Shown: positions 1 through 64,000 of the stretch, in pieces
Numbering within the stretch: the first letter of the stretch is position 1
Layout: each line of letters opens with the position of its first letter
Source: Ulvibacter algarum
Lineage (GTDB): Bacteria > Bacteroidota > Bacteroidia > Flavobacteriales > Flavobacteriaceae
Direction of reading: 5' to 3'
Assembly: GCA_947488905.1 (NCBI GenBank)
Contig: CANLBJ010000001.1
Coordinates: 868,001 to 932,000, forward strand
Length of the DNA: 64,000 nucleotides
The notes under the pieces: model-generated
What the model was told of the DNA's origin: nothing
Databases searched by the model: none
Seen by the model: only the letters and a program-made list of their open reading frames with translations
Made by a program: the position numbers and the translations under genes

Positions 1-10
1 TAATTAGCCA

Positions 11-1261
11 TTGATATTCTTCAAAACATTCTTAAAACATAAAGGGTTGCTCATTATTGCATGTTTGATAGCACAGTTTGCTTTTTCAAAAACATTAACA
101 ATATGTCCCACTTGTGATGTCAATACCTTAAAAGGGGCTATTGCAATAGCAGAAGCTGGTGATACCATTTTAGTTAAAAAAGGGACTTATAAAGAGTATA
201 ATATATTAATTGATAAACCACTCACTATTAAAGGCGAAAATTATCCAATAATTGATGGAGAGGATAAGGGTGAGATCATACGTATCATGTCTGATAATGT
301 AACTGTTGATGGGTTATTTATTATCAATGTAGGTACAAGTTATACTAGTGATTATGCAGCAATACGTGTTGTAAGATGCGAAAATTTTGTGATACAAAAC
401 GTTGTTCTAGAGAAGCTTTTTTTTGGTATTTATATTGAAAAATCAAACAATGGAATAATTTTTCATAACAAAGTAATAGGTGATGCTCAAGACGAGTACA
501 ACTCAGGAAATGGTATCCAATTGTGGCATTCTAAAAATGTAGTAGTAGAACGCAATATTGTACAAAAAGTGCGGGATGGTATTTATCTAGAATTTTCAGA
601 TAACATTATAATTAATGAAAATGTAAGTACAAACAACTTGCGTTATGGCTTACATTTTATGTTTTCTAATGATGATTTGTACACTAATAATACGTTTGAA
701 AACAACGGGGCAGGCGTAGCTGTTATGTTTTCAAAACGTATAAAAATGAAAAATAATATTTTCAGAAAAAATTGGGGGTCTGCAGCATTTGGGTTATTGC
801 TCAAAGAGATTAATGATGCAGAGATAAGCGGGAATACTTTTGAAGAGAACACGGTTGCTATTAATATAGAAGGCTCTAACAGGATAGTATATGCTGACAA
901 TAACTTTATAAGAAATGGGTATGCTATAAAAGTATTAGGGGCTTGTTATTCTAATACATTTGAGAAAAATAATTTTCTTTATAACTCTTTTGATTTGTCT
1001 TATAACAGTAAGATTAACACCAATGTCTTTAAAAATAATTATTGGAGCAGTTATACGGGTTACGACTTAGACAAAGATGGTGTAGGTGATGTTGCCTACA
1101 GGCCTGTAAAACTATTCTCTTACATTGTAAATAAAACACCAGAAACTATAATATTAATGCGAAGTCTTTTTATTGATATTATTGACTTTTCAGAAAAAGT
1201 GTCACCTGTTTTTACGCCAGATAATTTATTAGACGAAAGTCCTCAAATGAAACGCTACTAA
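11..1261 (+). CDS. nosD: NosD, periplasmic maturation protein for nitrous oxide reductase
   Basis: The protein has 416 residues. A signal peptide (about residues 1-26, basic start, hydrophobic core, ending near FAFS) is followed by repeated short beta-strand and turn units rich in Asn, Gly and Ile, typical of the NosD/CASH right-handed beta-helix. NosD works in the periplasm with the NosFY ABC transporter to mature the copper sites of nitrous oxide reductase (family knowledge). The start is a TTG just after an in-frame TAG at 5-7, so no longer N-terminus is possible. The stop shares one base with the nosF start (TAATG), showing translational coupling. The rest of the nos cluster (nosZ, nosL) would lie upstream, outside the window. 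Confidence 0.9.
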   Translation: MIFFKTFLKHKGLLIIACLIAQFAFSKTLTICPTCDVNTLKGAIAIAEAGDTILVKKGTYKEYNILIDKPLTIKGENYPIIDGEDKGEIIRIMSDNVTVDGLFIINVGTSYTSDYAAIRVVRCENFVIQNVVLEKLFFGIYIEKSNNGIIFHNKVIGDAQDEYNSGNGIQLWHSKNVVVERNIVQKVRDGIYLEFSDNIIINENVSTNNLRYGLHFMFSNDDLYTNNTFENNGAGVAVMFSKRIKMKNNIFRKNWGSAAFGLLLKEINDAEISGNTFEENTVAINIEGSNRIVYADNNFIRNGYAIKVLGACYSNTFEKNNFLYNSFDLSYNSKINTNVFKNNYWSSYTGYDLDKDGVGDVAYRPVKLFSYIVNKTPETIILMRSLFIDIIDFSEKVSPVFTPDNLLDESPQMKRY

Positions 1262-1968
1262 TGATTGAGATAAAAGATGTACATAAGAAATTTGGTAAAA
1301 ACCAAGTACTCAAAGGGATTGATTTAGATATTTCAGAAAAAGGAATATTTGCAATTTTAGGTCCTAATGGTTCTGGTAAAACCACTTTAATTAAAGCTGT
1401 TTTAGGGATGGTGATTCCAGATAGCGGTAAATTAACTGTAGGAGGAATTCCTATAAAGAAAAGCTGGGAATATAGAGATCAAATAGATTACTTACCCCAG
1501 ATTGCAAATTTCCCACCTAATCTTAAAGTAAGTGAAATTATTGCGATGATTAAAGATTTGCGCAATCGTCCAGGAGACGATAAAAACCTTGTTGAGCTAT
1601 TTGGGCTAAAACCATTTATGTCAAAAAAAATAAGCAACCTTTCTGGTGGTACTAAACAAAAAGTCAATCTAGTTTTAACGCTTATGTTTGATAGCCCCAT
1701 TATTATACTAGATGAGCCTACATCAGGTTTAGACCCTATTGCAATGCTGCATTTAAAAGAACTCATTCTAGAAGAAAAAGCAAAGGGTAAAACCATATTA
1801 ATGACCTCTCATATTATGAGTTTTGTAGAAGAAATGGCAGATGAAATTGTGTTTCTTCTAGAAGGTAAAGTTTATTTTAAAGGAGATATTGAAACCTTAA
1901 AAAATCAAACAAATCAAGTAGTTTTTGAACGCGCTATTGCTCATCTTTTAACTCAAGAAAATGCTTAA
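1261..1968 (+). CDS. nosF: NosF, ABC transporter ATP-binding protein
   Basis: A 235-residue ABC ATPase with Walker A GPNGSGKTT (about residues 35-43), signature LSGGTKQKV and Walker B IIILDEPTSGLDP, followed by the switch His in MTSHIM. Its position between nosD and a six-helix permease makes it NosF, the ATPase of the NosDFY complex that supports copper-sulfur site assembly of nitrous oxide reductase. It overlaps nosD by one base and nosY by eight bases. By sequence alone it could be any ABC-2 type ATPase; the neighbours decide the name. Confidence 0.9.
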   Translation: MIEIKDVHKKFGKNQVLKGIDLDISEKGIFAILGPNGSGKTTLIKAVLGMVIPDSGKLTVGGIPIKKSWEYRDQIDYLPQIANFPPNLKVSEIIAMIKDLRNRPGDDKNLVELFGLKPFMSKKISNLSGGTKQKVNLVLTLMFDSPIIILDEPTSGLDPIAMLHLKELILEEKAKGKTILMTSHIMSFVEEMADEIVFLLEGKVYFKGDIETLKNQTNQVVFERAIAHLLTQENA

Positions 1969-2743
1969 AATATTAAAATATAGTTTTTATGATTTGATGC
2001 GTAGTAGATGGAGTTATGTCTATTTCTTATTCTATCTTTTGCTAAGCTCTGTGTTATTGTTTTTAAATAATGACTTGTCTAAAGCCGTGATAACTTTGAT
2101 GAATGTAATTACCATTCTTGTACCACTTATAGGTACCATTTTTGGAATTATGTATTATTATAATTCTAAAGAGTTTACAGAGCTGTTACTTGCACAACCT
2201 ATAAAAAGATCTTCCATATTTATAGGTCAATATCTTGGTGTGGCATTATCGCTATCTATGAGTCTGGTTGTTGGGTTAGGGATTCCTTTTGCGTTATATG
2301 GTTTGTTTCAATCTAATGAGATTTGGGACTTTGTGTTGTTACTCGTTACAGGAACCTTTTTAACACTCATTTTTACAGCTCTTGCCTTTAATATTGCTTT
2401 GTATAATGAGAACAAAATAAAAGGATTTAGTTACGCAATTTTACTTTGGCTGTTTATGGCGGTTATTTATGATGGGCTATTTTTAATGTCGCTTATCGCG
2501 TTCCAGTCGTACCCACTAGATTCTTTTTCTATAGGTGCTACTATGTTTAATCCCATAGATTTATCGCGAATCTTAATTTTATTAAAGTTAGATATATCTG
2601 CTTTGTTAGGGTATACAGGTGCGGTTTTTCAGAAGTTTTTTGGTACTGGTTTTGGGCTTATAATATCCATCTCTGCATTAACCCTTTGGGTACTATTACC
2701 AGTAATGAATATTCATAGAAAGAGTAGAAAAAAAGATTTTTAG
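1961..2743 (+). CDS. nosY: NosY, ABC transporter permease
   Basis: A 260-residue integral membrane protein with about six hydrophobic segments and the ABC-2 permease look: an N-terminal cytoplasmic stretch, the conserved YYNSKEFTELLLAQPI region after the second helix, and a long periplasmic loop before the last helix. It overlaps nosF by eight bases and completes nosDFY. It is expected to form the membrane part of the NosFY transporter docking NosD. A hairpin terminator follows about 65 bases after the stop, so this is the last gene of the nos operon. Confidence 0.88.
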   Translation: MLKILKYSFYDLMRSRWSYVYFLFYLLLSSVLLFLNNDLSKAVITLMNVITILVPLIGTIFGIMYYYNSKEFTELLLAQPIKRSSIFIGQYLGVALSLSMSLVVGLGIPFALYGLFQSNEIWDFVLLLVTGTFLTLIFTALAFNIALYNENKIKGFSYAILLWLFMAVIYDGLFLMSLIAFQSYPLDSFSIGATMFNPIDLSRILILLKLDISALLGYTGAVFQKFFGTGFGLIISISALTLWVLLPVMNIHRKSRKKDF

Positions 2744-2807
2744 ATGTTTAGATGATCTGTTTAGTTGTATGCTAAAAGCATCTTACTTCAATAAAAATAT
2801 ATGTAAT

Positions 2808-2839
2808 AAAAAAGCCTTCATAATCATATGAAGGCTTTT
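2808..2839. terminator. Bidirectional terminator between nosY and the small membrane protein
   Basis: An inverted repeat of AAAAGCCTTCAT with its complement around a 6-base loop, with A-rich sequence on the left and T-rich on the right. It can serve nosY (+) and the convergent small gene (-). Confidence 0.8.
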
Positions 2840-2858
2840 AATTTTTAATTTAGATTTG

Positions 2859-3008
2859 TTATTTTCTTAGTAATTTAAAGATAACTAGAACAACTGCAAG
2901 AACGATTAAAACGTGAATCATACTTCCTACTGCTTCTCCAAATCCAATAAATCCTACGAGCCATCCTATTATTAAAACGACTACTATCAACCATGCTATA
3001 TCTTTCAT
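2859..3008 (-). CDS. Lmo0937-like small membrane protein (49 aa)
   Basis: A short gene of 49 residues beginning MKDIAWLIVVVLIIGWLVGF, with a conserved GFGEAVGSMIH turn and a second hydrophobic helix ending FKLLRK. The two-helix pattern with a central Gly-rich turn matches the Lmo0937/DUF5670 family of tiny membrane proteins common in Bacteroidota, often stress-induced; their function is unknown. The gene runs convergently to nosY and shares its terminator. It is transcribed alone; about 225 bases of AT-rich sequence separate it from the next gene, and I see no clear promoter match in them. Confidence 0.8.
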   Translation of the reverse strand: MKDIAWLIVVVLIIGWLVGFIGFGEAVGSMIHVLIVLAVVLVIFKLLRK

Positions 3009-3234
3009 ATTTATGTGTTTAATTAATTAGTATACCCTCAATATATCAGTAAAAAGAGCGCCTTGCCTTTGGTTTAACAGTCTTTAACAAGTAAATCAAA
3101 AAGAAATGCTAAAGAATAAATGATTAGAATTCTGTGCTTTATCTTATAAAATATAAAGTGAATTTTTATAACATTGTTTTTTCTGAAACGATATTTTCAT
3201 TAATTTTCAATCTTATAAATTAGAGAGAATAATT

Positions 3235-3768
3235 ATGAATAAAATATTAGGTATAGGGTCAAGAATTAATCACCCAGATTACGGTAAAGGAGTAGTGACA
3301 AATGTAGACGCTTCTAATTACTGGGTGACATTTATAGAATCTGGTTTAGAAACCATAGAAGTTGGCTCAGATTTTGAAGTAATAGAAGCAACAGAGGGAG
3401 AAGTAGACACTGTAAGTTTTTATGATGTAGAAGCATCACTGATTCAAATCTTAAAAAAATGGAGTGATACTAGTGAAGTAGTAACTATTGCAGATAAATG
3501 GAAAGGTGGTCAACTAATTTTGCAACCAGAAGATGTAAGTCTTTCTAATAAAGAAATACCTATAGAAACTTTCTTTCATAAAATTGTGATGCTCCGTGAT
3601 CGCCTGCGAGTAATGGAACAGAAGATAAATAGTAGCAAAACATTACACGATCAAGACAAAGTAGATTTACAACAATATATAACGCGTTGCTACGGTAGTT
3701 TGACTACTTTTAATGTGCTTTTTAAAGTAAGCAGCCAAAACTTTAAAGGAGACAGTAGTAAAAAATAA
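3235..3768 (+). CDS. Conserved hypothetical protein with N-terminal SH3/Tudor-like segment (177 aa)
   Basis: I do not recognise a named family. The first 50 residues (GIGSRINHPDYGKGVVTNVD, then YWVTFIESGLETIEV) resemble the small beta-barrel found at the C-terminus of UvrD-type helicases and in DUF3553-like proteins, which begins with a turn of the type 'HPxYGxGxV'. The remaining 120 residues are predicted helical and polar, with no signal peptide or membrane segment, so the protein is cytoplasmic. It sits 25 bases before the Bax-inhibitor gene on the same strand and may be cotranscribed with it. Confidence 0.6.
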   Translation: MNKILGIGSRINHPDYGKGVVTNVDASNYWVTFIESGLETIEVGSDFEVIEATEGEVDTVSFYDVEASLIQILKKWSDTSEVVTIADKWKGGQLILQPEDVSLSNKEIPIETFFHKIVMLRDRLRVMEQKINSSKTLHDQDKVDLQQYITRCYGSLTTFNVLFKVSSQNFKGDSSKK

Positions 3769-3793
3769 TAATAATTAATACTCAAAATAAATA

Positions 3794-4513
3794 ATGGATA
3801 CATTTAATCAAGACGCAGCAATGCATCAGTCATCACTCATTATGGGTTTGACACAAGACAGAAAGGCAGCTTTCTACAGAAAAACATATACGCATCTTGC
3901 CCTGGCAGTGTTGTTATTTATTTTAGTAGAGATGATCTTTTTTCAAATACCAGCAGTAGTAGATTTTGCTTTGTCACTAACTCAAGGTTGGTTATGGCTG
4001 GCTATGTTAGGTGGGTTTATGTTTGCTACCAGCTATGCAGAAAAAATGGCGCTTGGTACTAAAGATAAAAACAAACAATATTTAGCTTTAGGATTATACG
4101 TGATTGCAGAAGCATTCATATTTATACCGCTATTATTTATTGCAATGTCATATTCTGCAGATGGCGGTACAGCAATTTTAAGCCAAGCTGCAATATTAAC
4201 AGTTTCATTATTTGCAGGACTTTCTGGGATTGCTTTATTAACTAAAAAAGACTTCTCATTTTTAAAATCTATTTTATCTATTGGCTTTTTTGTGGCTATA
4301 GGTTTAATTGTAGCAGGAATGCTCTTTGGTTTTAACCTTGGGCTTTGGTTTAGTGTAGGTATGGTATTACTAGCAGCAGGCTCAATTTTATACCAAACAT
4401 CAAATATGGTACACAAATATCAAGAAGATCAATATGTGGCAGCTTCTCTAGGTTTGTTTGGATCATTAATGTTATTATTTTGGTACATCTTAAGTATTTT
4501 AAATAGAAGTTAA
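3794..4513 (+). CDS. Bax inhibitor-1/YccA family membrane protein
   Basis: A 239-residue protein with seven hydrophobic segments starting near residue 34, preceded by a polar N-terminus containing RKAAFYRKTYTHLALAVL, which resembles the family's first-helix entry. The BI-1/YccA/YbhL (UPF0005) family comprises seven-helix membrane proteins; bacterial members act as pH-sensitive calcium leak channels or as modulators of FtsH. Length fits the family. A strong hairpin terminator begins 20 bases after the stop. Confidence 0.88.
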   Translation: MDTFNQDAAMHQSSLIMGLTQDRKAAFYRKTYTHLALAVLLFILVEMIFFQIPAVVDFALSLTQGWLWLAMLGGFMFATSYAEKMALGTKDKNKQYLALGLYVIAEAFIFIPLLFIAMSYSADGGTAILSQAAILTVSLFAGLSGIALLTKKDFSFLKSILSIGFFVAIGLIVAGMLFGFNLGLWFSVGMVLLAAGSILYQTSNMVHKYQEDQYVAASLGLFGSLMLLFWYILSILNRS

Positions 4514-4532
4514 AACATACTATAATAAATTT

Positions 4533-4581
4533 AAGTTCGTTCAAACACAGTATATTTACTGAGATTGAACGAACTTTTTTT
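4533..4581 (+). terminator. Intrinsic terminator after the Bax-inhibitor gene
   Basis: A 12-bp perfect stem (AAGTTCGTTCAA and complement, 4533-4544 and 4565-4576) with a 20-base loop, followed directly by a run of seven T. The T-run touches the ATG of the next gene at 4582. Confidence 0.85.
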
Positions 4582-5424
4582 ATGCCCTTATTTTTTATTC
4601 TTATTCAAGAAGAATCAATTTCAGAAATGGATGCTTCTGGCTATTATTTGTTAATTGCGATTGGGCTATACTTTCTATTAAAATTTCTTCGGAAATGGTA
4701 TATAACAACCTACAATCGTCCATTGTTTAGAGATTATTTAATCTATAGAACCTTATCTAAAGAACAAGTTTCAATCTTAGAAAAAAACTTTTCATTTTAT
4801 AATTCACTTTCAAGCAAGCTTAAAAAGCAGTTTAGACATCGTGTAGCCACCTTTATAGATGATAAAGAGTTTGTGGGTAGGGATGGAGCCGTGATAACCA
4901 CAGCGGTAAAAACACTTGTTGCAGCCACAGCGTGTATGTTAAGTTTTGGCAGAAAAGAATACTTATATACTCTATTAGAAACTATTATTATCTATCCTGA
5001 TGAGTTTTATAGTTCTAATAATGATGCTTATCATAAAGGAGAATTTAACCCAAAATTAAAAGTGCTGGTTTTAAGCTGGGAAGATTTTAAAGAGGGATAT
5101 AAGATTGATGACGATAACTTTAATCTTGGTCTTCATGAGTTTATGCACGCCATGCATTTAGGTACAAGAGCAGTAAAAAATTCTGACACTGTTCGTTTTA
5201 CAAAACACTTTAAGTTAATAATGAAACGTCTAGAAAATGAAGATTTAAAGAAAACACTAGATGAAACCAAGTTCTTTAGAGCTTATGCTTTTACTAACCA
5301 GTTTGAGTTTATGGCAGTACTCACAGAATACTTTTTTGAATCTCCAAAAGAGTTTAAAACACATTTTCCTGTAATATATGACCACGTAAATAAAGCTCTA
5401 AATATGCAAGTAGCAGGATTTTAA
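4582..5424 (+). CDS. M90 (MtfA-like) zinc-dependent peptidase
   Basis: A 280-residue protein with an N-terminal hydrophobic segment (about residues 22-35) and a zinc site HEFMHAMH near residue 187, the HExxH form of the M90/MtfA family. MtfA in enterobacteria is a cytosolic aminopeptidase that sequesters Mlc; flavobacterial members have an added membrane anchor. The start is uncertain: the ATG at 4582 abuts the terminator T-run of the previous gene, and an alternative ATG at 4630 would remove 16 residues and start directly before the membrane anchor. A possible -7-like TATATTTA lies in the terminator loop. The gene ends convergent to ypdA. Confidence 0.82.
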   Translation: MPLFFILIQEESISEMDASGYYLLIAIGLYFLLKFLRKWYITTYNRPLFRDYLIYRTLSKEQVSILEKNFSFYNSLSSKLKKQFRHRVATFIDDKEFVGRDGAVITTAVKTLVAATACMLSFGRKEYLYTLLETIIIYPDEFYSSNNDAYHKGEFNPKLKVLVLSWEDFKEGYKIDDDNFNLGLHEFMHAMHLGTRAVKNSDTVRFTKHFKLIMKRLENEDLKKTLDETKFFRAYAFTNQFEFMAVLTEYFFESPKEFKTHFPVIYDHVNKALNMQVAGF

Positions 5425-5460
5425 TAAAGGCTAGTAGTCACAATGCATTTAAACATATCA

Positions 5461-6429
5461 CTATGTGTCTTTATTAATTATCGCATTTATAATCAAGTTT
5501 GCGTGTACTCTAGAGTTTTCTATAAACCACTTATGTGTTTCTGTACCTCCGCAAACTACACCGGCTAAAAATAGATTTTCCACATTGCTCTCCATCGTTT
5601 TTTCATTGTAGCTAGGTATAAGTTTATCATCACTAAGAGTGACACCTAGTTGCTGTAAAAATTTAAAATTAGGAACGTAGCCAGTTAATGCAACCACAAA
5701 ATCGTTGTCTATTTTTTGTTCACCCTCTAGGGTTCTTATGGTAATAGTGCTATCTTCAATCTTTAAAATTTCAGAAGAAAAATAGGCTTTAATACTACCT
5801 TCTTCAATACGGTTTTCTATGTCTGGTTTTACCCAGTATTTTACACGGTCGCCTATAGCAGGGCCACGCACAATCATAGTTACATTTCCGCCTTTTCTAT
5901 AAATCTCTAATGCGGCATCTACAGAGCTGTTGCTCGCTCCAACAATGGCAACGTCTTGCAATAAATAAGGATGAGCCTCTTTGTAATAATGAGATACTTT
6001 TGGTAAGTTCTCGCCAGGTATATTTAATAATTTTGGGATGTCATAAAACCCAGTTGCCACAATAACATGAGCAGCGAGATAACTGCTTTTTTCTGAAATA
6101 ACCAAGAATCCATCTTGTGACTTTTTTGTAGACACAACACCTTCATAGAGGTTAATGTTTAGATTATTTGAGGTGACAACCCTACGGTAGTACTCGAGCG
6201 CCTCATCGCGATTAGGCTTAGGGTTAGTGCATATAAAAGGAATGCCATCTAGTTCTAGCTTCTCTGAGGTAGAAAAGAAATTCATGTTTAATGGATAATG
6301 AAATAAAGAGTTTGTAAGCGCTCCTTTTTCTAATACCACATACTCAAGGTTGTTTTTTTTACAAGCTAGGGCACAGGCAATACCTATTGGGCCGGCCCCT
6401 ATGATAAGAACATCTAGTTTATTTTGCAT
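5461..6429 (-). CDS. ypdA: YpdA-type FAD/NADPH bacillithiol-disulfide reductase
   Basis: A 322-residue flavin-dependent pyridine nucleotide oxidoreductase. An N-terminal FAD site (LIIGAGPIGIACA, residues 9-21) and a second nucleotide site (IVGASNSSVDAALE, about 162-175) are present, and there is no CxxC redox pair, unlike thioredoxin reductases. This combination and length match YpdA, which reduces oxidised bacillithiol with NADPH. Many Bacteroidota make bacillithiol, so the role fits. It is a single gene, convergent to the M90 peptidase; rpe follows upstream after its own terminator. Confidence 0.85.
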   Translation of the reverse strand: MQNKLDVLIIGAGPIGIACALACKKNNLEYVVLEKGALTNSLFHYPLNMNFFSTSEKLELDGIPFICTNPKPNRDEALEYYRRVVTSNNLNINLYEGVVSTKKSQDGFLVISEKSSYLAAHVIVATGFYDIPKLLNIPGENLPKVSHYYKEAHPYLLQDVAIVGASNSSVDAALEIYRKGGNVTMIVRGPAIGDRVKYWVKPDIENRIEEGSIKAYFSSEILKIEDSTITIRTLEGEQKIDNDFVVALTGYVPNFKFLQQLGVTLSDDKLIPSYNEKTMESNVENLFLAGVVCGGTETHKWFIENSRVHANLIINAIINKDT

Positions 6430-6488
6430 TTTTAAAAATACTAATTGATGTTAAAATACAGGTGATTATGAACGTTAATTTAGACATA

Positions 6489-6527
6489 AAAAAATGGGCG
6501 TTTCAATTATTGAAACGCCCATTTTAA
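6489..6527 (-). terminator. Strong terminator after rpe
   Basis: Near-perfect hairpin with ATGGGCGTTTCAAT and complement around a one-base centre, flanked by A-runs on the left (a T-run when read on the minus strand) and T-rich sequence on the right. It closes the BLUF-rpe operon. Confidence 0.85.
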
Positions 6528-6543
6528 AAAATGTGAAATATGT

Positions 6544-7203
6544 TTAAGAAAGTAGTTTTCTCATTTCTTTAATAGTTTCTGTAGGGTTGTCAGATTTAAA
6601 AATATAACTACCAGCAACTAGAGCTGTAGCTCCTGCTTCTACTAGTTTTTTTGCATTCTTATCTGTAACACCACCATCTATCTCTATGTGTGTGTCAAGA
6701 CCTTGCTCGTCAATCATTTTACGAAGCTTACGCACTTTTTGATACGTCATTTCTTCAAATTTTTGACCACCAAACCCTGGGTTTATAGACATGATAAGTA
6801 CCATAAAACATTTTGGTAAAATATCTTCAAGTACAGAAACCGGAGTTGTTAAGTTTAAAACCACACCAGCCTTGCAACCTGCATCTTCTATTTGAGTTAA
6901 TGTTCTATGCAAGTGTACTGTAGACTCATAATGAACTGTAATGATATCTGCGCCTACTTTTGCAAATTCTTCAATGTAGCGTTCCGGTTTTTCTATCATT
7001 AAATGCACATCAAGAGGTTTTGTTGCGTGCTTTTTTATAGCTTGTATTACTGGCATCCCGTAAGAGATGTTTGGTACAAAGTGACCATCCATTACATCTA
7101 TGTGAAACCAGTCTGCATCACTGGCATTAACCATCTCAACATCACGCTGAAGGTTACCAAAATCTGCGGCTAACATAGAAGGGGCAATTTTTATTTTACT
7201 CAT
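6544..7203 (-). CDS. rpe: Ribulose-phosphate 3-epimerase
   Basis: A 219-residue TIM-barrel protein carrying the family signatures: IAPSMLAADFGNL at the N-terminus, the metal-site segment HIDVMDGHFVPN, LDVHLMIEKPE, MSINPGFGGQKF and EIDGGV near the C-terminus. It interconverts ribulose-5-phosphate and xylulose-5-phosphate in the pentose phosphate pathway, in the cytoplasm. Its ATG overlaps the stop of the upstream BLUF gene (ATGA), so its translation is probably coupled to the photoreceptor's. All catalytic landmarks are present. Confidence 0.96.
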   Translation of the reverse strand: MSKIKIAPSMLAADFGNLQRDVEMVNASDADWFHIDVMDGHFVPNISYGMPVIQAIKKHATKPLDVHLMIEKPERYIEEFAKVGADIITVHYESTVHLHRTLTQIEDAGCKAGVVLNLTTPVSVLEDILPKCFMVLIMSINPGFGGQKFEEMTYQKVRKLRKMIDEQGLDTHIEIDGGVTDKNAKKLVEAGATALVAGSYIFKSDNPTETIKEMRKLLS

Positions 7204-7604
7204 GGTAGTAGGAAAAAAGGTTCTAATAAACGGTCAATTTTTTCGGCCGTCGTGTTGTGTTTTGCGCTACGAAGATACTGCTTTATCTCTTTTATTTGGG
7301 CATCTGTACGCACGATATTGAAGTCTGATTTATAGGTTTTAAATACTTCGTTAAGTGTTGGTTTGTTTATGATTTCAAAAATTGTGTGATGCCTTTCATC
7401 ATTTTTTATAATCTCATAAATGTTCTCAAGATCATCTTTGTCCCCTTCAAGAACCTGAAAAAAATCTCCCAGCATGTACAGGAGTATTCCTTTTATGTCT
7501 TTTAAAGTATTGTTAGTATAGGTTTTTTTAAAAATAGCTTCTACCTCTGCTTGAGTGATGCCTTCTTTAGCTTTACTAAAATAACAAATGGTATATGTGC
7601 TCAT
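7200..7604 (-). CDS. BLUF-domain blue-light sensor (134 aa)
   Basis: The first ~95 residues form a BLUF flavin-binding domain: Tyr8, Asn32 and Gln50 have the same mutual spacing (24 and 18) as the photoactive Tyr21, Asn45 and Gln63 of AppA. The segment DIKGILLYMLGDFFQVLEG is diagnostic. BLUF domains bind FAD and signal through rearranged hydrogen bonds around Gln and Tyr. A short C-terminal helical tail (residues 100-134) is the only possible output part; there is no cyclase or EAL domain, so it acts through a partner. The gene overlaps rpe by four bases. Confidence 0.92.
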   Translation of the reverse strand: MSTYTICYFSKAKEGITQAEVEAIFKKTYTNNTLKDIKGILLYMLGDFFQVLEGDKDDLENIYEIIKNDERHHTIFEIINKPTLNEVFKTYKSDFNIVRTDAQIKEIKQYLRSAKHNTTAEKIDRLLEPFFLLP

Positions 7605-7695
7605 TTTTATACTTTTTCATTAAAAATAGTATTAAATGTATACTTTATTAATTGTTATTTAAAATCTTATTTGAAATAATATGATAAATGAAAAA

Positions 7696-7719
7696 ACCTC
7701 CGGTAATCAGCCGGAGGTC
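7696..7719 (-). terminator. Hairpin terminator downstream of rpoD
   Basis: An 8-bp GC-rich stem (ACCTCCGG and CCGGAGGT) with an 8-base loop. On the minus strand it is followed by TTTTTTCATTT, as expected for the end of the rpoD transcript, about 135 bases after its stop. Confidence 0.75.
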
Positions 7720-7789
7720 ATTCATCAATCAAAAAACGAACAGTTTTAATCTTTGCCTAAGCGCAGATATTTATACTGTCGTAACGTTT

Positions 7790-7842
7790 CATCTATTATC
7801 ACTTTTTTCAAGTGAATACTATTTCCGAAGAAATAATAGATG
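7790..7842 (-). repeat. Long inverted repeat in the rpoD 3' region
   Basis: CATCTATTAT (7790-7799) pairs with ATAATAGATG (7833-7842), and an inner CACTT/AAGTG pair (7800-7804/7810-7814) forms a nested small stem. The element lies 13 bases beyond the rpoD stop and also contains one copy of the dispersed 10-mer ATTTCCGAAG (7821-7830). It may protect the 3' end or be part of the terminator region; function unknown. Confidence 0.55.
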
Positions 7843-7854
7843 GGGCTTTAATTA

Positions 7855-8718
7855 TTAGCCTAAATATGTTTTTAAAATCGTGCTTCTAGAGGTATGTTTT
7901 AATCTTCTCACAGCTTTTTCTTTAATCTGTCGCACACGCTCGCGCGTTAGGTCAAAGGTATTACCTATTTCTTCAAGAGTCAAGGGGTGTTGCTCAGAAA
8001 GTCCAAAATAAAGTTTTATTACATCTGCTTCACGCGGTGTTAGCGTTTCTAGAGCACGCGAAATCTCTGTGCGTAAAGATTCTAATAACAAGGCATCATC
8101 TGGGTTAGGAGATTCTCCTGTGTTTAATACGTCATAAAGATTATAATCTTCACCATCTGCAAGTGGTGCATCCATAGAGATGCTACGAGCAGTGTTTTTC
8201 ATAGATTCTTTGACATCATTAATTGTCATATCTAGCTCTGTTGCAATCTCTTGTGGGCTAGGTGGGCGCTGGTAGGTTTGCTCAAGATGAGCAAATGTCT
8301 TCTTGATTTTATTTATGTTACCTATTTTATTAAGAGGTAAACGTACGGTACGTGCTTGCTCTGCAAGGGCTTGCAGGATGGCTTGTCTTATCCACCATAC
8401 GGCATAAGATATAAATTTAAAGCCACGAGTCTCGTCAAAACGTTGTGCTGCTTTTATTAGACCTAGGTTTCCTTCATTAATAAGATCTGATAGGGTGAGG
8501 CCTTGGTTTTGATACTGTTTTGCTACAGAAACTACAAAACGAAGATTGGCGTTAGTTAGTTTTTCTAACGCTTGCTGGTCTCCGCCTTTAATTTTTTGAG
8601 CTAGTTCTACCTCTTCTTCTGCCGTGATAAGAGCTATTTTGCCTATCTCTTGTAAGTACTTGTCAAGAGATTCTGTCTCTCTGTTAGTAACCTGCTTAGA
8701 AATTTTAAGTTGTCTCAT
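7855..8718 (-). CDS. rpoD: Primary RNA polymerase sigma factor (RpoD/SigA, Bacteroidetes type)
   Basis: A 287-residue sigma-70 protein lacking region 1.1, as is usual for Bacteroidota. Region 1.2 ([12 protein letters not shown]), region 2 with core binding and -10 recognition ([20 protein letters not shown]), region 3 ([13 protein letters not shown]) and region 4 with helix-turn-helix ([18 protein letters not shown]) are all intact. It recognises the TAnnTTTG -7 and TTG -33 promoters of the phylum. It is a single gene with its own terminator. The start [10 protein letters not shown] is the typical flavobacterial N-terminus. Confidence 0.97.
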
Positions 8719-8904
8719 GTACTATTAACAAATAATTTTTACGAACACAACAGCGTGTCATATACTTATACGTAATAAAACACAAAAGGTTACAAAACTT
8801 TTTGAATTATTGTTATTGCACATTATCTATTTCTGAAATATGCCGGGGGGAAGGCTTGTTAGTCTGTTGTAAACAAGCTAAGTGTGTTTTTGAGTTGCCC
8901 TTAG

Positions 8905-9288
8905 TTACAAGACGTTTTTGCTAAAGATATCATCTAAAGTTTTTTTAGGGTCATAAGTTAAGCCTGGGTGTATTTTAGAGCTTTGTATAATTGTACTTCT
9001 GCAAGCAGATAGCCATCTAAACCTGTCAGACATTTCAAACTGTGCTATTTTACCTCCAGTGGGATCACCATCACAAATTAATTTCCATGCATTTAGATAC
9101 TCATTGAGTGTTTCTAATTGCACATCACAAGTAAAAGCATTTAATTTTTCTGGACTGATATGAAATTTTATATCAAGAAACTTATTACGCTTAGAAAAAA
9201 GGATGACACCTATATTAAAGAATTCTTCTCGTTCTACTTTAGGCACAATTCTTATTATGGCATATTCAAATGTGTGTTTATCTTGCAT
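8905..9288 (-). CDS. DUF3037 family protein (127 aa)
   Basis: A small cytoplasmic protein beginning FEYAIIRIVPKVEREEFFNIGVI, the recognisable DUF3037 signature, with RFRWLSACRSTIIQSS in the second half. The function of the family is unknown, but it is repeatedly encoded next to HipA-like kinases, as here. Its start overlaps the end of the kinase-like gene by 11 bases, so the two are translated together. It is the last gene of the HAD/HipA-like/DUF3037 operon. Confidence 0.82.
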   Translation of the reverse strand: MQDKHTFEYAIIRIVPKVEREEFFNIGVILFSKRNKFLDIKFHISPEKLNAFTCDVQLETLNEYLNAWKLICDGDPTGGKIAQFEMSDRFRWLSACRSTIIQSSKIHPGLTYDPKKTLDDIFSKNVL

Positions 9289-10057
9289 CTTCGGCTTCTT
9301 TAACTAATAAGTCAATCTTTGAAAGTCTTGATTTTAAATACTGAATATATGCATCTCTCATTTGTGTAATAGTCATAACATCAGACACGCTTAAAAGCCA
9401 TTCTTCTGGTATTTTTGAGACGATTTCTATAATTGTATCTTCATTTATTAAGTGTTTAATTTCTGTTGAAGCCTCTTTTAAACTCGTTGCGCTTTGTAAA
9501 AGCACGTGATCTTTAATAAGCGGAAACGTTCTTGTTAAATGATTTTCCCAATTTTTCCAGTCGTGATGAAAATAAAAACTGGCTCCATTATCAATTACCC
9601 AAAGCTCATGATTCCATTGTAAGAGATTTGTGTTTTTAGCAGTTCTGTCTATGTTGCTAATTATGCTGTCTAATAACACCACTTTTGAAGCCGTCATAGC
9701 GTCTATAGTGCTCACAACAGGGTCAAAAGTGATAGCTCCAGATAAAAAATGTAAACCTAGATTGAGGCCTACACTAAATTTGAGTAAGTCTTGAATTTCT
9801 TCATCAGGTTCAGTTTTACTAAAAGAATCGTCGAGATTCATGAAAACTAACTCTGGTACTTTTAAATTAATTGCTCTTGCAATTTCTCCTCCTAGAAGCT
9901 CTGCTATTAATGCTTTAACACCTTGACCAGCTCCTCTAAATTTTAAAACATATAAAAAATCATCATCTGCTTTAACTAAAGCTGGCAGTGAGCCACCTTC
10001 TCTTAAAGGTTGTAGATATTGAATGACATTTACTGTTCTAATATTGACTTTATCCAT
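9278..10057 (-). CDS. HipA-like kinase-domain protein (259 aa)
   Basis: This protein resembles the stand-alone HipA-like kinase family (HipA_2) rather than canonical HipA. Visible elements are the nucleotide-loop-like PALVKADDDFLYVLKFRGAGQG, a catalytic-loop-like region LDSIISNIDRTAKNTNLL with Asp and Asn placed as in HipA, and the metal site IDNGASFYF. It has no HipB antitoxin gene beside it; the partner is the DUF3037 protein, overlapping by 11 bases. Canonical HipA phosphorylates glutamyl-tRNA synthetase; the target here is unknown. It lies five bases after the HAD gene. Confidence 0.72.
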   Translation of the reverse strand: MDKVNIRTVNVIQYLQPLREGGSLPALVKADDDFLYVLKFRGAGQGVKALIAELLGGEIARAINLKVPELVFMNLDDSFSKTEPDEEIQDLLKFSVGLNLGLHFLSGAITFDPVVSTIDAMTASKVVLLDSIISNIDRTAKNTNLLQWNHELWVIDNGASFYFHHDWKNWENHLTRTFPLIKDHVLLQSATSLKEASTEIKHLINEDTIIEIVSKIPEEWLLSVSDVMTITQMRDAYIQYLKSRLSKIDLLVKEAEDAR

Positions 10058-10062
10058 ACCTA

Positions 10063-10722
10063 TTATTTAAAAACAGGAGCAATCAACTCGTGTTTAATCT
10101 CATTAAAAGTAGATACCACCTTATCTGCCTTAGAGTAATCTTGATCTGTAGAGTGTTTACTGTCATAACCTACAACATAAATACCTGCGCCATTTGCTGC
10201 TTTAATACCATTGCTAGAGTCTTCAATAACCATACAGTGTTCACGAGGGTGTCCTGCTGCTTCTGCTGCTTTTATAAAAATTTCTGGATGCGGTTTGCTT
10301 TCTTTTAGATCTGCACCACTCAGCTTTGCTACAAAGTATTTGTTGAGGTCAAAACGGTCAAAAATTCTATCAATATTAGGCATCGAGGCAGAAGACGCAA
10401 GAACTAGTGTGAGACCATTAGAGTGATAATCTTTTATTAAATCTAGCACACCATCTAGTAGTTGTAATGAGCTATCATTTTCAAACAAGTATTTAAAATG
10501 TTTTCTTTTAACAGCTACAAGTGTCTCTGGTTTTTCAGAAATTGTAAACATGTCTACCAGTTTTTTACAAATGTTTAAAGTAGACTGCCCTGTAAAACTA
10601 GTGTATAGTGTTTCAGAAACATCAATACTCATGTCATTAAACATTAAAAAATAAGCTTTACGGTGCAAGGGTTCTGTGTCTACAATTACCCCATCCATAT
10701 CAAATAAAACAGCCTTTAACAT
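10063..10722 (-). CDS. HAD-family hydrolase, beta-phosphoglucomutase-like
   Basis: A 219-residue HAD subfamily IA protein. Motif I is DMDGVIVDTEP (nucleophile Asp9 and acid/base Asp11), motif II is VLASSAS, a conserved Lys is in ESKPHPEIF, and motif IV is VIEDSSNGI. The cap domain lies between motifs I and II. Members are beta-phosphoglucomutases or small sugar-phosphate phosphatases; the substrate cannot be read from the sequence. It is the first gene of a three-gene operon; on the minus strand a perfect -7 box TAACTTTG (10819-10812) lies about 90 bases upstream. Confidence 0.85.
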   Translation of the reverse strand: MLKAVLFDMDGVIVDTEPLHRKAYFLMFNDMSIDVSETLYTSFTGQSTLNICKKLVDMFTISEKPETLVAVKRKHFKYLFENDSSLQLLDGVLDLIKDYHSNGLTLVLASSASMPNIDRIFDRFDLNKYFVAKLSGADLKESKPHPEIFIKAAEAAGHPREHCMVIEDSSNGIKAANGAGIYVVGYDSKHSTDQDYSKADKVVSTFNEIKHELIAPVFK

Positions 10723-10942
10723 ACTATAGTAATTTTTAAATTTTTAACCAATTTGGTTCTAGTGCATCTTCATAAATACTTTTAGATATTTATGTAAAAT
10801 GTCTTATGGGGCAAAGTTACTAGTTAAAAGTGAATCAAGGATTGATCTTTTATCCAAATATCATATGATGCAATTAGGGAGTTCTTTGAGTATTCTAAAT
10901 TTAATTTACATTTACTAAAATCTTTTAAACTCAAATAACTCA

Positions 10943-12265
10943 ATGGATAGCACTAAAAAAAATTATACGTCTGCATTTATTATTGTTACTGTGCTTTTTT
11001 TTCTGTGGGGTTTTATTACTGTGCTTGTAGATAGCTTAATACCTAGGTTAAAAGATGTTTTTGAGCTTTCTTATTTTCAGGCAGGGCTAGTTCAATTTGC
11101 TTTTTTTGCAGCCTATTTTTTCTTTTCTGTTCCGGCTGGTTGGTTATTGTCAAAAATAGGATACCAAAAAGGAGTTGTGCTTGGTTTATCAATAATGGCA
11201 ATAGGTTGTTTGTTATTTTGGCCTGCTGCAGGAGAGCGCATGTTTGGCGTTTTTCTATTAGGATATTTTACACTTGCTGCTGGTATAACGGTATTGCAAG
11301 TTGCGGCAAATCCTTATGTTGCGGTGCTGGGTAGTGAAGATGGTGCCTCTAGTAGATTAAATTTATCACAAGCTTTTAACTCACTTGGAACAGCAATAGC
11401 GCCTTTAATTGGGGCCTCATATTTATTGAGTGATACCATTATGTCTAGTGATGCAATTAGTGCGATGACACAACAAAATCAAGATGCTTATTTTGTAAAT
11501 GAGGCAGCGGCAGTACAAACACCATTCTTAGTATTAGCTAGTTGTATAGGTATAATTGCGTTACTTTTTATGTTTATTAGATTGCCAAAAATTTTACAAG
11601 AAAGTCCTAGACATGGCTATATTAAGTTGTTAAGTGACAAATATGTTTTAATGGGAGTGCTAGGTATTTTTTTATATGTAGGCGCAGAGGTAGCGATAGG
11701 TAGCTATTTAGCAAATTACTTTATGGAAATGAATATGGCATCAATAATATTAAATAACGAAACCATGAGTGGCATTGCCTCTAGTTTTCTCAATACAGAC
11801 TTAGCTAATGTTGATGCAAAAGCTGTTGTAGGAACATTTGTAGTTTTTTACTGGAGTGGCGCTATGGTAGGTAGATTTATTGGTTCTTACCTAACTAGAG
11901 TCATAAAACCTGGTTTTGTGCTTGCTATATTTGCAAGTATAGCAATCTTATTGTTATTAATATCTATGTCTACAACGGGACTTGTAGCTATGTGGTCTAT
12001 TCTTGCCGTTGGGTTATTTAACTCTATTATGTTTCCAACCATTTTTACATTAACACTTGATGGACAAGGGGATTTTAAGCCTCAAATATCTGGTTTATTG
12101 TGTATGGCAATTGTAGGTGGTGCACTAGTACCGCCTCTTTTTGGGTTGCTTACAGATAGTCTAGGTTTTAAAATGGCTTTCATTTTAGTTATCATTTGTT
12201 ACGCTTATATTTTATTTTTTGGTTATATAAAACAAAAGAATAATAAAACTTTTCAAGCGATATAA
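10943..12265 (+). CDS. Sugar MFS transporter (FucP/glucose-galactose family)
   Basis: A 440-residue, 12-helix major facilitator. The N-terminal FLWGFITVLVDSLIPRLKDVFEL and the QVAANPYVAVLG segment in helix 4-5, followed by SRLNLSQAFNSLGTAIAPLIG, are hallmarks of the FucP/HexP-like sugar:proton symporters of Bacteroidota. A long central loop separates the two halves, as usual. It transports a hexose such as glucose, galactose, fucose or mannose; the exact sugar is not determinable. It is a single gene, divergent from the HAD operon. Confidence 0.85.
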   Translation: MDSTKKNYTSAFIIVTVLFFLWGFITVLVDSLIPRLKDVFELSYFQAGLVQFAFFAAYFFFSVPAGWLLSKIGYQKGVVLGLSIMAIGCLLFWPAAGERMFGVFLLGYFTLAAGITVLQVAANPYVAVLGSEDGASSRLNLSQAFNSLGTAIAPLIGASYLLSDTIMSSDAISAMTQQNQDAYFVNEAAAVQTPFLVLASCIGIIALLFMFIRLPKILQESPRHGYIKLLSDKYVLMGVLGIFLYVGAEVAIGSYLANYFMEMNMASIILNNETMSGIASSFLNTDLANVDAKAVVGTFVVFYWSGAMVGRFIGSYLTRVIKPGFVLAIFASIAILLLLISMSTTGLVAMWSILAVGLFNSIMFPTIFTLTLDGQGDFKPQISGLLCMAIVGGALVPPLFGLLTDSLGFKMAFILVIICYAYILFFGYIKQKNNKTFQAI

Positions 12266-12478
12266 TTAGGTTAATTTCTGAAATTTTCTGTTAGATTTTA
12301 CTCTGTTAGGTAGCTTTTACAGTACTCAAATATTTAGCAAAGTTCAAATCGTTCCTATTTCCGAAGTGATAATAATCTTAATAAAATATCATATCATTAC
12401 ATATCACTTTAAATTACGATATTTGCAGTAAGAAAATGATTCATTCTTTTAGAATCATTCGCCTAAAACCTTCAGATT

Positions 12479-13642
12479 ATGGCAAAAGAGATTAAAAATT
12501 TAAAAGATTTACAAAATACAGAGTATTCATTGCGTAAACTCTTTGATGAGGCAGAAGACTTTCTTCCGCTTTTAGGTACAGACTATGTAGAACTTTATGT
12601 AGGTAATGCCAAGCAGGCTGCTCATTATTATAAAACAGCTTTTGGTTTTCAGAGTGAGGCTTATGCAGGTTTAGAAACTGGTGTTAAAGACCGAGTTTCT
12701 TATGTTGTAAAGCAAGGAAAAATAAGATTAATGCTTACCTCTCCTCTTAAGGAAGGTGGTGAGATTAATCGTCATATCAATGAGCACGGTGATGCAGCAA
12801 AAGTGATTGCATTATGGGTGCCAGATGCAACTAAGTCTTTTGAAGAAACTACAAAACGTGGCGCAAAACCTTATATGGAGCCTACAAGAGAAGAGGACGA
12901 GCACGGTTGGGTTATTAAATCTGGTATTTATACTTATGGGGAGACTGTTCATATATTTATTGAGCGTGAAAATTATAACGGACTATTTCTTCCAGGATTT
13001 GTAAAGTGGGAATCTCATTTTAACCCAGAACCAGTAGGGCTTAAGTTTATTGACCATGTAGTAGGAAATGTAGGTTGGGGAGAGATGAACAAGTGGTGTG
13101 AGTTCTATGCAAAAACAATGGGGTTTGCACAGATTATCAGTTTTGCAGATGATGACATTGCAACAGATTATACGGCATTAATGTCTAAGGTGATGAGTAA
13201 TGGTAACGGTCGTATCAAGTTTCCTATCAACGAACCAGCAAAAGGAAAAAAGAAATCTCAAATAGAAGAATATCTTGACTTTTATGGAGGAGCCGGTGTT
13301 CAACATTTAGCTTTAGCAACAGATGATATTGTAGCAACAGTAAGCGCAATGCGTGATCGTGGTGTTGAGTTTTTATACGTGCCAGATACATATTATGATG
13401 ATGTTCTAGAACGTGTGGGCGAGATTGATGAAGATATTGAAGTACTTAAAAAGCATGGTATCTTAATTGATCGTGATGAAGAAGGGTATTTACTTCAATT
13501 ATTTACAAACAACATTTTAGATAGACCAACTATGTTTATTGAGGTGATACAACGTAAAGGAGCTCAATCTTTTGGCGTTGGAAACTTTAAAGCTTTATTT
13601 GAAGCTATAGAAAGACAACAAGAAAAGCGCGGTACGCTTTAA
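12479..13642 (+). CDS. hppD: 4-hydroxyphenylpyruvate dioxygenase
   Basis: A 387-residue two-domain vicinal-oxygen-chelate enzyme. The iron ligands His193 (FIDHVVGN), His276 (GVQHLALATDDI) and Glu355 (MFIEVIQRKG) are all present, as is the C-terminal ERQQEKRGTL helix that gates the active site. It converts 4-hydroxyphenylpyruvate to homogentisate in tyrosine degradation. A -7-like GATATTTG (12418-12425) lies about 55 bases before the ATG. Homogentisate dioxygenase, often adjacent, is not here. A strong terminator follows the gene. Confidence 0.96.
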   Translation: MAKEIKNLKDLQNTEYSLRKLFDEAEDFLPLLGTDYVELYVGNAKQAAHYYKTAFGFQSEAYAGLETGVKDRVSYVVKQGKIRLMLTSPLKEGGEINRHINEHGDAAKVIALWVPDATKSFEETTKRGAKPYMEPTREEDEHGWVIKSGIYTYGETVHIFIERENYNGLFLPGFVKWESHFNPEPVGLKFIDHVVGNVGWGEMNKWCEFYAKTMGFAQIISFADDDIATDYTALMSKVMSNGNGRIKFPINEPAKGKKKSQIEEYLDFYGGAGVQHLALATDDIVATVSAMRDRGVEFLYVPDTYYDDVLERVGEIDEDIEVLKKHGILIDRDEEGYLLQLFTNNILDRPTMFIEVIQRKGAQSFGVGNFKALFEAIERQQEKRGTL

Positions 13643-13666
13643 TGATCAATTATTAAATACAAGTTT

Positions 13667-13697
13667 AAAAGCCACTTCTTAAGGAGTGGCTTTTTTT
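13667..13697 (+). terminator. Intrinsic terminator after hppD
   Basis: Ten-base stem AAAAGCCACT/AGTGGCTTTT with an 8-base loop, running into seven T. It lies 25 bases after the hppD stop. Confidence 0.88.
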
Positions 13698-13711
13698 ATT
13701 AATTTTGTAAA

Positions 13712-14275
13712 ATGAAAAATACCTTACAAGAACTTATCGCTTCTAGAAGATCTGTATTCCCAGCACAGTATAATAATGAACCTATTACAAAAGCAGAAAT
13801 AAATGCAATGCTTGAAGCTGCAAACTGGGCACCTACGCACAGACGTACAGAGCCTTGGAGATTTAAGGTGTTACAAGGGGAGTCAAAATCTTCTTTAGGA
13901 AGCTTTCTTGCAAACAAGTATAAAGAAACAACTGAGAAGTTTTCTGAAATGAAGTTTAATAAAATTTCTCAAAAAATGGAGCAGAGTACTGTACTGATAG
14001 CAATCTGTATGCAGCGTGACCCAAAGGAGAGTGTCCCAGAATGGGAAGAAGTAGCTGCGGTGTCTATGGCAGTACAAAATATGTGGTTAGTGGCGCACGA
14101 TCTAAAGATAGGAGCATACTGGAGTAGTCCGGCTATGATAAAAGAAATGCATGACTTTTTTGATTTTAATGAAGGAGAGCAATGTCTTGGGTTTTTATAT
14201 ATGGGTAAATATGATGACGACCTTGAACCCGGAATTAGAAATTCTAGTATTGAAGATAAAGTAGTGTGGTTGTAA
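13712..14275 (+). CDS. Nitroreductase-family FMN oxidoreductase
   Basis: A 187-residue protein with the nitroreductase fold signatures: SRRSVFPAQYNNEPI at the N-terminus (FMN phosphate-binding Arg-Arg-Ser), EAANWAPTHRRTEPWRF, AVQNMWLVAHDLKIGAYWSSP and a C-terminal glycine-rich LGFLYMGK. It resembles YdjA-type small nitroreductases, FMN-dependent and NAD(P)H-using. The physiological substrate is unknown. It is transcribed separately from hppD, starting 15 bases after that gene's terminator. Confidence 0.88.
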   Translation: MKNTLQELIASRRSVFPAQYNNEPITKAEINAMLEAANWAPTHRRTEPWRFKVLQGESKSSLGSFLANKYKETTEKFSEMKFNKISQKMEQSTVLIAICMQRDPKESVPEWEEVAAVSMAVQNMWLVAHDLKIGAYWSSPAMIKEMHDFFDFNEGEQCLGFLYMGKYDDDLEPGIRNSSIEDKVVWL

Positions 14276-14371
14276 GTTGTTTTTTATTTAACAATTTATA
14301 TCAAAGCTTAAGGCAAGTGTAAACATTTCATAATATAGAATTAACAGTAGCGCTTCTTATTACAAGTAAGT

Positions 14372-16234
14372 TTGAGGGTTAAAATATACCTTGTGAACGT
14401 TTTAATTTTGTTGCCTAAGCTCGCTAAAAAAGCAGTGCTATTTATTTCAATATTTTTATTTTGCACTAGTTGCAACCACATTGATAGTTATGAGGTTAAA
14501 ACCCAAACATTCAATACTCTTTTAGAAGAGGTAGAGCTATCTGCAAAAATACTAGACAAAAGTGCCACTGCATTTCAGTTACAAAATCTACCATTAGATT
14601 CTTTAAAAGCTCACATACTAAACACTCGAAATACATATAAGAAAGTTGAGTTTTTTATAGCCTATTACAATCCAGATTTTACAAATTCGCACTTAAATGG
14701 TGCGCCATTGCTAAAGATTAAAAAATCTGGAAATGAGCCTAGTGTGATTCCTCCAGAAGGCTTGCAGGTCTTAGATGAGTTAATTTTTTCTGAAGATGCA
14801 GAAGAAGAGCGAGTTCAGATTGCAGCAGTTGCAAAAAAGTTTAATGCAAACTTTTCATTGATTGCAACAGCATTAAAAACCGTAAGACCATCTGTTACAG
14901 ATTTAGTTAATGCCGCAAGATTGCAACTAGTAAGAATATTTACACTGGGAGTCACAGGTTTTGACACTCCGGGTTCTGTAAACGCTTTACAAGAAGCTCA
15001 AGTCTCACTAAATGCAATGAAGCAATTGATTGAAGAAGAATCTATCGCTTTAAAAATTCCTGAAATTAAATCATCACTACTACTTATTGATCGCGCAAAT
15101 GATGCGTTGTCAAAAAGTACTTTTGATGATTTTGATAGATTGCTGTTTCTTACAGAATATATAGATCCATTATATAAAAAACTAGGTGCTTTACCTATTA
15201 ATAAAAATTCTGGAATGCTCCATAATAACACGTCTTGGAATCCTGAAAGCACAAGTATTTTTTCGGCAAATTTTTTAGACCCTTATTATTTTACTCAATT
15301 AAGTGAAAAAGAAGATTCTCAAGGTCTGCGTGATTTAGGCGAAATGTTATTTTACGATACTATTTTGAGTGAAGATAAAAGCATGAGTTGTGCTAGCTGC
15401 CACAAACCCGAAATGGCTTTTACAGATGGAGTAATAAAATCTGTTGCTAGTATTGAGGGTACAACTGTATTAAGAAATTCTCCCACCTTATTAAATGCTG
15501 TATATGCAGAACGGTATTTTTATGACGTGCGTGCTTTTAGTTTAGAGCAGCAGGTAGAGCATGTTATTTTTAACCCAAAAGAGTTTAATACTAGATATAG
15601 TGATTTATTACAACGCTTAAATGACAAGCAAGAATATGAAGACACATTTAAAGAAATTTTTGGCAGTGAAGTGATTTCTAGAGAGCAGTTTGCAAGTGCT
15701 TTAAGTTCTTATGTATTGTCACTTCAATCACACAACAGCACCTTTGATAAATATGTGAGAGGCGAAATAAACCAAATAGATGAAAATATTAAAAGAGGCT
15801 TTAATCTCTTTACAGGAAAAGCAGCTTGTGCTACGTGTCATTTTTCACCAACTTTTTCAGGCTTAGTTCCGCCATTGTTTATAGATTCTGAAACTGAAAT
15901 TTTAGGGGTTTTAAAAAGTCCTTTAGATATTACACCTACACTAGATACTGATGAGGGAAGATGGGAAAATAAGATTGCTAGTGAAAGAGCATTTATTTAT
16001 GAGAAGTCTTTTAAAACTACAACTGTAAGGAACATTGCTTTAACTGCGCCTTATTTTCACAATGGTGCTTATAGTACTCTAGAACAGGTGCTCGACTTCT
16101 ATAATAAAGGAGGTGGCGCAGGTGTAGGTTTAAATGTGACTAACCAGACATTGCCAGAAACACCATTAGAGTTAACTGCTGCAGAAATTGACGATATAAT
16201 TACATTTATGAATTCTTTAAGTGAGCAATTGTAA
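14372..16234 (+). CDS. Lipoprotein di-heme cytochrome c peroxidase with N-terminal imelysin-like domain
   Basis: A 620-residue protein. A lipoprotein-type signal ends at about Cys34 (LFCTSC). Residues 40-280 are helical and contain GAPLLKI and PPEGLQVLDELIF, resembling the imelysin/EfeO-like helical fold. From about 315 the MauG/CcpA-type domain begins, with heme motifs CASCH at 340-344 and CATCH at 486-490. Such enzymes reduce peroxide or oxidise protein side chains in the periplasm. The start is unsure: TTG at 14372 is given, GTG at 14393 also leaves a working signal. A secreted PhoX-like gene follows 256 bases later on the same strand. Confidence 0.8.
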   Translation: MRVKIYLVNVLILLPKLAKKAVLFISIFLFCTSCNHIDSYEVKTQTFNTLLEEVELSAKILDKSATAFQLQNLPLDSLKAHILNTRNTYKKVEFFIAYYNPDFTNSHLNGAPLLKIKKSGNEPSVIPPEGLQVLDELIFSEDAEEERVQIAAVAKKFNANFSLIATALKTVRPSVTDLVNAARLQLVRIFTLGVTGFDTPGSVNALQEAQVSLNAMKQLIEEESIALKIPEIKSSLLLIDRANDALSKSTFDDFDRLLFLTEYIDPLYKKLGALPINKNSGMLHNNTSWNPESTSIFSANFLDPYYFTQLSEKEDSQGLRDLGEMLFYDTILSEDKSMSCASCHKPEMAFTDGVIKSVASIEGTTVLRNSPTLLNAVYAERYFYDVRAFSLEQQVEHVIFNPKEFNTRYSDLLQRLNDKQEYEDTFKEIFGSEVISREQFASALSSYVLSLQSHNSTFDKYVRGEINQIDENIKRGFNLFTGKAACATCHFSPTFSGLVPPLFIDSETEILGVLKSPLDITPTLDTDEGRWENKIASERAFIYEKSFKTTTVRNIALTAPYFHNGAYSTLEQVLDFYNKGGGAGVGLNVTNQTLPETPLELTAAEIDDIITFMNSLSEQL

Positions 16235-16454
16235 TTGCATCACCTAATTAGTTTTTTAATTTTGATTGTTAATTATGTAAACTACTCACAGTTAAAGCAT
16301 CAAGATTTATCTTAACTTCTATTTAAAATAGCCTTTACATTTAGATTCTTTTTTATTGTTTTAGATGATGTTTAGTTAATATAAAATGGACTTAGTTAAT
16401 AGTTTTATGACATAGCGATAAGATTAAGTAATCACGTTTCAGAAATTAGACTTC

Positions 16455-16462
16455 TAGTTTTG
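16455..16462 (+). promoter_or_regulatory. -7 promoter element of the PhoX-like gene
   Basis: TAGTTTTG matches the Bacteroidota -7 consensus TAnnTTTG exactly and lies 28 bases before the ATG at 16491. The rest of the 256-base intergenic region is AT-rich with no other structure I can support; no good -33 match is visible. Confidence 0.5.
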
Positions 16463-16490
16463 TGTCAACTTAAAACTTAATTAAAAAACT

Positions 16491-19484
16491 ATGAAAACAA
16501 ATTCCTTTTTACTTGGTGTTATGTTGTCCTTCTTTTCTTTAGCAAATACTATTGCATCAGAAAAAGAAACAATTAACACACTTAATATATCTACTGAAAT
16601 AGCAGTAGTAGAAGATGTATTTCCATTTCCTGCAGGTAGCGATTGGAGATATAATGATTCTGGTACAGACTTAGGTACTTCTTGGAGAACGGTTGATTTT
16701 GACGATAGCGCTTGGGCGGTTGGTGCAGGTCAATTAGGTTACGGAGATGGTGATGAAGCTACAGTATTAAACTATGGGCCAGACGCTAATAATAAATATC
16801 CTACCTATTATTTTAGATATAGTTTTGAAAATGTAGGAGCAGCTCAATACGGTAGTTTTAATCTTTCTTTATTATTTGATGATGCTGCAGTAGTATATTT
16901 AAATGGTTCTGAGCTAATGAGAAGAAATCTTCCAAGCGGCGAAATTGTTTATACTACACTGGCAAACGGTGGAGCAATATCAGGTGGAGATGAAGATGAC
17001 TTTGATGTAGTTGATGTTGAGGCAGTTTTACTAGCAGGAACAAATACTTTTGCTGTCGAGATTCATCAATCTTCAGTTTCTAGCTCAGACATGAGTTTTG
17101 ATTTTGCAGCTAGTTTTACACCAGTAGCATTTGATCCTGTAGCGTATCCTTTAGAAGCAGGAACTTCTTGGTCATACTTAGACACAGGTGTTAGTCTTGA
17201 TGCAGAAGCGTGGAATACCGCAGCATATGATAATAGTGCTTGGGCAATAGGTGCTTCACCTTTAGGTTATGGAGACCCTGTTAATACAATTGTTTCATAT
17301 GGTCCAGATGCTGGAAATAAGTATATCACAACCTACTTTTCTAGAGAAGTAACTATGTCTTTAGATGATGTAACTGCAGAGGTTGTTTTTGGCTTAAACA
17401 GAGATGATGGAGCCATTGTTTACGTAAATGGGGTAGAGGTTATTAGAGATAATATGCCTCCAGCGCCTACAGATTACTTGACAAATTCTTCAACGATAGT
17501 AAGTGGTGCAGATGAAGATGTGTTTTTTACACACAATGTTCTCAAATCTTTCTTTGTTGAAGGAGTAAATATAATAGCAGTAGAATTACATAATAGAGAT
17601 GGAAATAGTTCAGATTTAAAATTTGACATGTACATGCAAAACACTCCAGATCCAGTAGAACCTTTTATCTGTGAAGATGGAGATATCGCTTGTTTTACTT
17701 CGATTATGCCTACAGGACAAACAAGTAATTTGATTATTGCTCCAGAGCATAGATTTCAGATTATTGTAAAACAAGGCGACCCTTACACTACTGGAGATGG
17801 TGCTGTAGGTGGTAATAATGATTTTACAGGATATACTCCAGTAGATGGTTCTAGTACTTTAGGTTATGTGTCAATAAATCACGAAACAACGCCAGGAGGT
17901 GTTACTGTTGCAGATGTTAATTTTAATGCAGATACATTATTGTGGGAGGTAACACAAACACAAGGAGTTGATTTCTTTAATGATGCCTTAGTAACTACTA
18001 CAAGAAACTGTTCTGGTGGTACAACTCCTTGGGGAACCATTATTACTGCAGAAGAGTCTTCAAATGGAGGTGATGATAATATGGATGGTTATCAAGATGT
18101 AGGTTGGTTAGTAGAGATTGACCCTGCAACAGCATCTGTTGTTGACTATGGTAATGGCCAAGAAAAGTTATGGGCAATGGGAAAAATGAAACATGAAAAC
18201 GTAGTAGTTAGCGATGATATGGTAACAGCATATTATGGTGAAGATGGTGGTACAGACTGTGTTTATAAATTTGTAGCAGATACTGCTGGTGACCTTTCAG
18301 AAGGAACACTTTATGTATTAAAATTAGATGCTCCATTAATAAATAATGACCCTTCTTCTGAAACAGCAGAATGGATTCAAGTGCCTAACACAACAATAGA
18401 AGAACGTAACAACGTAACTTTAGCAGCTGAAGCTCTAGGTGGAACAAACTTTAACGGCGTTGAAGATTGCGAAATTAACCCATTAACTGGAGAGATTTAT
18501 TTTACTTCTAAAGGAAAATCAAGAGTATATAAATTTACCGATGGAGCAACAACCGTTTCTGGGTTTAAAACTTTTGTAGGGGGTATGTCTTATGATATCA
18601 CAACACCAGAAGGAGTGTTTAGCGAATCTTGGGGAGGTGGTAATGACAACCTTACTTTTGATGACAAAGGAAACTTATGGGTATTACAAGATGGAGGTAA
18701 TAACTATATCTGGGTAGTACGCCCTAATCACCGTCAGGATGTTCCTAATGTAGAGTTATTTGCTTCTATGCCTAATGGATCTGAACCTACTGGTTTAACC
18801 TTTACACCAGATTTTAAATATGGTTTCTTTTCTGTGCAACACCCTAGTGGAGCAAATACGCCACAATTAGACGCTTCATATAATGAAGTTGTATTTGATA
18901 CCTCTACAACAATAGTTTTTGCTTTAAATGAAAACTTAGGTCTTCAAGCACCTGTTGCAAATTTTACAGCATCAACTGTATCTACAGAACCAGGGACGGC
19001 TATAACTTACACAGATACTAGTTCAAACAATCCTACTTCTTGGTCTTGGACTTTTGAAGGTGGTATTCCTGCAGTATCTTCAGAGCAATCACCTGTTGTC
19101 GCATATTTAGAAGAAGGTGTGTTTAATGTAGGTTTAACTACATCTAACCAAGCAGGGACAGGCGAGATTGAAATGAAAACAGACTATATTGAAATATTAT
19201 TACTAGGCGTAGATTCATTAATAAAAGAGAACATCGCTATATATCCTAACCCAACAAGCGGTATTGTAAACATTGAGATTGTAGATCAAACTGGTGCTGC
19301 GATTTCTGTAACAGCTTATGATGTTTTAGGTCGTGAATTGTTAACTAGTTCTGATGTGCAAAACCTAGGGGGTAAACAACTAATGACTTTAGATTTAGAA
19401 ACTGTATTAGGTAATAGTCCAGTAGTAATACTTAAGGTTAATGTAGGTTCAAGTACAGGGACTTACAAAATATTAAGAAAGTAA
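16491..19484 (+). CDS. Secreted PhoX-like (DUF839) protein with PKD and T9SS sorting domains
   Basis: A 997-residue secreted protein. A Sec signal peptide covers residues 1-23. Two homologous beta-rich modules follow (about 45-215 and 216-385), each with a pattern such as WRTVDFDDSAWAVGAGQLGYGD and an AVVYLNGSE strand. A PhoX/DUF839 region (about 400-810) includes YVSINHETTPGG and WGTIITAEESSNGG. A PKD-like domain (about 820-905, TSWSWTFEGG) and a T9SS type A sorting domain (IAIYPNPTSGIVNIEI to the end) finish it. PhoX enzymes are calcium/iron-dependent phosphomonoesterases; here a phosphatase role is likely but not proven. Export through T9SS places it on the cell surface or outside. Confidence 0.83.
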   Translation: MKTNSFLLGVMLSFFSLANTIASEKETINTLNISTEIAVVEDVFPFPAGSDWRYNDSGTDLGTSWRTVDFDDSAWAVGAGQLGYGDGDEATVLNYGPDANNKYPTYYFRYSFENVGAAQYGSFNLSLLFDDAAVVYLNGSELMRRNLPSGEIVYTTLANGGAISGGDEDDFDVVDVEAVLLAGTNTFAVEIHQSSVSSSDMSFDFAASFTPVAFDPVAYPLEAGTSWSYLDTGVSLDAEAWNTAAYDNSAWAIGASPLGYGDPVNTIVSYGPDAGNKYITTYFSREVTMSLDDVTAEVVFGLNRDDGAIVYVNGVEVIRDNMPPAPTDYLTNSSTIVSGADEDVFFTHNVLKSFFVEGVNIIAVELHNRDGNSSDLKFDMYMQNTPDPVEPFICEDGDIACFTSIMPTGQTSNLIIAPEHRFQIIVKQGDPYTTGDGAVGGNNDFTGYTPVDGSSTLGYVSINHETTPGGVTVADVNFNADTLLWEVTQTQGVDFFNDALVTTTRNCSGGTTPWGTIITAEESSNGGDDNMDGYQDVGWLVEIDPATASVVDYGNGQEKLWAMGKMKHENVVVSDDMVTAYYGEDGGTDCVYKFVADTAGDLSEGTLYVLKLDAPLINNDPSSETAEWIQVPNTTIEERNNVTLAAEALGGTNFNGVEDCEINPLTGEIYFTSKGKSRVYKFTDGATTVSGFKTFVGGMSYDITTPEGVFSESWGGGNDNLTFDDKGNLWVLQDGGNNYIWVVRPNHRQDVPNVELFASMPNGSEPTGLTFTPDFKYGFFSVQHPSGANTPQLDASYNEVVFDTSTTIVFALNENLGLQAPVANFTASTVSTEPGTAITYTDTSSNNPTSWSWTFEGGIPAVSSEQSPVVAYLEEGVFNVGLTTSNQAGTGEIEMKTDYIEILLLGVDSLIKENIAIYPNPTSGIVNIEIVDQTGAAISVTAYDVLGRELLTSSDVQNLGGKQLMTLDLETVLGNSPVVILKVNVGSSTGTYKILRK

Positions 19485-19550
19485 TTTTTATTTTAAAAAG
19501 CGCTATCAATAGCGTATAATCAAGGTGAATTTTAAGTTAATGTTGATTAT

Positions 19551-19582
19551 GACTGGCACAAATATCTTGTGCCAGTCTTTTT
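19551..19582 (+). terminator. Intrinsic terminator after the PhoX-like gene
   Basis: Perfect 11-bp stem GACTGGCACAA/TTGTGCCAGTC with a 5-base loop, followed by TTTTT. Its right arm contains a GTG codon (19569) in frame with the next gene, which argues against using that codon as a start. Confidence 0.9.
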
Positions 19583-19622
19583 AATTTTAAGTTTTTTTTC
19601 TGAAATTTTAAAGAATCAAATA

Positions 19623-20549
19623 ATGAGTTATTTAAAACAAATTATAGCCAGAGCAATTCTATTAATAGGGCTTGTTTTTTCAATAGGTGTATGTGCTCAA
19701 AACGCAAATCCGCTTAAAGAAAAGATGTTCTACAGCGTGGACGAGGCAATTGTAGAAAATATAAAAACCAAACAACTTAATTTACGTGATCAACAGTTGT
19801 TCTTTATACCAGAGAGAATTAGTCAATTAAAAGGATTAATTTTTTTTAATGGTATGAAAAACCATTTAGAACATTGGGATCCTAGTATCTTCAAACTCCA
19901 GAAACTAAAAACTATTAATTTAAAAGAGAATAGTTTAGTTCAAATTCCTGAGGAAATAAAAAAACTCAGAGATCTAGAAATATTAGATCTTGCAGATAAT
20001 GCTATAAAGAAAATAGCTCCTTCAATAGGAGATTTAAAAGATTTAAAGAACTTGTATCTCTCAGGAAATAAAATAGCATACTTACCTAGCAAAATAGGAG
20101 ATTGTGCCTCACTCGAGGTGATAGAATTAAATAACAATCAATTAGCATATATTCCAGATTCATTTGCAAAACTATCACAACTTAAAGTGCTTGATGTGAG
20201 TTATAATCAATTATATGAACTTGATTCAGCCTGGATGAACTTGCAAAACTTAGAAGAATTAAAGATTGCTCACAATAAACTTAAACACCTTCCTAAAGGT
20301 ATTGCTCAATGTAAAAGCTTGAAGACATTAGTTTTAAATGATAATGATATAACTGTTTTACCAGAAAGCTTTGGGGCCTTAAAAAACTTGACATTAGCGA
20401 TTCTTTCAAATAATAAAATAGAAGCTTTACCAGAAAATTTATCGGGGTTAATAAATTTAAGAACATTAATTCTTAGGGGGAATAACATTTCAGAAAAAGA
20501 AATAAAACGAGTGAAAGCAGCTTTGCCAGGTTGCGTCGTTTACATTTAA
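19623..20549 (+). CDS. Secreted leucine-rich repeat protein (308 aa)
   Basis: After a signal peptide (LLIGLVFSIGVCAQ, cleaved near residue 26) the protein consists of about ten leucine-rich repeats of 23 residues, of the type LPxxIxxLxxLxxLxLxxNxL. The repeats form a curved binding surface, so a protein- or ligand-binding role outside the cytoplasm is likely; no partner is indicated. No C-terminal sorting domain is present. The ATG at 19623 is chosen because the longer reading starts inside the preceding terminator. It ends convergent to the DUF456 gene, eight bases away. Confidence 0.82.
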   Translation: MSYLKQIIARAILLIGLVFSIGVCAQNANPLKEKMFYSVDEAIVENIKTKQLNLRDQQLFFIPERISQLKGLIFFNGMKNHLEHWDPSIFKLQKLKTINLKENSLVQIPEEIKKLRDLEILDLADNAIKKIAPSIGDLKDLKNLYLSGNKIAYLPSKIGDCASLEVIELNNNQLAYIPDSFAKLSQLKVLDVSYNQLYELDSAWMNLQNLEELKIAHNKLKHLPKGIAQCKSLKTLVLNDNDITVLPESFGALKNLTLAILSNNKIEALPENLSGLINLRTLILRGNNISEKEIKRVKAALPGCVVYI

Positions 20550-20557
20550 ATGTATAC

Positions 20558-21070
20558 TTAAAAAAGAGGTTCAATCACGTTCCAGTTTACATACGCTTTA
20601 TAAACAAAGAGGCCTAAAAACACGAGCGTAGCAAACACTTTTAAAACGGTAGATGCTAAAAACCCAATAAAAGAACCAAAAGCAGCTTTTAATGCAGGTT
20701 CAAACTCGGTATTGCTAACAATCATTTCTCCAAAAAGGGCTCCCAGAAAAGACCCAATTAAAAACCCAAAAGGGATAGGGATAAAAAACATTCCCACAAA
20801 AAGACCAATAATGGCGCCCCAAGCTCCGGCTTTTGTTCCGCCAAATCGTTTGGTGCCCATTGCTGGGATTACATAATCTAATATGTAAATACCAATGGCA
20901 ATCACAAAAGTGATACTAATAAACCACCAGTCCATTGCAATGATAGATGTTAGGTAAAGCAATAAAAGCCCTAGCCAACTTATAGGCGTTCCAGGAATCA
21001 CAGGCATAATCGCGCCAGCAATACCAACAAACATTAAAATAAATCCAATAATAATTAGGGTAGCATCCAT
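20558..21070 (-). CDS. DUF456 family membrane protein
   Basis: A 170-residue integral membrane protein with four to five hydrophobic segments and glycine-rich helices (IGFILMFVGIAGAIMPVIPG at the start; GTKAGAWGAIIGLFVGMFF in the middle). The opening PVIPGTPISWLGLLL and the central 'GxKxxG' region are typical of DUF456. The family is widespread and of unknown function. It is a single gene transcribed away from the BlaI operon. Confidence 0.85.
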   Translation of the reverse strand: MDATLIIIGFILMFVGIAGAIMPVIPGTPISWLGLLLLYLTSIIAMDWWFISITFVIAIGIYILDYVIPAMGTKRFGGTKAGAWGAIIGLFVGMFFIPIPFGFLIGSFLGALFGEMIVSNTEFEPALKAAFGSFIGFLASTVLKVFATLVFLGLFVYKAYVNWNVIEPLF

Positions 21071-21120
21071 ACAGATAGTTAGTACTCAAATGATACCAAA
21101 TGTTACAGTTTGATTTTTTT

Positions 21121-21164
21121 ATAACTAAATAATTAGTTTAACTAATTATTTAGTTATATGTTTG
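21121..21164 (+). promoter_or_regulatory. 37-bp perfect palindrome and -7 box: probable autoregulatory operator of the BlaI operon
   Basis: Positions 21121-21157 form a perfect inverted repeat with 18-base arms and a single central T at 21139. Each arm is itself a near-palindrome of the form AACTAAnnnnTTAGTT, so two adjacent operator copies are possible. The right end runs into a perfect -7 box TATGTTTG (21157-21164), and the BlaI ATG is 31 bases further on. A repressor here would cover the -33 region. The palindrome could instead be a cruciform or terminator, but no T-run or upstream gene end supports that. Confidence 0.7.
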
Positions 21165-21194
21165 TCTTGGATAGATTTATAAAAGCCTCTAAAA

Positions 21195-21554
21195 ATGAAA
21201 CAACTCACAAAAGCAGAAGAAGAAATTATGCAGTACCTATGGGAATTAGGGGAGGCAAATGTAGCCGCACTCGTGGCTCAGTTTCCAGAACCACGCCCTG
21301 CAACAAATACTGTGAGCACTATTGTGAGAATTTTAGAAAGTAAAGACTTTGTAAATTATCGTAAAGAGGGAAGAGGTCATATTTATTTCCCAAAAATTAA
21401 GAAAACAGAATACAGCAACCAGTCTATTAATAAGTTAGTTGATGGTTATTTTAAAGGAAGTTTTAAAAGTATGGTGTCATTTTTTGTCGAAAAAAATGAC
21501 ATCAGTGTTCAGGAGTTAGAGTCGGTTTTAAAAGAAATTAATAAAGACAAATAA
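21195..21554 (+). CDS. BlaI/MecI/CopY-family repressor
   Basis: A 119-residue winged-helix protein: LTKAEEEIMQYLWELGEANV, then the recognition helix region PRPATNTVSTIVRILESKDFV and the wing YRKEGRGHIYFPKI. The C-terminal helices mediate dimerisation. BlaI-family proteins repress their own operon and are inactivated by cleavage when the paired M56 membrane protein is activated. It lies one base before the M56 gene and behind a large palindrome. In Bacteroidota such pairs are common and not necessarily linked to beta-lactams; no beta-lactamase gene is nearby. Confidence 0.9.
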   Translation: MKQLTKAEEEIMQYLWELGEANVAALVAQFPEPRPATNTVSTIVRILESKDFVNYRKEGRGHIYFPKIKKTEYSNQSINKLVDGYFKGSFKSMVSFFVEKNDISVQELESVLKEINKDK

Positions 21555-21555
21555 G

Positions 21556-22989
21556 ATGACACATTACATTTTACAAGTTTTCGTTTTTCAGTTGCTGTTT
21601 TTTACAGTTTACCATCTCTTACTTAAACGCGAAACGTTTTTTAATTATAATCGCCTGTATCTTTTAGGAACAGCATTACTTTCTTTTGTGCTTCCGTTTA
21701 TGCAGTTTGATGTAATTAATCAACAAATACCTACCCTTTTTAGGGTAGAGTTGCCTGCTGTTTTTATTGGTGATACAAGCGCAGAGGTATCTAGTTTGTC
21801 ACAGTCTTTAGACCCTATATTTATTGCACAATCTACAATAGCGTGGAGTTCTGTCTTTCTTGCTGTCTATATTTTAGGAGTACTGTTTTCTGCCCTAATC
21901 TTTGTTTTAAAACTTCGGAAATTAGCTAGAATTAGAAAAACCGGCAATTTCATTAACACCTCACACTATCGTATTTGCGAAATACCAAACTCAAAAGAAG
22001 CCTTTACATTTTTAAGAACCATGTATTTGGGTGCAGCTATTTCCGAAGCAGAAAAAGCACATATTACCGCTCACGAAAAAGTGCATATTGATCAATGGCA
22101 CACGCTAGATCTTTTAGTTTTTGAAATGCTTAAAATGGTGTTTTGGTTTAACCCAATGGTGTATCTCTATCAAAAACAATTGCAATCTGTACACGAGTTT
22201 ACCGCAGACCAAACGGTAGCAAAACAAGATAAAACCGCTTATTACCAGAACCTATTGTCTCAAGTTTTTGGGACAACCTCAATATCATTCATCAATACAT
22301 TTTTCAATCAATCATTAATCAAAAAACGAATTATCATGTTACAAAAATCAAAATCAAACCGAGTATCAGCTTTAAAGTATTTATTAGTAATCCCTTTTAT
22401 TGCTGGGATGTTAGTGTATACTTCTTGTTCTAATGATACTAAAGAAGAAGTTGTGTCATCTAGTCAAGACACAGAGGTAATGCAAAAAATTACAGAGCTT
22501 TCTGAGGCAATTATGAAAGTAGGTGAGTTAACAGATGCAGAATCTAACGCATTAAAACTTCTAACTACAGAAAATCAATCTGGAGATAAGATTTATCTAT
22601 CTGTAGAAGAATATTTAGAGGATAGTAATGAAGAGGGAATACCTATGGCTGTTATAGAAAACGTACCTACTTACCCTGGCTGTGAAGGTGATAATGATGA
22701 GAAAAAAGCTTGTTTTTCTGAAAACCTTACTAAGTTTATTGTCAATAATTTTGACACTAGTGTAGCAGATGACTCAAGTCTTACTGGCAACGCAAGATTT
22801 GTAGTTCAATTTAAAATTAATAAAGTAGGTATTGTGCAAGATGTGAAAGTGAGAGCGCCACTACCAGAACTAGAGAGAGAGGCAAAAAGAGTGATTAATC
22901 AATTACCAAAAATGAAGCCCGGAACACAAAAAGGAGAGGCGGTAAATGTGATGTATTCTTTACCTATTATTTTTAAAATAAATGGATAA
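21556..22989 (+). CDS. M56-family (BlaR1-like) membrane peptidase with C-terminal TonB-type domain
   Basis: A 477-residue protein. Membrane segments lie near residues 4-22, 36-50 and 97-120; the cytoplasmic zinc site is HEKVH (173-177) with FEMLKMVFWFNP behind it; a last membrane segment is near residues 275-291. The exported C-terminus ends in a TonB-C-like domain (about 365-477: VPTYPGCEG, then ARFVVQFKINKVGIVQDVKV). In place of the penicillin sensor of BlaR1 it thus carries a TonB-type module. It probably senses an envelope state and cleaves the BlaI-type repressor encoded just upstream. It overlaps the next gene by eight bases. Confidence 0.87.
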   Translation: MTHYILQVFVFQLLFFTVYHLLLKRETFFNYNRLYLLGTALLSFVLPFMQFDVINQQIPTLFRVELPAVFIGDTSAEVSSLSQSLDPIFIAQSTIAWSSVFLAVYILGVLFSALIFVLKLRKLARIRKTGNFINTSHYRICEIPNSKEAFTFLRTMYLGAAISEAEKAHITAHEKVHIDQWHTLDLLVFEMLKMVFWFNPMVYLYQKQLQSVHEFTADQTVAKQDKTAYYQNLLSQVFGTTSISFINTFFNQSLIKKRIIMLQKSKSNRVSALKYLLVIPFIAGMLVYTSCSNDTKEEVVSSSQDTEVMQKITELSEAIMKVGELTDAESNALKLLTTENQSGDKIYLSVEEYLEDSNEEGIPMAVIENVPTYPGCEGDNDEKKACFSENLTKFIVNNFDTSVADDSSLTGNARFVVQFKINKVGIVQDVKVRAPLPELEREAKRVINQLPKMKPGTQKGEAVNVMYSLPIIFKING

Positions 22990-24109
22990 ATTAATCTTTA
23001 TAGTATTAACAATTGTAGCCTGCACAACCGTGCAGGCTCAGTTGCATAAAGGCGATAGCTTGTATGCGATTGGTAATTATAATCAAGCGATAAAAGAGTA
23101 TAGTCTTGTAAATAACGCTGAGGTAAAAATTGCTAAGTGTTATGATGCATTGGGTAATACCACAAAAGCGATAAATTATTACAAGCAAGGTATTGAGAAT
23201 GGTGATCAAAGCTTATTGACACAATTTAACTACGGAAAACTACTACTAAAAGCTGATCGCTATAAGATAGCAGATAGTCTCTTTGAAAAACTCTCAAGAG
23301 AACAACCAAAAAACCCTGAGTTTTTATATCAATCTGGTCTTGCAAAAGAAGCGCTAAATGATAGCCTTGCGATACTAAAGTTTAGGTATGCGACAATGAT
23401 AGATGAAAATCATCTTAACGCGCAGTATAAGGTAGCTAGACATTTTACAAGTAAAAGAAAGTTTGTTGTAGCCGCAGAGCATATAGCTATAGGACTAAAA
23501 GCAGACCCACAAAGCATTCGTTTTATAAACCTTAACGCATTAGTTTATTTCTATTCTAAAAATTATCATGGAGCGGTAAATCAATATGAACAATTACTAG
23601 ATTTAAACCAAAGCAATGAGCAACTGCATAATAATCTCGCTATTAGCTATGCTCGTACTAATCAGTTTTTAAAAGCAATTGATCAGTATAAATTTCTTAT
23701 TGAGAAATACAACGACGAGAATCCTACTTATCATTTTAATCTTGGCAAAATGTACCAAGCAGAAAAAGAACATGAACTAGCCATAAAAAGTATTTCTCGA
23801 GCTATTGCTTTACAAGATGTACCACTTGATATGCAATACCTAACGCTAGCAACTATCTATAAGAGACAAGGCGATTATAAGAAAACCTTTTTAATGATAG
23901 AAAAAGCGGTGTCAGAAAGCCCTAATGATGAGGGGTTACGTTATCAATATGCAATAGCGGCAGATAATTATTATAAGGATAAAAAAAGCACTATTAAATT
24001 GTATGAAGCATATCTAGAACGTTATGGAAATACGGCAATATATAGTGACTTAGTGCAGCAAAGAATTAAAGACATCAAGACTGCAAATCATTTTGAGAAG
24101 CAGGAGTAA
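22982..24109 (+). CDS. Exported tetratricopeptide-repeat protein (375 aa)
   Basis: A signal peptide (MDKLIFIVLTIVACTTVQAQ) is followed by about nine TPR units spanning the mature protein, for example AIGNYNQAIKEYSLV and YHGAVNQYEQLLDLNQ. TPRs bind other proteins. It overlaps the M56 gene by eight bases, so it is part of the same operon and may be an accessory to its sensor domain in the periplasm. No enzymatic domain is visible. Confidence 0.83.
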   Translation: MDKLIFIVLTIVACTTVQAQLHKGDSLYAIGNYNQAIKEYSLVNNAEVKIAKCYDALGNTTKAINYYKQGIENGDQSLLTQFNYGKLLLKADRYKIADSLFEKLSREQPKNPEFLYQSGLAKEALNDSLAILKFRYATMIDENHLNAQYKVARHFTSKRKFVVAAEHIAIGLKADPQSIRFINLNALVYFYSKNYHGAVNQYEQLLDLNQSNEQLHNNLAISYARTNQFLKAIDQYKFLIEKYNDENPTYHFNLGKMYQAEKEHELAIKSISRAIALQDVPLDMQYLTLATIYKRQGDYKKTFLMIEKAVSESPNDEGLRYQYAIAADNYYKDKKSTIKLYEAYLERYGNTAIYSDLVQQRIKDIKTANHFEKQE

Positions 24110-24148
24110 GGCATACTACCGCTAAAATTTGTACTTTTCGCCTTTATA

Positions 24149-24637
24149 ATGAGGCCCCTAATGCGACAGTTATTTCTTTTTATACTTTTTATCTCGACAA
24201 CTTCTTGTCAGTATTTTGATACAGAAAAGATTTCTGCAGAAACGTTCTATGAAGAAGAAATCAAGACTATAGATTTAAGCCAGATAGATACCTATCCTAT
24301 TTTTCAAGAATGTGCAAACACAATGGAAAAAGAAGAAACACGTCTTTGTTTTGAGAACGAACTCACAGCGAGAATAGCTCAATCCTTATCTAGAGAATCT
24401 TTAAAGGCAATAAATAGCTTGCAAGACACACTGTGGGTGAACTTTACAATTTCAGAAAAAGCAATTATCACTGTTAATGAAGTAAAGACAGATAGTCTCA
24501 TCCACTTAGAGTTTCCGAAGTTACAAGAAAAAATAATACAGAAAATAGACAGTATTATTCTTAAAGCACCTGCTTATAAAAGAGGGATTCCTGTAAGAAC
24601 AAGTTTTAATCTACCTATAGTTATTAGAACAGAATAG
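24149..24637 (+). CDS. Putative lipoprotein with TonB-C-like domain (162 aa)
   Basis: A short lipoprotein signal (LFLFILFISTTSC, lipid-modified Cys about residue 20) precedes a domain in which TYPIFQECANTMEKEETRLCF parallels the VPTYPGCEG...KKACF segment of the M56 protein encoded earlier in the operon. The later part, LWVNFTISEKAIITVNEV, keeps the strand pattern of a TonB-C domain. It may therefore be a secreted stand-alone relative of the M56 sensor domain. The ATG at 24149 or at 24161 (MRQLF) may be used. It is the likely last gene of the BlaI operon, ending convergently one base from the next gene. Confidence 0.6.
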   Translation: MRPLMRQLFLFILFISTTSCQYFDTEKISAETFYEEEIKTIDLSQIDTYPIFQECANTMEKEETRLCFENELTARIAQSLSRESLKAINSLQDTLWVNFTISEKAIITVNEVKTDSLIHLEFPKLQEKIIQKIDSIILKAPAYKRGIPVRTSFNLPIVIRTE

Positions 24638-25519
24638 TTATAGTTCAAACTTATACCCCAACTGTAAATTAATAGGGAACTCGCCGTTACCATCTACGTT
24701 AAGACCTGCAAGATCATCAAGAAGAATAGTAAGATAACCATTGCCTAAAGCATAATCTGCACCTAAGCCAAGCGTTACAGGAAAATCAAAACTGTTGCCA
24801 GAAGTAGGCACTACTGTTTGTTCTGGAGCCGCAGCTTGATCAAGAACAAACTCGCTATTAAAAGTAGTGTAAGAAACAAACTTCACATTTGCATATACAT
24901 CAAATTTAGGCTGCATCACAAACTTAAAACGGTAATTTAAAGATGCCTGAAAGGCATTATAATCATAGTCGCTAGACTCAAAAGTATTTGCTAGTCTAAT
25001 TACCATTGCGTGTCTTTTTAAATTTGCTCTGTCTATTAGTTCAAGTTCTGCACCTAGTTGTAGTTGGGTTGCATTTGTTGGGTTATCTGTAAAGTGACTG
25101 TTAGTAACCCCAGCAAAACCACCTAGTCTTAAAGCAGGTTTTAAAGGAGAGGCCGCTGCAGTAAATGATGGGTCCTTAACCGTATTGTAACTGTTAAAAA
25201 AATTTCTGAGACTAGGTAAAGTAAAGTTTACGTCACTAGTATCTTGAGGCAGGTCGCTTGTTTGAGACGCTAATGTTTGTCTAAATTCGTTTTTGTATTT
25301 ACCGTTTTCTTTTGTGTTTGTAAGTTCTAATATTGAGTCTTCTTTTTTAGAAAAGTAGCGATACTCGCCATCTATAGTGTTCCATAAGAGGGAGAGCGTT
25401 CCTTCTACTTCTGTTTTTAATTCTAGCGATTGACCATTAACAGTATACTTGTTTTGGGCAGTTATCATACAAGTAAACAAGAGTAGAATACCGCAAAATA
25501 AAGAAGTAATATTTTTCAT
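24638..25519 (-). CDS. Predicted outer-membrane beta-barrel protein (293 aa)
   Basis: A signal peptide (LFCGILLLFTCMITAQ) is followed by about 100 polar residues and then alternating hydrophobic/polar strands (for example AMVIRLANTFESSDYDYNAF, RFKFVMQPKFDVYANVKFVS), ending in a terminal strand with the aromatic C-terminus LQLGYKFEL. This is the pattern of an 8- to 10-strand outer-membrane barrel. I do not recognise the family and no ligand is indicated. It is a single gene; its stop is adjacent to the convergent lipoprotein gene. Confidence 0.6.
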   Translation of the reverse strand: MKNITSLFCGILLLFTCMITAQNKYTVNGQSLELKTEVEGTLSLLWNTIDGEYRYFSKKEDSILELTNTKENGKYKNEFRQTLASQTSDLPQDTSDVNFTLPSLRNFFNSYNTVKDPSFTAAASPLKPALRLGGFAGVTNSHFTDNPTNATQLQLGAELELIDRANLKRHAMVIRLANTFESSDYDYNAFQASLNYRFKFVMQPKFDVYANVKFVSYTTFNSEFVLDQAAAPEQTVVPTSGNSFDFPVTLGLGADYALGNGYLTILLDDLAGLNVDGNGEFPINLQLGYKFEL

Positions 25520-25562
25520 AGATGTAGGTTTAGAACAAGATAAAGATATAAATTTAATCGAC

Positions 25563-26699
25563 TTAGTGGCGATGAGAACGTCCCTTCCATGTATAATTTA
25601 TAAACATACTTTTTATAACCACCCAGCTAGATACAAATGCATACACATACAAGTGACTAACAACTTGTACTACGGAAATATGCTTACCGAAAAATCGCCC
25701 TGTTTTATGAAGCAATAGGTAGTCAATAAGTATTTTAATTGATAAGCCAAAAAAGATCATCAAGAATTGCCCAGAAGCAGCAAGCAATACTAATGGAAGA
25801 AACAAAAAATATAGGTTTGTTAAAAATGTTATTAAACCCACAAGCTTAGTGAGCATATTATTTTGCTTACCTGTTTTCTTTGCCCATCTTACTCGTTGCG
25901 AGATGAGGTTTTTCCAGCTGCTTTCTGGAAATGTTAATACAACAGCTTGCCTAGATTTTAAATAGCCTACTTTTTCTGGGAAGGTGTTTAGTGCTTTTTC
26001 TAGCATAAAAACGTCATCGCCACTAGCGATATGTTTGTTGTCTTTAAACCCGTTTAGTGCCTTAAAAAGAGTCTTGGTGTAGGCGAGATTTGCACCGTTA
26101 CAAAGCAAGCCTTTTTTGTGACCAAAACTTCCCATAGTTACTCCTTGCAGACTCAAATTATCTAGTAGTTGGTATTGATCTATAAAAGAGTTTGAAGTTT
26201 TATAAATAACAGGTCCAGCGATAAAAGCAATAGGATTACTTATAATACAGTTGTGGTAGCAAGAGAGCCATTGTTGGGGTAAAAGACAATCTGCATCTGT
26301 GGTAATAATCCATTCGTGTTTTGCTACGGGTATTGCCATTGTGATAGCATCTTTTTTTGGGGCTGCAGAAACACGTTTATTCTTTAATGTGCATAGTGAT
26401 ATAGATGGATGCAACGCTTTAAACTGTTCAATAATCATAACAGAATTATCTGTAGACTCGTCATCAATTAAAAGCACCTCAAAACAATCTTTTGGGTAGT
26501 CAATATCTTTAATAGAATTTAATAAACCGGGTAACCTTTCGGCTTCATTTCTAAAAGGTATAATGATAGAAAAATTTGTAAAAGGTTTTGACAAATCTTC
26601 GGGTTTTAATATTTCAGCAGTAATAGGAAGTTTATTAATCCCTAAATAAAAATAGCCTATCATTAAGGCGTAACTCAGTATGAGTATTAAAAATATCAT
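25563..26699 (-). CDS. Membrane-bound glycosyltransferase family 2
   Basis: A 378-residue GT2 enzyme. An N-terminal membrane segment precedes the GT-A domain with FSIIIPFRNEAERLPGLLNS, LLIDDESTDNS, the metal-binding TTDADC and the acceptor-site motif QRVRWAKKTGKQ; three C-terminal hydrophobic segments follow. This is the architecture of processive or lipid-linked sugar transferases. The substrate is unknown. It overlaps the upstream flippase-like gene by four bases, so both act together, probably on a lipid-linked envelope glycan or glycolipid. Confidence 0.87.
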   Translation of the reverse strand: MIFLILILSYALMIGYFYLGINKLPITAEILKPEDLSKPFTNFSIIIPFRNEAERLPGLLNSIKDIDYPKDCFEVLLIDDESTDNSVMIIEQFKALHPSISLCTLKNKRVSAAPKKDAITMAIPVAKHEWIITTDADCLLPQQWLSCYHNCIISNPIAFIAGPVIYKTSNSFIDQYQLLDNLSLQGVTMGSFGHKKGLLCNGANLAYTKTLFKALNGFKDNKHIASGDDVFMLEKALNTFPEKVGYLKSRQAVVLTFPESSWKNLISQRVRWAKKTGKQNNMLTKLVGLITFLTNLYFLFLPLVLLAASGQFLMIFFGLSIKILIDYLLLHKTGRFFGKHISVVQVVSHLYVYAFVSSWVVIKSMFINYTWKGRSHRH

Positions 26700-27655
26700 A
26701 CTGCTTTCTGTGGTTTAAAGGTCATCACAAAATAACTACCTATGATTGCTGGGAGAGCAAAATTAAGGAGCCACATGGCTAATGCTGCACAAAGTACAGA
26801 TATAAGCGAGACCGCATAAAATGATAGTAAATATGCTGCGATACCTCCTTTTAATGCTGGGTCAATAATAAAAAATGACGGAAGTAAACTGGAGAAAAAA
26901 TACATTGCAAAAATGGGTGCGATTGCCTCGATAAATGAAATATTACCACCAAATAAACATAACAACAAATAAAAAGAAACGCTAAAACAAGAGTACCGTA
27001 AAACAGACAATAATATAACGTTCTGTTGTATTGAGGTCTTGAATGATTTTGCAAATTTTATTACAGAAACAACAGAGATTTCTGTGCGTACCATCTTTTT
27101 ATTTCGAAATAGATAAAGTAATATAGCGGCGCATATACCTAAAGCAATAGTGATGAATATGATGTTTTTTAGCTCTTGATTGTCCCTAGAAAATAAAAAA
27201 TAGCAACAAGCAATCGCACCAAAAAAAAGTGTTACTAAGAGCTGAACGCCGTTTCCTATAAGGTTTGCTGCCAGAATGTTGTTACGTTGTTCTTTTGCGT
27301 AATAAGCGGCTTTAATGCCGTAGTCGCCTATTTTTGCTGGCGTGATAAAAGTAAGTGTGCTTCCTGCGAGTGTTTCTCTTGCAGCTTGATTAAAAGATAT
27401 ACTTGAGACGGAGTGTACCAACTGCTGCCATTTAATAATTTCAAAAACCCAGTTTATTAGTGTGAGGATAAGGCAAGTAACAAGTATCCATTTACTTTCA
27501 TTTAGATTAAAAAGTGTACTATCTTTAAAGTGTTCCCACGTTAAAAAATCTGCCTGAGAGAGTCGTTTGTAAATAAACAAAAACACAAATGCTAAGATGA
27601 CTACTTTTAGTAAAGCCCATAGATATTGTTTAGATTTGTGGAAGAGTGAAACCAT
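26696..27655 (-). CDS. YbhN/LPG-synthase-type membrane protein (UPF0104)
   Basis: A roughly 319-residue protein with about eight hydrophobic segments. The signature region AARETLAGSTLTFITPAKIGDYGIKAAYY is the 'G-S-x-x-x-x-x-x-P-A-x-x-G' core of the lysylphosphatidylglycerol synthase membrane domain (AglD/YbhN) family. Members are flippases or aminoacyl-lipid synthases. The ATG at 27655 (MVSLFHKSKQYLW) is preferred over a GTG 20 residues earlier because that extension is basic, not hydrophobic, and runs into the ruvC promoter region. It is translated with the following glycosyltransferase. Confidence 0.8.
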   Translation of the reverse strand: MVSLFHKSKQYLWALLKVVILAFVFLFIYKRLSQADFLTWEHFKDSTLFNLNESKWILVTCLILTLINWVFEIIKWQQLVHSVSSISFNQAARETLAGSTLTFITPAKIGDYGIKAAYYAKEQRNNILAANLIGNGVQLLVTLFFGAIACCYFLFSRDNQELKNIIFITIALGICAAILLYLFRNKKMVRTEISVVSVIKFAKSFKTSIQQNVILLSVLRYSCFSVSFYLLLCLFGGNISFIEAIAPIFAMYFFSSLLPSFFIIDPALKGGIAAYLLSFYAVSLISVLCAALAMWLLNFALPAIIGSYFVMTFKPQKAV

Positions 27656-27721
27656 TGATACGAAAGTAATAAATAAGCTTCGCGCCCTTGCAAATTTGCG
27701 AGAAAAATAACACACATATCC

Positions 27722-28282
27722 TTGAGTAAAACCGAAAGAATCATATTAGGCATTGACCCAGGAACCTCAATAATGGGTTTTGGACTTATAAAAGTAGTAG
27801 GGAAGAAGATGGAATTCATGTTGCTTAATGAACTTCAGCTATCTAGGTATGACGACCATTATAAACGTTTAAAAATAATTTTTGACCGTACCATAGAACT
27901 TATAGACAATTACCATCCAGATGAGATTGCAATAGAAGCACCCTTTTTTGGAAAAAATGTTCAGTCTATGTTAAAGCTTGGTAGAGCACAGGGAGTAGCA
28001 ATGGCGGCAGGACTTTCTAGAGAAATATCAATTACAGAATATGCTCCAAAAAAGATTAAAATGGCAATTACAGGTAGTGGTAACGCCAGTAAAGAGCAAG
28101 TGGCAAAAATGCTACAAAGTACACTTGGCTTAAAAACATTGCCCAAAAACCTAGACAGTACAGATGGTCTAGCCGCCGCAGTGTGTCATTTTTATAATAC
28201 AGGTAAGACAGTGGCTACGGGTAAAAGCTACTCTGGCTGGGAAAGCTTTGTAAAGCAAAATGAAAAACGAGTTAAAAAATAA
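27722..28282 (+). CDS. ruvC: Holliday junction endonuclease RuvC
   Basis: A 186-residue protein with the RNase-H-like catalytic residues: Asp in ILGIDPGTSIMGFG (first strand), Glu in EIAIEAPFFGKN, and the Asp pair late in the fold in LDSTDGLAAAVCHF. It resolves Holliday junctions with RuvAB. The only start that keeps the first catalytic strand is the TTG at 27722; the first in-frame ATG would remove the catalytic Asp. The gene is divergent from the YbhN-type gene and only 33 bases before hemW. Confidence 0.93.
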   Translation: MSKTERIILGIDPGTSIMGFGLIKVVGKKMEFMLLNELQLSRYDDHYKRLKIIFDRTIELIDNYHPDEIAIEAPFFGKNVQSMLKLGRAQGVAMAAGLSREISITEYAPKKIKMAITGSGNASKEQVAKMLQSTLGLKTLPKNLDSTDGLAAAVCHFYNTGKTVATGKSYSGWESFVKQNEKRVKK

Positions 28283-28313
28283 TTCTGAAATCAGAATTCT
28301 AAATTCAGAATTA
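28281..28313. repeat. Short inverted repeat between ruvC and hemW
   Basis: AATTCTGA and TCAGAATT form a hairpin, and a third copy of the half-site (TTCAGAATT) follows. It lies in the 33-base gap between two cotranscribed genes, without a T-run. It may be a small dispersed palindrome; no function assigned. Confidence 0.45.
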
Positions 28314-28315
28314 AA

Positions 28316-29512
28316 ATGAGCGGAATCTACATCCATATCCCTTTTTGCAAACAAGCTTGTCACTATTGTGACTTTCATTTCTCTACTTCTTTAAAAAAAC
28401 GTGATGATATGGTAGATGCCATATGCAAAGAGTTAGAACTCCGTAAATCTGAGATTGATGGTGAGATAGCAACCATTTATTTTGGAGGTGGTACACCAAG
28501 TCTTTTAACGGCTTCGGAAATATCTAAGATTTTAAATACAGTCTATTCAACATACACAGTTATAGATAATCCAGAAATCACACTAGAAGCAAACCCTGAT
28601 GATTTAGTTTTTCAGTCCAATAACAGTCTTAGTAGAGACGAAGACCAACAAGAGTCTCTAAATGAAACAGGTATGGCAGAGAAACTTAAGTCATATAAAG
28701 CTGCTGGAATAAACCGTCTTTCTATAGGAGTCCAATCTTTTTTTGAAGAAGACCTTAAGTTAATGAACCGTGCACATAATGCTACAGAAGCAACAGCATG
28801 TATCACCCTAGCAAAACAATATTTTGATAATATAAGTATAGATCTCATTTACGGAATACCAAAAATGACTAATGACCGCTGGCTTAAAAATGTAGACCAA
28901 GCTCTCGCTTTAGCTATCCCACATTTATCTTGTTACGCCTTAACTGTAGAGCCAAAAACTGCATTAGAAAAGTTTATAAAAAAAGGAATTGTCCCACCTG
29001 TAGAAGATGATGTAGCTCAAGAACATCATGAATTACTTATTGCTAGAACAGAAGATGCAGGTTATGAAAATTATGAGTTCAGTAATTTTTCTAAACCGGG
29101 ATGGGAATCAAAAAATAATACTGCCTATTGGCAAGGAAAATCCTACCTAGGTGTTGGTCCTTCTGCACATAGTTATGATGGTAAACAACGTAGCTGGAAT
29201 ATAGCAAACAATGCCATCTATCTTAAAATGATAGCTCAAAATAAGTTGCCTCTTGAGCGTGAAGAGCTTTCTAAAACAGACAGCTACAATGAGTATGTAA
29301 TGACAAGATTGCGAACAAAAGCAGGAGTTTCGTTACTTAAAATTTCAGAAGAATTTGGAGAGAATTTTCATGATTATTTTATAAAACAAATGCAAGGTCA
29401 TCTGGAGAGTCATTTGTTATTTAGAGAAAATGATCAAGTTGTAGTTACTAAAAAGGGCAAGTTTTTAAGTGACGGTATTGCAGCAGATTTATTTATGCTA
29501 AATCTCAAATAG
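28316..29512 (+). CDS. hemW: Radical SAM heme chaperone HemW
   Basis: A 398-residue radical SAM protein starting MSGIYIHIPFCKQACHYCDF, with the CxxxCxxC iron-sulfur motif (Cys10, 14, 17) and the extra Cys pattern used by HemW rather than HemN. GGGTPSLL, the SAM-binding EANPDDL, and INRLSIGVQSFFEEDLKLMNR match the family. HemW delivers heme to target proteins and lacks coproporphyrinogen oxidase activity. An insertion of about 25 polar residues (QSNNSLSRDEDQQESLNETG) follows the EANPDDL strand and is unusual. It probably forms an operon with ruvC. Confidence 0.9.
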   Translation: MSGIYIHIPFCKQACHYCDFHFSTSLKKRDDMVDAICKELELRKSEIDGEIATIYFGGGTPSLLTASEISKILNTVYSTYTVIDNPEITLEANPDDLVFQSNNSLSRDEDQQESLNETGMAEKLKSYKAAGINRLSIGVQSFFEEDLKLMNRAHNATEATACITLAKQYFDNISIDLIYGIPKMTNDRWLKNVDQALALAIPHLSCYALTVEPKTALEKFIKKGIVPPVEDDVAQEHHELLIARTEDAGYENYEFSNFSKPGWESKNNTAYWQGKSYLGVGPSAHSYDGKQRSWNIANNAIYLKMIAQNKLPLEREELSKTDSYNEYVMTRLRTKAGVSLLKISEEFGENFHDYFIKQMQGHLESHLLFRENDQVVVTKKGKFLSDGIAADLFMLNLK

Positions 29513-29550
29513 CATAAATCACTTTATGAATTAGAGTGAACACCTTTATT

Positions 29551-29586
29551 TTTAACGGTAAAATGTATATATTTAGCGGTAAATGG
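29551..29586 (+). promoter_or_regulatory. Two 21-bp-spaced direct repeats before the hybrid kinase gene
   Basis: TTTAACGGTAAAATG (29551-29565) and TTTAGCGGTAAATGG (29572-29586) are direct repeats with start-to-start distance 21 bp. On the minus strand the first reads ACCGTTAAA, close to the published LytTR-regulator half-site. They lie 40-75 bases before the ATG at 29627, with a partial -7 box TAAGTTTT (29597-29604) behind them. Confidence 0.5.
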
Positions 29587-29626
29587 GTTCTTAGCGTAAG
29601 TTTTAGATCTTCAACACAACCGCAAA

Positions 29627-31834
29627 ATGAAATTTAATCAAGAGATTGTTGAAAAAACACTTGAAGAAGCTTATGAGTTAAGAGTTCATAATCTCACTAA
29701 AAGTATAGCGCTTACAGAAAAAGCTCTTGCGTTAAGTAGAGAGAATTGTCTTTACAGTTTAACTGCAAAAAGTCTAAGTAGGCTCGCGCTTTACAGAATG
29801 ATTAGAGGGGAGAATGATGAGGCGCTATTAATGTGTAACGAGGCTATCGAGATTTATACTTCGCTAGATGATGAACGCGGTGTTGCCATTGCAAAATATA
29901 GCATGGCGGGTCTTTACTATAAATCTAATAACTATCATTTAGGGATCGTTTATTTATTAGACTGCCTTGGTTCATTTAAAAAATTTAAAGATTATCATAA
30001 TGAGTCAAGAACTTTAAAATCTTTAGGGACAATTTATGAGTTTTTAAATGACATAGTTAATGCGAGATTAGTATATGAAAATGCTATAATAGCCGCTCAA
30101 AATGCTAAAGACCTCAATCTAGAGTCTAATGTTTATAACCCAATGTCTGGGATGTTTCTTAAACTAAAGGATAGCGTTACAGCAATGGAGTTAATAAAAA
30201 AATCTATAGAGTTAAAAACGATAACAAATGACCAGCGGGGTCTTGGGTTTGCCATTTACGGGAGAGGTAAAGTTCATATGTTTAATGGTGATTATATTAA
30301 AGCAGAAGCAGACTTTTTAAATGCCTCTGCAATACACGATAGTTTTGAGGAGAAACTTGGTAAAAGTATGGTGAGTCATAAACTAACCAAGCTATGGATT
30401 AAAATGGGTAGACGAGAAGAGGCTACACTTTTTTTAAAAAAAGTAATAACTGATGAGGGGCCAAATAATAGCTTGTTCATTTACTCAAAACTCACTAAGC
30501 TTTTGTCTCAAATATATGCAGATGATGGTGATGCAGAAAAGGCTCTTTTTTATTTAAAAAGCTATTTAGACAGAAAAAATGAAACAAAAAATTCTCAAAC
30601 ACTACAAGTAATTGATAATTATAGGCGAGCAGCATTAATTAAAACATCTGAAAAAGAAGCTCGTTTAGAATTAGAAAGACGCAGGTTTTTAGAAACTAAA
30701 AATAGAGCAGAACATACAGAAATCATTAAGAGAGACTTTCTTTCTGTGATGAGTCACGAGATACGCACTCCATTAAATGCAGTAACAACTATTATATCGC
30801 TATTAGAAAACAGATCTTCAAAAGAAGATCAACAACTATTAACGTCATTACGTTTTTCTTCAAAAAATTTATTGAGAATAATTAATGATATTTTAGACTT
30901 TTCAAAATTAGATTCTAATAAGATGGAGCTAGATCTTCATCCAGTAAATTTTAAAAATCTCATAGGTAATATTAAGTCTACATATGATCCTATGGCTAAA
31001 GAAAAAGGCCTCGTTTTAAACATGGATCTATCACCTCATATAGCAAAAGCATATATGATGGATGAAACAAAAATATTTCAGATTTTAGGTAATCTTTTGA
31101 GTAATGCTGTCAAGTTTACTGATACAGGTATTGTAACAATCTCTATAGGTCTTAGCCCTAAGACTGCAACATCACATATACTACATTTTAAAATTGCTGA
31201 TACTGGTGTGGGTATTGCTCCTCGTGATATAGAGCATCTTTTTGAAAGTTTTTATATCCCTAAAGCAGCTACTACTAGAGATGTAGGCGGTACAGGATTA
31301 GGTCTTGCTATTGTTAAGCGCATAGTAGCTTTACATGGAGGAAATATTGAAGTGAAAAGCGAGGTAGGAGAGGGGTCAATTTTTTCTTTTAACATAGAAG
31401 TTGAGTGTACGAGAGAAGTAAAAAGCCAAACACAAAATTTTATACAAATACTCAAGGGTAAAACAGCACTTTTAGCTGAGGATAATGAAATTAATGCGCT
31501 GGTTATGCACAAGCTATTAGAGAAATACGGAATTAGTATAAGCCGTGCAAAGGATGGAGAAGAGGCCTTAAAACTGTCTCACGAGAAAAAATTTGATTTT
31601 GTTTTGATGGATATACACATGCCTAAGTTGAATGGTTATGAATCCTGTAAAATAATTAAAACCCAAGATAATAAAAATCGATTGACACCCATTTTTGCGC
31701 TAACTGCAGATATTAATGCCGTTTATAATGCCGAGTATACTGCTTTTTTTGATGGGTTTATAAGTAAGCCACTAGAGGTTGAGAGGCTTTTAGCAGAATT
31801 TAAGAGAGTACTTGGATATAAAATTGATGATTGA
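29627..31834 (+). CDS. TPR-containing hybrid histidine kinase/response regulator
   Basis: A 735-residue cytoplasmic protein without signal or membrane segments. Residues 1-330 are tetratricopeptide repeats; a coiled coil (about 335-370, rich in Arg/Glu) leads to the kinase, with H box FLSVMSHEIRTPLNAV, N box LLSNAVKF, G boxes ADTGVGIAP and GGTGLGLAIVKR; a receiver domain occupies about 610-735 with phosphoacceptor Asp in FVLMDIHMPKLNG. TPR-HK-REC hybrids are common in flavobacteria and sense unknown cytoplasmic cues. No output domain is present, so the phosphate must go to an Hpt or separate regulator. It stands alone, behind a pair of direct repeats. Confidence 0.87.
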   Translation: MKFNQEIVEKTLEEAYELRVHNLTKSIALTEKALALSRENCLYSLTAKSLSRLALYRMIRGENDEALLMCNEAIEIYTSLDDERGVAIAKYSMAGLYYKSNNYHLGIVYLLDCLGSFKKFKDYHNESRTLKSLGTIYEFLNDIVNARLVYENAIIAAQNAKDLNLESNVYNPMSGMFLKLKDSVTAMELIKKSIELKTITNDQRGLGFAIYGRGKVHMFNGDYIKAEADFLNASAIHDSFEEKLGKSMVSHKLTKLWIKMGRREEATLFLKKVITDEGPNNSLFIYSKLTKLLSQIYADDGDAEKALFYLKSYLDRKNETKNSQTLQVIDNYRRAALIKTSEKEARLELERRRFLETKNRAEHTEIIKRDFLSVMSHEIRTPLNAVTTIISLLENRSSKEDQQLLTSLRFSSKNLLRIINDILDFSKLDSNKMELDLHPVNFKNLIGNIKSTYDPMAKEKGLVLNMDLSPHIAKAYMMDETKIFQILGNLLSNAVKFTDTGIVTISIGLSPKTATSHILHFKIADTGVGIAPRDIEHLFESFYIPKAATTRDVGGTGLGLAIVKRIVALHGGNIEVKSEVGEGSIFSFNIEVECTREVKSQTQNFIQILKGKTALLAEDNEINALVMHKLLEKYGISISRAKDGEEALKLSHEKKFDFVLMDIHMPKLNGYESCKIIKTQDNKNRLTPIFALTADINAVYNAEYTAFFDGFISKPLEVERLLAEFKRVLGYKIDD

Positions 31835-31889
31835 TTAACTACTGCTTAAAACGTATAAATATTGTATATTGATTTTGTAAAATGCGTAC

Positions 31890-32636
31890 ATGGAGGCTAC
31901 ATTAAAAATCAATAATACATTAGTAAAGGTTAATATATCTGAGCCTATAGATCTTTCTATTGAGCTTAGTGCTGATACAAAAAACCCATTAGCTTGGTAT
32001 ATTGACAAACCACAAATAGAACCAGTAAATCTTGATGGTTGGGTAGGGAGTACAAAAGAAGGAGCTTCTGTTAACTTTAATACTATTCATTTTAATCCAC
32101 ATGCACATGGTACTCATACAGAGTGTGTGGGGCATATTTCTAAAGAATTTTATTCTGTAAATGATTCGTTAAAAGAGTTTTTCTTTCTTGCTGAAGTTAT
32201 TTCGGTAACCCCAGAAATTAAAGGCGAAGACCAAATAATCTCTTTACAGGAAATTAAAAAAATGCTAAATGGTAAACAGCCCAAAGCAGTCGTGATTAGA
32301 ACTTTGCCAAATACAGATTTAAAAAAATCTATGAAGTATTCTAATACAAACTGGCCTTATTTAAGTGAAGAAGCTGCTTTGTATTTACACGATTTAGGTG
32401 TAAAACATCTTTTAATAGATCTTCCTTCTGTAGATAAAGAGAAAGATGATGGCGAGTTACTGGCGCACAAAGCATTCTGGAATTATCCCGAAAACCCAAG
32501 ACTTGATGCTACAATAACAGAGTTTATTTATGTGCCCAATAAAGTAAAAGACGGTAGTTATTTATTAGACTTGCAAGTGGCAAATTTTAAGAATGATGCG
32601 TCACCTAGTAGGCCAGTATTGTATAAATTTATTTAA
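31890..32636 (+). CDS. Cyclase-family (kynurenine formamidase-like) metal hydrolase
   Basis: A 248-residue member of the cyclase/arylformamidase family (PF04199). The metal-binding motif is NPHAHGTHTECVGH (the HxGTHxxxxxH form) near residues 71-84, and LLIDLPSVDKEKDDG gives the C-terminal active-site part. Members hydrolyse N-formylkynurenine or small amides; the substrate is uncertain because no tryptophan-degradation gene is adjacent. It starts a run of same-strand genes (31.9-37.8 kb); the next gene follows after one base. Confidence 0.8.
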   Translation: MEATLKINNTLVKVNISEPIDLSIELSADTKNPLAWYIDKPQIEPVNLDGWVGSTKEGASVNFNTIHFNPHAHGTHTECVGHISKEFYSVNDSLKEFFFLAEVISVTPEIKGEDQIISLQEIKKMLNGKQPKAVVIRTLPNTDLKKSMKYSNTNWPYLSEEAALYLHDLGVKHLLIDLPSVDKEKDDGELLAHKAFWNYPENPRLDATITEFIYVPNKVKDGSYLLDLQVANFKNDASPSRPVLYKFI

Positions 32637-32637
32637 A

Positions 32638-32982
32638 ATGAACACAACTTTAAAACTTGAAGAGTTCGCACTTTTTATTTTAGGAATTGTAGCATTTACA
32701 TTTCTAGATATTGCTTGGTGGTGGTTTCTAGTATTACTTTTAACCCCAGATATTGGGATGTTGGGTTATATGTTAAACACAAGAGTAGGGGCAATCATTT
32801 ATAATTTGTTTCATCATCGCGGTATTGCTATCTCTTTATTGCTAGCTGGATATTATCTAGACAGTTTTGGTATACTTTTAGCAGGTATCATTATGTTCTC
32901 GCATATCGCTTTTGATAGAATGCTAGGTTTTGGGCTTAAATACCCCGATAACTTTAAGAATACCCACTTAGGAAATATTTAA
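32638..32982 (+). CDS. DUF4260 small membrane protein (114 aa)
   Basis: A 114-residue protein with four hydrophobic segments. LEEFALFILGIVAFTFLDIA, TPDIGMLGYMLNTRVGAIIYN and the C-terminal AFDRMLGFGLKYPDNFKNTHLG are the DUF4260 signatures. Function unknown. The ATG at 32638, directly after the cyclase-gene stop, is used; a longer reading would overlap that gene by 44 bases and add a non-hydrophobic tail. Confidence 0.85.
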   Translation: MNTTLKLEEFALFILGIVAFTFLDIAWWWFLVLLLTPDIGMLGYMLNTRVGAIIYNLFHHRGIAISLLLAGYYLDSFGILLAGIIMFSHIAFDRMLGFGLKYPDNFKNTHLGNI

Positions 32983-32989
32983 AATAAAT

Positions 32990-33616
32990 ATGGAATTACT
33001 CTTTTTAGGTCTGGCAATTGGTGCCATTATGGCTTACTTTTTATATAGTTATTTTGCCGGCGGGCATAAACGTGACAGACGTAAAACACAGTCTGTTGTT
33101 TTAATGGAAAAAATACGCACCGTCTGTAAGTTTATAACAGTCGAAGGAAATTTTTCTGAAATTTATCATTACAAAAATGTTGAGGCCAAATGGGTGAATG
33201 CTTTTTTAGGTTCTAAGAAAGCCTTAATATTAATTGATGCTAAAGCAAGTGTAGGTTTTGATCTTACTAAAGTCAAGATGGAAGCAGATGAAAAGTCTAG
33301 AACCATTATAATGCATAGTTTTCCTGAGCCAGAATTACTTACTATAGAAACAGATTTTAAATACTATGATAAGAAAGAAGGCTGGGCAAACCCTTTTACA
33401 GCAAAAGATCTCACAGAGATAAATGTAGCAGCAAAAAAACACATAGTAGATAAAGTGCCTAGTAGTGGTGTTATGGAAGAGGCTTCTCAACAAGCTCTAG
33501 AAACACTTCAGTTATTAGATAAACTAGTAGAGACTATTAACTGGAAACTAGATTATACTGCATTAAATACTTATCAACCCAATAAAGAATTAGCTTCAAA
33601 AAATAGTCTAGATTAA
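32990..33616 (+). CDS. DUF4230 family membrane-anchored protein
   Basis: A 208-residue protein with a single N-terminal membrane anchor (LFLGLAIGAIMAYFLYSYF) and a soluble domain with VEGNFSEIYHYK, ALILIDAKASVGFDLTKVK and TIIMHSFPEPELLTIETDFKYYD. These fit DUF4230, found across Bacteroidota and Firmicutes without known function. It lies seven bases after the DUF4260 gene and four bases before the transglutaminase gene. Confidence 0.85.
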   Translation: MELLFLGLAIGAIMAYFLYSYFAGGHKRDRRKTQSVVLMEKIRTVCKFITVEGNFSEIYHYKNVEAKWVNAFLGSKKALILIDAKASVGFDLTKVKMEADEKSRTIIMHSFPEPELLTIETDFKYYDKKEGWANPFTAKDLTEINVAAKKHIVDKVPSSGVMEEASQQALETLQLLDKLVETINWKLDYTALNTYQPNKELASKNSLD

Positions 33617-33620
33617 TTTT

Positions 33621-34592
33621 ATGAAGCACTCCTTTTCTCATAGCAGCTATTTCCGAAGTAAGATTTATTGTCTTATTATTATCTTGATTGCATTGTTTTC
33701 TAATAATGTATTTGCACAAGATTATACTCGCGTAGATGCTACAATTCAATTATACCCAGAGAGGTTTGATGAGGTTTCTAGATTCAATTCTTTTTTGTCA
33801 CGTGATTTTAATACAGATGAAGAAAAGGTGCGGGCTATTTATAGCTGGCTCATAAAAAATATCTCTTATGACCCAGAGGCTTATAAGCTGTTTAATTACA
33901 ACTTTAAAAATTACAGAGAACGCAATCAAAAAGAGGAGCGAAGCCGTAAAAAAATTATTGATTACACTTTAAAAACAGGTAAGGCAGTTTGTGAAGGGTA
34001 CGCCATGACTTTCGAAAAATTATTAACACTACAGGGCATTGATAATTATTTAATACAAGGAGATACAAAAACACATTTTAAAGATATAGATCGCGATTTT
34101 AATTTAAACCATATGTGGAATGCCATTAAAATAGATGGCTCTTGGTTTTTGTTTGATGCCACTTGGGGAGCTGGAAAATATACTAATAGATTTATAAAAG
34201 AGCCTTCTTATTTTTACTACAAGACACCTCCAGAGGCACTTGTTAAAACCCATTATCCAGAAGATATTACAGATGCTTATGCAGATAACTCACTCTCATT
34301 TGCAACTTTTTCAAAACAACCTATATATATTGATCCTAGTTTAGAATTAACAGATTATCCCACCTCTACTATTGGTGTGATTAATAAAGAACAAAACTCA
34401 AAAGTTCTTGAGTTTGGGTTTAAAGCAAAGCCGTCACAAATATCATACAAGTATGATGGCGATACTTTTCCTGTTAAAGCTATCACAGAAACAGAGCACG
34501 GAGTAGATTTTACAATACCTTTACAACGCAACGCAAAAACCTTATTAATCTATCTTGATGATAAGCCTGTGTTGGCGTATATAATCAAGTAA
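33621..34592 (+). CDS. Secreted transglutaminase-like cysteine protein
   Basis: A 323-residue exported protein. The signal peptide lies in residues 10-33 (FRSKIYCLIIILIALFSNNVFAQ). The transglutaminase-like core has the triad Cys in GKAVCEGYAMTFEKLL, His in LNHMWNAIKIDG and Asp in WFLFDATWG. It resembles the kyphoscoliosis-peptidase/CYK3-like branch, which acts as protease or protein cross-linker in the periplasm. The C-terminal 100 residues form a beta-rich domain. It is part of the tight 31.9-36.7 kb gene run. Confidence 0.85.
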   Translation: MKHSFSHSSYFRSKIYCLIIILIALFSNNVFAQDYTRVDATIQLYPERFDEVSRFNSFLSRDFNTDEEKVRAIYSWLIKNISYDPEAYKLFNYNFKNYRERNQKEERSRKKIIDYTLKTGKAVCEGYAMTFEKLLTLQGIDNYLIQGDTKTHFKDIDRDFNLNHMWNAIKIDGSWFLFDATWGAGKYTNRFIKEPSYFYYKTPPEALVKTHYPEDITDAYADNSLSFATFSKQPIYIDPSLELTDYPTSTIGVINKEQNSKVLEFGFKAKPSQISYKYDGDTFPVKAITETEHGVDFTIPLQRNAKTLLIYLDDKPVLAYIIK

Positions 34593-34593
34593 T

Positions 34594-34950
34594 ATGCACG
34601 TAGAAAATTTCAGAAATTATTGCCTCTCAAAACCTGGAGTGACAGAGTCTTTTCCTTTTGATGAAAGTACGCTTGTGTTTAAGGTAATGGGAAAAATGTT
34701 TGCATTAAATGGACTCAATAGAATCCCGCCAGCAGTAAATTTAAAATGTGATCCAGACAGGGCTATTATGTTACGTGAAGAATATGACGGGAGTATAATT
34801 CCTGGCTTTCACATGAGTAAAATACACTGGAACACGTGCCTTCTAGAACAATTATCACCTGAGTTAATACAAGAACTCACAGACCATTCTTATGATCTTG
34901 TGGTTTCAAAATTGACTAAAAAAGTAAAAGCAGAACTTGCTAATTTATGA
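34594..34950 (+). CDS. MmcQ/YjbR family protein
   Basis: A 118-residue protein of the CyaY-like MmcQ/YjbR fold: FRNYCLSKPGVTESFPFDESTLVFKVMGKMFAL, then NLKCDPDRAIMLREEY and the C-terminal HIKSxW-like MSKIHWNTCLL. YjbR of E. coli binds double-stranded DNA in vitro; the role in vivo is unknown. It overlaps the MutS-like gene by four bases (ATGA), so they are translated together. Confidence 0.88.
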   Translation: MHVENFRNYCLSKPGVTESFPFDESTLVFKVMGKMFALNGLNRIPPAVNLKCDPDRAIMLREEYDGSIIPGFHMSKIHWNTCLLEQLSPELIQELTDHSYDLVVSKLTKKVKAELANL

Positions 34951-36719
34951 AACAACCAACTACATTTTATAAAGCTCAAATAGAAAAACACCAAGTTGCA
35001 CTCTCAAAAGTAAAGGGTCAGTTAATACAGTCTAGCGTGTTGCGATTGCTCATATTTCTTACTATTGCTGCAGCGATTTATTTTTTCTTCGGAAATACGC
35101 CTGCCGTTTTAATATCACTTTTATTAGGGATTGTAGTCTTTTTATTTTTGGTATCAAGACACACTAATTTACAATACAAAAGAGATTACCTGCGACAACT
35201 AATTGCTATCAATGAGATAGAAATAGAAGTACAGAATAGAAAATTTGCAATGCTTCCTTCTGGAAAAGAGTACAAGGATGGACTACATGAATTTGGAGAA
35301 GATATAGATCTTTTTGGGGAGGGTTCTTTCTTTCAATATCTAAACAGAACCACTTTACAAAACGGAAGTGATTACTTAGCGGCTCTCTTTAAAGGCAATA
35401 ATATAGAGCGTGTAGAAGACAAGCAACAGGCTATAGAAGAACTTGCAAAGCTACCAGAATGGCGCCAGCAGTTTTCTGCAATGGCAGCACTAGTAGAAAC
35501 AGAGACCTCTGCAACCCAGGCTTCTACTTGGTTAGCGAGTCATAAAAACTTTGTACCTAAGTTGTTTAAAACAATACCGCTCATTTTTACGGTAATCTCT
35601 TTAGCTCTTATTTCGGTGTACATAGCTGGTTTTATACATGGTGGTATTGTGTTAGGTTGGTTTTTATTAGGTCTTGCTATATCTGGTAAGTTTTTAGGTA
35701 ATGTGGGTAAACTATCTTCAAATACTTCAAAAATTCAAAGCACTTTTCAGCAGTACCATAAGTTGATATCTTTAATAGAAGCACAAGATTTTAAAAGTGA
35801 TTTATTGAATGAACAAAAATCTCAAATAGCTACAACCTCAGAAAAAGCTTCAGAGATTTTACAAAAGTTTTCTAGACTTTTAAACCGTCTTGATCAGCGT
35901 AATAATATGTTGATAGGTGTGGTGTCAAACGGTTTCTTTTTACGTGATTTAAAAGTGAGTTATGATATTGAACAATGGATCGCTGCACATCATAAAAAAG
36001 TAGGGCACTGGTTTGAAGTGATTCATTTTTATGACGCGTATAACTCATTAGCTAATTACAGTTTTAACCATCCAGATCATACATTGCCTACCATCCAGAA
36101 AGAAGGGGCACTATTGCAAGCTACTGCAGCGGCTCATCCTTTATTAGATCCTGCCACAGCAATTAGAAATGACATTCATATTCTTGAAGAACAATTTTTT
36201 ATTATTACGGGAGCAAACATGGCAGGAAAAAGTACGTTTCTTCGTACCGTTGCCTTGCAAATTGTGATGGCAAATATGGGCTTACCTACAGATGCAGCGA
36301 AGTCTAGTTATATCCCTATTAAGTTAATTACAAGTATGCGTACTACAGATAGTTTGCAAGACGATGCGTCTTATTTTTACAGCGAACTTACCAGACTAAA
36401 ATACATAGTAGATGCCATAAAAGAAGATCGCTATTTTATAATTCTTGACGAAATTTTAAAAGGAACCAATAGCACAGACAAGGCAAATGGCTCAAAAAAG
36501 TTTATACAAAAACTAGTGAGAAGTAAATCTACAGGGATTATTGCCACGCATGATTTAAGTTTGTGTACTACTGCAGATGAGTTTGATGAGGTCAAAAATT
36601 ATTATTTTGACGCAGAGATTATTGACGATGAGTTGTATTTTGATTACACTTTTAAAGACGGAATCTGTCAAAATATGAATGCTTCGTTTTTATTAAAGAA
36701 AATGGGAATTGTAGATTAA
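34947..36719 (+). CDS. MutS-like ATPase with membrane segments
   Basis: A 590-residue protein with the C-terminal MutS ATPase: Walker A ITGANMAGKSTFLR (about 422-435), Walker B FIILDEILKGTNS, and the following His in IATHDLSL. It lacks the mismatch-recognition domain. It has two hydrophobic regions (about residues 30-68 and 208-245) that look membrane-spanning, an arrangement frequent in Bacteroidota. It is therefore not a mismatch-repair MutS; its role is unknown. It is cotranscribed with the MmcQ/YjbR gene. Confidence 0.83.
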   Translation: MKQPTTFYKAQIEKHQVALSKVKGQLIQSSVLRLLIFLTIAAAIYFFFGNTPAVLISLLLGIVVFLFLVSRHTNLQYKRDYLRQLIAINEIEIEVQNRKFAMLPSGKEYKDGLHEFGEDIDLFGEGSFFQYLNRTTLQNGSDYLAALFKGNNIERVEDKQQAIEELAKLPEWRQQFSAMAALVETETSATQASTWLASHKNFVPKLFKTIPLIFTVISLALISVYIAGFIHGGIVLGWFLLGLAISGKFLGNVGKLSSNTSKIQSTFQQYHKLISLIEAQDFKSDLLNEQKSQIATTSEKASEILQKFSRLLNRLDQRNNMLIGVVSNGFFLRDLKVSYDIEQWIAAHHKKVGHWFEVIHFYDAYNSLANYSFNHPDHTLPTIQKEGALLQATAAAHPLLDPATAIRNDIHILEEQFFIITGANMAGKSTFLRTVALQIVMANMGLPTDAAKSSYIPIKLITSMRTTDSLQDDASYFYSELTRLKYIVDAIKEDRYFIILDEILKGTNSTDKANGSKKFIQKLVRSKSTGIIATHDLSLCTTADEFDEVKNYYFDAEIIDDELYFDYTFKDGICQNMNASFLLKKMGIVD

Positions 36720-36798
36720 TGAAATCGAAACCGAACTTGAAATCGAAAAAAATCCAAATCTAGTTTTCAGAATTTTATACTTACAAACTCTCTAATAT

Positions 36799-37794
36799 AT
36801 GGATTCATTAACACAAATAGTTTTAGGCGCTGCTGTAGGTGAAGCCGTTCTTGGTAGAAGAGTAGGTAATAGAGCTGCAATATATGGAGCAATTGCAGGG
36901 ACAATTCCAGATCTAGATGTTTTTGTAAAACCTTTTGTAGATACTGTTACTGCACTAGAGTGGCATCGCGGGATTACACATTCCATTTTATTTTCTGTGT
37001 TTATGGCTCCCGTTTTTGGGTGGCTAGTTTCTAGATGGGAAAAAAGTGCGAGTTGGCGACAATGGGGCTGGCTATTTTTCTGGGGATTCTTAACGCACCC
37101 TTTACTAGATGCTCATACTACTTGGGGAACACAACTTTTCTGGCCTTTTGATTTGAGATTGGCCTATAAAAACATCTTTGTTGTAGATCCATTATACACC
37201 CTGCCTTTTTTAATATTTCTCATTCTTGCCTTATGGCGAAAACGTGCTGACCCAAAAAGACGTCGTTTAAACAACATTGGGTTACTAGTGAGTAGTATTT
37301 ACTTGTTATTGACTTTAGGTTTAAAAGGCATTACGTATTTAGAGTTTACGGAAGCCTTAGAAGAACAAGGTATAGCGTACGCAGAGTTAGAAACAAAACC
37401 AGCACCTTTACAGTCTATTTTATGGACTGCAAATGTAGATGCGGGAGACCATTTTTTAATAGCAGATTATAGCTTGTTTGATAGTCAACCTATTACTTTT
37501 TATAAGCACCCTAAGAATCACGAACTCATTTCAGAAATAAAAGACCACCCAAAACTACAACGAATGATGAAGCTTACCAATGGATGGTTTGCTATTAAAG
37601 AAAAAGACGGTGTGTTGTATTTTAATGATTTACGTTTTGGAGTTTTAAGTGCAGATCCTAAAAGTGAAGCGTATGTATTTGCTTATAAAATGGAGCAAAA
37701 AGGGGATGAATTAATCTTCACGGAAAATGAAAAAAAACCAGCAGATGCGAAGAGTCTATTAGGTGATTTGTGGACTAGGATTAAGGGGAATTGA
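36799..37794 (+). CDS. YdjM-family metal-dependent hydrolase-like membrane protein
   Basis: A 331-residue membrane protein with the YdjM/LexA-binding inner-membrane family signature: MDSLTQIVLGAAVGEAVLG, then IPDLDVFVKPF and EWHRGITHSILFSVF, with conserved Asp and His pairs that suggest a metal site, and LTHPLLDAHTTWGTQLFWPF. The C-terminal 130 residues are soluble. Its activity is unknown. The 79-base gap before it contains a short direct repeat (two GAAATCGAAA units, 17 bases apart) without evident function. Confidence 0.85.
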   Translation: MDSLTQIVLGAAVGEAVLGRRVGNRAAIYGAIAGTIPDLDVFVKPFVDTVTALEWHRGITHSILFSVFMAPVFGWLVSRWEKSASWRQWGWLFFWGFLTHPLLDAHTTWGTQLFWPFDLRLAYKNIFVVDPLYTLPFLIFLILALWRKRADPKRRRLNNIGLLVSSIYLLLTLGLKGITYLEFTEALEEQGIAYAELETKPAPLQSILWTANVDAGDHFLIADYSLFDSQPITFYKHPKNHELISEIKDHPKLQRMMKLTNGWFAIKEKDGVLYFNDLRFGVLSADPKSEAYVFAYKMEQKGDELIFTENEKKPADAKSLLGDLWTRIKGN

Positions 37795-37827
37795 TTTTTG
37801 TTGTATCTTTAGAATAAAGTAGTAATA

Positions 37828-38565
37828 ATGAGATATCTCTATGTTTTATTCATATTCAGTTTTTGTGGTGTTGTAAATGCACAAACAGAATGCAATTATT
37901 GGGCCGACGAATGGTATTTAAAAGTAATCAATGTTGATGGGGTAAATTATAATATTAACTCAAATGAAGAGGTTGTTAATGCCACACTAGAGTGTCCTTT
38001 AAATCCCGAAGGTAATTTTATCACTGCTTTTTGTAAAACTGGGGTTGGAGTAATTGAGGATAATGGTGTTCAAATTACATTTGTAGATGACATCTTTAAT
38101 GTTTCAGGTGACTCCTGTGAAGTAGAAATTAATGAGACTCTAGAAAACTTATATTTTTCATTTTTCACGGATAATATAACTGAACCTTTCGACTATTACA
38201 TCACGATAATTGACTTTATCCCTCCGCCGGGGCCAGATTCATTGACAATTTTAACAATAATTGCACCTAATGGCGATTATATTAAATACGATGATTATCC
38301 TCAAGAACTTTTAAATATAGATAGATTTAATCTTGTAAATATTTCTTTGAGTCCAAATCCTACAAGCGATAATGTTTTTCTTGATAACTTTAATAATGAG
38401 GAGCTTTCAATTGAAGTTTATGATATTTTCGGCAGCCTTTTAGATAGTGTAAAAATACAACAGAAGGGCGCCATTTCATTAGCTTCTTATGCAGATGGAC
38501 TTTACTTTTTAAGGGTAAAAGATAATTATGGCAACATTAAAATTGAAAGAATAGTAAAGGAATAA
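37828..38565 (+). CDS. Secreted T9SS sorting-domain protein (245 aa)
   Basis: A signal peptide (YLYVLFIFSFCGVVNAQ) is followed by about 140 residues with several Cys, including AQTECNYWADEWYLK and SGDSCEVEIN, and by a C-terminal T9SS type A sorting domain from about residue 172 (NISLSPNPTSDNVFLDN, ending in LRVKDNYGNIKIERIVKE). The central domain is of the lipocalin-like size seen in many small flavobacterial secreted proteins, but I do not recognise it. It is exported through the gliding-associated type IX system. Confidence 0.8.
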   Translation: MRYLYVLFIFSFCGVVNAQTECNYWADEWYLKVINVDGVNYNINSNEEVVNATLECPLNPEGNFITAFCKTGVGVIEDNGVQITFVDDIFNVSGDSCEVEINETLENLYFSFFTDNITEPFDYYITIIDFIPPPGPDSLTILTIIAPNGDYIKYDDYPQELLNIDRFNLVNISLSPNPTSDNVFLDNFNNEELSIEVYDIFGSLLDSVKIQQKGAISLASYADGLYFLRVKDNYGNIKIERIVKE

Positions 38566-38590
38566 TTCAAAAAGTGCAACTAAAAGCGAA

Positions 38591-38611
38591 GCGTTCTAAC
38601 CACTAGGGACC
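38591..38611 (-). other. Possible remnant of a tRNA-Glu 5' half
   Basis: On the minus strand the sequence reads GGTCCC followed by TAGTGGTTAGAACGC, resembling the acceptor strand and D-arm of a bacterial tRNA-Glu with about five bases missing. No anticodon arm, T-arm or 3' end follows. It lies between two convergent genes. It may be a chance match. Confidence 0.25.
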
Positions 38612-38621
38612 AATTACTATT

Positions 38622-39098
38622 TTAACCGCAACTCATATCTGCCACAATCTTCCACTCGCCATCAATCTTCTTAAAGATGATCATAAAAACACCATTGGCA
38701 TCACCTACTGATCTACTTAAGAAATACTCGCCCATTACCCAGTAGCTTCCAGATTCTATTGGTGAGATATCATTTACTTTAAAAGTTAATGTACCACTGT
38801 GTTCTTTAGTAGGGTATCCTTTTTTATAGTTATCTAGTGTTTGTTGCCAGCCCTTTGTTAAGCCGCTTTTTCCGTAGAATTTAAGAGAATCACTTTTAAT
38901 ATAGCCTTGCATAAACCCTTCAAGATCGTTTTTGCTCCAAGCAATCTCTTGATCTTTCATCACTTTTAAAATAGCAGTTTTATCTTCTGTTGTAGCTGTC
39001 TTTATAACGGTCTTGTTTGAAGATCCTTGAGAGGTTACGCCTACGTTTATACAGCTATTTAAAGACAGTAGTGTAGCAATAATTATAAAGTATTTCAT
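38622..39098 (-). CDS. DUF4440/SnoaL-like lipoprotein
   Basis: A 158-residue protein. A lipoprotein signal (MKYFIIIATLLSLNSC, lipidated Cys16) precedes an NTF2-like fold: ILKVMKDQEIAWSKNDLEGFMQGY, LKFYGKSGLTKGWQQTLDNYKK and GVFMIIFKKIDGEWKIVADMSC. This is the DUF4440/ketosteroid-isomerase-like family, catalytic or simply ligand-binding. The ATG at 39098 is preferred; another at 39113 would add five residues (MKLNT). Confidence 0.85.
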   Translation of the reverse strand: MKYFIIIATLLSLNSCINVGVTSQGSSNKTVIKTATTEDKTAILKVMKDQEIAWSKNDLEGFMQGYIKSDSLKFYGKSGLTKGWQQTLDNYKKGYPTKEHSGTLTFKVNDISPIESGSYWVMGEYFLSRSVGDANGVFMIIFKKIDGEWKIVADMSCG

Positions 39099-39156
39099 AG
39101 TATTGAGTTTCATAATTTAAAGATACACTTTTGTATTTTTACTTAAAATTTTAGCG

Positions 39157-40047
39157 ATGCCAAAAATCACCATACTTACTTGTTCATCATATCTTAACTT
39201 AGATATCACTAAGCCGTATGAAGCTAATATTAATCTAGAGTATGATTTATTAAAATCTGCGCTTGAGAAAAAAGGAGTGGTTGTAGAAAGGACTAACTGG
39301 GATAACCCATCTTATGATTTCTCTAGTACAGATGCCGTGGTTTTTAGAACCATTTGGGATTATTTTGAAAGGTACACTGAGTTTAAATTATGGTTAAAAA
39401 AGGTAAGTAAACTCACTAAGGTGATAAACCCTTTATCTCTTGTTTACTGGAATATAGACAAGCACTATCTAGCAGACCTTGAAGCAAAAGGTATTGCGAT
39501 TATGCAAACAGTTTTTGTAGACACAGGAGCGCATATCACATTACAATCTGTGTGTGAAAGTAAAGACTGGAAAGACATTGTGATAAAACCAGCTATTTCT
39601 GGAGCAGCTATGCACACCTATAAAATAATGGCTTCGGAAATAGCTGAGAAAGAAGATTTGTTTAAACAACTAGTAGCAGAAAGAGACATGCTTGTGCAAG
39701 AGTTTCAGCCAACTATAATGACAAAAGGCGAGGCATCTTTAATGGTTTTTAATAGGAAGTTTACGCACGCGGTTTTAAAGAAAGCTAAAGAAGGAGACTT
39801 TAGGGTTCAAGATGATTTTGGGGGTACCGTGCACTCTTATGAGCCTACAAAAGAAGAAATAGCTTTTGCAGAAAAAACATTTGCTGCCTGTGACCCTATA
39901 CCAGCTTATGGTAGAGTAGATATTGTGTGGGATAAAAATGATACACCCCAACTATCAGAGCTTGAAATCGTAGAGCCAGAATTATGGGTTCGCAATTATC
40001 CAGCCTCGGCAAATGATTTTGCAGATGGGATTATTGAGTTTATGTAA
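39157..40047 (+). CDS. ATP-grasp (RimK/glutathione-synthetase-like) protein
   Basis: A 296-residue protein with an ATP-grasp fold: VVFRTIWDYFERYTEF and NPLSLVYWNIDKHYLADLEAKGI in the N-terminal substrate part, the nucleotide-binding WKDIVIKPAISGAAMHTYKI, LVQEFQP, and the metal site RVDIVWDKNDTPQLSELEIVEPELW. This matches the group annotated as prokaryotic glutathione synthetase-like in flavobacteria. Such enzymes ligate an amino group to a carboxylate; the product is unknown. It is a single gene. Confidence 0.8.
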   Translation: MPKITILTCSSYLNLDITKPYEANINLEYDLLKSALEKKGVVVERTNWDNPSYDFSSTDAVVFRTIWDYFERYTEFKLWLKKVSKLTKVINPLSLVYWNIDKHYLADLEAKGIAIMQTVFVDTGAHITLQSVCESKDWKDIVIKPAISGAAMHTYKIMASEIAEKEDLFKQLVAERDMLVQEFQPTIMTKGEASLMVFNRKFTHAVLKKAKEGDFRVQDDFGGTVHSYEPTKEEIAFAEKTFAACDPIPAYGRVDIVWDKNDTPQLSELEIVEPELWVRNYPASANDFADGIIEFM

Positions 40048-40063
40048 ACTGCTTTTTTGTTGT

Positions 40064-40083
40064 GCTTCGACAAGCTCAGCATG
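40064..40083. repeat. REP-like intergenic element
   Basis: GCTTCGACAAGCTCAGCATG contains the inverted pair GCTT...AAGC and closely resembles a short palindromic sequence I recall as dispersed in many Bacteroidota genomes. It lies between the convergent ATP-grasp and M23 genes, the usual place for such elements. Only one copy is present in this window. Confidence 0.45.
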
Positions 40084-40088
40084 ACTTC

Positions 40089-40784
40089 TTAAAAATTTTC
40101 AATAAAAAGAAGTGAAGGATCTGGGCATAATTTTTTCCACTTTTCTATTTCACTTGGGAAGGCGACCCCATTATAGTTTTCTGTCTCGCCTAAAAGGTCT
40201 GTGATCACTTGAAAATGAAGGTGCGGTGCCCAATGCCCATTTTCTTCTTCATTGCCTATGTGGGCAATTAATTCTCCTTTTTTTATGTGTTTTCCTTCAG
40301 GGCTTAATGCCAGTGAGTCAATACTTAAATGCCCGTATAAAGTGTAGAACGAGGTATTGTTTAATTGATGTTTCAGCACTAAAAGAGGGCCGTAATCTTT
40401 GTGAAAATCATTGTGATGTGATATCACTACTTCACTATCATAAATAGCGTAAATAGGTGTGCCTGCTGGTACCCAAAAATCTGTGCCTAAATGTATGTTT
40501 CTATATTCTTTACCGCTTGTTACTTCTCTTTCAAAACGTTCTGTGTTGTAGAATGCACGCTCTTCTAGATATCCATTAGCTAATAAAGCGTTTGGGTTTT
40601 GCTTCTGAAATTTTAATAAAGTGTCATTTGCTCCTTCTATGTCCTCGTGCATTTTATCATTTCCGAAGAAATTATTTTGCACACTCATATCTGGTACTGC
40701 AATTTTTGAGAATAACAAGCTTTGAAACAAATGGTGAAGTGAAGCTGTGTTATCTTTAACGGTGTTTTTAAACAGGTTGTTCAT
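40089..40784 (-). CDS. M23-family (LytM-like) peptidase without signal peptide
   Basis: A 231-residue protein with a complete M23 zinc site: NIHLGTDFWVPAGTPIY (His and Asp ligands), YTLYGHLS and APHLHFQV (the HxH motif). M23 enzymes cleave peptide cross-links of peptidoglycan. There is no signal peptide or membrane segment at the N-terminus (MNNLFKNTVKDNTASLHHLF), which is odd for a wall hydrolase. Similar leaderless M23 proteins and M23-aminotransferase fusions occur in Bacteroidota, so a cytoplasmic peptide or another substrate is possible. Confidence 0.85.
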   Translation of the reverse strand: MNNLFKNTVKDNTASLHHLFQSLLFSKIAVPDMSVQNNFFGNDKMHEDIEGANDTLLKFQKQNPNALLANGYLEERAFYNTERFEREVTSGKEYRNIHLGTDFWVPAGTPIYAIYDSEVVISHHNDFHKDYGPLLVLKHQLNNTSFYTLYGHLSIDSLALSPEGKHIKKGELIAHIGNEEENGHWAPHLHFQVITDLLGETENYNGVAFPSEIEKWKKLCPDPSLLFIENF

Positions 40785-41130
40785 TATGTCTAATTACAAA
40801 TATTGAGTTCTAATAGTGAGTAAAAATAAAAACTAAATATGTTCTTTTTTATCTGTGTCGCAATTAATTATGGTGTAATGTAGTTTCTCATATTTTTTTT
40901 ATAGTTTTATGTTTTACAAGTTTTTAGTTTGTTACTAGGGAGTATTAGACTAAATGCTACAATTTATAGTTAAAGAGGTATAGTGCTTATTTGTCGAATT
41001 TTTTTTAAAAAACCACTCGTCGACACTTAAACGTTATTCATCTACACTTATCAAGGGCTTTAACCGTTTATCGAATTTTATGAGTAATAAAATACCGAAA
41101 TTGCACCCATAAATGACAAGAGTTAAAACT
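40785..41130 (+). promoter_or_regulatory. 346-base intergenic region holding the promoter of the signalling operon (site 1)
   Basis: The first 200 bases are AT-rich with no gene I can support. Two direct repeats follow: TCGTCGACACTTA (41017-41029) and TCATCTACACTTA (41038-41050), 21 bp apart. They lie exactly 84 and 63 bp before TTGCA at 41101, the presumed -7 region (CGAAATTGCA, a poor TAnnTTTG match, as expected for an activated promoter). The first repeat sits in CCACTCGTCGAC (41013-41024), which recurs at the promoters near 46.65, 48.77, 50.74 and 57.97 kb. A LytTR-consensus-like ACCGTTTAT is also present (41063-41071). Confidence 0.72.
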
Positions 41131-41532
41131 ATGAAAGTACTACTTATTGAAGATGATCTTATTGAAGTGATGAAGCTTAAACGCTCTATTAGTAAATTGG
41201 ATATGGATGTTACCTTAGTTGAAGCTAAAAATGGAGAAGAAGCATTAGATTTGTTAAAAGACAGTCAAAGTTTGCCAGATTTGATATTTTTAGATCTCAA
41301 TATGCCAAAAATAAATGGTATTGAATTCTTAAAAATATTAAAAAGCGATGACGTTCTAAGATATTTACCTACTGTGATTTTAACAACATCAAGCAATAGA
41401 AAAGATGTATTAGAATGTTATAAGGTGGGTGTTGCGGGATATATTTTAAAGCCTTTAAAATATGATGAGTATCTAGATAAAATACAAAAAACCTTGCTTT
41501 ACTGGAGTGTAAATGAATTAATAAAAATATAG
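41131..41532 (+). CDS. Single-domain response regulator (CheY-like)
   Basis: A 133-residue receiver domain: MKVLLIEDDLIEVMKLKR with the acidic pair, phosphoacceptor Asp55 in LIFLDLNMPKING, Thr in VILTTSSNR and Lys in AGYILKPLKYDEY. No output domain exists, so it acts by protein contact or as a phosphate shuttle or sink. ATG 41131 is used; an ATG at 41113 would lie only about ten bases after the presumed -7 region, leaving no room for a leader. It is the first gene of a seven-gene operon, directly abutting the H-NOX gene. Confidence 0.88.
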   Translation: MKVLLIEDDLIEVMKLKRSISKLDMDVTLVEAKNGEEALDLLKDSQSLPDLIFLDLNMPKINGIEFLKILKSDDVLRYLPTVILTTSSNRKDVLECYKVGVAGYILKPLKYDEYLDKIQKTLLYWSVNELIKI

Positions 41533-42075
41533 ATGAAAGGAATCGTTTTTACAGAACTATTAGATTTAGTTGAAGAAAAATTTGGTTTAGGTATGGTAGA
41601 TACTATCATAGAAAATTCTGAATTAGAGTCTGGAGGTGTTTATACAGCAGTTGGTACTTACAGTTTTGCCGAGATGTTGTCGCTACTTAAAAGTTTAAGT
41701 GCCGCAACAGGAATTTCTATTGACGATTTACTAGAGGTGTATGCTGAGCACTTTTTTAGTGTTGTAGAGGTTAGTTACCCAGGGTTTTTAGCCCAATATA
41801 ATGACCCTATAGAGATGTTAGCGTCTATAGAAAACCATATACACGTAGAGGTTAGAAAGATCTACCCAGACGCAGAATTACCTACTTTTGATATAGAAGA
41901 AAAGACAGATAAAAGTCTTACAATGCTCTATACATCAAGTAGAGCAATGTATAGTTTTGGTAGAGGTTTAATGAATAAAACTTTTGAACACTTTAACAGT
42001 TCTGCAACCATAATTATGGAAAAATTAAAAGAGGACGGAACTGAAGTTAGGTTTATTATAACTAAAAATGACTAA
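41533..42075 (+). CDS. H-NOX heme domain gas sensor
   Basis: A 180-residue stand-alone H-NOX protein beginning MKGIVFTELLDLVEEKFG. The axial heme ligand is most likely His104 in IENHIHVEVRKIYPDAELP, by analogy with His102 of the Thermoanaerobacter protein. The heme-propionate motif YxSxR is Tyr133, Ser135 and Arg137 (YTSSR). The pocket sequence has no obvious distal Tyr for oxygen binding, so it probably senses nitric oxide. H-NOX proteins regulate a partner kinase or cyclase; the kinase gene here overlaps it by eight bases. Confidence 0.93.
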   Translation: MKGIVFTELLDLVEEKFGLGMVDTIIENSELESGGVYTAVGTYSFAEMLSLLKSLSAATGISIDDLLEVYAEHFFSVVEVSYPGFLAQYNDPIEMLASIENHIHVEVRKIYPDAELPTFDIEEKTDKSLTMLYTSSRAMYSFGRGLMNKTFEHFNSSATIIMEKLKEDGTEVRFIITKND

Positions 42076-43288
42076 ACTTTCTGTAGAAATCTTAGAACGT
42101 GCTCTTAAAAGAGAGCGGGCTGCTAGAAAGCAGGCCGAAAGAATTCTAGAACAAAAAGCTAGAGAATTATACACATTAACTCAAGAGCTCCAATTTTCTA
42201 ATAAAGAGTTAGAGCATATGGTTTGGGAGAAGACTTCTGAGCTTAAAGGTGTTTTTGAAAATATTATTGACGCATTTGTAGTCATGGATCTCTCCGGAAA
42301 AGTGCTGAAGATGAATGATGCAGCTATTGATTTATTGGGTTATACTATAGCAAATGAGCCAATAAACTTGATAGATATTGTACACCCTGATGAGAAACAA
42401 GGTATTATTGATGCTTTTAAATTATTGTATGTTAATGGCTCTGTAGCTAATTATCAAGTTAAGGTAATAACAAAGGAAGGTAAAACAAGATTAGTTGACA
42501 TAAATGCAAGTATTATTTATGACGAGAAAGACAAGCCAGTTGCTGCACAAGGTATTGTAAGAGATATTACAGAGTTTAAATGTCTTGAAAACCAAAAAGA
42601 AATTCTTTTAAAAAAACTTGAGAAAAGTAATGATGAGTTACAAGAGTATGCTCACGTAGTATCTCATGATTTAAAATCTCCATTACGCAGTATTTATGCT
42701 TTAGTAGATTGGATAAAAGAAGACAATGAAGGTCAATTTAATGAAGAGACTTTGCACAATTTTTCTCTAATTGATATTACATTAGAAAAAATGGAACAAC
42801 TCATTTCTGATGTATTAGATTATTCTAGTGTAACCTCAGAAAATGTGTCTGCAGCAGAGGTAGATTTAAACATTGTATTTAAAGATATTTATCAAATTCT
42901 TTACCTTCCAGATCATATCAAGTTGTCTTGTATTAAAAATTTACCATCTATTAAGGGTAACAGATCTAGATTACAACAATTATTTCAAAACCTTATTAGC
43001 AATGCCATACGGTATTGTGACAAAGAAGAAGGCCTCATTGATTTAGATTATAAAGATCAAGGAGAGTTTTATCAATTTTCAATTCAAGATAACGGGATTG
43101 GTATCGCTCCAGAACACCACGAAAAAATATTTAAAATATTCCAAAGTTTACATCAAAACAAAGAATCTACGGGAGTAGGCTTATCTATTGTTAAAAAGAT
43201 AGTAGAGAGTTATCAAGGAGAAATCTGGTTAGAGAGTGCATTAGGAGAAGGGACAACATTTTACTTCACATTAAAGAAAGAATTATGA
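42068..43288 (+). CDS. PAS-domain histidine kinase, presumed H-NOX partner
   Basis: A 406-residue soluble kinase. The N-terminal coiled coil (RALKRERAARKQAERILEQK, then ELYTLTQEL) is a hallmark of kinases encoded beside H-NOX and FIST genes. A PAS domain spans about 60-175, a HisKA domain carries phosphoacceptor His200 (AHVVSHDLKSPLR), and HATPase_c has NLISNAIRY, DNGIGIAP and GVGLSIVKKI. There is no membrane segment, consistent with a soluble sensor partner. It overlaps H-NOX by eight bases and the FIST gene by four. H-NOX binding usually inhibits such kinases when NO is bound. Confidence 0.9.
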   Translation: MTKLSVEILERALKRERAARKQAERILEQKARELYTLTQELQFSNKELEHMVWEKTSELKGVFENIIDAFVVMDLSGKVLKMNDAAIDLLGYTIANEPINLIDIVHPDEKQGIIDAFKLLYVNGSVANYQVKVITKEGKTRLVDINASIIYDEKDKPVAAQGIVRDITEFKCLENQKEILLKKLEKSNDELQEYAHVVSHDLKSPLRSIYALVDWIKEDNEGQFNEETLHNFSLIDITLEKMEQLISDVLDYSSVTSENVSAAEVDLNIVFKDIYQILYLPDHIKLSCIKNLPSIKGNRSRLQQLFQNLISNAIRYCDKEEGLIDLDYKDQGEFYQFSIQDNGIGIAPEHHEKIFKIFQSLHQNKESTGVGLSIVKKIVESYQGEIWLESALGEGTTFYFTLKKEL

Positions 43289-44415
43289 AAACATTACAAT
43301 TAGTAAGAAAAGCAAATGAAGATTGGAAAACTATAGGTGAGACAAGAACTTTAAAAAACCCTTTGGTTTTAGTTTTTGGTGATCGTCTTTTATTAGAAGA
43401 TAAAAATATTTATGAAGAGGTTTCAAGTATGTTTCCTGATGGTGAGATTGTATTTGGTACTACTTGTGGAGAGATTGCTGCCGGTAAAGTTAATACTCAA
43501 AGTATCACAATCACAGCAATCGAATTTGAAAAAACTACATTTAAAATTGAAAAGCATAGCATTCTAGAAGAAGGCCTAGATAGCCAGAAAGCAGGATATA
43601 AAGCGGTAGAAAAACTAGATAAAGAAGGGATAAGCTATGTTATGGTTATCTCTGAAGGAAGTTTTGTAAACGGTAGTCACCTAGTAAAAGGAATGTCAGA
43701 TGCATTACCAGGAACACTTATGTCTGGTGCTCTTTGTGGGGATGATGGAAGATTTGAAAAAACGTTAGCATCTTATAATGAAAACCCAAAAGCAGGAGAA
43801 ATTGTTGTGATTGGTTTTTATGGAGAATCTTTTGAAGTTTCTTCTTCTATTTATGGCGGGTGGACCCCTTTTGGTCCTGAACGAATTATTACAAAATCTG
43901 AAAATAATGTGTTGTATGAAATAGACGGACAGCCTGCGCTAGACTTGTATAAAAAGTATCTTGGCGATAAAGCTGCAGATCTGCCAGAATCTGCACTTAT
44001 TTATCCATTAAATGTAAAGATTGTAAAAAATAAACACGCTTTTGTTAGATCAATTTTAAGTATTGATGAAGATGCTAATGCTATGGTTCTTGCCGGTGAT
44101 GTGCCAGAAGGATCTAAAGTACAGTTAATGATGACAAACGTAGATGATATTGCATCTGCATCAGAAACTGCTGCAAGACAAGCTATGGAAAATAGGAAAA
44201 GTAAACCAGAATTGGCTTTTTTAGTTAGCTGTATAGGTAGAAAACTAGTTTTAGATCAACGTATAGAAGAAGAAGTGGATGAGGTTTTAGATGTGGTTGG
44301 TGATGATGTTACTATTACTGGTCTCTATTCTTATGGCGAGATAGCTCCATTTCATGGAGAGTCTAGTTGTGAGCTTCATAATCAAACGATGACAATAACG
44401 CTTATTAGCGAATAA
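43285..44415 (+). CDS. FIST-domain sensor protein (possible NosP-type NO sensor)
   Basis: A 376-residue protein made of FIST_N (about 25-225: VFGTTCGEIAAG, LPGTLMSGALCGDDGRF) and FIST_C (about 230-370, ending YGEIAPFHGESSCELHNQT). FIST domains bind small ligands, and a subset, NosP, are heme-based nitric oxide sensors paired with histidine kinases that control biofilms. Conserved-looking His residues are His251 and His357/His365; which, if any, binds heme cannot be told here. It lies between two kinase genes, overlapping the first by four bases and one base before the second. Confidence 0.85.
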   Translation: MKTLQLVRKANEDWKTIGETRTLKNPLVLVFGDRLLLEDKNIYEEVSSMFPDGEIVFGTTCGEIAAGKVNTQSITITAIEFEKTTFKIEKHSILEEGLDSQKAGYKAVEKLDKEGISYVMVISEGSFVNGSHLVKGMSDALPGTLMSGALCGDDGRFEKTLASYNENPKAGEIVVIGFYGESFEVSSSIYGGWTPFGPERIITKSENNVLYEIDGQPALDLYKKYLGDKAADLPESALIYPLNVKIVKNKHAFVRSILSIDEDANAMVLAGDVPEGSKVQLMMTNVDDIASASETAARQAMENRKSKPELAFLVSCIGRKLVLDQRIEEEVDEVLDVVGDDVTITGLYSYGEIAPFHGESSCELHNQTMTITLISE

Positions 44416-44416
44416 T

Positions 44417-45472
44417 ATGAACACGCTCTTAAAAAGGCAAATAAGAAAATACTTTCCAGAAGAGTATTTAGCCGATAATAAGTTTAGTGATTTTTTAGAA
44501 GCAATAAGTAAATCTTATGATAATTCTGAAGAAAAAAATGTAATGACGCAACGTGCCATGAAGATCAGCTCTGATGAGTTGTTTGAGGTAAACGAGCAGT
44601 TGCGCGCAGAAACAATTGAACAAAAAGAATTATTAAATAACCTTAGACAGACATTAAAAACTTTAGGTTTTTTAGACGAAGAGACAGATGGTAGCCTAGA
44701 GGTTAAAAATCTAGAGTTAAATCCAAGGGTCTTAGCAAAAACTATTAGAGATCAAGCAGAGCAACTTGTTGAAGTTAATACCAAGCAAGAAAAACTATTA
44801 CAAGAATTAGCAGTGCAAAATCAAGAGTTAAATGATTACACACATATAGTTTCTCATGATTTAAAGACACCATTAAGGAGTATTGATACACTACTTAATT
44901 GGCTAAAGGAAGATCACTCTGAGGGTCTTAATGAAGAAGCGTTACGTTATTTAAATAACATAGAAGATCAAGTTGAAAAGATGGATGATCTTATTTCTGG
45001 CATTTTAAGATACTCTTCTATTGATAAAACTTTAAATAATGAAAAGACTTTAGACCTTAATGTTTTAGTTAAAGATATTGTTTCTAAAATCGCGGTGCCT
45101 TCAAACATTAATATTTCGGTACATAAACTACCTATGATTACTGCAGATGCATTTAAATTAACACAGTTATTTGAAAATTTAATATCTAATGCAATCGCAA
45201 GTATTGATAAAAAGACAGGTTTAATCAACATAGAGAGTGAAAGTATTGACGGTTTCTGGAAATTCTCTGTCACAGATAACGGTGTTGGTATAAAAGAAGC
45301 CTATTTTGATAAGATTTTTGAAGTTTTTCAAAAACTAGAAAATGATAGTCCATCTACAGGTATTGGTCTGTCAATAGTTAAAAAAATCGTTACTCATTAT
45401 GGAGGGGTTGTTTGGTTAGAAAGCCAAGAAAACGTTGGTACAACCTTTTATTTTACTTTAAAAAAAGACTAA
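44417..45472 (+). CDS. Histidine kinase, presumed FIST-protein partner
   Basis: A 351-residue soluble kinase. The first 65 residues (LLKRQIRKYFPEEYL, FLEAISKSYDNSEEK, KISSDELFEVNEQL) form a domain often seen in kinases beside FIST genes. A coiled coil (about 60-140) leads to the HisKA domain with phosphoacceptor His147 (THIVSHDLKTPLR) and an intact ATPase domain (NLISNAIAS, DNGVGIKE, GIGLSIVKKI). Its kinase core is closely similar to that of the other kinase in the operon (both end TTFYFTLKK), suggesting duplication. Its stop shares one base with the Hpt start. Confidence 0.9.
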   Translation: MNTLLKRQIRKYFPEEYLADNKFSDFLEAISKSYDNSEEKNVMTQRAMKISSDELFEVNEQLRAETIEQKELLNNLRQTLKTLGFLDEETDGSLEVKNLELNPRVLAKTIRDQAEQLVEVNTKQEKLLQELAVQNQELNDYTHIVSHDLKTPLRSIDTLLNWLKEDHSEGLNEEALRYLNNIEDQVEKMDDLISGILRYSSIDKTLNNEKTLDLNVLVKDIVSKIAVPSNINISVHKLPMITADAFKLTQLFENLISNAIASIDKKTGLINIESESIDGFWKFSVTDNGVGIKEAYFDKIFEVFQKLENDSPSTGIGLSIVKKIVTHYGGVVWLESQENVGTTFYFTLKKD

Positions 45473-45789
45473 TGGAGCAACCTAATTTTTCTTATATAGA
45501 CGCCTTGTCTGGAGGCGATGAAGCTTTTAAACTAAAGCTAATAGCGATAGTAAAAGAAGAGCTTCCGGTAGAGATTGATGTGTATGTTGCTAATATGAAA
45601 ATAAAAAATTTTCAAGAAGCTGCAGAAAATGTGCATAAACTTAAACATAAAATCAGTATTTTGGGTTTAGAAACGAGTTATGAATTAGCTGTTAACTTTG
45701 AAGAAAACTTAAAAGAGAACTCTCTTGAGTTAAAAGAAGAGTTTGACGCTATATTAAAAGAGATGCTTCGTTTTATAAATACACTATAA
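45472..45789 (+). CDS. Histidine phosphotransfer (Hpt) protein
   Basis: A 105-residue helical protein with phosphoacceptor His55 in ENVHKLKHKISILGL (the HxLKxxxxxLG pattern). It relays phosphate between receiver domains. The ATG at 45472 is used, sharing one base with the preceding kinase stop (TAATG); a longer reading would overlap that kinase gene by 60 bases. Its presence in an operon with a CheY-like protein and a LytTR regulator argues for a multistep phosphorelay. Confidence 0.85.
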   Translation: MEQPNFSYIDALSGGDEAFKLKLIAIVKEELPVEIDVYVANMKIKNFQEAAENVHKLKHKISILGLETSYELAVNFEENLKENSLELKEEFDAILKEMLRFINTL

Positions 45790-45798
45790 TAAACTGTT

Positions 45799-46527
45799 AT
45801 GATGAAATGTATTATTGTTGATGACGAGACTGCAGCAAGAATGATTATTGAGCACCTTTGCTCTAATGTTGATACACTAGAGGTAATAGGTGAGTTCCCT
45901 AATGCTATGCAGGCGATTAAATTTCTCAACAAGAATGAAGTAGATGTAATCTTCTTAGATATTCATATGCCAGATTTTACTGGTTTTGACTTCATTGATT
46001 CTTTAAAGAACCCGCCAAGGGTTGTACTTACCACCTCAGATAAAAACTTTGCTATCGAGGCATTTGAGTACGATTGTATTGTAGATTATTTAGTAAAGCC
46101 AGTACTGCTACCTCGTTTTTTAAAGGCGGTGCAAAAAATTGAAAGTTTTATACCTGTTACAGAGACGGTTGCAACACCTACGCCTATTTCAAAAACAACC
46201 GCAGAGCCTACTTCAAAAACAGAGCTTTATGTTAATATAGATAGACGACTAGTTAAAATTGATTTTGAAAAAATTTATCTAGTAGAAGCAAAGGGAGATT
46301 ACATTTTAATTAAAACCGAAGGTAAGAACTATACCGTACATTCAACTTTAAAGAAAATTGAAGAAAAGTTATCTGGTAGTTCTTTTTTAAAAGTACACCG
46401 TTCTTATATTATCAACATTGATAAAATCATTGATATTGAAGATAATAGTATTTTAATCGCAAAAGATGTTATCCCTATAAGTAGATCTAATAGACCAGAA
46501 TTAATGAAAAGGCTCAATCTTTTATAG
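45799..46527 (+). CDS. LytTR-family response regulator
   Basis: A 242-residue transcription regulator. The receiver domain (residues 1-120) has Asp54 in IFLDIHMPDFTG and Lys in DYLVKPVLLPRF; a linker rich in Thr and Pro (about 120-145) leads to the LytTR DNA-binding domain (YVNIDRRLVKIDFEKIYLVE, then VHRSYIINIDKIIDIE). LytTR proteins bind pairs of short direct repeats about two helical turns apart. It is the last gene and sole DNA-binding output of this operon, and 21-bp-spaced repeats occur at the operon's own promoter and at three polysaccharide promoters. Confidence 0.92.
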   Translation: MMKCIIVDDETAARMIIEHLCSNVDTLEVIGEFPNAMQAIKFLNKNEVDVIFLDIHMPDFTGFDFIDSLKNPPRVVLTTSDKNFAIEAFEYDCIVDYLVKPVLLPRFLKAVQKIESFIPVTETVATPTPISKTTAEPTSKTELYVNIDRRLVKIDFEKIYLVEAKGDYILIKTEGKNYTVHSTLKKIEEKLSGSSFLKVHRSYIINIDKIIDIEDNSILIAKDVIPISRSNRPELMKRLNLL

Positions 46528-46642
46528 TCTTTTTTTAACCTAATACCTTTTAAAAATAATAGATGCAAGCGCTCACTTTTAAATAAGATTGAATGCTTAA
46601 ATGCTACTTATTTAGTTTTAAGTCTTTAGAATACCATTTACT

Positions 46643-46699
46643 GTCGATGAATGGAATTTTACTAAAGATTAAAATACTCTTATCTGACCTTAACTTGCA
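46643..46699 (+). promoter_or_regulatory. Promoter region of the TPR/beta-barrel gene with a reverse copy of the regulon motif
   Basis: CCATTCATCGAC lies on the minus strand at 46654-46643, the same 12-mer as at the neighbouring promoters (CCAYTCRTCKAY). TTAACTTGCA (46690-46699) would be the -7 region, 17 bases before the ATG. Unlike sites 1-4 the box is reversed and not on the 84/63/42 grid, so regulation by the same factor is less certain. Confidence 0.4.
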
Positions 46700-46716
46700 A
46701 TTGTAAAATAGCAAGA

Positions 46717-48741
46717 ATGAAAACACTACAGATTATTATCGTTTTATTAGGCCTAACAGTGCAAGCTCAAAATATGGATGCTGGGTTCACTTATCTTGAA
46801 AAAGGTAACTGGAATGAAGCAGTTACATTTTTTGAGGATGTTCTAGAAGAATATCCAGAAAATAAAACAGCTACCCTTTGTTATGCAAGAGCCGTTGGTT
46901 TATCTGGAAATCCAGATGAGGCTGCTGTGCTTTTTACTTCTTTATTAGAAACATATCCAGGAGATTTTGAAATTCAATTAAACCTTGCAGAGTCTTTATT
47001 ATGGAGAGAGAAATATGAAGAGGCAGAAACTTTTTATTTAAAACTAGTAGCTAAACAAGCAACAAGCTTTCCTGCATTATTAGGTTTAGCAAATACATAC
47101 TCAAATCTAAAAAAATATGAATCTGCTTTAGATCTTGTAAATAGAGCGCTTACAGTTGATCCAGAAAATATAGGAGCAAAGACAAGTAGAAAGTATATAA
47201 AGTTAGGCTTAGCTTCTCAGTTAATTAAAAATTACAATCAAGAAGAGGCTATCAAGTTACTTAATGAAAACTGTGTAGACTTTCCTGGTGATAAAGAATC
47301 ACTAGGTATGTTAGCAGAGTTATATATGACTCAAAAGAATTTTGAAAAAGCAAATGAAACATATCGTTCTATTAACGATAGTGTAGTTTTATATAGAGGT
47401 ATATCACTAGTTGCTCATAAAATGTTTAAAGATAAAAATGCAATAGCTTATGCTCAAAATGGTGTAGATTTTTCTGTAAAGAATGACTCTACTAAATACT
47501 TACAAGCAAGCGAGCGTTTAGTGCAAGCACTTGTATGGGGCGGTAAATATGGTCAAGCAACAAAAGCTATTGAAGACTTAAAATTAAATTACCCTAATAA
47601 TACTACTGTTCTAGCTCTTGAAGCAACTGTAGGGATGTACACAGCAAAGTTTGCTAAGAGTATTGAACATTATGAAGATATACTAGCAATAGACAGTACT
47701 TCTTTTGACGGTAACTTAGGTATTGCTAATGCTTATAGAGCAAAAGGAGAAAGAACAATTGCATTAAATTATGCAAACAAAACGCTTGAGTTTTACGCAG
47801 ATCAAAAAGATGCAAAAACTTTAATCGCAACTATTAATAACGAAATGCTTCCAGAAGTTCAAGTAAGAGGAGCTATGACTGTAGATAATGGTGATAATAA
47901 AGCTTGGTCTTACGGGGCTACTTTAAATATTCCATTTACAGAGCGATTTAAGACCTTCTTTTCTTACGCCTATAGAACAACAACTAACAGTACTATTAAT
48001 ACAATGGCAAACAGTACACAGTTTACAGCGGGTGGTACTTACCGTGTAGTAAATAACGTGAAAATTCATTCTTCATTAAGTTTAATAAATGCAAATGCAA
48101 ACTCTGAAGAGTATTCTAATGTTAATGGAGCATTAAAAGTTACTGCAAGACCATTACCTAATCAGTTTTTAAGCGTAGGGTATAACAGAGAATTACAAGA
48201 CTTTAATGCAAGTTTGATAGAAGAAAAAATATTTATGAATAACTATAATGTGAGTCATAATATTAGTTCAAATTTTGGTTTAGGATGGTACACTTCTTAC
48301 ACATACACTTCACAAACAGATACAAATAAGCGTAATTTATTATTCACGTCTCTATACTATAACCTAACTAAGCGCCCAGCAATAAAAGCCGGTATTAATT
48401 ATCAGTATATGGGGTTTTCAAAGCAAGTACCTACTTTATACTTTAGTCCTTCAAAATACCAATCTGTAGAGGTATTTGCAGAAGCAAACGGAAAGATAGG
48501 AGCTTTTACTTATATGGTAAATAGTGCTTTTGGTAATCAGTTTGTAGAGAATGATGACGCAACTTCACTTTTTAGAATTGAAGCTAAGACAGGGTTTAAA
48601 ATAGCAAAAAACCTTTTAGGATCTGTGTATGGTAAGTATAGTAATATAGCGTCTGCTACTGCTTCTGGCTTCTCTTTTACAGAGGTTGGTTTTCAAGTAT
48701 CTTGGAAAATAGGTAAAAAGAAGACTAATACTACTAAGTAA
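46717..48741 (+). CDS. TPR and outer-membrane beta-barrel protein, polysaccharide-export type
   Basis: A 674-residue exported protein. The signal peptide is MKTLQIIIVLLGLTVQAQ. Residues 20-380 are about ten TPR units (for example AVTFFEDVLEEYPENKTATL). Residues 385-674 are beta-strands of an outer-membrane barrel (SYGATLNIPFTERFKTFFSY, ending FTEVGFQVSWKI), like the YaiO family. TPR domain plus C-terminal barrel is the plan of the exopolysaccharide export porins PgaA, BcsC and PelB. Given the following flippase and glycosyltransferase genes, it likely exports the same polymer; sequence identity to those porins is not claimed. Confidence 0.78.
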   Translation: MKTLQIIIVLLGLTVQAQNMDAGFTYLEKGNWNEAVTFFEDVLEEYPENKTATLCYARAVGLSGNPDEAAVLFTSLLETYPGDFEIQLNLAESLLWREKYEEAETFYLKLVAKQATSFPALLGLANTYSNLKKYESALDLVNRALTVDPENIGAKTSRKYIKLGLASQLIKNYNQEEAIKLLNENCVDFPGDKESLGMLAELYMTQKNFEKANETYRSINDSVVLYRGISLVAHKMFKDKNAIAYAQNGVDFSVKNDSTKYLQASERLVQALVWGGKYGQATKAIEDLKLNYPNNTTVLALEATVGMYTAKFAKSIEHYEDILAIDSTSFDGNLGIANAYRAKGERTIALNYANKTLEFYADQKDAKTLIATINNEMLPEVQVRGAMTVDNGDNKAWSYGATLNIPFTERFKTFFSYAYRTTTNSTINTMANSTQFTAGGTYRVVNNVKIHSSLSLINANANSEEYSNVNGALKVTARPLPNQFLSVGYNRELQDFNASLIEEKIFMNNYNVSHNISSNFGLGWYTSYTYTSQTDTNKRNLLFTSLYYNLTKRPAIKAGINYQYMGFSKQVPTLYFSPSKYQSVEVFAEANGKIGAFTYMVNSAFGNQFVENDDATSLFRIEAKTGFKIAKNLLGSVYGKYSNIASATASGFSFTEVGFQVSWKIGKKKTNTTK

Positions 48742-48768
48742 AAAAAAGAGCTTAAAGAAGGTAAATTA

Positions 48769-48840
48769 CCATTCGTCTACAGCAAAGCCTCGTTCATCTA
48801 ACTTGCCCAATTTAAAGTAGAAAGTCTCCCGATATTTGCA
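48769..48840 (+). promoter_or_regulatory. Promoter with 21-bp-spaced regulon boxes (site 2)
   Basis: TCGTCTA (48773-48779) and TCATCTA (48794-48800) are direct repeats 21 bp apart, lying exactly 63 and 42 bp before TTGCA at 48836. The -7 element is GATATTTG (48831-48838). The first box is in CCATTCGTCTAC (48769-48780). It drives the 36-residue ORF, the STAS gene and probably the flippase gene. Confidence 0.72.
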
Positions 48841-48861
48841 TCAGAAACAAACATCAATATT

Positions 48862-48972
48862 ATGACAACTACAAATTACAATAATTGCTTACAAGTAATA
48901 TACAGAGCAGAAAAGGCTCCAACAGAAAACACAATGACTGTTGTTTACAGAAACCCAAATAACAAATTATAA
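48862..48972 (+). CDS. Small ORF of 36 codons at the head of the STAS/flippase operon
   Basis: ATG at 48862 opens a 36-residue peptide (MTTTNYNNCLQVIYRAEKAP, ending YRNPNNKL) that stops 21 bases before the STAS gene. It starts about 17-20 bases after the presumed transcription start, so it is the first ORF met by ribosomes on this transcript. It has one Cys and no membrane segment. It is unlike anything I recognise; it could be a real small protein or a leader peptide. Confidence 0.45.
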   Translation: MTTTNYNNCLQVIYRAEKAPTENTMTVVYRNPNNKL

Positions 48973-48993
48973 TCTTAAAAAACAATATATATT

Positions 48994-49290
48994 ATGTCAC
49001 TAAAAATCACAAAAGACCAAAACGAAGTTGCACTTAAAGGAAACTTAACTGCTAACACTATTTTTCAAATAAGAAGATATTGCACAGCTTTATTAGACCA
49101 AAACACTTCATTACACTTAGACTTATCAGGATTAGATCAACTAGATGTATCTGCAGCAATTATGCTAAGAGATTTACAGATAGAAGCATATAAGTTAGAT
49201 AAATCATTTACAGTAACTAACGGTCAGAATGAAAAAATAGTAGGTGCATTTAGAATGCTAGATCACCAAGTATTACAAATTGCTGCCTAA
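48994..49290 (+). CDS. STAS-domain protein (anti-sigma-factor-antagonist-like)
   Basis: A 98-residue STAS domain: LKGNLTANTIFQIRRYCTALL, LHLDLSGLDQLDVSAAIMLRDL and FTVTNGQNEKIVGAFRML. Ser53 in LDVSAA occupies the position phosphorylated in SpoIIAA-type antagonists. STAS proteins work by reversible phosphorylation with an anti-sigma kinase; none is encoded nearby. Its place in a polysaccharide operon recalls STAS control of biofilm genes in other phyla, for example SypA of Vibrio fischeri. It lies 11 bases before the flippase gene. Confidence 0.87.
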   Translation: MSLKITKDQNEVALKGNLTANTIFQIRRYCTALLDQNTSLHLDLSGLDQLDVSAAIMLRDLQIEAYKLDKSFTVTNGQNEKIVGAFRMLDHQVLQIAA

Positions 49291-49301
49291 CCTTAAATAA
49301 G

Positions 49302-50555
49302 ATGCAGACATTAACACGTAAATTAGGAATTAACATAAGCCCAGAAACATTCTTTGTTTTGAGTAGCTTTATAGTAAACGGAGGTAACTACCTTTATAAT
49401 TTACTAATGGGACGTTATTTAGGCCCAGAAGTGTTTGCAGATGTCGCGATACTAATCACATTACTACTAGTAATTTCTTTTGTCGCTATGACATTTCAAG
49501 TGGTGGTATCAAAATTCACTGTTGAGTTTGATGCTTCGGAAATAGCTTCATTTAAAAAATGGGTGCTACAAAGAGCCACTACAGTAGGCTTAGTTTTAGG
49601 TGCGGCTACCATAATTTTTGCCAAAGACCTTCAGCTCTTTTTTAACACAACATCTTCTTCAATGTTCCTGTTTTTTGGAATAGGAATCCCAGTTTATTTT
49701 ATTACAAGTGTACATAGAGGTAGCTTACAGGGGAGTGATAACTTCAAGTTACTATCTGGTTCATATCAAATGGAAATGTGGGTACGTTTAATAGGTACTT
49801 TTTCATTACTATTTATTTTTGGTCTTAACCCAATACAGAGTGTTGCAATAGCCATCGCAGTTTCTTTTGTCGCTGGCCTATTTCCGTGGAAAAAAAATAC
49901 TACTACTACAACTACCATTAAGTCGCTGCCTAAATTGTCTAGCGCACATAAAAAACAAATTAAAACATTTTTCTTACTTACCGCATTTTATGAATGCACA
50001 CAGATTATCTGCAACAATAGTGATATCCTATTAGTAAAACACTTTTTTGACGCTACAGAAGCTGGCTTGTATGCATCTTTAGCTCTTATAGGTAGAGTGA
50101 TCTATTTTATAACCTGGATGTTTGTAATGTTACTATTACCTAAAGTAGTTTCATTGAGAAAACAAGGCGAAGCTACAGCGCCACTATTAATGAAATATGT
50201 AGGTTACATTAGCGTTTTTGCCTTAGTAATAACAACATTAGCATTTTTGTTTCCGCAGACGGCTGTCTTATTACTTTTTGGAGATGCCTTTACAAGTATC
50301 GCAAACCTATTAGGATGGTATGCACTTGCTACCTCTCTTTTTGCAATATCAAACATATTTGCTTACTACTTTCTTTCTTTAGATAAATATATGCCTATTC
50401 TTTTTTCTGGTATAATGGGAATAGCTCAAGTAGTTTTGATAGTGTTTTTTCACGATAGTTTATTTCAAGTTGTGCTTATGCAGATTATTGCAATGGCGGT
50501 ACTTTTATTATTACAACTAGCATACTTTTATAAAAAGATACTTTCTAGTTTTTAA
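49302..50555 (+). CDS. Polysaccharide flippase-type membrane protein (Wzx/PelG-like superfamily)
   Basis: A 417-residue protein with about 12 hydrophobic segments, starting FVLSSFIVNGGNYLYNLLMGRYLGPEVF, the classic first helix of polysaccharide biosynthesis (MATE/MOP superfamily) transporters. HFFDATEAGLYASLALIGRVIYF marks the start of the second half. It moves a lipid-linked or nascent glycan across the inner membrane. It follows the STAS gene by 11 bases and is followed by a hairpin terminator. Confidence 0.85.
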   Translation: MQTLTRKLGINISPETFFVLSSFIVNGGNYLYNLLMGRYLGPEVFADVAILITLLLVISFVAMTFQVVVSKFTVEFDASEIASFKKWVLQRATTVGLVLGAATIIFAKDLQLFFNTTSSSMFLFFGIGIPVYFITSVHRGSLQGSDNFKLLSGSYQMEMWVRLIGTFSLLFIFGLNPIQSVAIAIAVSFVAGLFPWKKNTTTTTTIKSLPKLSSAHKKQIKTFFLLTAFYECTQIICNNSDILLVKHFFDATEAGLYASLALIGRVIYFITWMFVMLLLPKVVSLRKQGEATAPLLMKYVGYISVFALVITTLAFLFPQTAVLLLFGDAFTSIANLLGWYALATSLFAISNIFAYYFLSLDKYMPILFSGIMGIAQVVLIVFFHDSLFQVVLMQIIAMAVLLLLQLAYFYKKILSSF

Positions 50556-50591
50556 CTCATTAAATACACATTAAGTGTACTATTATTTTTG

Positions 50592-50640
50592 CCCTTTAAA
50601 GGTGGCTTGGTTTTACCAGGTTCTCTTTAAAGGGTTTTCT
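50592..50640 (+). terminator. Hairpin terminator after the flippase gene
   Basis: CCCTTTAAAG (50592-50601) pairs with CTTTAAAGGG (50625-50634), with an inner imperfect CTTGG/CCAGG stem, and TTTT follows. It lies 37 bases after the flippase stop and separates it from the promoter of the next glycosyltransferase gene. Confidence 0.75.
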
Positions 50641-50715
50641 AGTTTAAGGCTATCAAAGGGCTGGGGCTGTAAAACCTGATAATAGTGTCAATATTTAATA
50701 TGTCGTTAAACGGTA

Positions 50716-50804
50716 TTGTCTATAGTTAATTTCCACTCATCTATACCAACTTACCGTCTACCGATTCTGCTCAATTTAAACCTCTTAACCTCCGCATCTT
50801 TGCA
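50716..50804 (+). promoter_or_regulatory. Promoter with 21-bp-spaced regulon boxes (site 3)
   Basis: TTGTCTA (50716-50722) and TCATCTA (50737-50743) are 21 bp apart and lie exactly 84 and 63 bp before TTGCA at 50800; the -7 element is CATCTTTG (50795-50802). The second box is within CCACTCATCTAT (50733-50744). A further TACCGTCTACCG (50752-50763) is nearby but off the grid. The glycosyltransferase ATG follows 34 bases after the -7 region, which fixes its start at 50839. Confidence 0.72.
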
Positions 50805-50838
50805 GTGTAAACAAACAATAACACTTAAAAATTTAAAG

Positions 50839-52044
50839 ATGAAATTAGGAATTGTAACAGCGTATCCGCCAAGTAAAGTAACATTAAATGAGTATGCTTT
50901 TTATTTGGTAAAAAACTTTAGACAACACGAAGAACTGTCTGAGATTATTTTATACACAGACGCAACAGAAGAAGAAGCGGCTATTAACTTTGAAGGTCAC
51001 GGATGTAAAATAACAGTAAAACAATGCTGGAAATTTAATAGCTACACAAATGTACTTTCTATAGATAAAGCGATCAATGAAACACAACCAGATGCGGTTC
51101 TTTATAACCTTCAATTTATGAAGTTTGGTGACAAAAAAATAGCAGCGGCTTTAGGTCTTTTTTCTCCTTGGATGACAAAATTAAAAGGAATTAAAACTAC
51201 TGTATTATTACATAACATATTAGAAATGGTAGATCTTTCTAGCGCTGGTTTTACTCAAAATAAATTTAAAGCTAGAATCTTAAATGGTATAGGAAACGTT
51301 CTTACTCGTGTTATCTTAAAAGCAGACACGGTTGCTGTAACAATGGATAAATATGTGACAATACTACAAGACAAGTATAAAGCAGACAACATAACATTAA
51401 TACCTCACGGTACTTTTGAGATCCCAGCAGAGCCGTCTTATAAGTTAGATAAAGGGCCTAAGCAAATTATGACTTTTGGAAAGTTTGGTACCTACAAGAA
51501 AATTGAAGCGATGATTGAGGCTGTTGCCATTGTAAGAGAAGAAACTAAAGAAGATTTAGAGATTGTAATTGCAGGAACAGATAACCCTAACACACCAGGT
51601 TATTTAGCAGGTGTAGAAAAGCAATATGCAGATATGCCTAACTTAAGGTTTACTGGTTATGTAGAAGAAGAAGATGTGCCAGTAATATTTGGAGAGGCTG
51701 CAATGGTTGTTTTTCCTTATACTTCTACAACGGGAAGCTCAGGTGTATTGCACCAAGCAGGTAGTTTTGGTAAAGCCGTTGTTATGCCAGATCTTGGAGA
51801 CTTAAGTTTACTTGTTAAAGATGAAGGATATGAAGGAGAATTTTTTGAGCCAACTTGCACAAAAAGTCTTGCATCTGCCATTAAAAAATTAGTTTTAGAT
51901 GATAGCTATAGAAATGCAATAGCAAAGAAAAATTATCAAGCTGCAACTGCATTACCTATGAGTGAGATTACAAGAAGATACATTAATACATTTAGAGAGA
52001 TACAACTAGATACTACAGCTTATGAATTTGATGTAGCTGCATAA
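50839..52044 (+). CDS. Glycosyltransferase family 4-type (GT-B) enzyme
   Basis: A 401-residue GT-B enzyme. The N-terminal LGIVTAYPPSKVTLNEYAFYL is the acceptor-side glycine loop, and the C-terminal domain holds KQIMTFGKFGTYKKIEAMIEA, LRFTGYVEEEDVPVIFGEA and the donor-binding FPYTSTTGSSGVLHQAGSFGKA. The family transfers a sugar from a nucleotide donor with retention. ATG 50839 is chosen because the promoter elements end at 50804; a longer reading begins inside the operator. It probably assembles the polymer exported by this locus. Confidence 0.88.
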   Translation: MKLGIVTAYPPSKVTLNEYAFYLVKNFRQHEELSEIILYTDATEEEAAINFEGHGCKITVKQCWKFNSYTNVLSIDKAINETQPDAVLYNLQFMKFGDKKIAAALGLFSPWMTKLKGIKTTVLLHNILEMVDLSSAGFTQNKFKARILNGIGNVLTRVILKADTVAVTMDKYVTILQDKYKADNITLIPHGTFEIPAEPSYKLDKGPKQIMTFGKFGTYKKIEAMIEAVAIVREETKEDLEIVIAGTDNPNTPGYLAGVEKQYADMPNLRFTGYVEEEDVPVIFGEAAMVVFPYTSTTGSSGVLHQAGSFGKAVVMPDLGDLSLLVKDEGYEGEFFEPTCTKSLASAIKKLVLDDSYRNAIAKKNYQAATALPMSEITRRYINTFREIQLDTTAYEFDVAA

Positions 52045-52047
52045 TTA

Positions 52048-53559
52048 TTAATCTAAAGATTTAAATAAATTATATGATTCTTTAGGTGTTCCTTCAAGGT
52101 CAATTAGTCCAAAGTGTTCTTGTTTGTTTTTACGCCAAGGGTATATACCCGCAACAGAAGAAGGAATGTTTTCAAAATCATATAAGGTCCAAAAAAGATA
52201 GTTTCGGCTATCTTTTTTTTGCATTTCTAAGAACTTCTTGTAGTACGTGTATTGATCGTTTTCATCATTCCCAAAAACATTCCAGAAGCCAAAATCTGTA
52301 GACAGACCAAACTCTTGTAGCACAATTGGTTTATCGCTTTTTGCTTCAATAGTATCATAAGCTTCTGGCAGTGATTCTAATGATTGATAATGATGAAAAC
52401 TTATATAGTCTACCGTGTTTACTAAATGTGTGGCAGCAACAGCTGTAGACCATCCTACGGTAGTTGGGTGTATACTATCTGTTTCTTTTATGGCGTGATT
52501 CATTTCTGTGAGCCAAGCCTTTACACGTTGTTCTCCTCTAGATTCAAAATCTAGATCTGGTTCATTTTTAATATCCCAGCTATGCAATGCTTTATGGTTG
52601 CCCACAGCCGCCACTATGGTTTGTGCGTGCAATTGTGTTCTTGACCAGTCTAAGACAGAATAATCTCCATAAAAATCAAAAAGCGTGATAATCACGTCAA
52701 GATTATTAACTTCTGCCACATCTAATAATTTTATTAATTTTTTAATTTTTATTTCTGAAACGTTCGCCCCACCAAAATCATCATAACCTATAAAAATCCT
52801 AATACTTTTAAACCCTAGCATATTTATTTTTTGGAAGTCTGAGTTAATTATTTCCGAAGAAAAAGAAGTATTAAAAGTGTCCCAAGAACTATCTTTTGGG
52901 TAATAATTAAGACCAATTACTGTCTCAAATTTTTTAGGTTGGGTATTAGAATTTGATGTCTTACCGACCTTAATTTTTTCTTGGTGTCTTATACGCCAGT
53001 AGCCATCTTCTAGCAACATCATTATTTTATAGCTAGCTATTTCTGTAGTATCAAATTTAAAAATTTCGTTTACATAGGTAGCGCTGTATGTTCTTACATT
53101 GTTGTCTGTAAAAGTCACCATATTACCATCTGCACTATAAAAATCTAGTGTGATGTCGTGATTTAATGTGGTAGATTCTATTCTTGTCTTATGGTCTGCA
53201 TTGTGATTAACAATGGCAATCAAGTTTTCTTTAGCGTTTTTTGTATACACATCTTGAATACCCTGCGTATCTCCACTCCTCAGGCTTTGCGCTCTTGCAT
53301 ACCAGGCATCTAAATAATGTTGCTCGATAATTTGAAGAGAGGGTTGCTCCATAGGTCTGCCCTCATTATTTAGTTCTTTCCAGGTTACTTTTGGGGTGTA
53401 ATAGTTTTCTTTTGTCACATCTTGATGAAACATACTTGCTCTATCTGCACCCGTGTTTAAGTAATTTAATATTTGTGCAATACCAAAAAGGATGAAGCCA
53501 TTGACTAGAATAAATCCAGCAATTAAAAAAATTCTATATGTAATCTTGTTTGCTTTCAA
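52048..53559 (-). CDS. Membrane-anchored GH5-like glycoside hydrolase
   Basis: A 503-residue protein with an N-terminal membrane anchor (FLIAGFILVNGFILFGIAQIL). Residues 70-195 form an NTF2-like domain (IEQHYLDAWYARAQSLRSGD). From about 210 a clan GH-A barrel follows: FKSIRIFIGYDDFGG, acid/base Glu in LHSWDIKNEPD, and nucleophile Glu in PIVLQEFGLS. Such enzymes cut beta-linked glucans or mannans. A polymer-trimming or release role in the same locus is likely. It overlaps the upstream gene by four bases and is the third gene of a minus-strand operon. Confidence 0.85.
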   Translation of the reverse strand: MKANKITYRIFLIAGFILVNGFILFGIAQILNYLNTGADRASMFHQDVTKENYYTPKVTWKELNNEGRPMEQPSLQIIEQHYLDAWYARAQSLRSGDTQGIQDVYTKNAKENLIAIVNHNADHKTRIESTTLNHDITLDFYSADGNMVTFTDNNVRTYSATYVNEIFKFDTTEIASYKIMMLLEDGYWRIRHQEKIKVGKTSNSNTQPKKFETVIGLNYYPKDSSWDTFNTSFSSEIINSDFQKINMLGFKSIRIFIGYDDFGGANVSEIKIKKLIKLLDVAEVNNLDVIITLFDFYGDYSVLDWSRTQLHAQTIVAAVGNHKALHSWDIKNEPDLDFESRGEQRVKAWLTEMNHAIKETDSIHPTTVGWSTAVAATHLVNTVDYISFHHYQSLESLPEAYDTIEAKSDKPIVLQEFGLSTDFGFWNVFGNDENDQYTYYKKFLEMQKKDSRNYLFWTLYDFENIPSSVAGIYPWRKNKQEHFGLIDLEGTPKESYNLFKSLD

Positions 53560-54803
53560 TTGATAGCTTTTTTAACTTTTTTAGAAATACCTAAAGCATT
53601 TATAGTAAATACATAATCACCTTTAGGGTAGAAGTCTTCGGAAATATTAAAACTAGCAAATCCGTCTTTTGAAGAAGCTTTTTGTGTTTCTATATTCCCA
53701 TCAATTGATAATGTCACCTCGGCTCCGTCTGGTATGAGTTGGCCTAAATAACTTTTAAGAGGGCCAACCTCTATGGTTCTATTGTTTTCAGAAAACTGTA
53801 TTTCAAATTCTTTTAAAATAGATTTAAAAGCAATGGCTATTTCTTGAGACTTTGCTAACCCCGGGATGCTTGCTTTTATTTTTAAAGTTGTGGGAGCATT
53901 AGGGAAAATAAGTTTTGCAGATGCGATACCATTAATAGTATTAGATGAGGTTCTAAAAATCTGGTTAGAGTCATCACGCCCTATAAATTGTACAAGTGTG
54001 CCATCTGTGATTATATTATTGTAAGCATCTTTTAATATAGAAGTGTTTATTGTGAGTATTTGATTTCCATCTGCAAAAGGATGAACTCTTTCAAAAGATA
54101 TTTTAAAATCTTGTGGCTGGTTTGCAAATACATCAATATTCATCTCCTTAGATGAACTGTTTTCTAATAGTGCTGTAGCAAAAATGCGCCCTTTCTTTTT
54201 TGGTGAGAAAATATGTTTCCAAGCAATTCGCTTATTAATCACTAACGGAAATGTTTGAGTATTTACATCTCTCTGTTCATTAATTGTAACCGGAGTTTTG
54301 TCTAACAGTAAGTTGTCATATATATCTGTAGGCGTAGCAACTATCATTGTAAAATCTCTACCGCCAGCAATAATACTTGGTGGTCCTACATAGGTTTCGG
54401 CTATTTTCTCAAAAGAAGTATGTGGTAGTATTTCAAAGCTTCCGGTATCTAAACTTTTTCCGTGCGCAAAAAAGGTCCATTGTATCCATCCAGATTTCTT
54501 TGTTATAAAATTAGGGATCTCAAATTTTATAGGTTCTTTTTTTGGGTCTACAGACAGTACTGTTATACCATAAGATGTGGAGAGTTGAAGAAAGACTTCG
54601 GTTAGATTTGATGATTTTATGTTCTCAATTTTTCCAGAAAGAGTAATGGTGTCTCCTGCAACATATTTTGTATTATTTTCTATAAGTACACCAGTAAGCG
54701 CTTGATTATCACTAATCAAATAATCATCCTGTATAGATTGAAACCCAATACATATAATTATTACAGGTAGTATAAACCAGATATGTTTAAAGACTTTTTT
54801 CAT
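53556..54803 (-). CDS. Exported protein with repeated Ig-like domains (415 aa)
   Basis: A signal or anchor (FKHIWFILPVIIICIGFQSI) is followed by about four beta-sandwich units, for example GDTITLSGKIENIKSSNLTEVFLQLS and FADGNQILTINTSILKDAYNNIITDG, the latter resembling invasin/BIg-type domains. No catalytic motif is visible. It is encoded between the large membrane protein and the glycoside hydrolase, one base after the former and overlapping the latter by four, so the three probably form an envelope complex. Confidence 0.7.
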   Translation of the reverse strand: MKKVFKHIWFILPVIIICIGFQSIQDDYLISDNQALTGVLIENNTKYVAGDTITLSGKIENIKSSNLTEVFLQLSTSYGITVLSVDPKKEPIKFEIPNFITKKSGWIQWTFFAHGKSLDTGSFEILPHTSFEKIAETYVGPPSIIAGGRDFTMIVATPTDIYDNLLLDKTPVTINEQRDVNTQTFPLVINKRIAWKHIFSPKKKGRIFATALLENSSSKEMNIDVFANQPQDFKISFERVHPFADGNQILTINTSILKDAYNNIITDGTLVQFIGRDDSNQIFRTSSNTINGIASAKLIFPNAPTTLKIKASIPGLAKSQEIAIAFKSILKEFEIQFSENNRTIEVGPLKSYLGQLIPDGAEVTLSIDGNIETQKASSKDGFASFNISEDFYPKGDYVFTINALGISKKVKKAIN

Positions 54804-57800
54804 TTAATTAGGGTTTCCTATATAACTATTAACTTGAATACTTATGTAAGAGTAGTTTTTATTTTTAACAGGAATGAGTGTTTGAGTTGGGTCATCTAAA
54901 ATTCTATCAGGGACTACTTTATTTGATATTTCTTTGTTTGGTAAACCATTAATAAATACGTTTCTTAACGATGTATTTAAAATAGTTCTCTCGTCATTAT
55001 TACCTAAAGGGACTTTAAAGTTTACTTTTCTTTGTGGTCTTACACTTTCTTCAATATAATTACTAGACACATTTATTAGCTTTTTGTCATCGTCATAATA
55101 AGATATAAGTAATTGTGGTATGGTAGCATTTTGAATACCAGTATTAAAAAGTGATCCTTCTATAAAACCATCATTAATTTTATGGTCTTGTATTGCTAGC
55201 CCATCATATAGATCTGTTGTGGCAACATTAGCAGAAACTTGCAAATTAAAAGAGACTGGCACTTCGTTTAGAACAATTGGTGTAAATTCATTAGGGTCAA
55301 AAACCTCTGGTGGGGGAGGAGCGTCAAAGTTACTCCATGCAATACCCTCAAAGTCAATTCTAAAATTTGATGACTCTTTTGCAAACAGTTTATGTTTAAT
55401 AATATCTTTTGCATTATAAGTAGCTAATATTTTATTGTCTTTAGAATATAATGTAGCTTGAATAGCAATATCTGCGGGTATAAAATCTATGTTTTGTAAA
55501 GTACCTACAATAGAGTATTCTTCGCCAACCTTTACTAGTTTTGCAGATAGTACTTCTACAACGGGTTGTTTTAAAACATCTTCATGATAGGTTTTTCCAG
55601 AAGTTACTCTTCTTCTTCCGTGGTTATAAAAAGTGGTGGTGTTTTCAGAAAAAAGTTGATCTGGTGGTATGTCAAGATCAATATTTTGAGGCGTGATAAA
55701 CCATTTATTATTAATTTTTTTAACCTCAATAATTTCTTGAGTATTAAACACCTTTAAAGGAGTAATCCATTTAGTAAATGTTTTAAGTTTTGCTACGCTA
55801 TCATTTTCTTGAATCGCAATAGTGCTAATAGCATCTAGTTTTGCGTAAGAACTTAATAAACCATCAGAAACAGACACTTCTAGCATGTACTGTGATTTAG
55901 ATTTTCCGCTCTCAGGGTTTATATAAGAGTACGCTTTTTCAAAATTTTTAAAATCAAGAGCGTCATAATAAGCTTTCACTACATTACTTCCAGTAAGTTG
56001 CGCAGTGTTTTTTAGGTAAAACGTATAACCTCCAAAAGCAAAAACGACAATCATAATCAGTATCCATAAATAAGATATGTAGAATAACCACTTATTAGGC
56101 GGAGTGTACTTTTGCTCAAAAGCGAGGTAAGTATATGCGTGTTGTGATGATCTTTTTAAAGTACGGAACCATATAGAACGCAAGTTGATAAGCAATGCAA
56201 AAATAACGGTACTTAAAGGAATTATACCCCATAGCAATTTTTGAAATAATGGAACTTCATCTTTGGGTAATACATTGGGTAATGGGGTTACACCTGCACG
56301 TTCCCACACCATGATACCATTTTCTAGTTGTTGTAATCTATGCCAACCAGAAAAATAAAGTATAGGGTCATAAAACTTGTCATTAGAAAAAATATACTTG
56401 AGATGATACTTATCTGGCACCGTAAGAAACTGTTGTAAAGACCCTATTCCTTCTACACCTCTAAACTTAGAGTTTTCTAATCTTTCTACTGCCTTTGTGG
56501 TAAGTTCTGGCAATCTTCTTGCAGAGTGATAATTACCATCTACAGTCATAGCTTTTGTCTGAGCAGAAAGCCAAGCCATCTGGTCACCAAAACCAAGTGG
56601 TAAATACCTCCATTTATCGTGATCATCTTGATTTAAAAAATTAACAATAGGGAGCATGTTAATCTCTTGCGGTTGTGCGGGTCTAAATTTTCCGAGACTA
56701 ACCGTAAATAAGGCAATAAATATAAACACCCCCACTAAGACACCTCCAGTAACACGATGTATTAAAGGACCCCATTTTTCTTGAAGATATTTTTTTATAT
56801 CACCATCAGAAAATCTATATGCAAATTCACCAAATATGGGTAGAATAATAATTGATGCCCACAGAGTAAACCTGTCTAAGGTCAAGATGTTAAAAGCATT
56901 TTCGCCTAGTATAGTGATAGGTATAGAGGTTGTTCCTCCTGTTCCTAATATTGTAAGTATGGCAAACGAAATACCAAAAAAGAGATATCTTTTACTGAAA
57001 TATCTGTAAAATAAATAGGGGAATAATAATAAGAGTATACCCCAAGGGATTAAAAAGAAAACGAGACCAGAAGAAGTAACTTCAAGAAAATTATCTCGAG
57101 AACCATGTGGTATTGGTACTTGAGTAATAGGGTTGTTTTTTGTGTTAATCCAATAAGGAAGAATACAACCAATAATTAATACAAGAGACCCGAGACCAAA
57201 AGTTATTATTCGTTTAAAATAAGATTTAAATGTAGTAAGGAAAACTTTAAAAGTAACCGCTTTAATGTTGCCCACTTTTTCTTTAGAGCCATCCATCAAA
57301 GCCATCCCTATTAATGGAAATATAAAGAAAACCATACCAAAGATAGGTGTAACATGATGTGATGTGATTGTTACTGCTAGCATTGCTAACGATGTGATGA
57401 GGTATTTAATTTTCCCAGTTCTTAACCACAAGTAAATTTCTGGTAGGGTATGTAGCAAGACAGAGATACCTATAATACTAGGCAGTTGTCCAAAAATATG
57501 TAACGTTTCAACAAAAGAACTTGAAAATACAGCAAGTATAGCTGCATATCCAGCTACCGTTCTATTACCGGTAATTAATAGCGCAAAGCGATATACTCCT
57601 GTAATAAAGAGTGTAACGCCTATTAATGCAACGGTAAACATCCCAAATTTGAGCCCACCTATATAGGAGAGTAATCCAATAGTTTGATGCACCAGTGGTG
57701 GGTATCCCATAACGGTAAAGCCTGTATACCAGCTATAATTCCATGGTTCAAACCAACTTTGAGAATAATGCTCTGCAAAAAACAGATGTATAAGAGCATC

Positions 57801-57896
57801 ATAAGTAGTCTCTAAGGTAAAGAAAACAGAGCCTCCATGAAAAAGCAACCCTAAGAGTAGGGCAGTGATAAGATATTTATTAGTCTTCTTTTCCAT
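54804..57896 (-). CDS. Large multi-spanning membrane protein, GT-C/PTPS-related type (1030 aa)
   Basis: Residues 1-400 contain about ten hydrophobic segments; the first loop (TLETTYDALIHLFFAEHYSQ, then FTVMGYPPLVHQTIG) has the Asp-His arrangement and G-x-P-P pattern of the '6-pyruvoyl-tetrahydropterin-synthase related' GT-C-like membrane family. Two more segments lie near residues 555 and 625. The C-terminal 400 residues are periplasmic: an NTF2-like part (YYDALDFKNFEKAYSYINPE) and two beta-rich domains. The ATG at 57896 is chosen because a perfect -7 box (TATATTTG, 57940-57933) overlaps the alternative ATG at 57935. It may be a lipid-linked glycosyltransferase or polymerase. Confidence 0.68.
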   Translation of the reverse strand: MEKKTNKYLITALLLGLLFHGGSVFFTLETTYDALIHLFFAEHYSQSWFEPWNYSWYTGFTVMGYPPLVHQTIGLLSYIGGLKFGMFTVALIGVTLFITGVYRFALLITGNRTVAGYAAILAVFSSSFVETLHIFGQLPSIIGISVLLHTLPEIYLWLRTGKIKYLITSLAMLAVTITSHHVTPIFGMVFFIFPLIGMALMDGSKEKVGNIKAVTFKVFLTTFKSYFKRIITFGLGSLVLIIGCILPYWINTKNNPITQVPIPHGSRDNFLEVTSSGLVFFLIPWGILLLLFPYLFYRYFSKRYLFFGISFAILTILGTGGTTSIPITILGENAFNILTLDRFTLWASIIILPIFGEFAYRFSDGDIKKYLQEKWGPLIHRVTGGVLVGVFIFIALFTVSLGKFRPAQPQEINMLPIVNFLNQDDHDKWRYLPLGFGDQMAWLSAQTKAMTVDGNYHSARRLPELTTKAVERLENSKFRGVEGIGSLQQFLTVPDKYHLKYIFSNDKFYDPILYFSGWHRLQQLENGIMVWERAGVTPLPNVLPKDEVPLFQKLLWGIIPLSTVIFALLINLRSIWFRTLKRSSQHAYTYLAFEQKYTPPNKWLFYISYLWILIMIVVFAFGGYTFYLKNTAQLTGSNVVKAYYDALDFKNFEKAYSYINPESGKSKSQYMLEVSVSDGLLSSYAKLDAISTIAIQENDSVAKLKTFTKWITPLKVFNTQEIIEVKKINNKWFITPQNIDLDIPPDQLFSENTTTFYNHGRRRVTSGKTYHEDVLKQPVVEVLSAKLVKVGEEYSIVGTLQNIDFIPADIAIQATLYSKDNKILATYNAKDIIKHKLFAKESSNFRIDFEGIAWSNFDAPPPPEVFDPNEFTPIVLNEVPVSFNLQVSANVATTDLYDGLAIQDHKINDGFIEGSLFNTGIQNATIPQLLISYYDDDKKLINVSSNYIEESVRPQRKVNFKVPLGNNDERTILNTSLRNVFINGLPNKEISNKVVPDRILDDPTQTLIPVKNKNYSYISIQVNSYIGNPN

Positions 57897-57932
57897 TATC
57901 ATTAAAAGTACATCATTTATTTTCTTCTGGTT

Positions 57933-58047
57933 CAAATATACGAGTTTCGATTAATGGTACATCTGTCGATGAGTGGTATTCGTCTACACTAACACTTCAG
58001 CCATCGAAGAATCACTATTTAAGCCTTTCAATGGTTATATGTTTGCA
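57933..58047. promoter_or_regulatory. Divergent promoter region with three regulon boxes on a 21-bp grid (site 4)
   Basis: Boxes ACATCTG (57959), TCGTCTA (57980) and CCATCGA (58001) start 21 bp apart and lie exactly 84, 63 and 42 bp before TTGCA at 58043; the rightward -7 element is a perfect TATGTTTG (58038-58045). On the minus strand CCACTCATCGAC (57976-57965) precedes a perfect leftward -7 element TATATTTG (57940-57933) for the large membrane-protein operon. One regulator could thus serve both directions. Confidence 0.72.
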
Positions 58048-58079
58048 GTATAAATAATAACAATCTAAAATATATAACT

Positions 58080-58895
58080 ATGAAAACTGGAATTATAATC
58101 CCTTGCTACAATGAAGAAAAGCGCCTTGATACAGATGCATTTTTAACATTCATTAAAGAAAACTCAGACTATCATTTATGTTTTGTTAATGATGGTAGTA
58201 AAGATGATACAGACGCTGTATTAAGAGGTATGAAAAGCCAAGCTCCTAATGACATTACAATTATAGATGTAAAGAAGAATATGGGTAAAGCTACCGCTGT
58301 ACGTGCAGGAGCTCGTTATTTATATAATGTACCAAGTATTGCAAGAGTAGGTTTTATGGATGCAGATTTATCTACAGACTTCAAAGACTTCAAAGACTTA
58401 GTGAAGACTTTGAAGTCTAACGAGAACCTCTCTGTAGTGTTTGGTTCTCGTAACTCTGGTGGTGAAGGGATAGAACGAAATGCTTTGAGAGGTCTTTTCT
58501 CAAAGGTTATAAAATCATTCATTCTTTTTATTCTTGGTTTACCTATTCGTGATACTCAATGTGGTGCTAAGGTGTTTTCAAAATCAATTATTCCTGTTGT
58601 TTATGGTGAAGAGTTTATGACTAGATGGTTATTTGACCTTGAGATCTTCTTACGCTTAAAAGCTTTCTTCGGAAAACAGAATGTAATGAACATTATTCAA
58701 GAACAACCTTTAATGAGATGGGTACACGTAGATGACTCTAAACTAGGTTTAAAAGACTCACTAGTAATACCAGCTAAGTTATTTCAAATCTGGACAAAAT
58801 ATAATGTTGTAGACAGTCTTAAACTTGCTAAAGTATCTGCAGAGCTACCTTCATTACCAAAATTAGATCATACAATTTTTTCTATTGCAGCGTAA
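58080..58895 (+). CDS. Glycosyltransferase family 2, dolichyl-phosphate-glucose-synthase-like
   Basis: A 271-residue GT2 protein: GIIIPCYNEEKRLDTDAFL, CFVNDGSKDDTD, GKATAVRAGARYL and the metal-binding FMDADLSTDF, then GSRNSGGEGIERNALRGLFS and the acceptor segment IRDTQCGAKVFSK. This resembles enzymes that make polyprenyl-phosphate glucose or mannose from the nucleotide sugar. The product could feed the GT-C-like protein encoded divergently. It is the first gene after promoter site 4, followed by the mannose-6-phosphate isomerase gene. Confidence 0.88.
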   Translation: MKTGIIIPCYNEEKRLDTDAFLTFIKENSDYHLCFVNDGSKDDTDAVLRGMKSQAPNDITIIDVKKNMGKATAVRAGARYLYNVPSIARVGFMDADLSTDFKDFKDLVKTLKSNENLSVVFGSRNSGGEGIERNALRGLFSKVIKSFILFILGLPIRDTQCGAKVFSKSIIPVVYGEEFMTRWLFDLEIFLRLKAFFGKQNVMNIIQEQPLMRWVHVDDSKLGLKDSLVIPAKLFQIWTKYNVVDSLKLAKVSAELPSLPKLDHTIFSIAA

Positions 58896-58920
58896 TAAAA
58901 ATTCTTAAAAAACAAACACT

Positions 58921-59889
58921 ATGAAAGCTTATCCTATAAAATTTAATCCAATACTTAAAGAAAAAGTTTGGGGCGGTAATAAACTAAAAAACATTCTTAA
59001 TAAAGATTCAGCAATGAACAATATAGGAGAAAGCTGGGAAATCTCTGGAGTGAATCAAAACATCTCTACAGTAAATAATGGTTGTTATAAGGATATTACT
59101 TTAAATAAATTGTTGTCATCATATCAGGCAGACTTTTTAGGAGCAGATAACTACAATGTATTTGGAAACGAATTTCCATTGTTGATTAAGTTTTTAGACG
59201 CAAAAACTAATCTTTCTGTGCAGGTACATCCAGATGATAAAATGGCAAAGGCGCATAACTCTTTTGGTAAAACAGAAATGTGGTATATAATGGATAGCGA
59301 TAATGATGCAGAAGTTATTATGGGTCTAAACAAAAATCAAGAAGATATACAAGTTTTAGAAAACGTTACAATTGATAATGTGTATGATGTTTTTAATTCT
59401 GTAAAGGTGCAAAAAGGTGCTCATTATTTTATACCAGCTGGTAAAGTTCACGCAATAGGCGCTGGCGTTTTAGCTGCAGAAATACAACAAACATCAGACA
59501 TTACTTATAGAGTGTATGATTGGGATAGAGTAGACACTTCAGGCAATACTCGCGATTTACATATACACGAAGCTATTTCTGCAACAAAAAGATTTGATGA
59601 AATTGTAGAAACAAATAAACAAGCTTGTGAAAACACAAACACACTTGTAGACTGTGAGTTTTTTACAACTAACTTGATAGAAGTGGATACTAAGACCACT
59701 ACTAATTACAAAACACTAGATTCTTTTGTAATCTTTATGTGTGTAGAAGGAGAAGGTACAATAACCGTAAACCATCATACAGAGACTATTTGCAAAGGTG
59801 AAACAATACTTATACCTGCATGTGCAGAGGTTGTTGATATTAATGGAGACAACTTACAATTATTAGAGGTGTACATAGAAAACCTATAA
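58921..59889 (+). CDS. manA: Class I mannose-6-phosphate isomerase
   Basis: A 322-residue cupin enzyme of the short bacterial type: FNPILKEKVWGGNKLKNIL, GESWEISG, the zinc-binding LSVQVHPDDKMAK (Gln and His), KTEMWYIMD (Glu) and KVHAIGAGVLAAEIQQTSDITYRVYDWDR. It interconverts fructose-6-phosphate and mannose-6-phosphate, supplying GDP-mannose. Its place in this operon suggests a mannose-containing polymer. The gene ends with a six-base overlap onto the convergent DUF4407 gene. Confidence 0.92.
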   Translation: MKAYPIKFNPILKEKVWGGNKLKNILNKDSAMNNIGESWEISGVNQNISTVNNGCYKDITLNKLLSSYQADFLGADNYNVFGNEFPLLIKFLDAKTNLSVQVHPDDKMAKAHNSFGKTEMWYIMDSDNDAEVIMGLNKNQEDIQVLENVTIDNVYDVFNSVKVQKGAHYFIPAGKVHAIGAGVLAAEIQQTSDITYRVYDWDRVDTSGNTRDLHIHEAISATKRFDEIVETNKQACENTNTLVDCEFFTTNLIEVDTKTTTNYKTLDSFVIFMCVEGEGTITVNHHTETICKGETILIPACAEVVDINGDNLQLLEVYIENL

Positions 59890-60984
59890 AACACTTTTCT
59901 GCTTTTTATAAAAAGCATTTGCTTGCTCTTGCATTAACTCTCTTGCAATTTTACGCTTGTAATCATAAAGCTCTTGTTCTTCTGCAATATCAGCATACAC
60001 ACGATTGTTTATCTCACGATCTGTACTAGCAAGAATATCACGTTGTATTTTTTGTTGCGCTACCCAAGATTTTACAGCCCCTTCTTGTTCTGCTAGTTTT
60101 AGATCATAGGCACCTTTAGGTGATAATAACTTTGCAATGATAGGCGAAGTTTCAATCGCCAAGAATAGTAAAAAAATAAAAAATGATGGTAACCAAGGTA
60201 ACTTGTCTAATGCGTTAATACGAGCCATTAATCCATCAAACCCTTCAATAACAGGTTGTGTTTCTGCCACTTTAGTTTCATAATCTGTAGCAATGGCTGC
60301 TATTTGAGTTTCTAAAACTTCTATTTTATCTGCATTTGTTTTCTTTAGTTCTTGTAATGCCGCAAGCTCTGCGTCGTGCTTATCTCTTTTCTCTTTATAA
60401 ACAGGTCCTTTACCTAATCTTTCTGTGCCGGCTGTTCCTTCTGCTTCAGAAATGTACGTGTCGTATAATGTGTTTACAGCTGCTTCTTTGTTGAGAATTT
60501 CATCTTTAAGAGTAGCTATTTCTAGATTTAATGCGGTTGTGGCGGGAGTAAATTGTAAGGCTAATTGGTCTTTGTTTTCTAGCGTCATTTCGTTCTTTTC
60601 TGTGAGAAGGACTTGATTAATTTCTTTTTCAAAGATTTTCATCTCTAATGGTTTTGAGATAACGATGGCAATGATGAGTGCTAGAATAATTCTTGGTGAT
60701 GCCTGGATGAGTTCGTCAAAAAAACTATCTCTTTTTTTAATGGTAGAAACTATAAAGCGATCTAAATTAAAAATAAGCAAGCCCCAAACAATTCCGAAGA
60801 AAATAGAAGCGAAATAGTTGTCAAAGACCGTATAAAGTGCAAAAGATCCAGCGATGGTAGCCATTACTGCTGTAAAAAAAACAGTGGCTCCTATACCAGC
60901 ATATTTTGTGTTTTCGCCAGAAGAGCAGTCTTGTAAAATGTCTATATCTGCACCAGAGCAGAAGATGAAAAAGCGTTGTAACAT
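59884..60984 (-). CDS. DUF4407 membrane protein
   Basis: A 366-residue protein with hydrophobic segments at about residues 28-55, 56-72, 90-105 and 255-275, and a long coiled coil between them (about 120-235, for example LNLEIATLKDEILNKEAAVNTL). The start FFIFCSGADIDILQDCSSGE and the segment FLLFLAIETSPIIAKLLSPKGAYD are DUF4407 signatures. Function is unknown. The gene is transcribed towards the polysaccharide locus and ends within the last codons of manA on the opposite strand. Confidence 0.87.
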   Translation of the reverse strand: MLQRFFIFCSGADIDILQDCSSGENTKYAGIGATVFFTAVMATIAGSFALYTVFDNYFASIFFGIVWGLLIFNLDRFIVSTIKKRDSFFDELIQASPRIILALIIAIVISKPLEMKIFEKEINQVLLTEKNEMTLENKDQLALQFTPATTALNLEIATLKDEILNKEAAVNTLYDTYISEAEGTAGTERLGKGPVYKEKRDKHDAELAALQELKKTNADKIEVLETQIAAIATDYETKVAETQPVIEGFDGLMARINALDKLPWLPSFFIFLLFLAIETSPIIAKLLSPKGAYDLKLAEQEGAVKSWVAQQKIQRDILASTDREINNRVYADIAEEQELYDYKRKIARELMQEQANAFYKKQKSVL

Positions 60985-61068
60985 AAGGGTGTGATTTGAT
61001 CCGCCTAAAAGACGGCGGATAGATTGATGAGACTATATAACGCCAAAATGGTCAGTTTGTTACAAAAA

Positions 61069-61100
61069 AAAGCCTTGATTTTTCAAGGCTTTAGTTTTTT
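61069..61100 (-). terminator. Terminator downstream of the second M56 gene
   Basis: Ten-base stem AAAGCCTTGA/TCAAGGCTTT with a 4-base loop, preceded on the plus strand by an eight-A run (a T-run on the minus strand). It closes the BlaI-M56 transcript about 20 bases after the M56 stop. Confidence 0.85.
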
Positions 61101-61110
61101 TAGGCGTCAC

Positions 61111-63480
61111 TTATGGGTTAATTTCTTCTCCTTTTTCATTAACTAATTTTCCCCATCTGTTATAGTATTTAATGTCATCTCCTTCTTTAATGTAATAATA
61201 AGTCTTGTTGTTGATTATTACCGGGCCAGATTTTGCGGTATCTGTTTTCATAGCTTTTACAGACGCTACTGTTTCATTTTTAGGGCTGGTGCTTTTTATT
61301 GTAATTCCCTTCTTAGACATATACACCATAGGTGGTTTAGGGTCTTGTAATCGCGTTTGAATATTTAACTCTGGATTCTTTTTAATTAACTCGATTGCCT
61401 TGTCTGATGTAATTGATTCTTTTTCTAAATAGAAAGAAGCTCCTCTTTTTGACATTGCGATCACGTGGTCTAGTGGTTGTTCTGGCCCAGGTGGTGGTGG
61501 AGGAGGTGGTGGTAATTGCGAATCTGATTTTGAAAAAATAGTTGGGTTTTTACTTGAAGATTTTTTAGCCAAATTAGTTTTACGATACTCGCGATTTATC
61601 TTATCAATAAACGCATCTGTAACGTTCTCTTTTTTTGTGCTCACGCCATAAAACTTGTAAGCACTATCTGGCCAGTTTTTAGTGTGGTTATCCATTGCTT
61701 TGGCAAACTTAGAAAGCGATACTACTTTACCATTTAGATAAATAGATTCTCCATTTACATAAAGCACATAACTGTATTCATACTTTTTTGTGACATCGCC
61801 CATACTAATTGGTGGCGGTGGTGGAGGTGGGATGTTTGATTTTTCTCCTTTTAACACCATTTTTGATGTTGGAGGTACTGGAGGTGGAGGTGGTGGTGTC
61901 ACAGATTCTACAACCATTGTCACTTTTTTAGTTGTTGGCGGTGGTGGTGGGATAATGCCCATCCCTCCATTTGCTTTAGAAAAATGAGTCTTTTTGAATT
62001 CTGCATCTACTTTGTCTAGAAATGATTTTGGAGTGCTAGCAAGTAAAACATTTGGTCTTGTTTCTGTGTAGTCTGTTTCTTCCCAGTCTTTAGTGTATTT
62101 GTCTACAGCATTGGCAAAATTTTCTAGCTTTACTGGAACTCCGTTTAATCTTATTTTACTTAATTCTATTTGTAGGAGAAATGGTTTTAAGCCTATTTCA
62201 TTTGCGCCCATAACATATTCATTAGCATAATTGTTATGTGGAACAATTGGGCTTTCTGGCGCCATAGGAACGTTTCCTTTAGAACGAATTATCTCTTCTT
62301 TTGGAGTCACGATGCGATGATACCCGTATACAGTAGCTACTTTTTGTATGTACAGTAAATCTTTATAAGATATGTCACCATCTGCAGATACGTGTATGTT
62401 TATTATTCTATCCCTTTGTTCTTTTGTGATATCTGTGTTTATTGAGCCTAAGGTTTGATAGAGATCTTTTTTTAATGCTTTTGTTCCTTGAACAATAATA
62501 TCATTTTCATTTATAATTTTAATAGAAATACTACGTGCGGTAAGATGTTCTTTTCTTTTGTTGTTTTTATTTTCTACTATTAATTGGTTATTATCAGTAG
62601 GTAGGTTATTTGGTTTTTCAATAACTTCTGTCGAGCTAAACCCATAAACTAATACAGCCAATAGTGGCAATACTAAAAGTCCTTTGAGCAATGCGGCTCT
62701 TTTTGATGTGTGTGTTTTCATAATTGTAAAACGTTTTTTGATTGATGAATAATTAATTGAATGCGCCATTGCAGGCACGCTAGACTTTGATGAGAAGTCT
62801 AGTAATATAGATTGATATGTAGCTAGCGGTGCGCCTGTTTGTAATACAGTTCGATCTGCTAGAAACTCGTGGTTTAGTTTAATACTTTTCTTGAAAAAGT
62901 AGAGTAGTGGATTAAACCAAAAGACAATTTGTAGTAACTCAAAAAACAAGAGGTCCCAACTGTGTTTTTGGTTTACGTGAGCCTGTTCATGAATGATTAC
63001 TTCTTTTGGGATGTCACCTGCCTCAAAGGCTTCTTTGTCAAAAAAGATGTAATTAAAAAAGCTATGCGGAGTCACTGGCAATTGTAGCAAAACATATAAA
63101 ATTGATTGCTCTTTATAGATGGGATTTTTTCTAATTTTCTGTACTAGAGAATATAGGTTTTTAGCAAAACGAAGTGTAAAGAATAAAACTCCCAAGCCGT
63201 AAATTGTCCATAATATGTAGAGTGTATAATTGATAGGGTCTGCTATAGTTTCTTGAGTTTCAAGAACAGGAACCACAAAGTTTTCTGAAACCATTTGACT
63301 AACTGGGGCAACTGCTACATATTGCGTAAATGTGATAAACGGGATGATAATAGAAATGACTAAACTCCCTAAAAGATAGACTCTTTTTGTGGTGTGCAAT
63401 GCCGTGTTTTCTAGTGCTAATTTGTAAAAAAGAAAAAGAACCCCAAGGCAGGCGATAGATTTTAAGATATATACTTCCAT
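61111..63480 (-). CDS. Large M56-family (BlaR1-like) peptidase with duplicated module and polyproline linkers
   Basis: A 789-residue protein. The M56 part has membrane segments near residues 5-20, 34-50 and 84-103, and the zinc site HEQAH (164-168) with LLQIVFWFNPLLYFF. A further membrane segment lies near 265-280. The exported 500 residues contain two copies of one module (compare VKLENFANAVDKYTKDW with VVSLSKFAKAMDNHTKNW), separated and followed by stretches of 5-9 prolines. The C-terminus ends YYIKEGDDIKYYNRWGKLVN. It is paired with the BlaI-type repressor encoded three bases upstream and probably controls it by proteolysis. Confidence 0.85.
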   Translation of the reverse strand: MEVYILKSIACLGVLFLFYKLALENTALHTTKRVYLLGSLVISIIIPFITFTQYVAVAPVSQMVSENFVVPVLETQETIADPINYTLYILWTIYGLGVLFFTLRFAKNLYSLVQKIRKNPIYKEQSILYVLLQLPVTPHSFFNYIFFDKEAFEAGDIPKEVIIHEQAHVNQKHSWDLLFFELLQIVFWFNPLLYFFKKSIKLNHEFLADRTVLQTGAPLATYQSILLDFSSKSSVPAMAHSINYSSIKKRFTIMKTHTSKRAALLKGLLVLPLLAVLVYGFSSTEVIEKPNNLPTDNNQLIVENKNNKRKEHLTARSISIKIINENDIIVQGTKALKKDLYQTLGSINTDITKEQRDRIINIHVSADGDISYKDLLYIQKVATVYGYHRIVTPKEEIIRSKGNVPMAPESPIVPHNNYANEYVMGANEIGLKPFLLQIELSKIRLNGVPVKLENFANAVDKYTKDWEETDYTETRPNVLLASTPKSFLDKVDAEFKKTHFSKANGGMGIIPPPPPTTKKVTMVVESVTPPPPPPVPPTSKMVLKGEKSNIPPPPPPPISMGDVTKKYEYSYVLYVNGESIYLNGKVVSLSKFAKAMDNHTKNWPDSAYKFYGVSTKKENVTDAFIDKINREYRKTNLAKKSSSKNPTIFSKSDSQLPPPPPPPPGPEQPLDHVIAMSKRGASFYLEKESITSDKAIELIKKNPELNIQTRLQDPKPPMVYMSKKGITIKSTSPKNETVASVKAMKTDTAKSGPVIINNKTYYYIKEGDDIKYYNRWGKLVNEKGEEINP

Positions 63481-63483
63481 AGC

Positions 63484-63849
63484 TTATTTGTTTTCTATTT
63501 GTACATCAATCATTTTTTTGAGCTTCTCTAATTCTTCTTTGCTGAGGTTTGTAGTTTCGGTAAAAAAGGAAGCAAATTGTGCTGCATCGTTATTAAAGAA
63601 GTTTTTAATAAGCCCATTTACGTGTTTGCTGAAATAGTCTTTTTTCTTTACCAGCGGAAAGTATTCTCTAGAACGCCCCACTTGCACGTAGTCTACAAAT
63701 TTTTTATCCTGCATTCTCTTAAGTAATGTGGCAATAGTAGTGGTGGCAGGCTTAGGCTCATCATAAGCTTCTATAAGATCTTTCATTATAGCACGCTTTT
63801 GTTTCCATAATACCTGCATTAATTGCTCTTCTGAGTTTGATAAAGACAT
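63484..63849 (-). CDS. BlaI/MecI/CopY-family repressor (second copy)
   Basis: A 121-residue winged-helix repressor: LSNSEEQLMQVLWKQKRAIM, recognition region PKPATTTIATLLKRMQDKKFV and wing YVQVGRSREYFPLV. It is clearly related to the repressor gene at 21.2 kb but diverged. Its promoter carries two palindromes with the family's TACAnnTGTA-type core, one covering the -7 box, so autoregulation is likely. Three bases separate it from the M56 gene. Confidence 0.9.
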   Translation of the reverse strand: MSLSNSEEQLMQVLWKQKRAIMKDLIEAYDEPKPATTTIATLLKRMQDKKFVDYVQVGRSREYFPLVKKKDYFSKHVNGLIKNFFNNDAAQFASFFTETTNLSKEELEKLKKMIDVQIENK

Positions 63850-63865
63850 AATTTGTTTTATTTGT

Positions 63866-63907
63866 TCTACAAACGTAGAGTAAAAACTTTAATTCTACAA
63901 GTGTAGA
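63866..63907 (-). promoter_or_regulatory. Twin BlaI/CopY-type operators overlapping the promoter
   Basis: TCTACAAACGTAGA (63866-63879) and TCTACAAGTGTAGA (63894-63907) are palindromes whose centres are 28 bp apart; the second contains TACAAGTGTA, an exact TACAnnTGTA operator. The first contains, on the minus strand, a perfect -7 box TACGTTTG (63877-63870), 20 bases before the repressor ATG. A bound repressor would block both promoter elements. Confidence 0.82.
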
Positions 63908-64000
63908 GCAATATTTTTGTAGCTTCGGAAATATTAAAATTAAGAAATTTAGTAAATGAAATTAAAAAATTCTAGTTGCGGTTTTTTAATTAGTGACCCT

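Follow-up and report, generated by a model that had tools for sequence, protein, structure and literature searches.

A window of 64,000 nucleotides from Ulvibacter algarum harbors a seven-gene signalling operon next to polysaccharide genes, and TCRTCTA-like boxes recur before several of these units, raising the question of which protein reads them and to what effect. The boxes very probably serve as operators for the LytTR response regulator that the operon itself encodes, and through this regulator a gas-sensor phosphorelay would activate both the operon and the polysaccharide locus.

Boxes and promoters of the locus

The initial annotation listed nine boxes at four promoters, 84, 63 or 42 bp before a shared TTGCA. 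All nine 7-mers, the four TTGCA strings and their distances were recovered, and the existence of the boxes and of their 21-bp grid is confirmed, although not every listed box stood once scored with a matrix derived from other genomes, the sister genome among them. Five were strong at 15.8-23.5 bits (C0 41013, 41034, 48769, 50733 and 57976), and two were weak yet occupy a conserved degenerate -45 slot, namely 48794 (C0 48790; 3.5 bits) and 58001 (C0 57997; -1.0 bits). The box at 57959 (-10.4 bits) is without support, the stronger element there being the minus-strand box C0 57976, and the box at 50716 is doubtful, scoring -6.3 bits but crossed by an in-register local profile match at 50718-50744 (E 0.099). 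Boxes absent from that list lie at 46654 (minus strand), 50754 and 57976 (minus strand), and the promoter 1 core reads ATTGCA rather than TTTGCA. By the same matrix, the window contains seven boxes above 14 bits, all of which precede the signalling operon or polysaccharide units (Table 1). Among the products of these units, that of 49302-50555 matches nothing in Pfam or NCBIfam, the glycoside-hydrolase-like protein (52048-53559) carries a Glyco_hydro_2_C match (E 2.1e-5), and the 415-aa and 1043-aa proteins match no Pfam family.

Table 1. Coordinates of promoter elements and genes within the window
Feature	Position	Strand	Evidence
Promoter 1 (signalling operon): box 1 C0 41013, box 2 C0 41034	41012..41048	+	23.5, 18.6 bits; spacing 21
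-7 core of promoter 1, ATTGCA	41100..41105	+	87 and 66 bp past the two C0
Single-domain response regulator (REC)	41131..41532	+	PF00072
H-NOX haem NO-binding protein (by homology)	41533..42075	+	PF07700 E 6.3e-39
PAS histidine kinase	42068..43288	+	domain search
FIST-domain protein (NosP-like)	43285..44415	+	PF08495, PF10442
Second histidine kinase	44417..45472	+	domain search
Hpt phosphotransfer protein	45469..45789	+	PF01627, 25.9 bits vs cut-off 24.6
LytTR response regulator, proposed binder	45799..46527	+	PF00072, PF04397 E 2.7e-21
Reverse-oriented box C0 46654, upstream of TPR gene	46640..46655	-	22.1 bits; profile E 0.039
TPR/outer-membrane export-like protein, polysaccharide locus	46717..48741	+	TPR; BCSC_C and PgaA model below cut-off
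Promoter 2: C0 48769 strong, C0 48790 weak (-45 slot)	48768..48804	+	19.4, 3.5 bits
TTTG of promoter 2	48835..48838	+	66 bp past C0 48769
STAS protein	48994-49290	+	STAS_2
Membrane protein, putative flippase	49302-50555	+	
Promoter 3: C0 50733, C0 50754	50732..50768	+	15.8, 6.0 bits; spacing 21; profile E 0.099, 2.91
TTTG of promoter 3	50799..50802	+	66 bp past C0 50733
GT4-type glycosyltransferase (named GT1)	50839..52044	+	PF13692, PF00534
Glycoside-hydrolase-like, 415-aa and 1043-aa proteins	52048..57935	-	synteny in relatives
Boxes C0 57976, C0 57957 facing 1043-aa gene	57943..57977	-	17.9, 13.6 bits; spacing 19
Promoter 4: C0 57976 strong, C0 57997 weak (-45 slot)	57975..58011	+	17.5, -1.0 bits; pair 16.4
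TTTG of promoter 4	58042..58045	+	66 bp past C0 57976
GT2 glycosyltransferase and mannose-6-phosphate isomerase	58080..59889	+	PF00535, PF21621/PF20511; TIGR00218 over cut-off

Spacing and anchoring to the -7 region

Across 40 loci, the 21-bp spacing accounted for 97 pairs above 20 bits, and none of eleven other spacings gave more than 9; in 75 further loci it accounted for 150, and no other spacing from 12 to 59 exceeded 16. The reversed matrix, serving as control, gave 0 and 0 pairs. The boxes are confined to transcription-unit starts: none of the 91 21-bp pairs in the 40 related loci plus the window, and only 1 of 144 in the 75 further named loci, lies inside an ORF (more than 30 bp within an ORF of 90 aa or more).

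The proposed locking of the grid to the -7 region holds across loci, though weakly at operon promoters. The core TTTG tends to begin 66 or 86-87 bp past the first box, being found at offsets 65-67 and 86-88 in 47 of 55 non-operon sites (4 of 55 at 37 other offsets) and, in the second set with operon sites included, on the grid in 88/144 sites compared with 2/144 at offsets shifted by 5. At operon promoters the figures are 13/36 and, at 37 other offsets, 8/36; among sites above 15 bits, just 206 of 335 have TTTG at 65, 66, 86 or 87, and the minus-strand boxes facing the 1043-aa gene are off the grid. Such a fixed distance between boxes and core could also indicate that the boxes belong to the promoter of an alternative sigma factor and are no regulator site, and the window cores end in TTGCA, comparable to the F. 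psychrophilum SM5 motif TAnnTTGY, which serves envelope genes (PMC9723704). This is highly improbable, since the first box lies 66 or 86-87 bp before TTTG, past the usual reach of a sigma factor, the aligned -7 region is of the sigma-A TAnnTTTG type, and the boxes occupy two or three periodic slots.

Conservation upstream of orthologous genes

The boxes are conserved before orthologous operons: a pair above 18 bits precedes the first operon gene (RR) in 40 of 46 loci, the majority of them also used in training the matrix. In a locus set outside matrix training, 57 of 68 operon promoters carry a pair above 20 bits and 11 do not. Upstream pairs above 18 bits precede flippase/STAS in 20/28, GT1 in 12/27 and GT2 in 8/17 cases (baseline, 2% of random 360-bp segments; the flippase and GT2 windows are 900 bp); for the internal genes H-NOX, LytTR, GH, p415 and HK1 the counts are 0/40, 0/44, 0/28, 0/25 and 1/47. 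Conservation is incomplete, as such pairs are missing at 15/27 GT1, 9/17 GT2 and 8/28 flippase promoters, the window's own GT2 promoter (16.4) being one of the nine. In the EPS loci of genomes G021, G012 and G003, all with a LytTR ortholog, neither flippase nor GT1 nor GT2 is preceded by a pair above 18 bits, and such pairs are also missing from the operon promoters of G003, G091 and G067, likewise LytTR-positive. Because the loci are related, the locus counts are not independent.

Genome-wide specificity

Taken alone, the 7-mer pair does not stand out in the genome. It occurs at 35 places with up to 1 mismatch and at 430 with up to 2, compared with 1201 for the reversed pattern; 25 of the 30 places examined out of these 35 fall in stop-free frames of at least 100 codons, one of them being promoter 3, into which the GT1 frame extends upstream. 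The extended box is less frequent, with 3 exact copies of CCAYTCRTCKAYA in 3.55 Mb and 4 of YCAYTCRTCKACA, every copy of either being at this locus; two of the latter were missing from the earlier list, and one lies in the minus-strand boxes facing the 1043-aa gene. A promoter profile whose sources excluded Ulvibacter algarum, in a search that scored 150 of 4050 first-look candidates, placed its top five matches all at this locus (E 1.4e-9 for promoter 2, 7.8e-9 for promoter 4, then 0.0024, 0.039 and 0.099), so the promoters are not randomly distributed across the genome. Two of the five are marginal, and the next match, outside the locus, has E 0.12, with 27 matches at E up to 10 in total. 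A chance or selection effect from searching one locus by eye, for which the commonness of the 7-mer pair by itself would speak, has a negligible probability, because the other-genome matrix and the profile both recover the locus and the pattern was replicated in a second locus set.

The LytTR protein as candidate binder

LytTR response regulators are described as carrying an FhRhHRS motif (PMC4227749). The operon's protein combines REC and LytTR domains with the motif FLKVHRS, in which F196, H200, R201 and S202 are invariant across 20 aligned sequences and K replaces R at 198 in the window protein, and by sequence it belongs to this family. At LytTR sites, two repeats of 9-11 nt, direct or inverse, lie 11-13 nt apart (PMC4847170), a layout that the boxes fit with a 9-nt core and a period of 21.

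Boxes in family genomes surpass control only where the operon's LytTR ortholog is present: 47 genomes carrying it contain 112 exact boxes against 33 in the control, whereas 72 genomes without it contain 48 against 52. GT1 was found in 29 of 197 genomes, 28 of the 29 being LytTR-positive. In G021, an H-NOX operon without LytTR lacks a box pair, and an RR-LytTR gene pair on another contig has one. In G059, a 46.7-bit pair lies above the RR gene and no LytTR ortholog was found, which looks like recent decay. The 21-bp direct repeats, the near-AlgR core, the ortholog-linked enrichment and G021 thus support the initial annotation in its choice of the LytTR protein as the probable binder, and lend support to its interpretation of autoregulated control of the polysaccharide locus.

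It is improbable that the boxes are bound by a different DNA-binding protein, for which the 14 other LytTR proteins of this genome would be the most plausible candidates, while the operon's LytTR acts elsewhere. The genome holds 15 LytTR domains over the cut-off, the overall layout is common to LytTR sites (PMC4847170), G059 has boxes without the ortholog, and boxes are missing at the operon in some LytTR-positive genomes. However, ortholog-free family genomes remain at control level, 10 of the 20 listed have at least 20 first-look REC-LytTR candidates (which may include plain receivers), and the boxes sit on the promoter of the ortholog's own operon and accompany RR-LytTR in G021.

Signalling operon and proposed mechanism

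The operon encodes, in order, REC, H-NOX, kinase, FIST, kinase, Hpt and LytTR proteins; the H-NOX/FIST identity was not given in the text of the initial annotation. The top PDB match of the H-NOX protein is 6bdd (E 6.9e-88, residues 1-180), the Ka (Kordia algicida) H-NOX (PMC7356049), and this close match suggests haem and NO binding. The HNOB domain adjoins a histidine kinase, as in H-NOX signalling operons. The FIST domain (PF08495, PF10442), as in NosP, makes its protein a NosP-like candidate; among the 75 named loci, some truncated by contig ends, 49 have a FIST match. By Pfam domains, the seven operon proteins include no GGDEF/EAL c-di-GMP enzyme and no LRS-type inhibitory membrane partner.

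We propose that the H-NOX and NosP-like FIST gas sensors, with NO as the likely signal, modulate the two histidine kinases, and that phosphate may reach the LytTR regulator via the single REC protein and Hpt. In its phosphorylated form, LytTR would then occupy head-to-tail boxes, one per two DNA turns: a strong distal one with the consensus CCATTCRTCKACA and, nearer the promoter, a degenerate one ending in CATCGAAA. It would activate sigma-A promoters whose -7 TTTG begins 66 bp past the first box where there are two boxes, or 86-87 bp past it where there are three slots. Its predicted targets in the Ulvibacter algarum genome are the operon that encodes it and the neighbouring polysaccharide units. 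The same protein might instead repress these units and its operon until a signal removes it: AlgR is reported to act as both activator and repressor (PMC4064291), and the two boxes in front of the 1043-aa gene are 40 and 21 bp ahead of its TATATTTG, a position in which bound protein would overlap the promoter. Repression nevertheless appears unlikely, as the boxes of the main promoters lie upstream of the core at a fixed phase, as is also the case for activators of the AgrA and HdrR type.

Under activation by the operon's LytTR, a readable cis code has been found for what is probably one regulator in a bacterial family for which few described binding sites came to light; an H-NOX/FIST sensor operon would be tied to polysaccharide genes by direct transcription, targets become predictable from sequence in many species, and possible NO steering of flavobacterial biofilm becomes a testable question. 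We give even weight for and against a broader proposal, in which a conserved, Flavobacteriaceae-wide NO-sensing phosphorelay feeds one AlgR-like LytTR that reads a -7-anchored 21-bp code at the polysaccharide or secreted-matrix genes that each species happens to carry, in the place held by c-di-GMP in known H-NOX biofilm pathways.

Comparison with known systems

Both LytTR repeats and the control of polysaccharide by H-NOX are known separately, and their combination was not found in print. AlgR, the regulator of alginate genes in Pseudomonas aeruginosa, is likewise a LytTR protein with polysaccharide targets, and its reported core CCGTTCGTC nearly equals the CCATTCRTC found here (PMC4064291), agreeing with CCATTCGTC at 8 of 9 positions. 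The fraction of background 9-mers matching or beating the site is 1.5e-5 for the AlgR consensus, 3.8e-5 for rhlI, 4.0e-4 for RB3, 1.2e-3 for algC-ABS3 and 4.8e-3 for algC-ABS2. AlgR sites, as described, need not be direct repeats with a 12-bp separation and may lie far from the start site (PMC4064291), whereas the boxes here form strict tandem 21-bp slots at a fixed -7 distance; judged by sequence they are AlgR-like, and by arrangement they are not classed as AlgR sites.

In Staphylococcus aureus, AgrA is reported to use direct repeats upstream of the promoter centred at about -60 (PMC4227749); with TAnnTTTG placed at -12 to -5 (PMC9723704), the pair here has the same centre. HdrR and other LRS regulators resemble the system proposed here in autoactivation and in direct repeats upstream of the promoter, mostly separated by 12 bp (PMC6193735), but the box sequence differs from those of AgrA and LRS. 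LRS have inhibitory membrane partners; the present locus has two or three slots and a proposed gas-sensor phosphorelay. LRS-like operons of B. thetaiotaomicron and B. ovatus, from the same phylum as Ulvibacter algarum, are described with 11-bp repeats separated by 11 bp and followed, after another 11 bp, by a TATCTTTG promoter (PMC6193735); their regulators have membrane segments, their repeat period is 22 rather than 21, and the B. thetaiotaomicron repeats score negatively with the matrix used here.

On the sensory side, the match to the Kordia algicida H-NOX spans all 180 residues of the window protein, and the Kordia algicida OT-1 locus harbors RR, H-NOX and FIST genes, the first of them preceded by a box pair; the available text of PMC7356049 treats the haem protein alone. 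The Vibrio fischeri pathway from H-NOX/HahK through SypF to syp exopolysaccharide, as reported in PMC8738867, also joins H-NOX, an adjacent kinase, an Hpt step and a polysaccharide output, but it runs via SypF to the syp regulon, whereas the output proposed here is LytTR, encoded in the same operon.

Gene content and conservation of the locus

Pfam searches of all seven proteins of the signalling operon bore out the claim of the initial annotation that the LytTR protein is the only DNA-binding protein encoded there. The membrane protein encoded beside STAS in the following polysaccharide-type locus is a putative flippase; it matched no family in Pfam or NCBIfam, and the NCBIfam search of the locus gave no name for the polysaccharide.

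Of 197 related genomes, 54 had an H-NOX match; 40 of these H-NOX loci were fetched as a first set, one of them lacking the later operon genes because of a contig end. The 40 loci repeatedly show the gene order REC, H-NOX, kinase, (FIST, kinase), Hpt, LytTR, and many carry the same polysaccharide genes nearby. A second set was fetched with the LytTR alignment from the best 80 of 561 relatives in named genomes (Dokdonia, Winogradskyella, Algibacter, Aquimarina, Psychroserpens, Kordia algicida, Leeuwenhoekiella, Polaribacter and Tenacibaculum, among others). Five of the 80 duplicated earlier loci and were removed, leaving 75, none of which shared more than 2% of sampled 80-mers with the first set; one near-identical pair (L124/L156) lies inside the second set. 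Because of the relatedness among loci, the locus counts below are not independent events.

A box pair spaced by 21 bp

A search that preceded matrix construction counted YTCRTCKAY pairs (at most one mismatch each) in the window and the 40 loci: 56 were spaced by 21 bp, and no other spacing up to 100 bp gave more than 12. A 16-column box matrix was then trained on 37 of 39 regions preceding the first operon gene, the window being excluded; L080 was omitted for want of upstream sequence, and L083 and L095 fell below threshold. In the 40 loci the matrix gave 97 raw pairs at spacing 21, and none of eleven other spacings gave more than 9. Pairs of at least 20 bits defined 91 sites in the 40 loci and the window, including 36 operon-promoter sites that are mostly training sites, and none of the 91 lay deeper than 30 bp within an ORF of at least 90 aa; the pair at window promoter 4 scores 16.4 bits and so falls outside this group. 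The second set confirmed the conservation upstream of orthologous operons expected from the initial annotation, with a pair above 20 bits in 57 of 68 first-gene upstream regions. This set held 144 sites overall, 1 of them within an ORF, and the reversed matrix gave 0 sites in either set.

Register of the boxes relative to the -7 core

Distances run from C0, defined as the first C in the extended box CCATTCRTCKACACT, up to the initial T of TTTG. The 42/63/84 bp first reported ran from TCRTCTA (C0+4) to TTGCA, one base past the first T of TTTG, and therefore correspond to 45/66/87 bp on this scale. The four promoters and every quoted string were recovered at their assigned coordinates, and the grid holds at all four: the boxes with C0 48769, 50733 and 57976 each lie 66 bp before TTTG, and those of promoter 1 lie 87 and 66 bp before ATTGCA. 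The nine boxes originally proposed fared unequally and several others had been missed (see table); the two weak boxes occupy a conserved -45 slot.

Features of the window. Coordinates of the nine initially proposed boxes are starts of TCRTCTA; C0 is the first C of the extended box.
Feature	Coordinates	C0 (strand)	Remarks
Seven-gene signalling operon	41131-46527		REC, H-NOX, PAS histidine kinase, FIST, histidine kinase, Hpt, REC-LytTR (Pfam)
Polysaccharide-type locus after the operon			TPR/outer-membrane-like, STAS, putative flippase, GT1 (GT4-type glycosyltransferase), glycoside-hydrolase-like, two large unassigned proteins, GT2 glycosyltransferase, mannose-6-phosphate isomerase
Boxes, promoter 1 (signalling operon)	41017, 41038		Both strong
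Box, promoter 2 (STAS/flippase unit)	48773	48769	Strong
Box, promoter 2	48794		Weak
Box, promoter 3 (GT1)	50716	50712	Doubtful
Box, promoter 3	50737	50733	Strong
Box, promoter 4 (GT2, mannose-6-phosphate isomerase)	57959		Unsupported; rejected on matrix score
Box, promoter 4	57980	57976	Strong
Box, promoter 4	58001		Weak
Additional box		50754 (+)	Not in the initial annotation
Additional box		46654 (-)	Not in the initial annotation; upstream of the TPR gene
Additional boxes		57976 (-), 57957 (-)	Not in the initial annotation; facing a 1043-aa gene
Back-to-back boxes	57943-58045	57976	C0 common to plus- and minus-strand boxes, between divergent units
TPR upstream region	46640-46717		TPR gene co-oriented behind LytTR; strong reversed box 63 bp upstream
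ATTTAA	48811, 50775, 58018		In promoters 2-4, 24 bp ahead of TTTG
36-codon ORF	48862-48972		Between promoter 2 and the STAS gene
BlaR1-type M56 peptidase and BlaI-like repressor pair	61111-63849		Apparently unrelated to the box regulon

The minus-strand pair facing the 1043-aa gene is off the grid, since its boxes are spaced by 19 bp and lie 40 and 21 bp ahead of TATATTTG on that strand. A reverse-oriented pair above 18 bits occurs upstream of TPR in 20 of 28 loci examined; TPR is usually divergent from the STAS/flippase unit in relatives, and may be inverted in the U. algarum lineage. Several relatives have a STAS-sized ORF ~100 bp past the boxes.

In the first set, TTTG lay exactly 66 bp past C0 in 33 of 55 non-operon sites and at one of six offsets (65-67, 86-88) in 47/55, versus 4/55 at 37 other offsets; the corresponding counts for all sites of the second set were 88/144 versus 2/144 at offsets shifted by five. 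The grid was weak at the operon promoters of relatives (13/36 versus 8/36 at 37 other offsets). Among 335 sites above 15 bits, 206 had TTTG at 66 (101), 65 (20), 86 (47) or 87 (38) bp. Aligning the sites on TTTG showed either two boxes (-66 and -45) or three (about -87, -66 and -45), with a degenerate promoter-proximal slot ending CATCGAAA. The SM5 motif TAnnTTGY (PMC9723704) had raised the reading of an alternative-sigma promoter, which was set aside after this alignment. The ATTTAA shared by promoters 2-4 is possibly their -33 element.

Genome-wide specificity

The bare TCRTCKA pair at 21 bp was rejected as a genome-wide marker, occurring at 35 places with at most one mismatch and falling below the reversed control at up to two. 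Exact matches to CCAYTCRTCKAYA number 3 in the 3.55-Mb genome, every one at the polysaccharide/signalling locus, and those to YCAYTCRTCKACA number 4, all at the same locus, two being minus-strand sites missed initially. A 77-column promoter profile built from 47 promoters of other genomes, excluding the window and a sister genome, gave 27 matches at E <=10 when 150 of 4050 first-look candidates were scored. The five best of these matches were all at the locus (E 1.4e-9, 7.8e-9, 0.0024, 0.039 and 0.099; the fourth and fifth are marginal on their own), the next, elsewhere, having E 0.12. Promoter 3 gives two local matches, one following the 50712/50733 register (E 0.099), the other extending from the 50733/50754 register to TTTG (E 2.91). 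Seven single boxes above 14 bits occur in the window, all at signalling or polysaccharide promoters; 40 Markov resamples gave a mean of 0.3 and a maximum of 3. The recognizable regulon is confined to the neighbourhood of the locus in the U. algarum genome.

Targets and proposed mechanism

The first operon gene was preceded by a pair above 18 bits in 40/46 loci, most of which had also trained the matrix. The corresponding fractions were 20/28 for the flippase/STAS unit, 12/27 for GT1 and 8/17 for GT2; five internal genes had such a pair in 0-1 of 25-47 cases per gene. GT1 is present in 29 of the 197 genomes and the LytTR ortholog in 28 of these 29, and in the remaining one (G115) the H-NOX contig stops inside the operon. 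Ten proteins behind sites in other species comprise two UDP-glucose/GDP-mannose dehydrogenases, a phosphoribosyltransferase-domain protein, an isochorismatase, two proteins with a C-terminal type IX secretion sorting domain and four without a Pfam family; thus, the targets seem to differ between species under a constant regulator.

The boxes almost certainly serve as the operators of a single regulon. In the most likely mechanism, a sensor phosphorelay would activate LytTR, which would switch on both the operon encoding it and the polysaccharide units by way of tandem boxes ahead of sigma-A promoters; LytTR probably acts as an activator rather than a repressor. Nitric oxide (NO) may well be a signal, because the H-NOX protein closely matches Kordia algicida 6BDD (PMC7356049), and a FIST protein is present. 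The sensors vary, H-NOX being found in 60 and FIST in 49 of the 75 named loci, some of which are cut by contig ends.

The LytTR protein of the operon as candidate binder

The operon's LytTR protein very likely binds the boxes, a prediction drawn from four lines: geometry, AlgR-like sequence, association with the ortholog, and genome G021. Published LytTR sites consist of two repeats of 9-11 nt, 11-13 nt apart (PMC4847170), AgrA repeats are centred near -60 (PMC4227749), and the sigma-A -7 box spans -12 to -5 in a start-site map from another species (PMC9723704). By analogy with that map, we infer that the box pair would be centred near -60.

The fractions of background 9-mers scoring at least as high on the matrix were 1.5e-5 for the AlgR core CCGTTCGTC, 3.8e-5 for its rhlI variant CCGTTCATC (PMC4064291) and 4.0e-4 to 4.8e-3 for weaker AlgR sites, a post hoc comparison made once the likeness had been noticed. 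A Treponema repeat scored 5.8 bits on the matrix; scores were negative for the repeats of YpdB and of the LRS of B. thetaiotaomicron and Listeria.

With an ortholog defined by a match at E <=1e-60 among the 197 genomes, the 47 ortholog-bearing genomes of the family contained 112 exact boxes versus 33 for the reversed control, and the 72 family genomes without it 48 versus 52 (rank test of the association, p 1.6e-8, relatedness ignored). A profile match at E <=1e-4 occurred in 44 of 49 genomes with the ortholog versus 1 of 148 without, a partly circular comparison, as the profile derives from ortholog-bearing loci, and one given no weight here. In G021 (L103), the H-NOX operon lacks both LytTR and the box pair, and a pair of genes for a single-domain response regulator (RR) and LytTR on another contig carries a box pair, with box ACCGTTCGTCTACAGT and TTTG at 66. 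A 460-aa ORF in this genome is preceded by a second pair, of 19.5 bits.

Several findings count against the operon's LytTR as binder. The U. algarum genome encodes 15 LytTR domains, and pairs above 18 bits are lacking at the polysaccharide loci of G021, G012 and G003 and at the operon promoters of G003, G091 and G067, each of which has the ortholog. In addition, G059 (L075) retains boxes, including a first promoter pair of 46.7 bits, and no LytTR ortholog was found there, nor any Hpt or LytTR behind H-NOX/FIST within the fetched stretch. The in-frame TAG in its H-NOX gene and its short FIST frame suggest recent decay of this system.

Profile matches also accompany more divergent LytTR orthologs in G120 (L112) and G081 (L083), with 52 and 55% identity, respectively. 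Four lie just past the LytTR gene in G081, and one lies far from it in G120, a genome of another family. The box code may extend beyond the family.

Comparison with known systems

The direct repeats of LytTR regulators are already known, as are LytTR autoregulation (PMC6193735) and, in Vibrio fischeri, H-NOX control of polysaccharide via Hpt (PMC8738867). Among the open-access PMC matches listed, none described output through a LytTR protein of the same operon with a -7-locked box code in Flavobacteriaceae, or a link between H-NOX and LytTR in Bacteroidetes or Flavobacteria. The nearest published case among these matches is the LRS of Bacteroides (PMC6193735).
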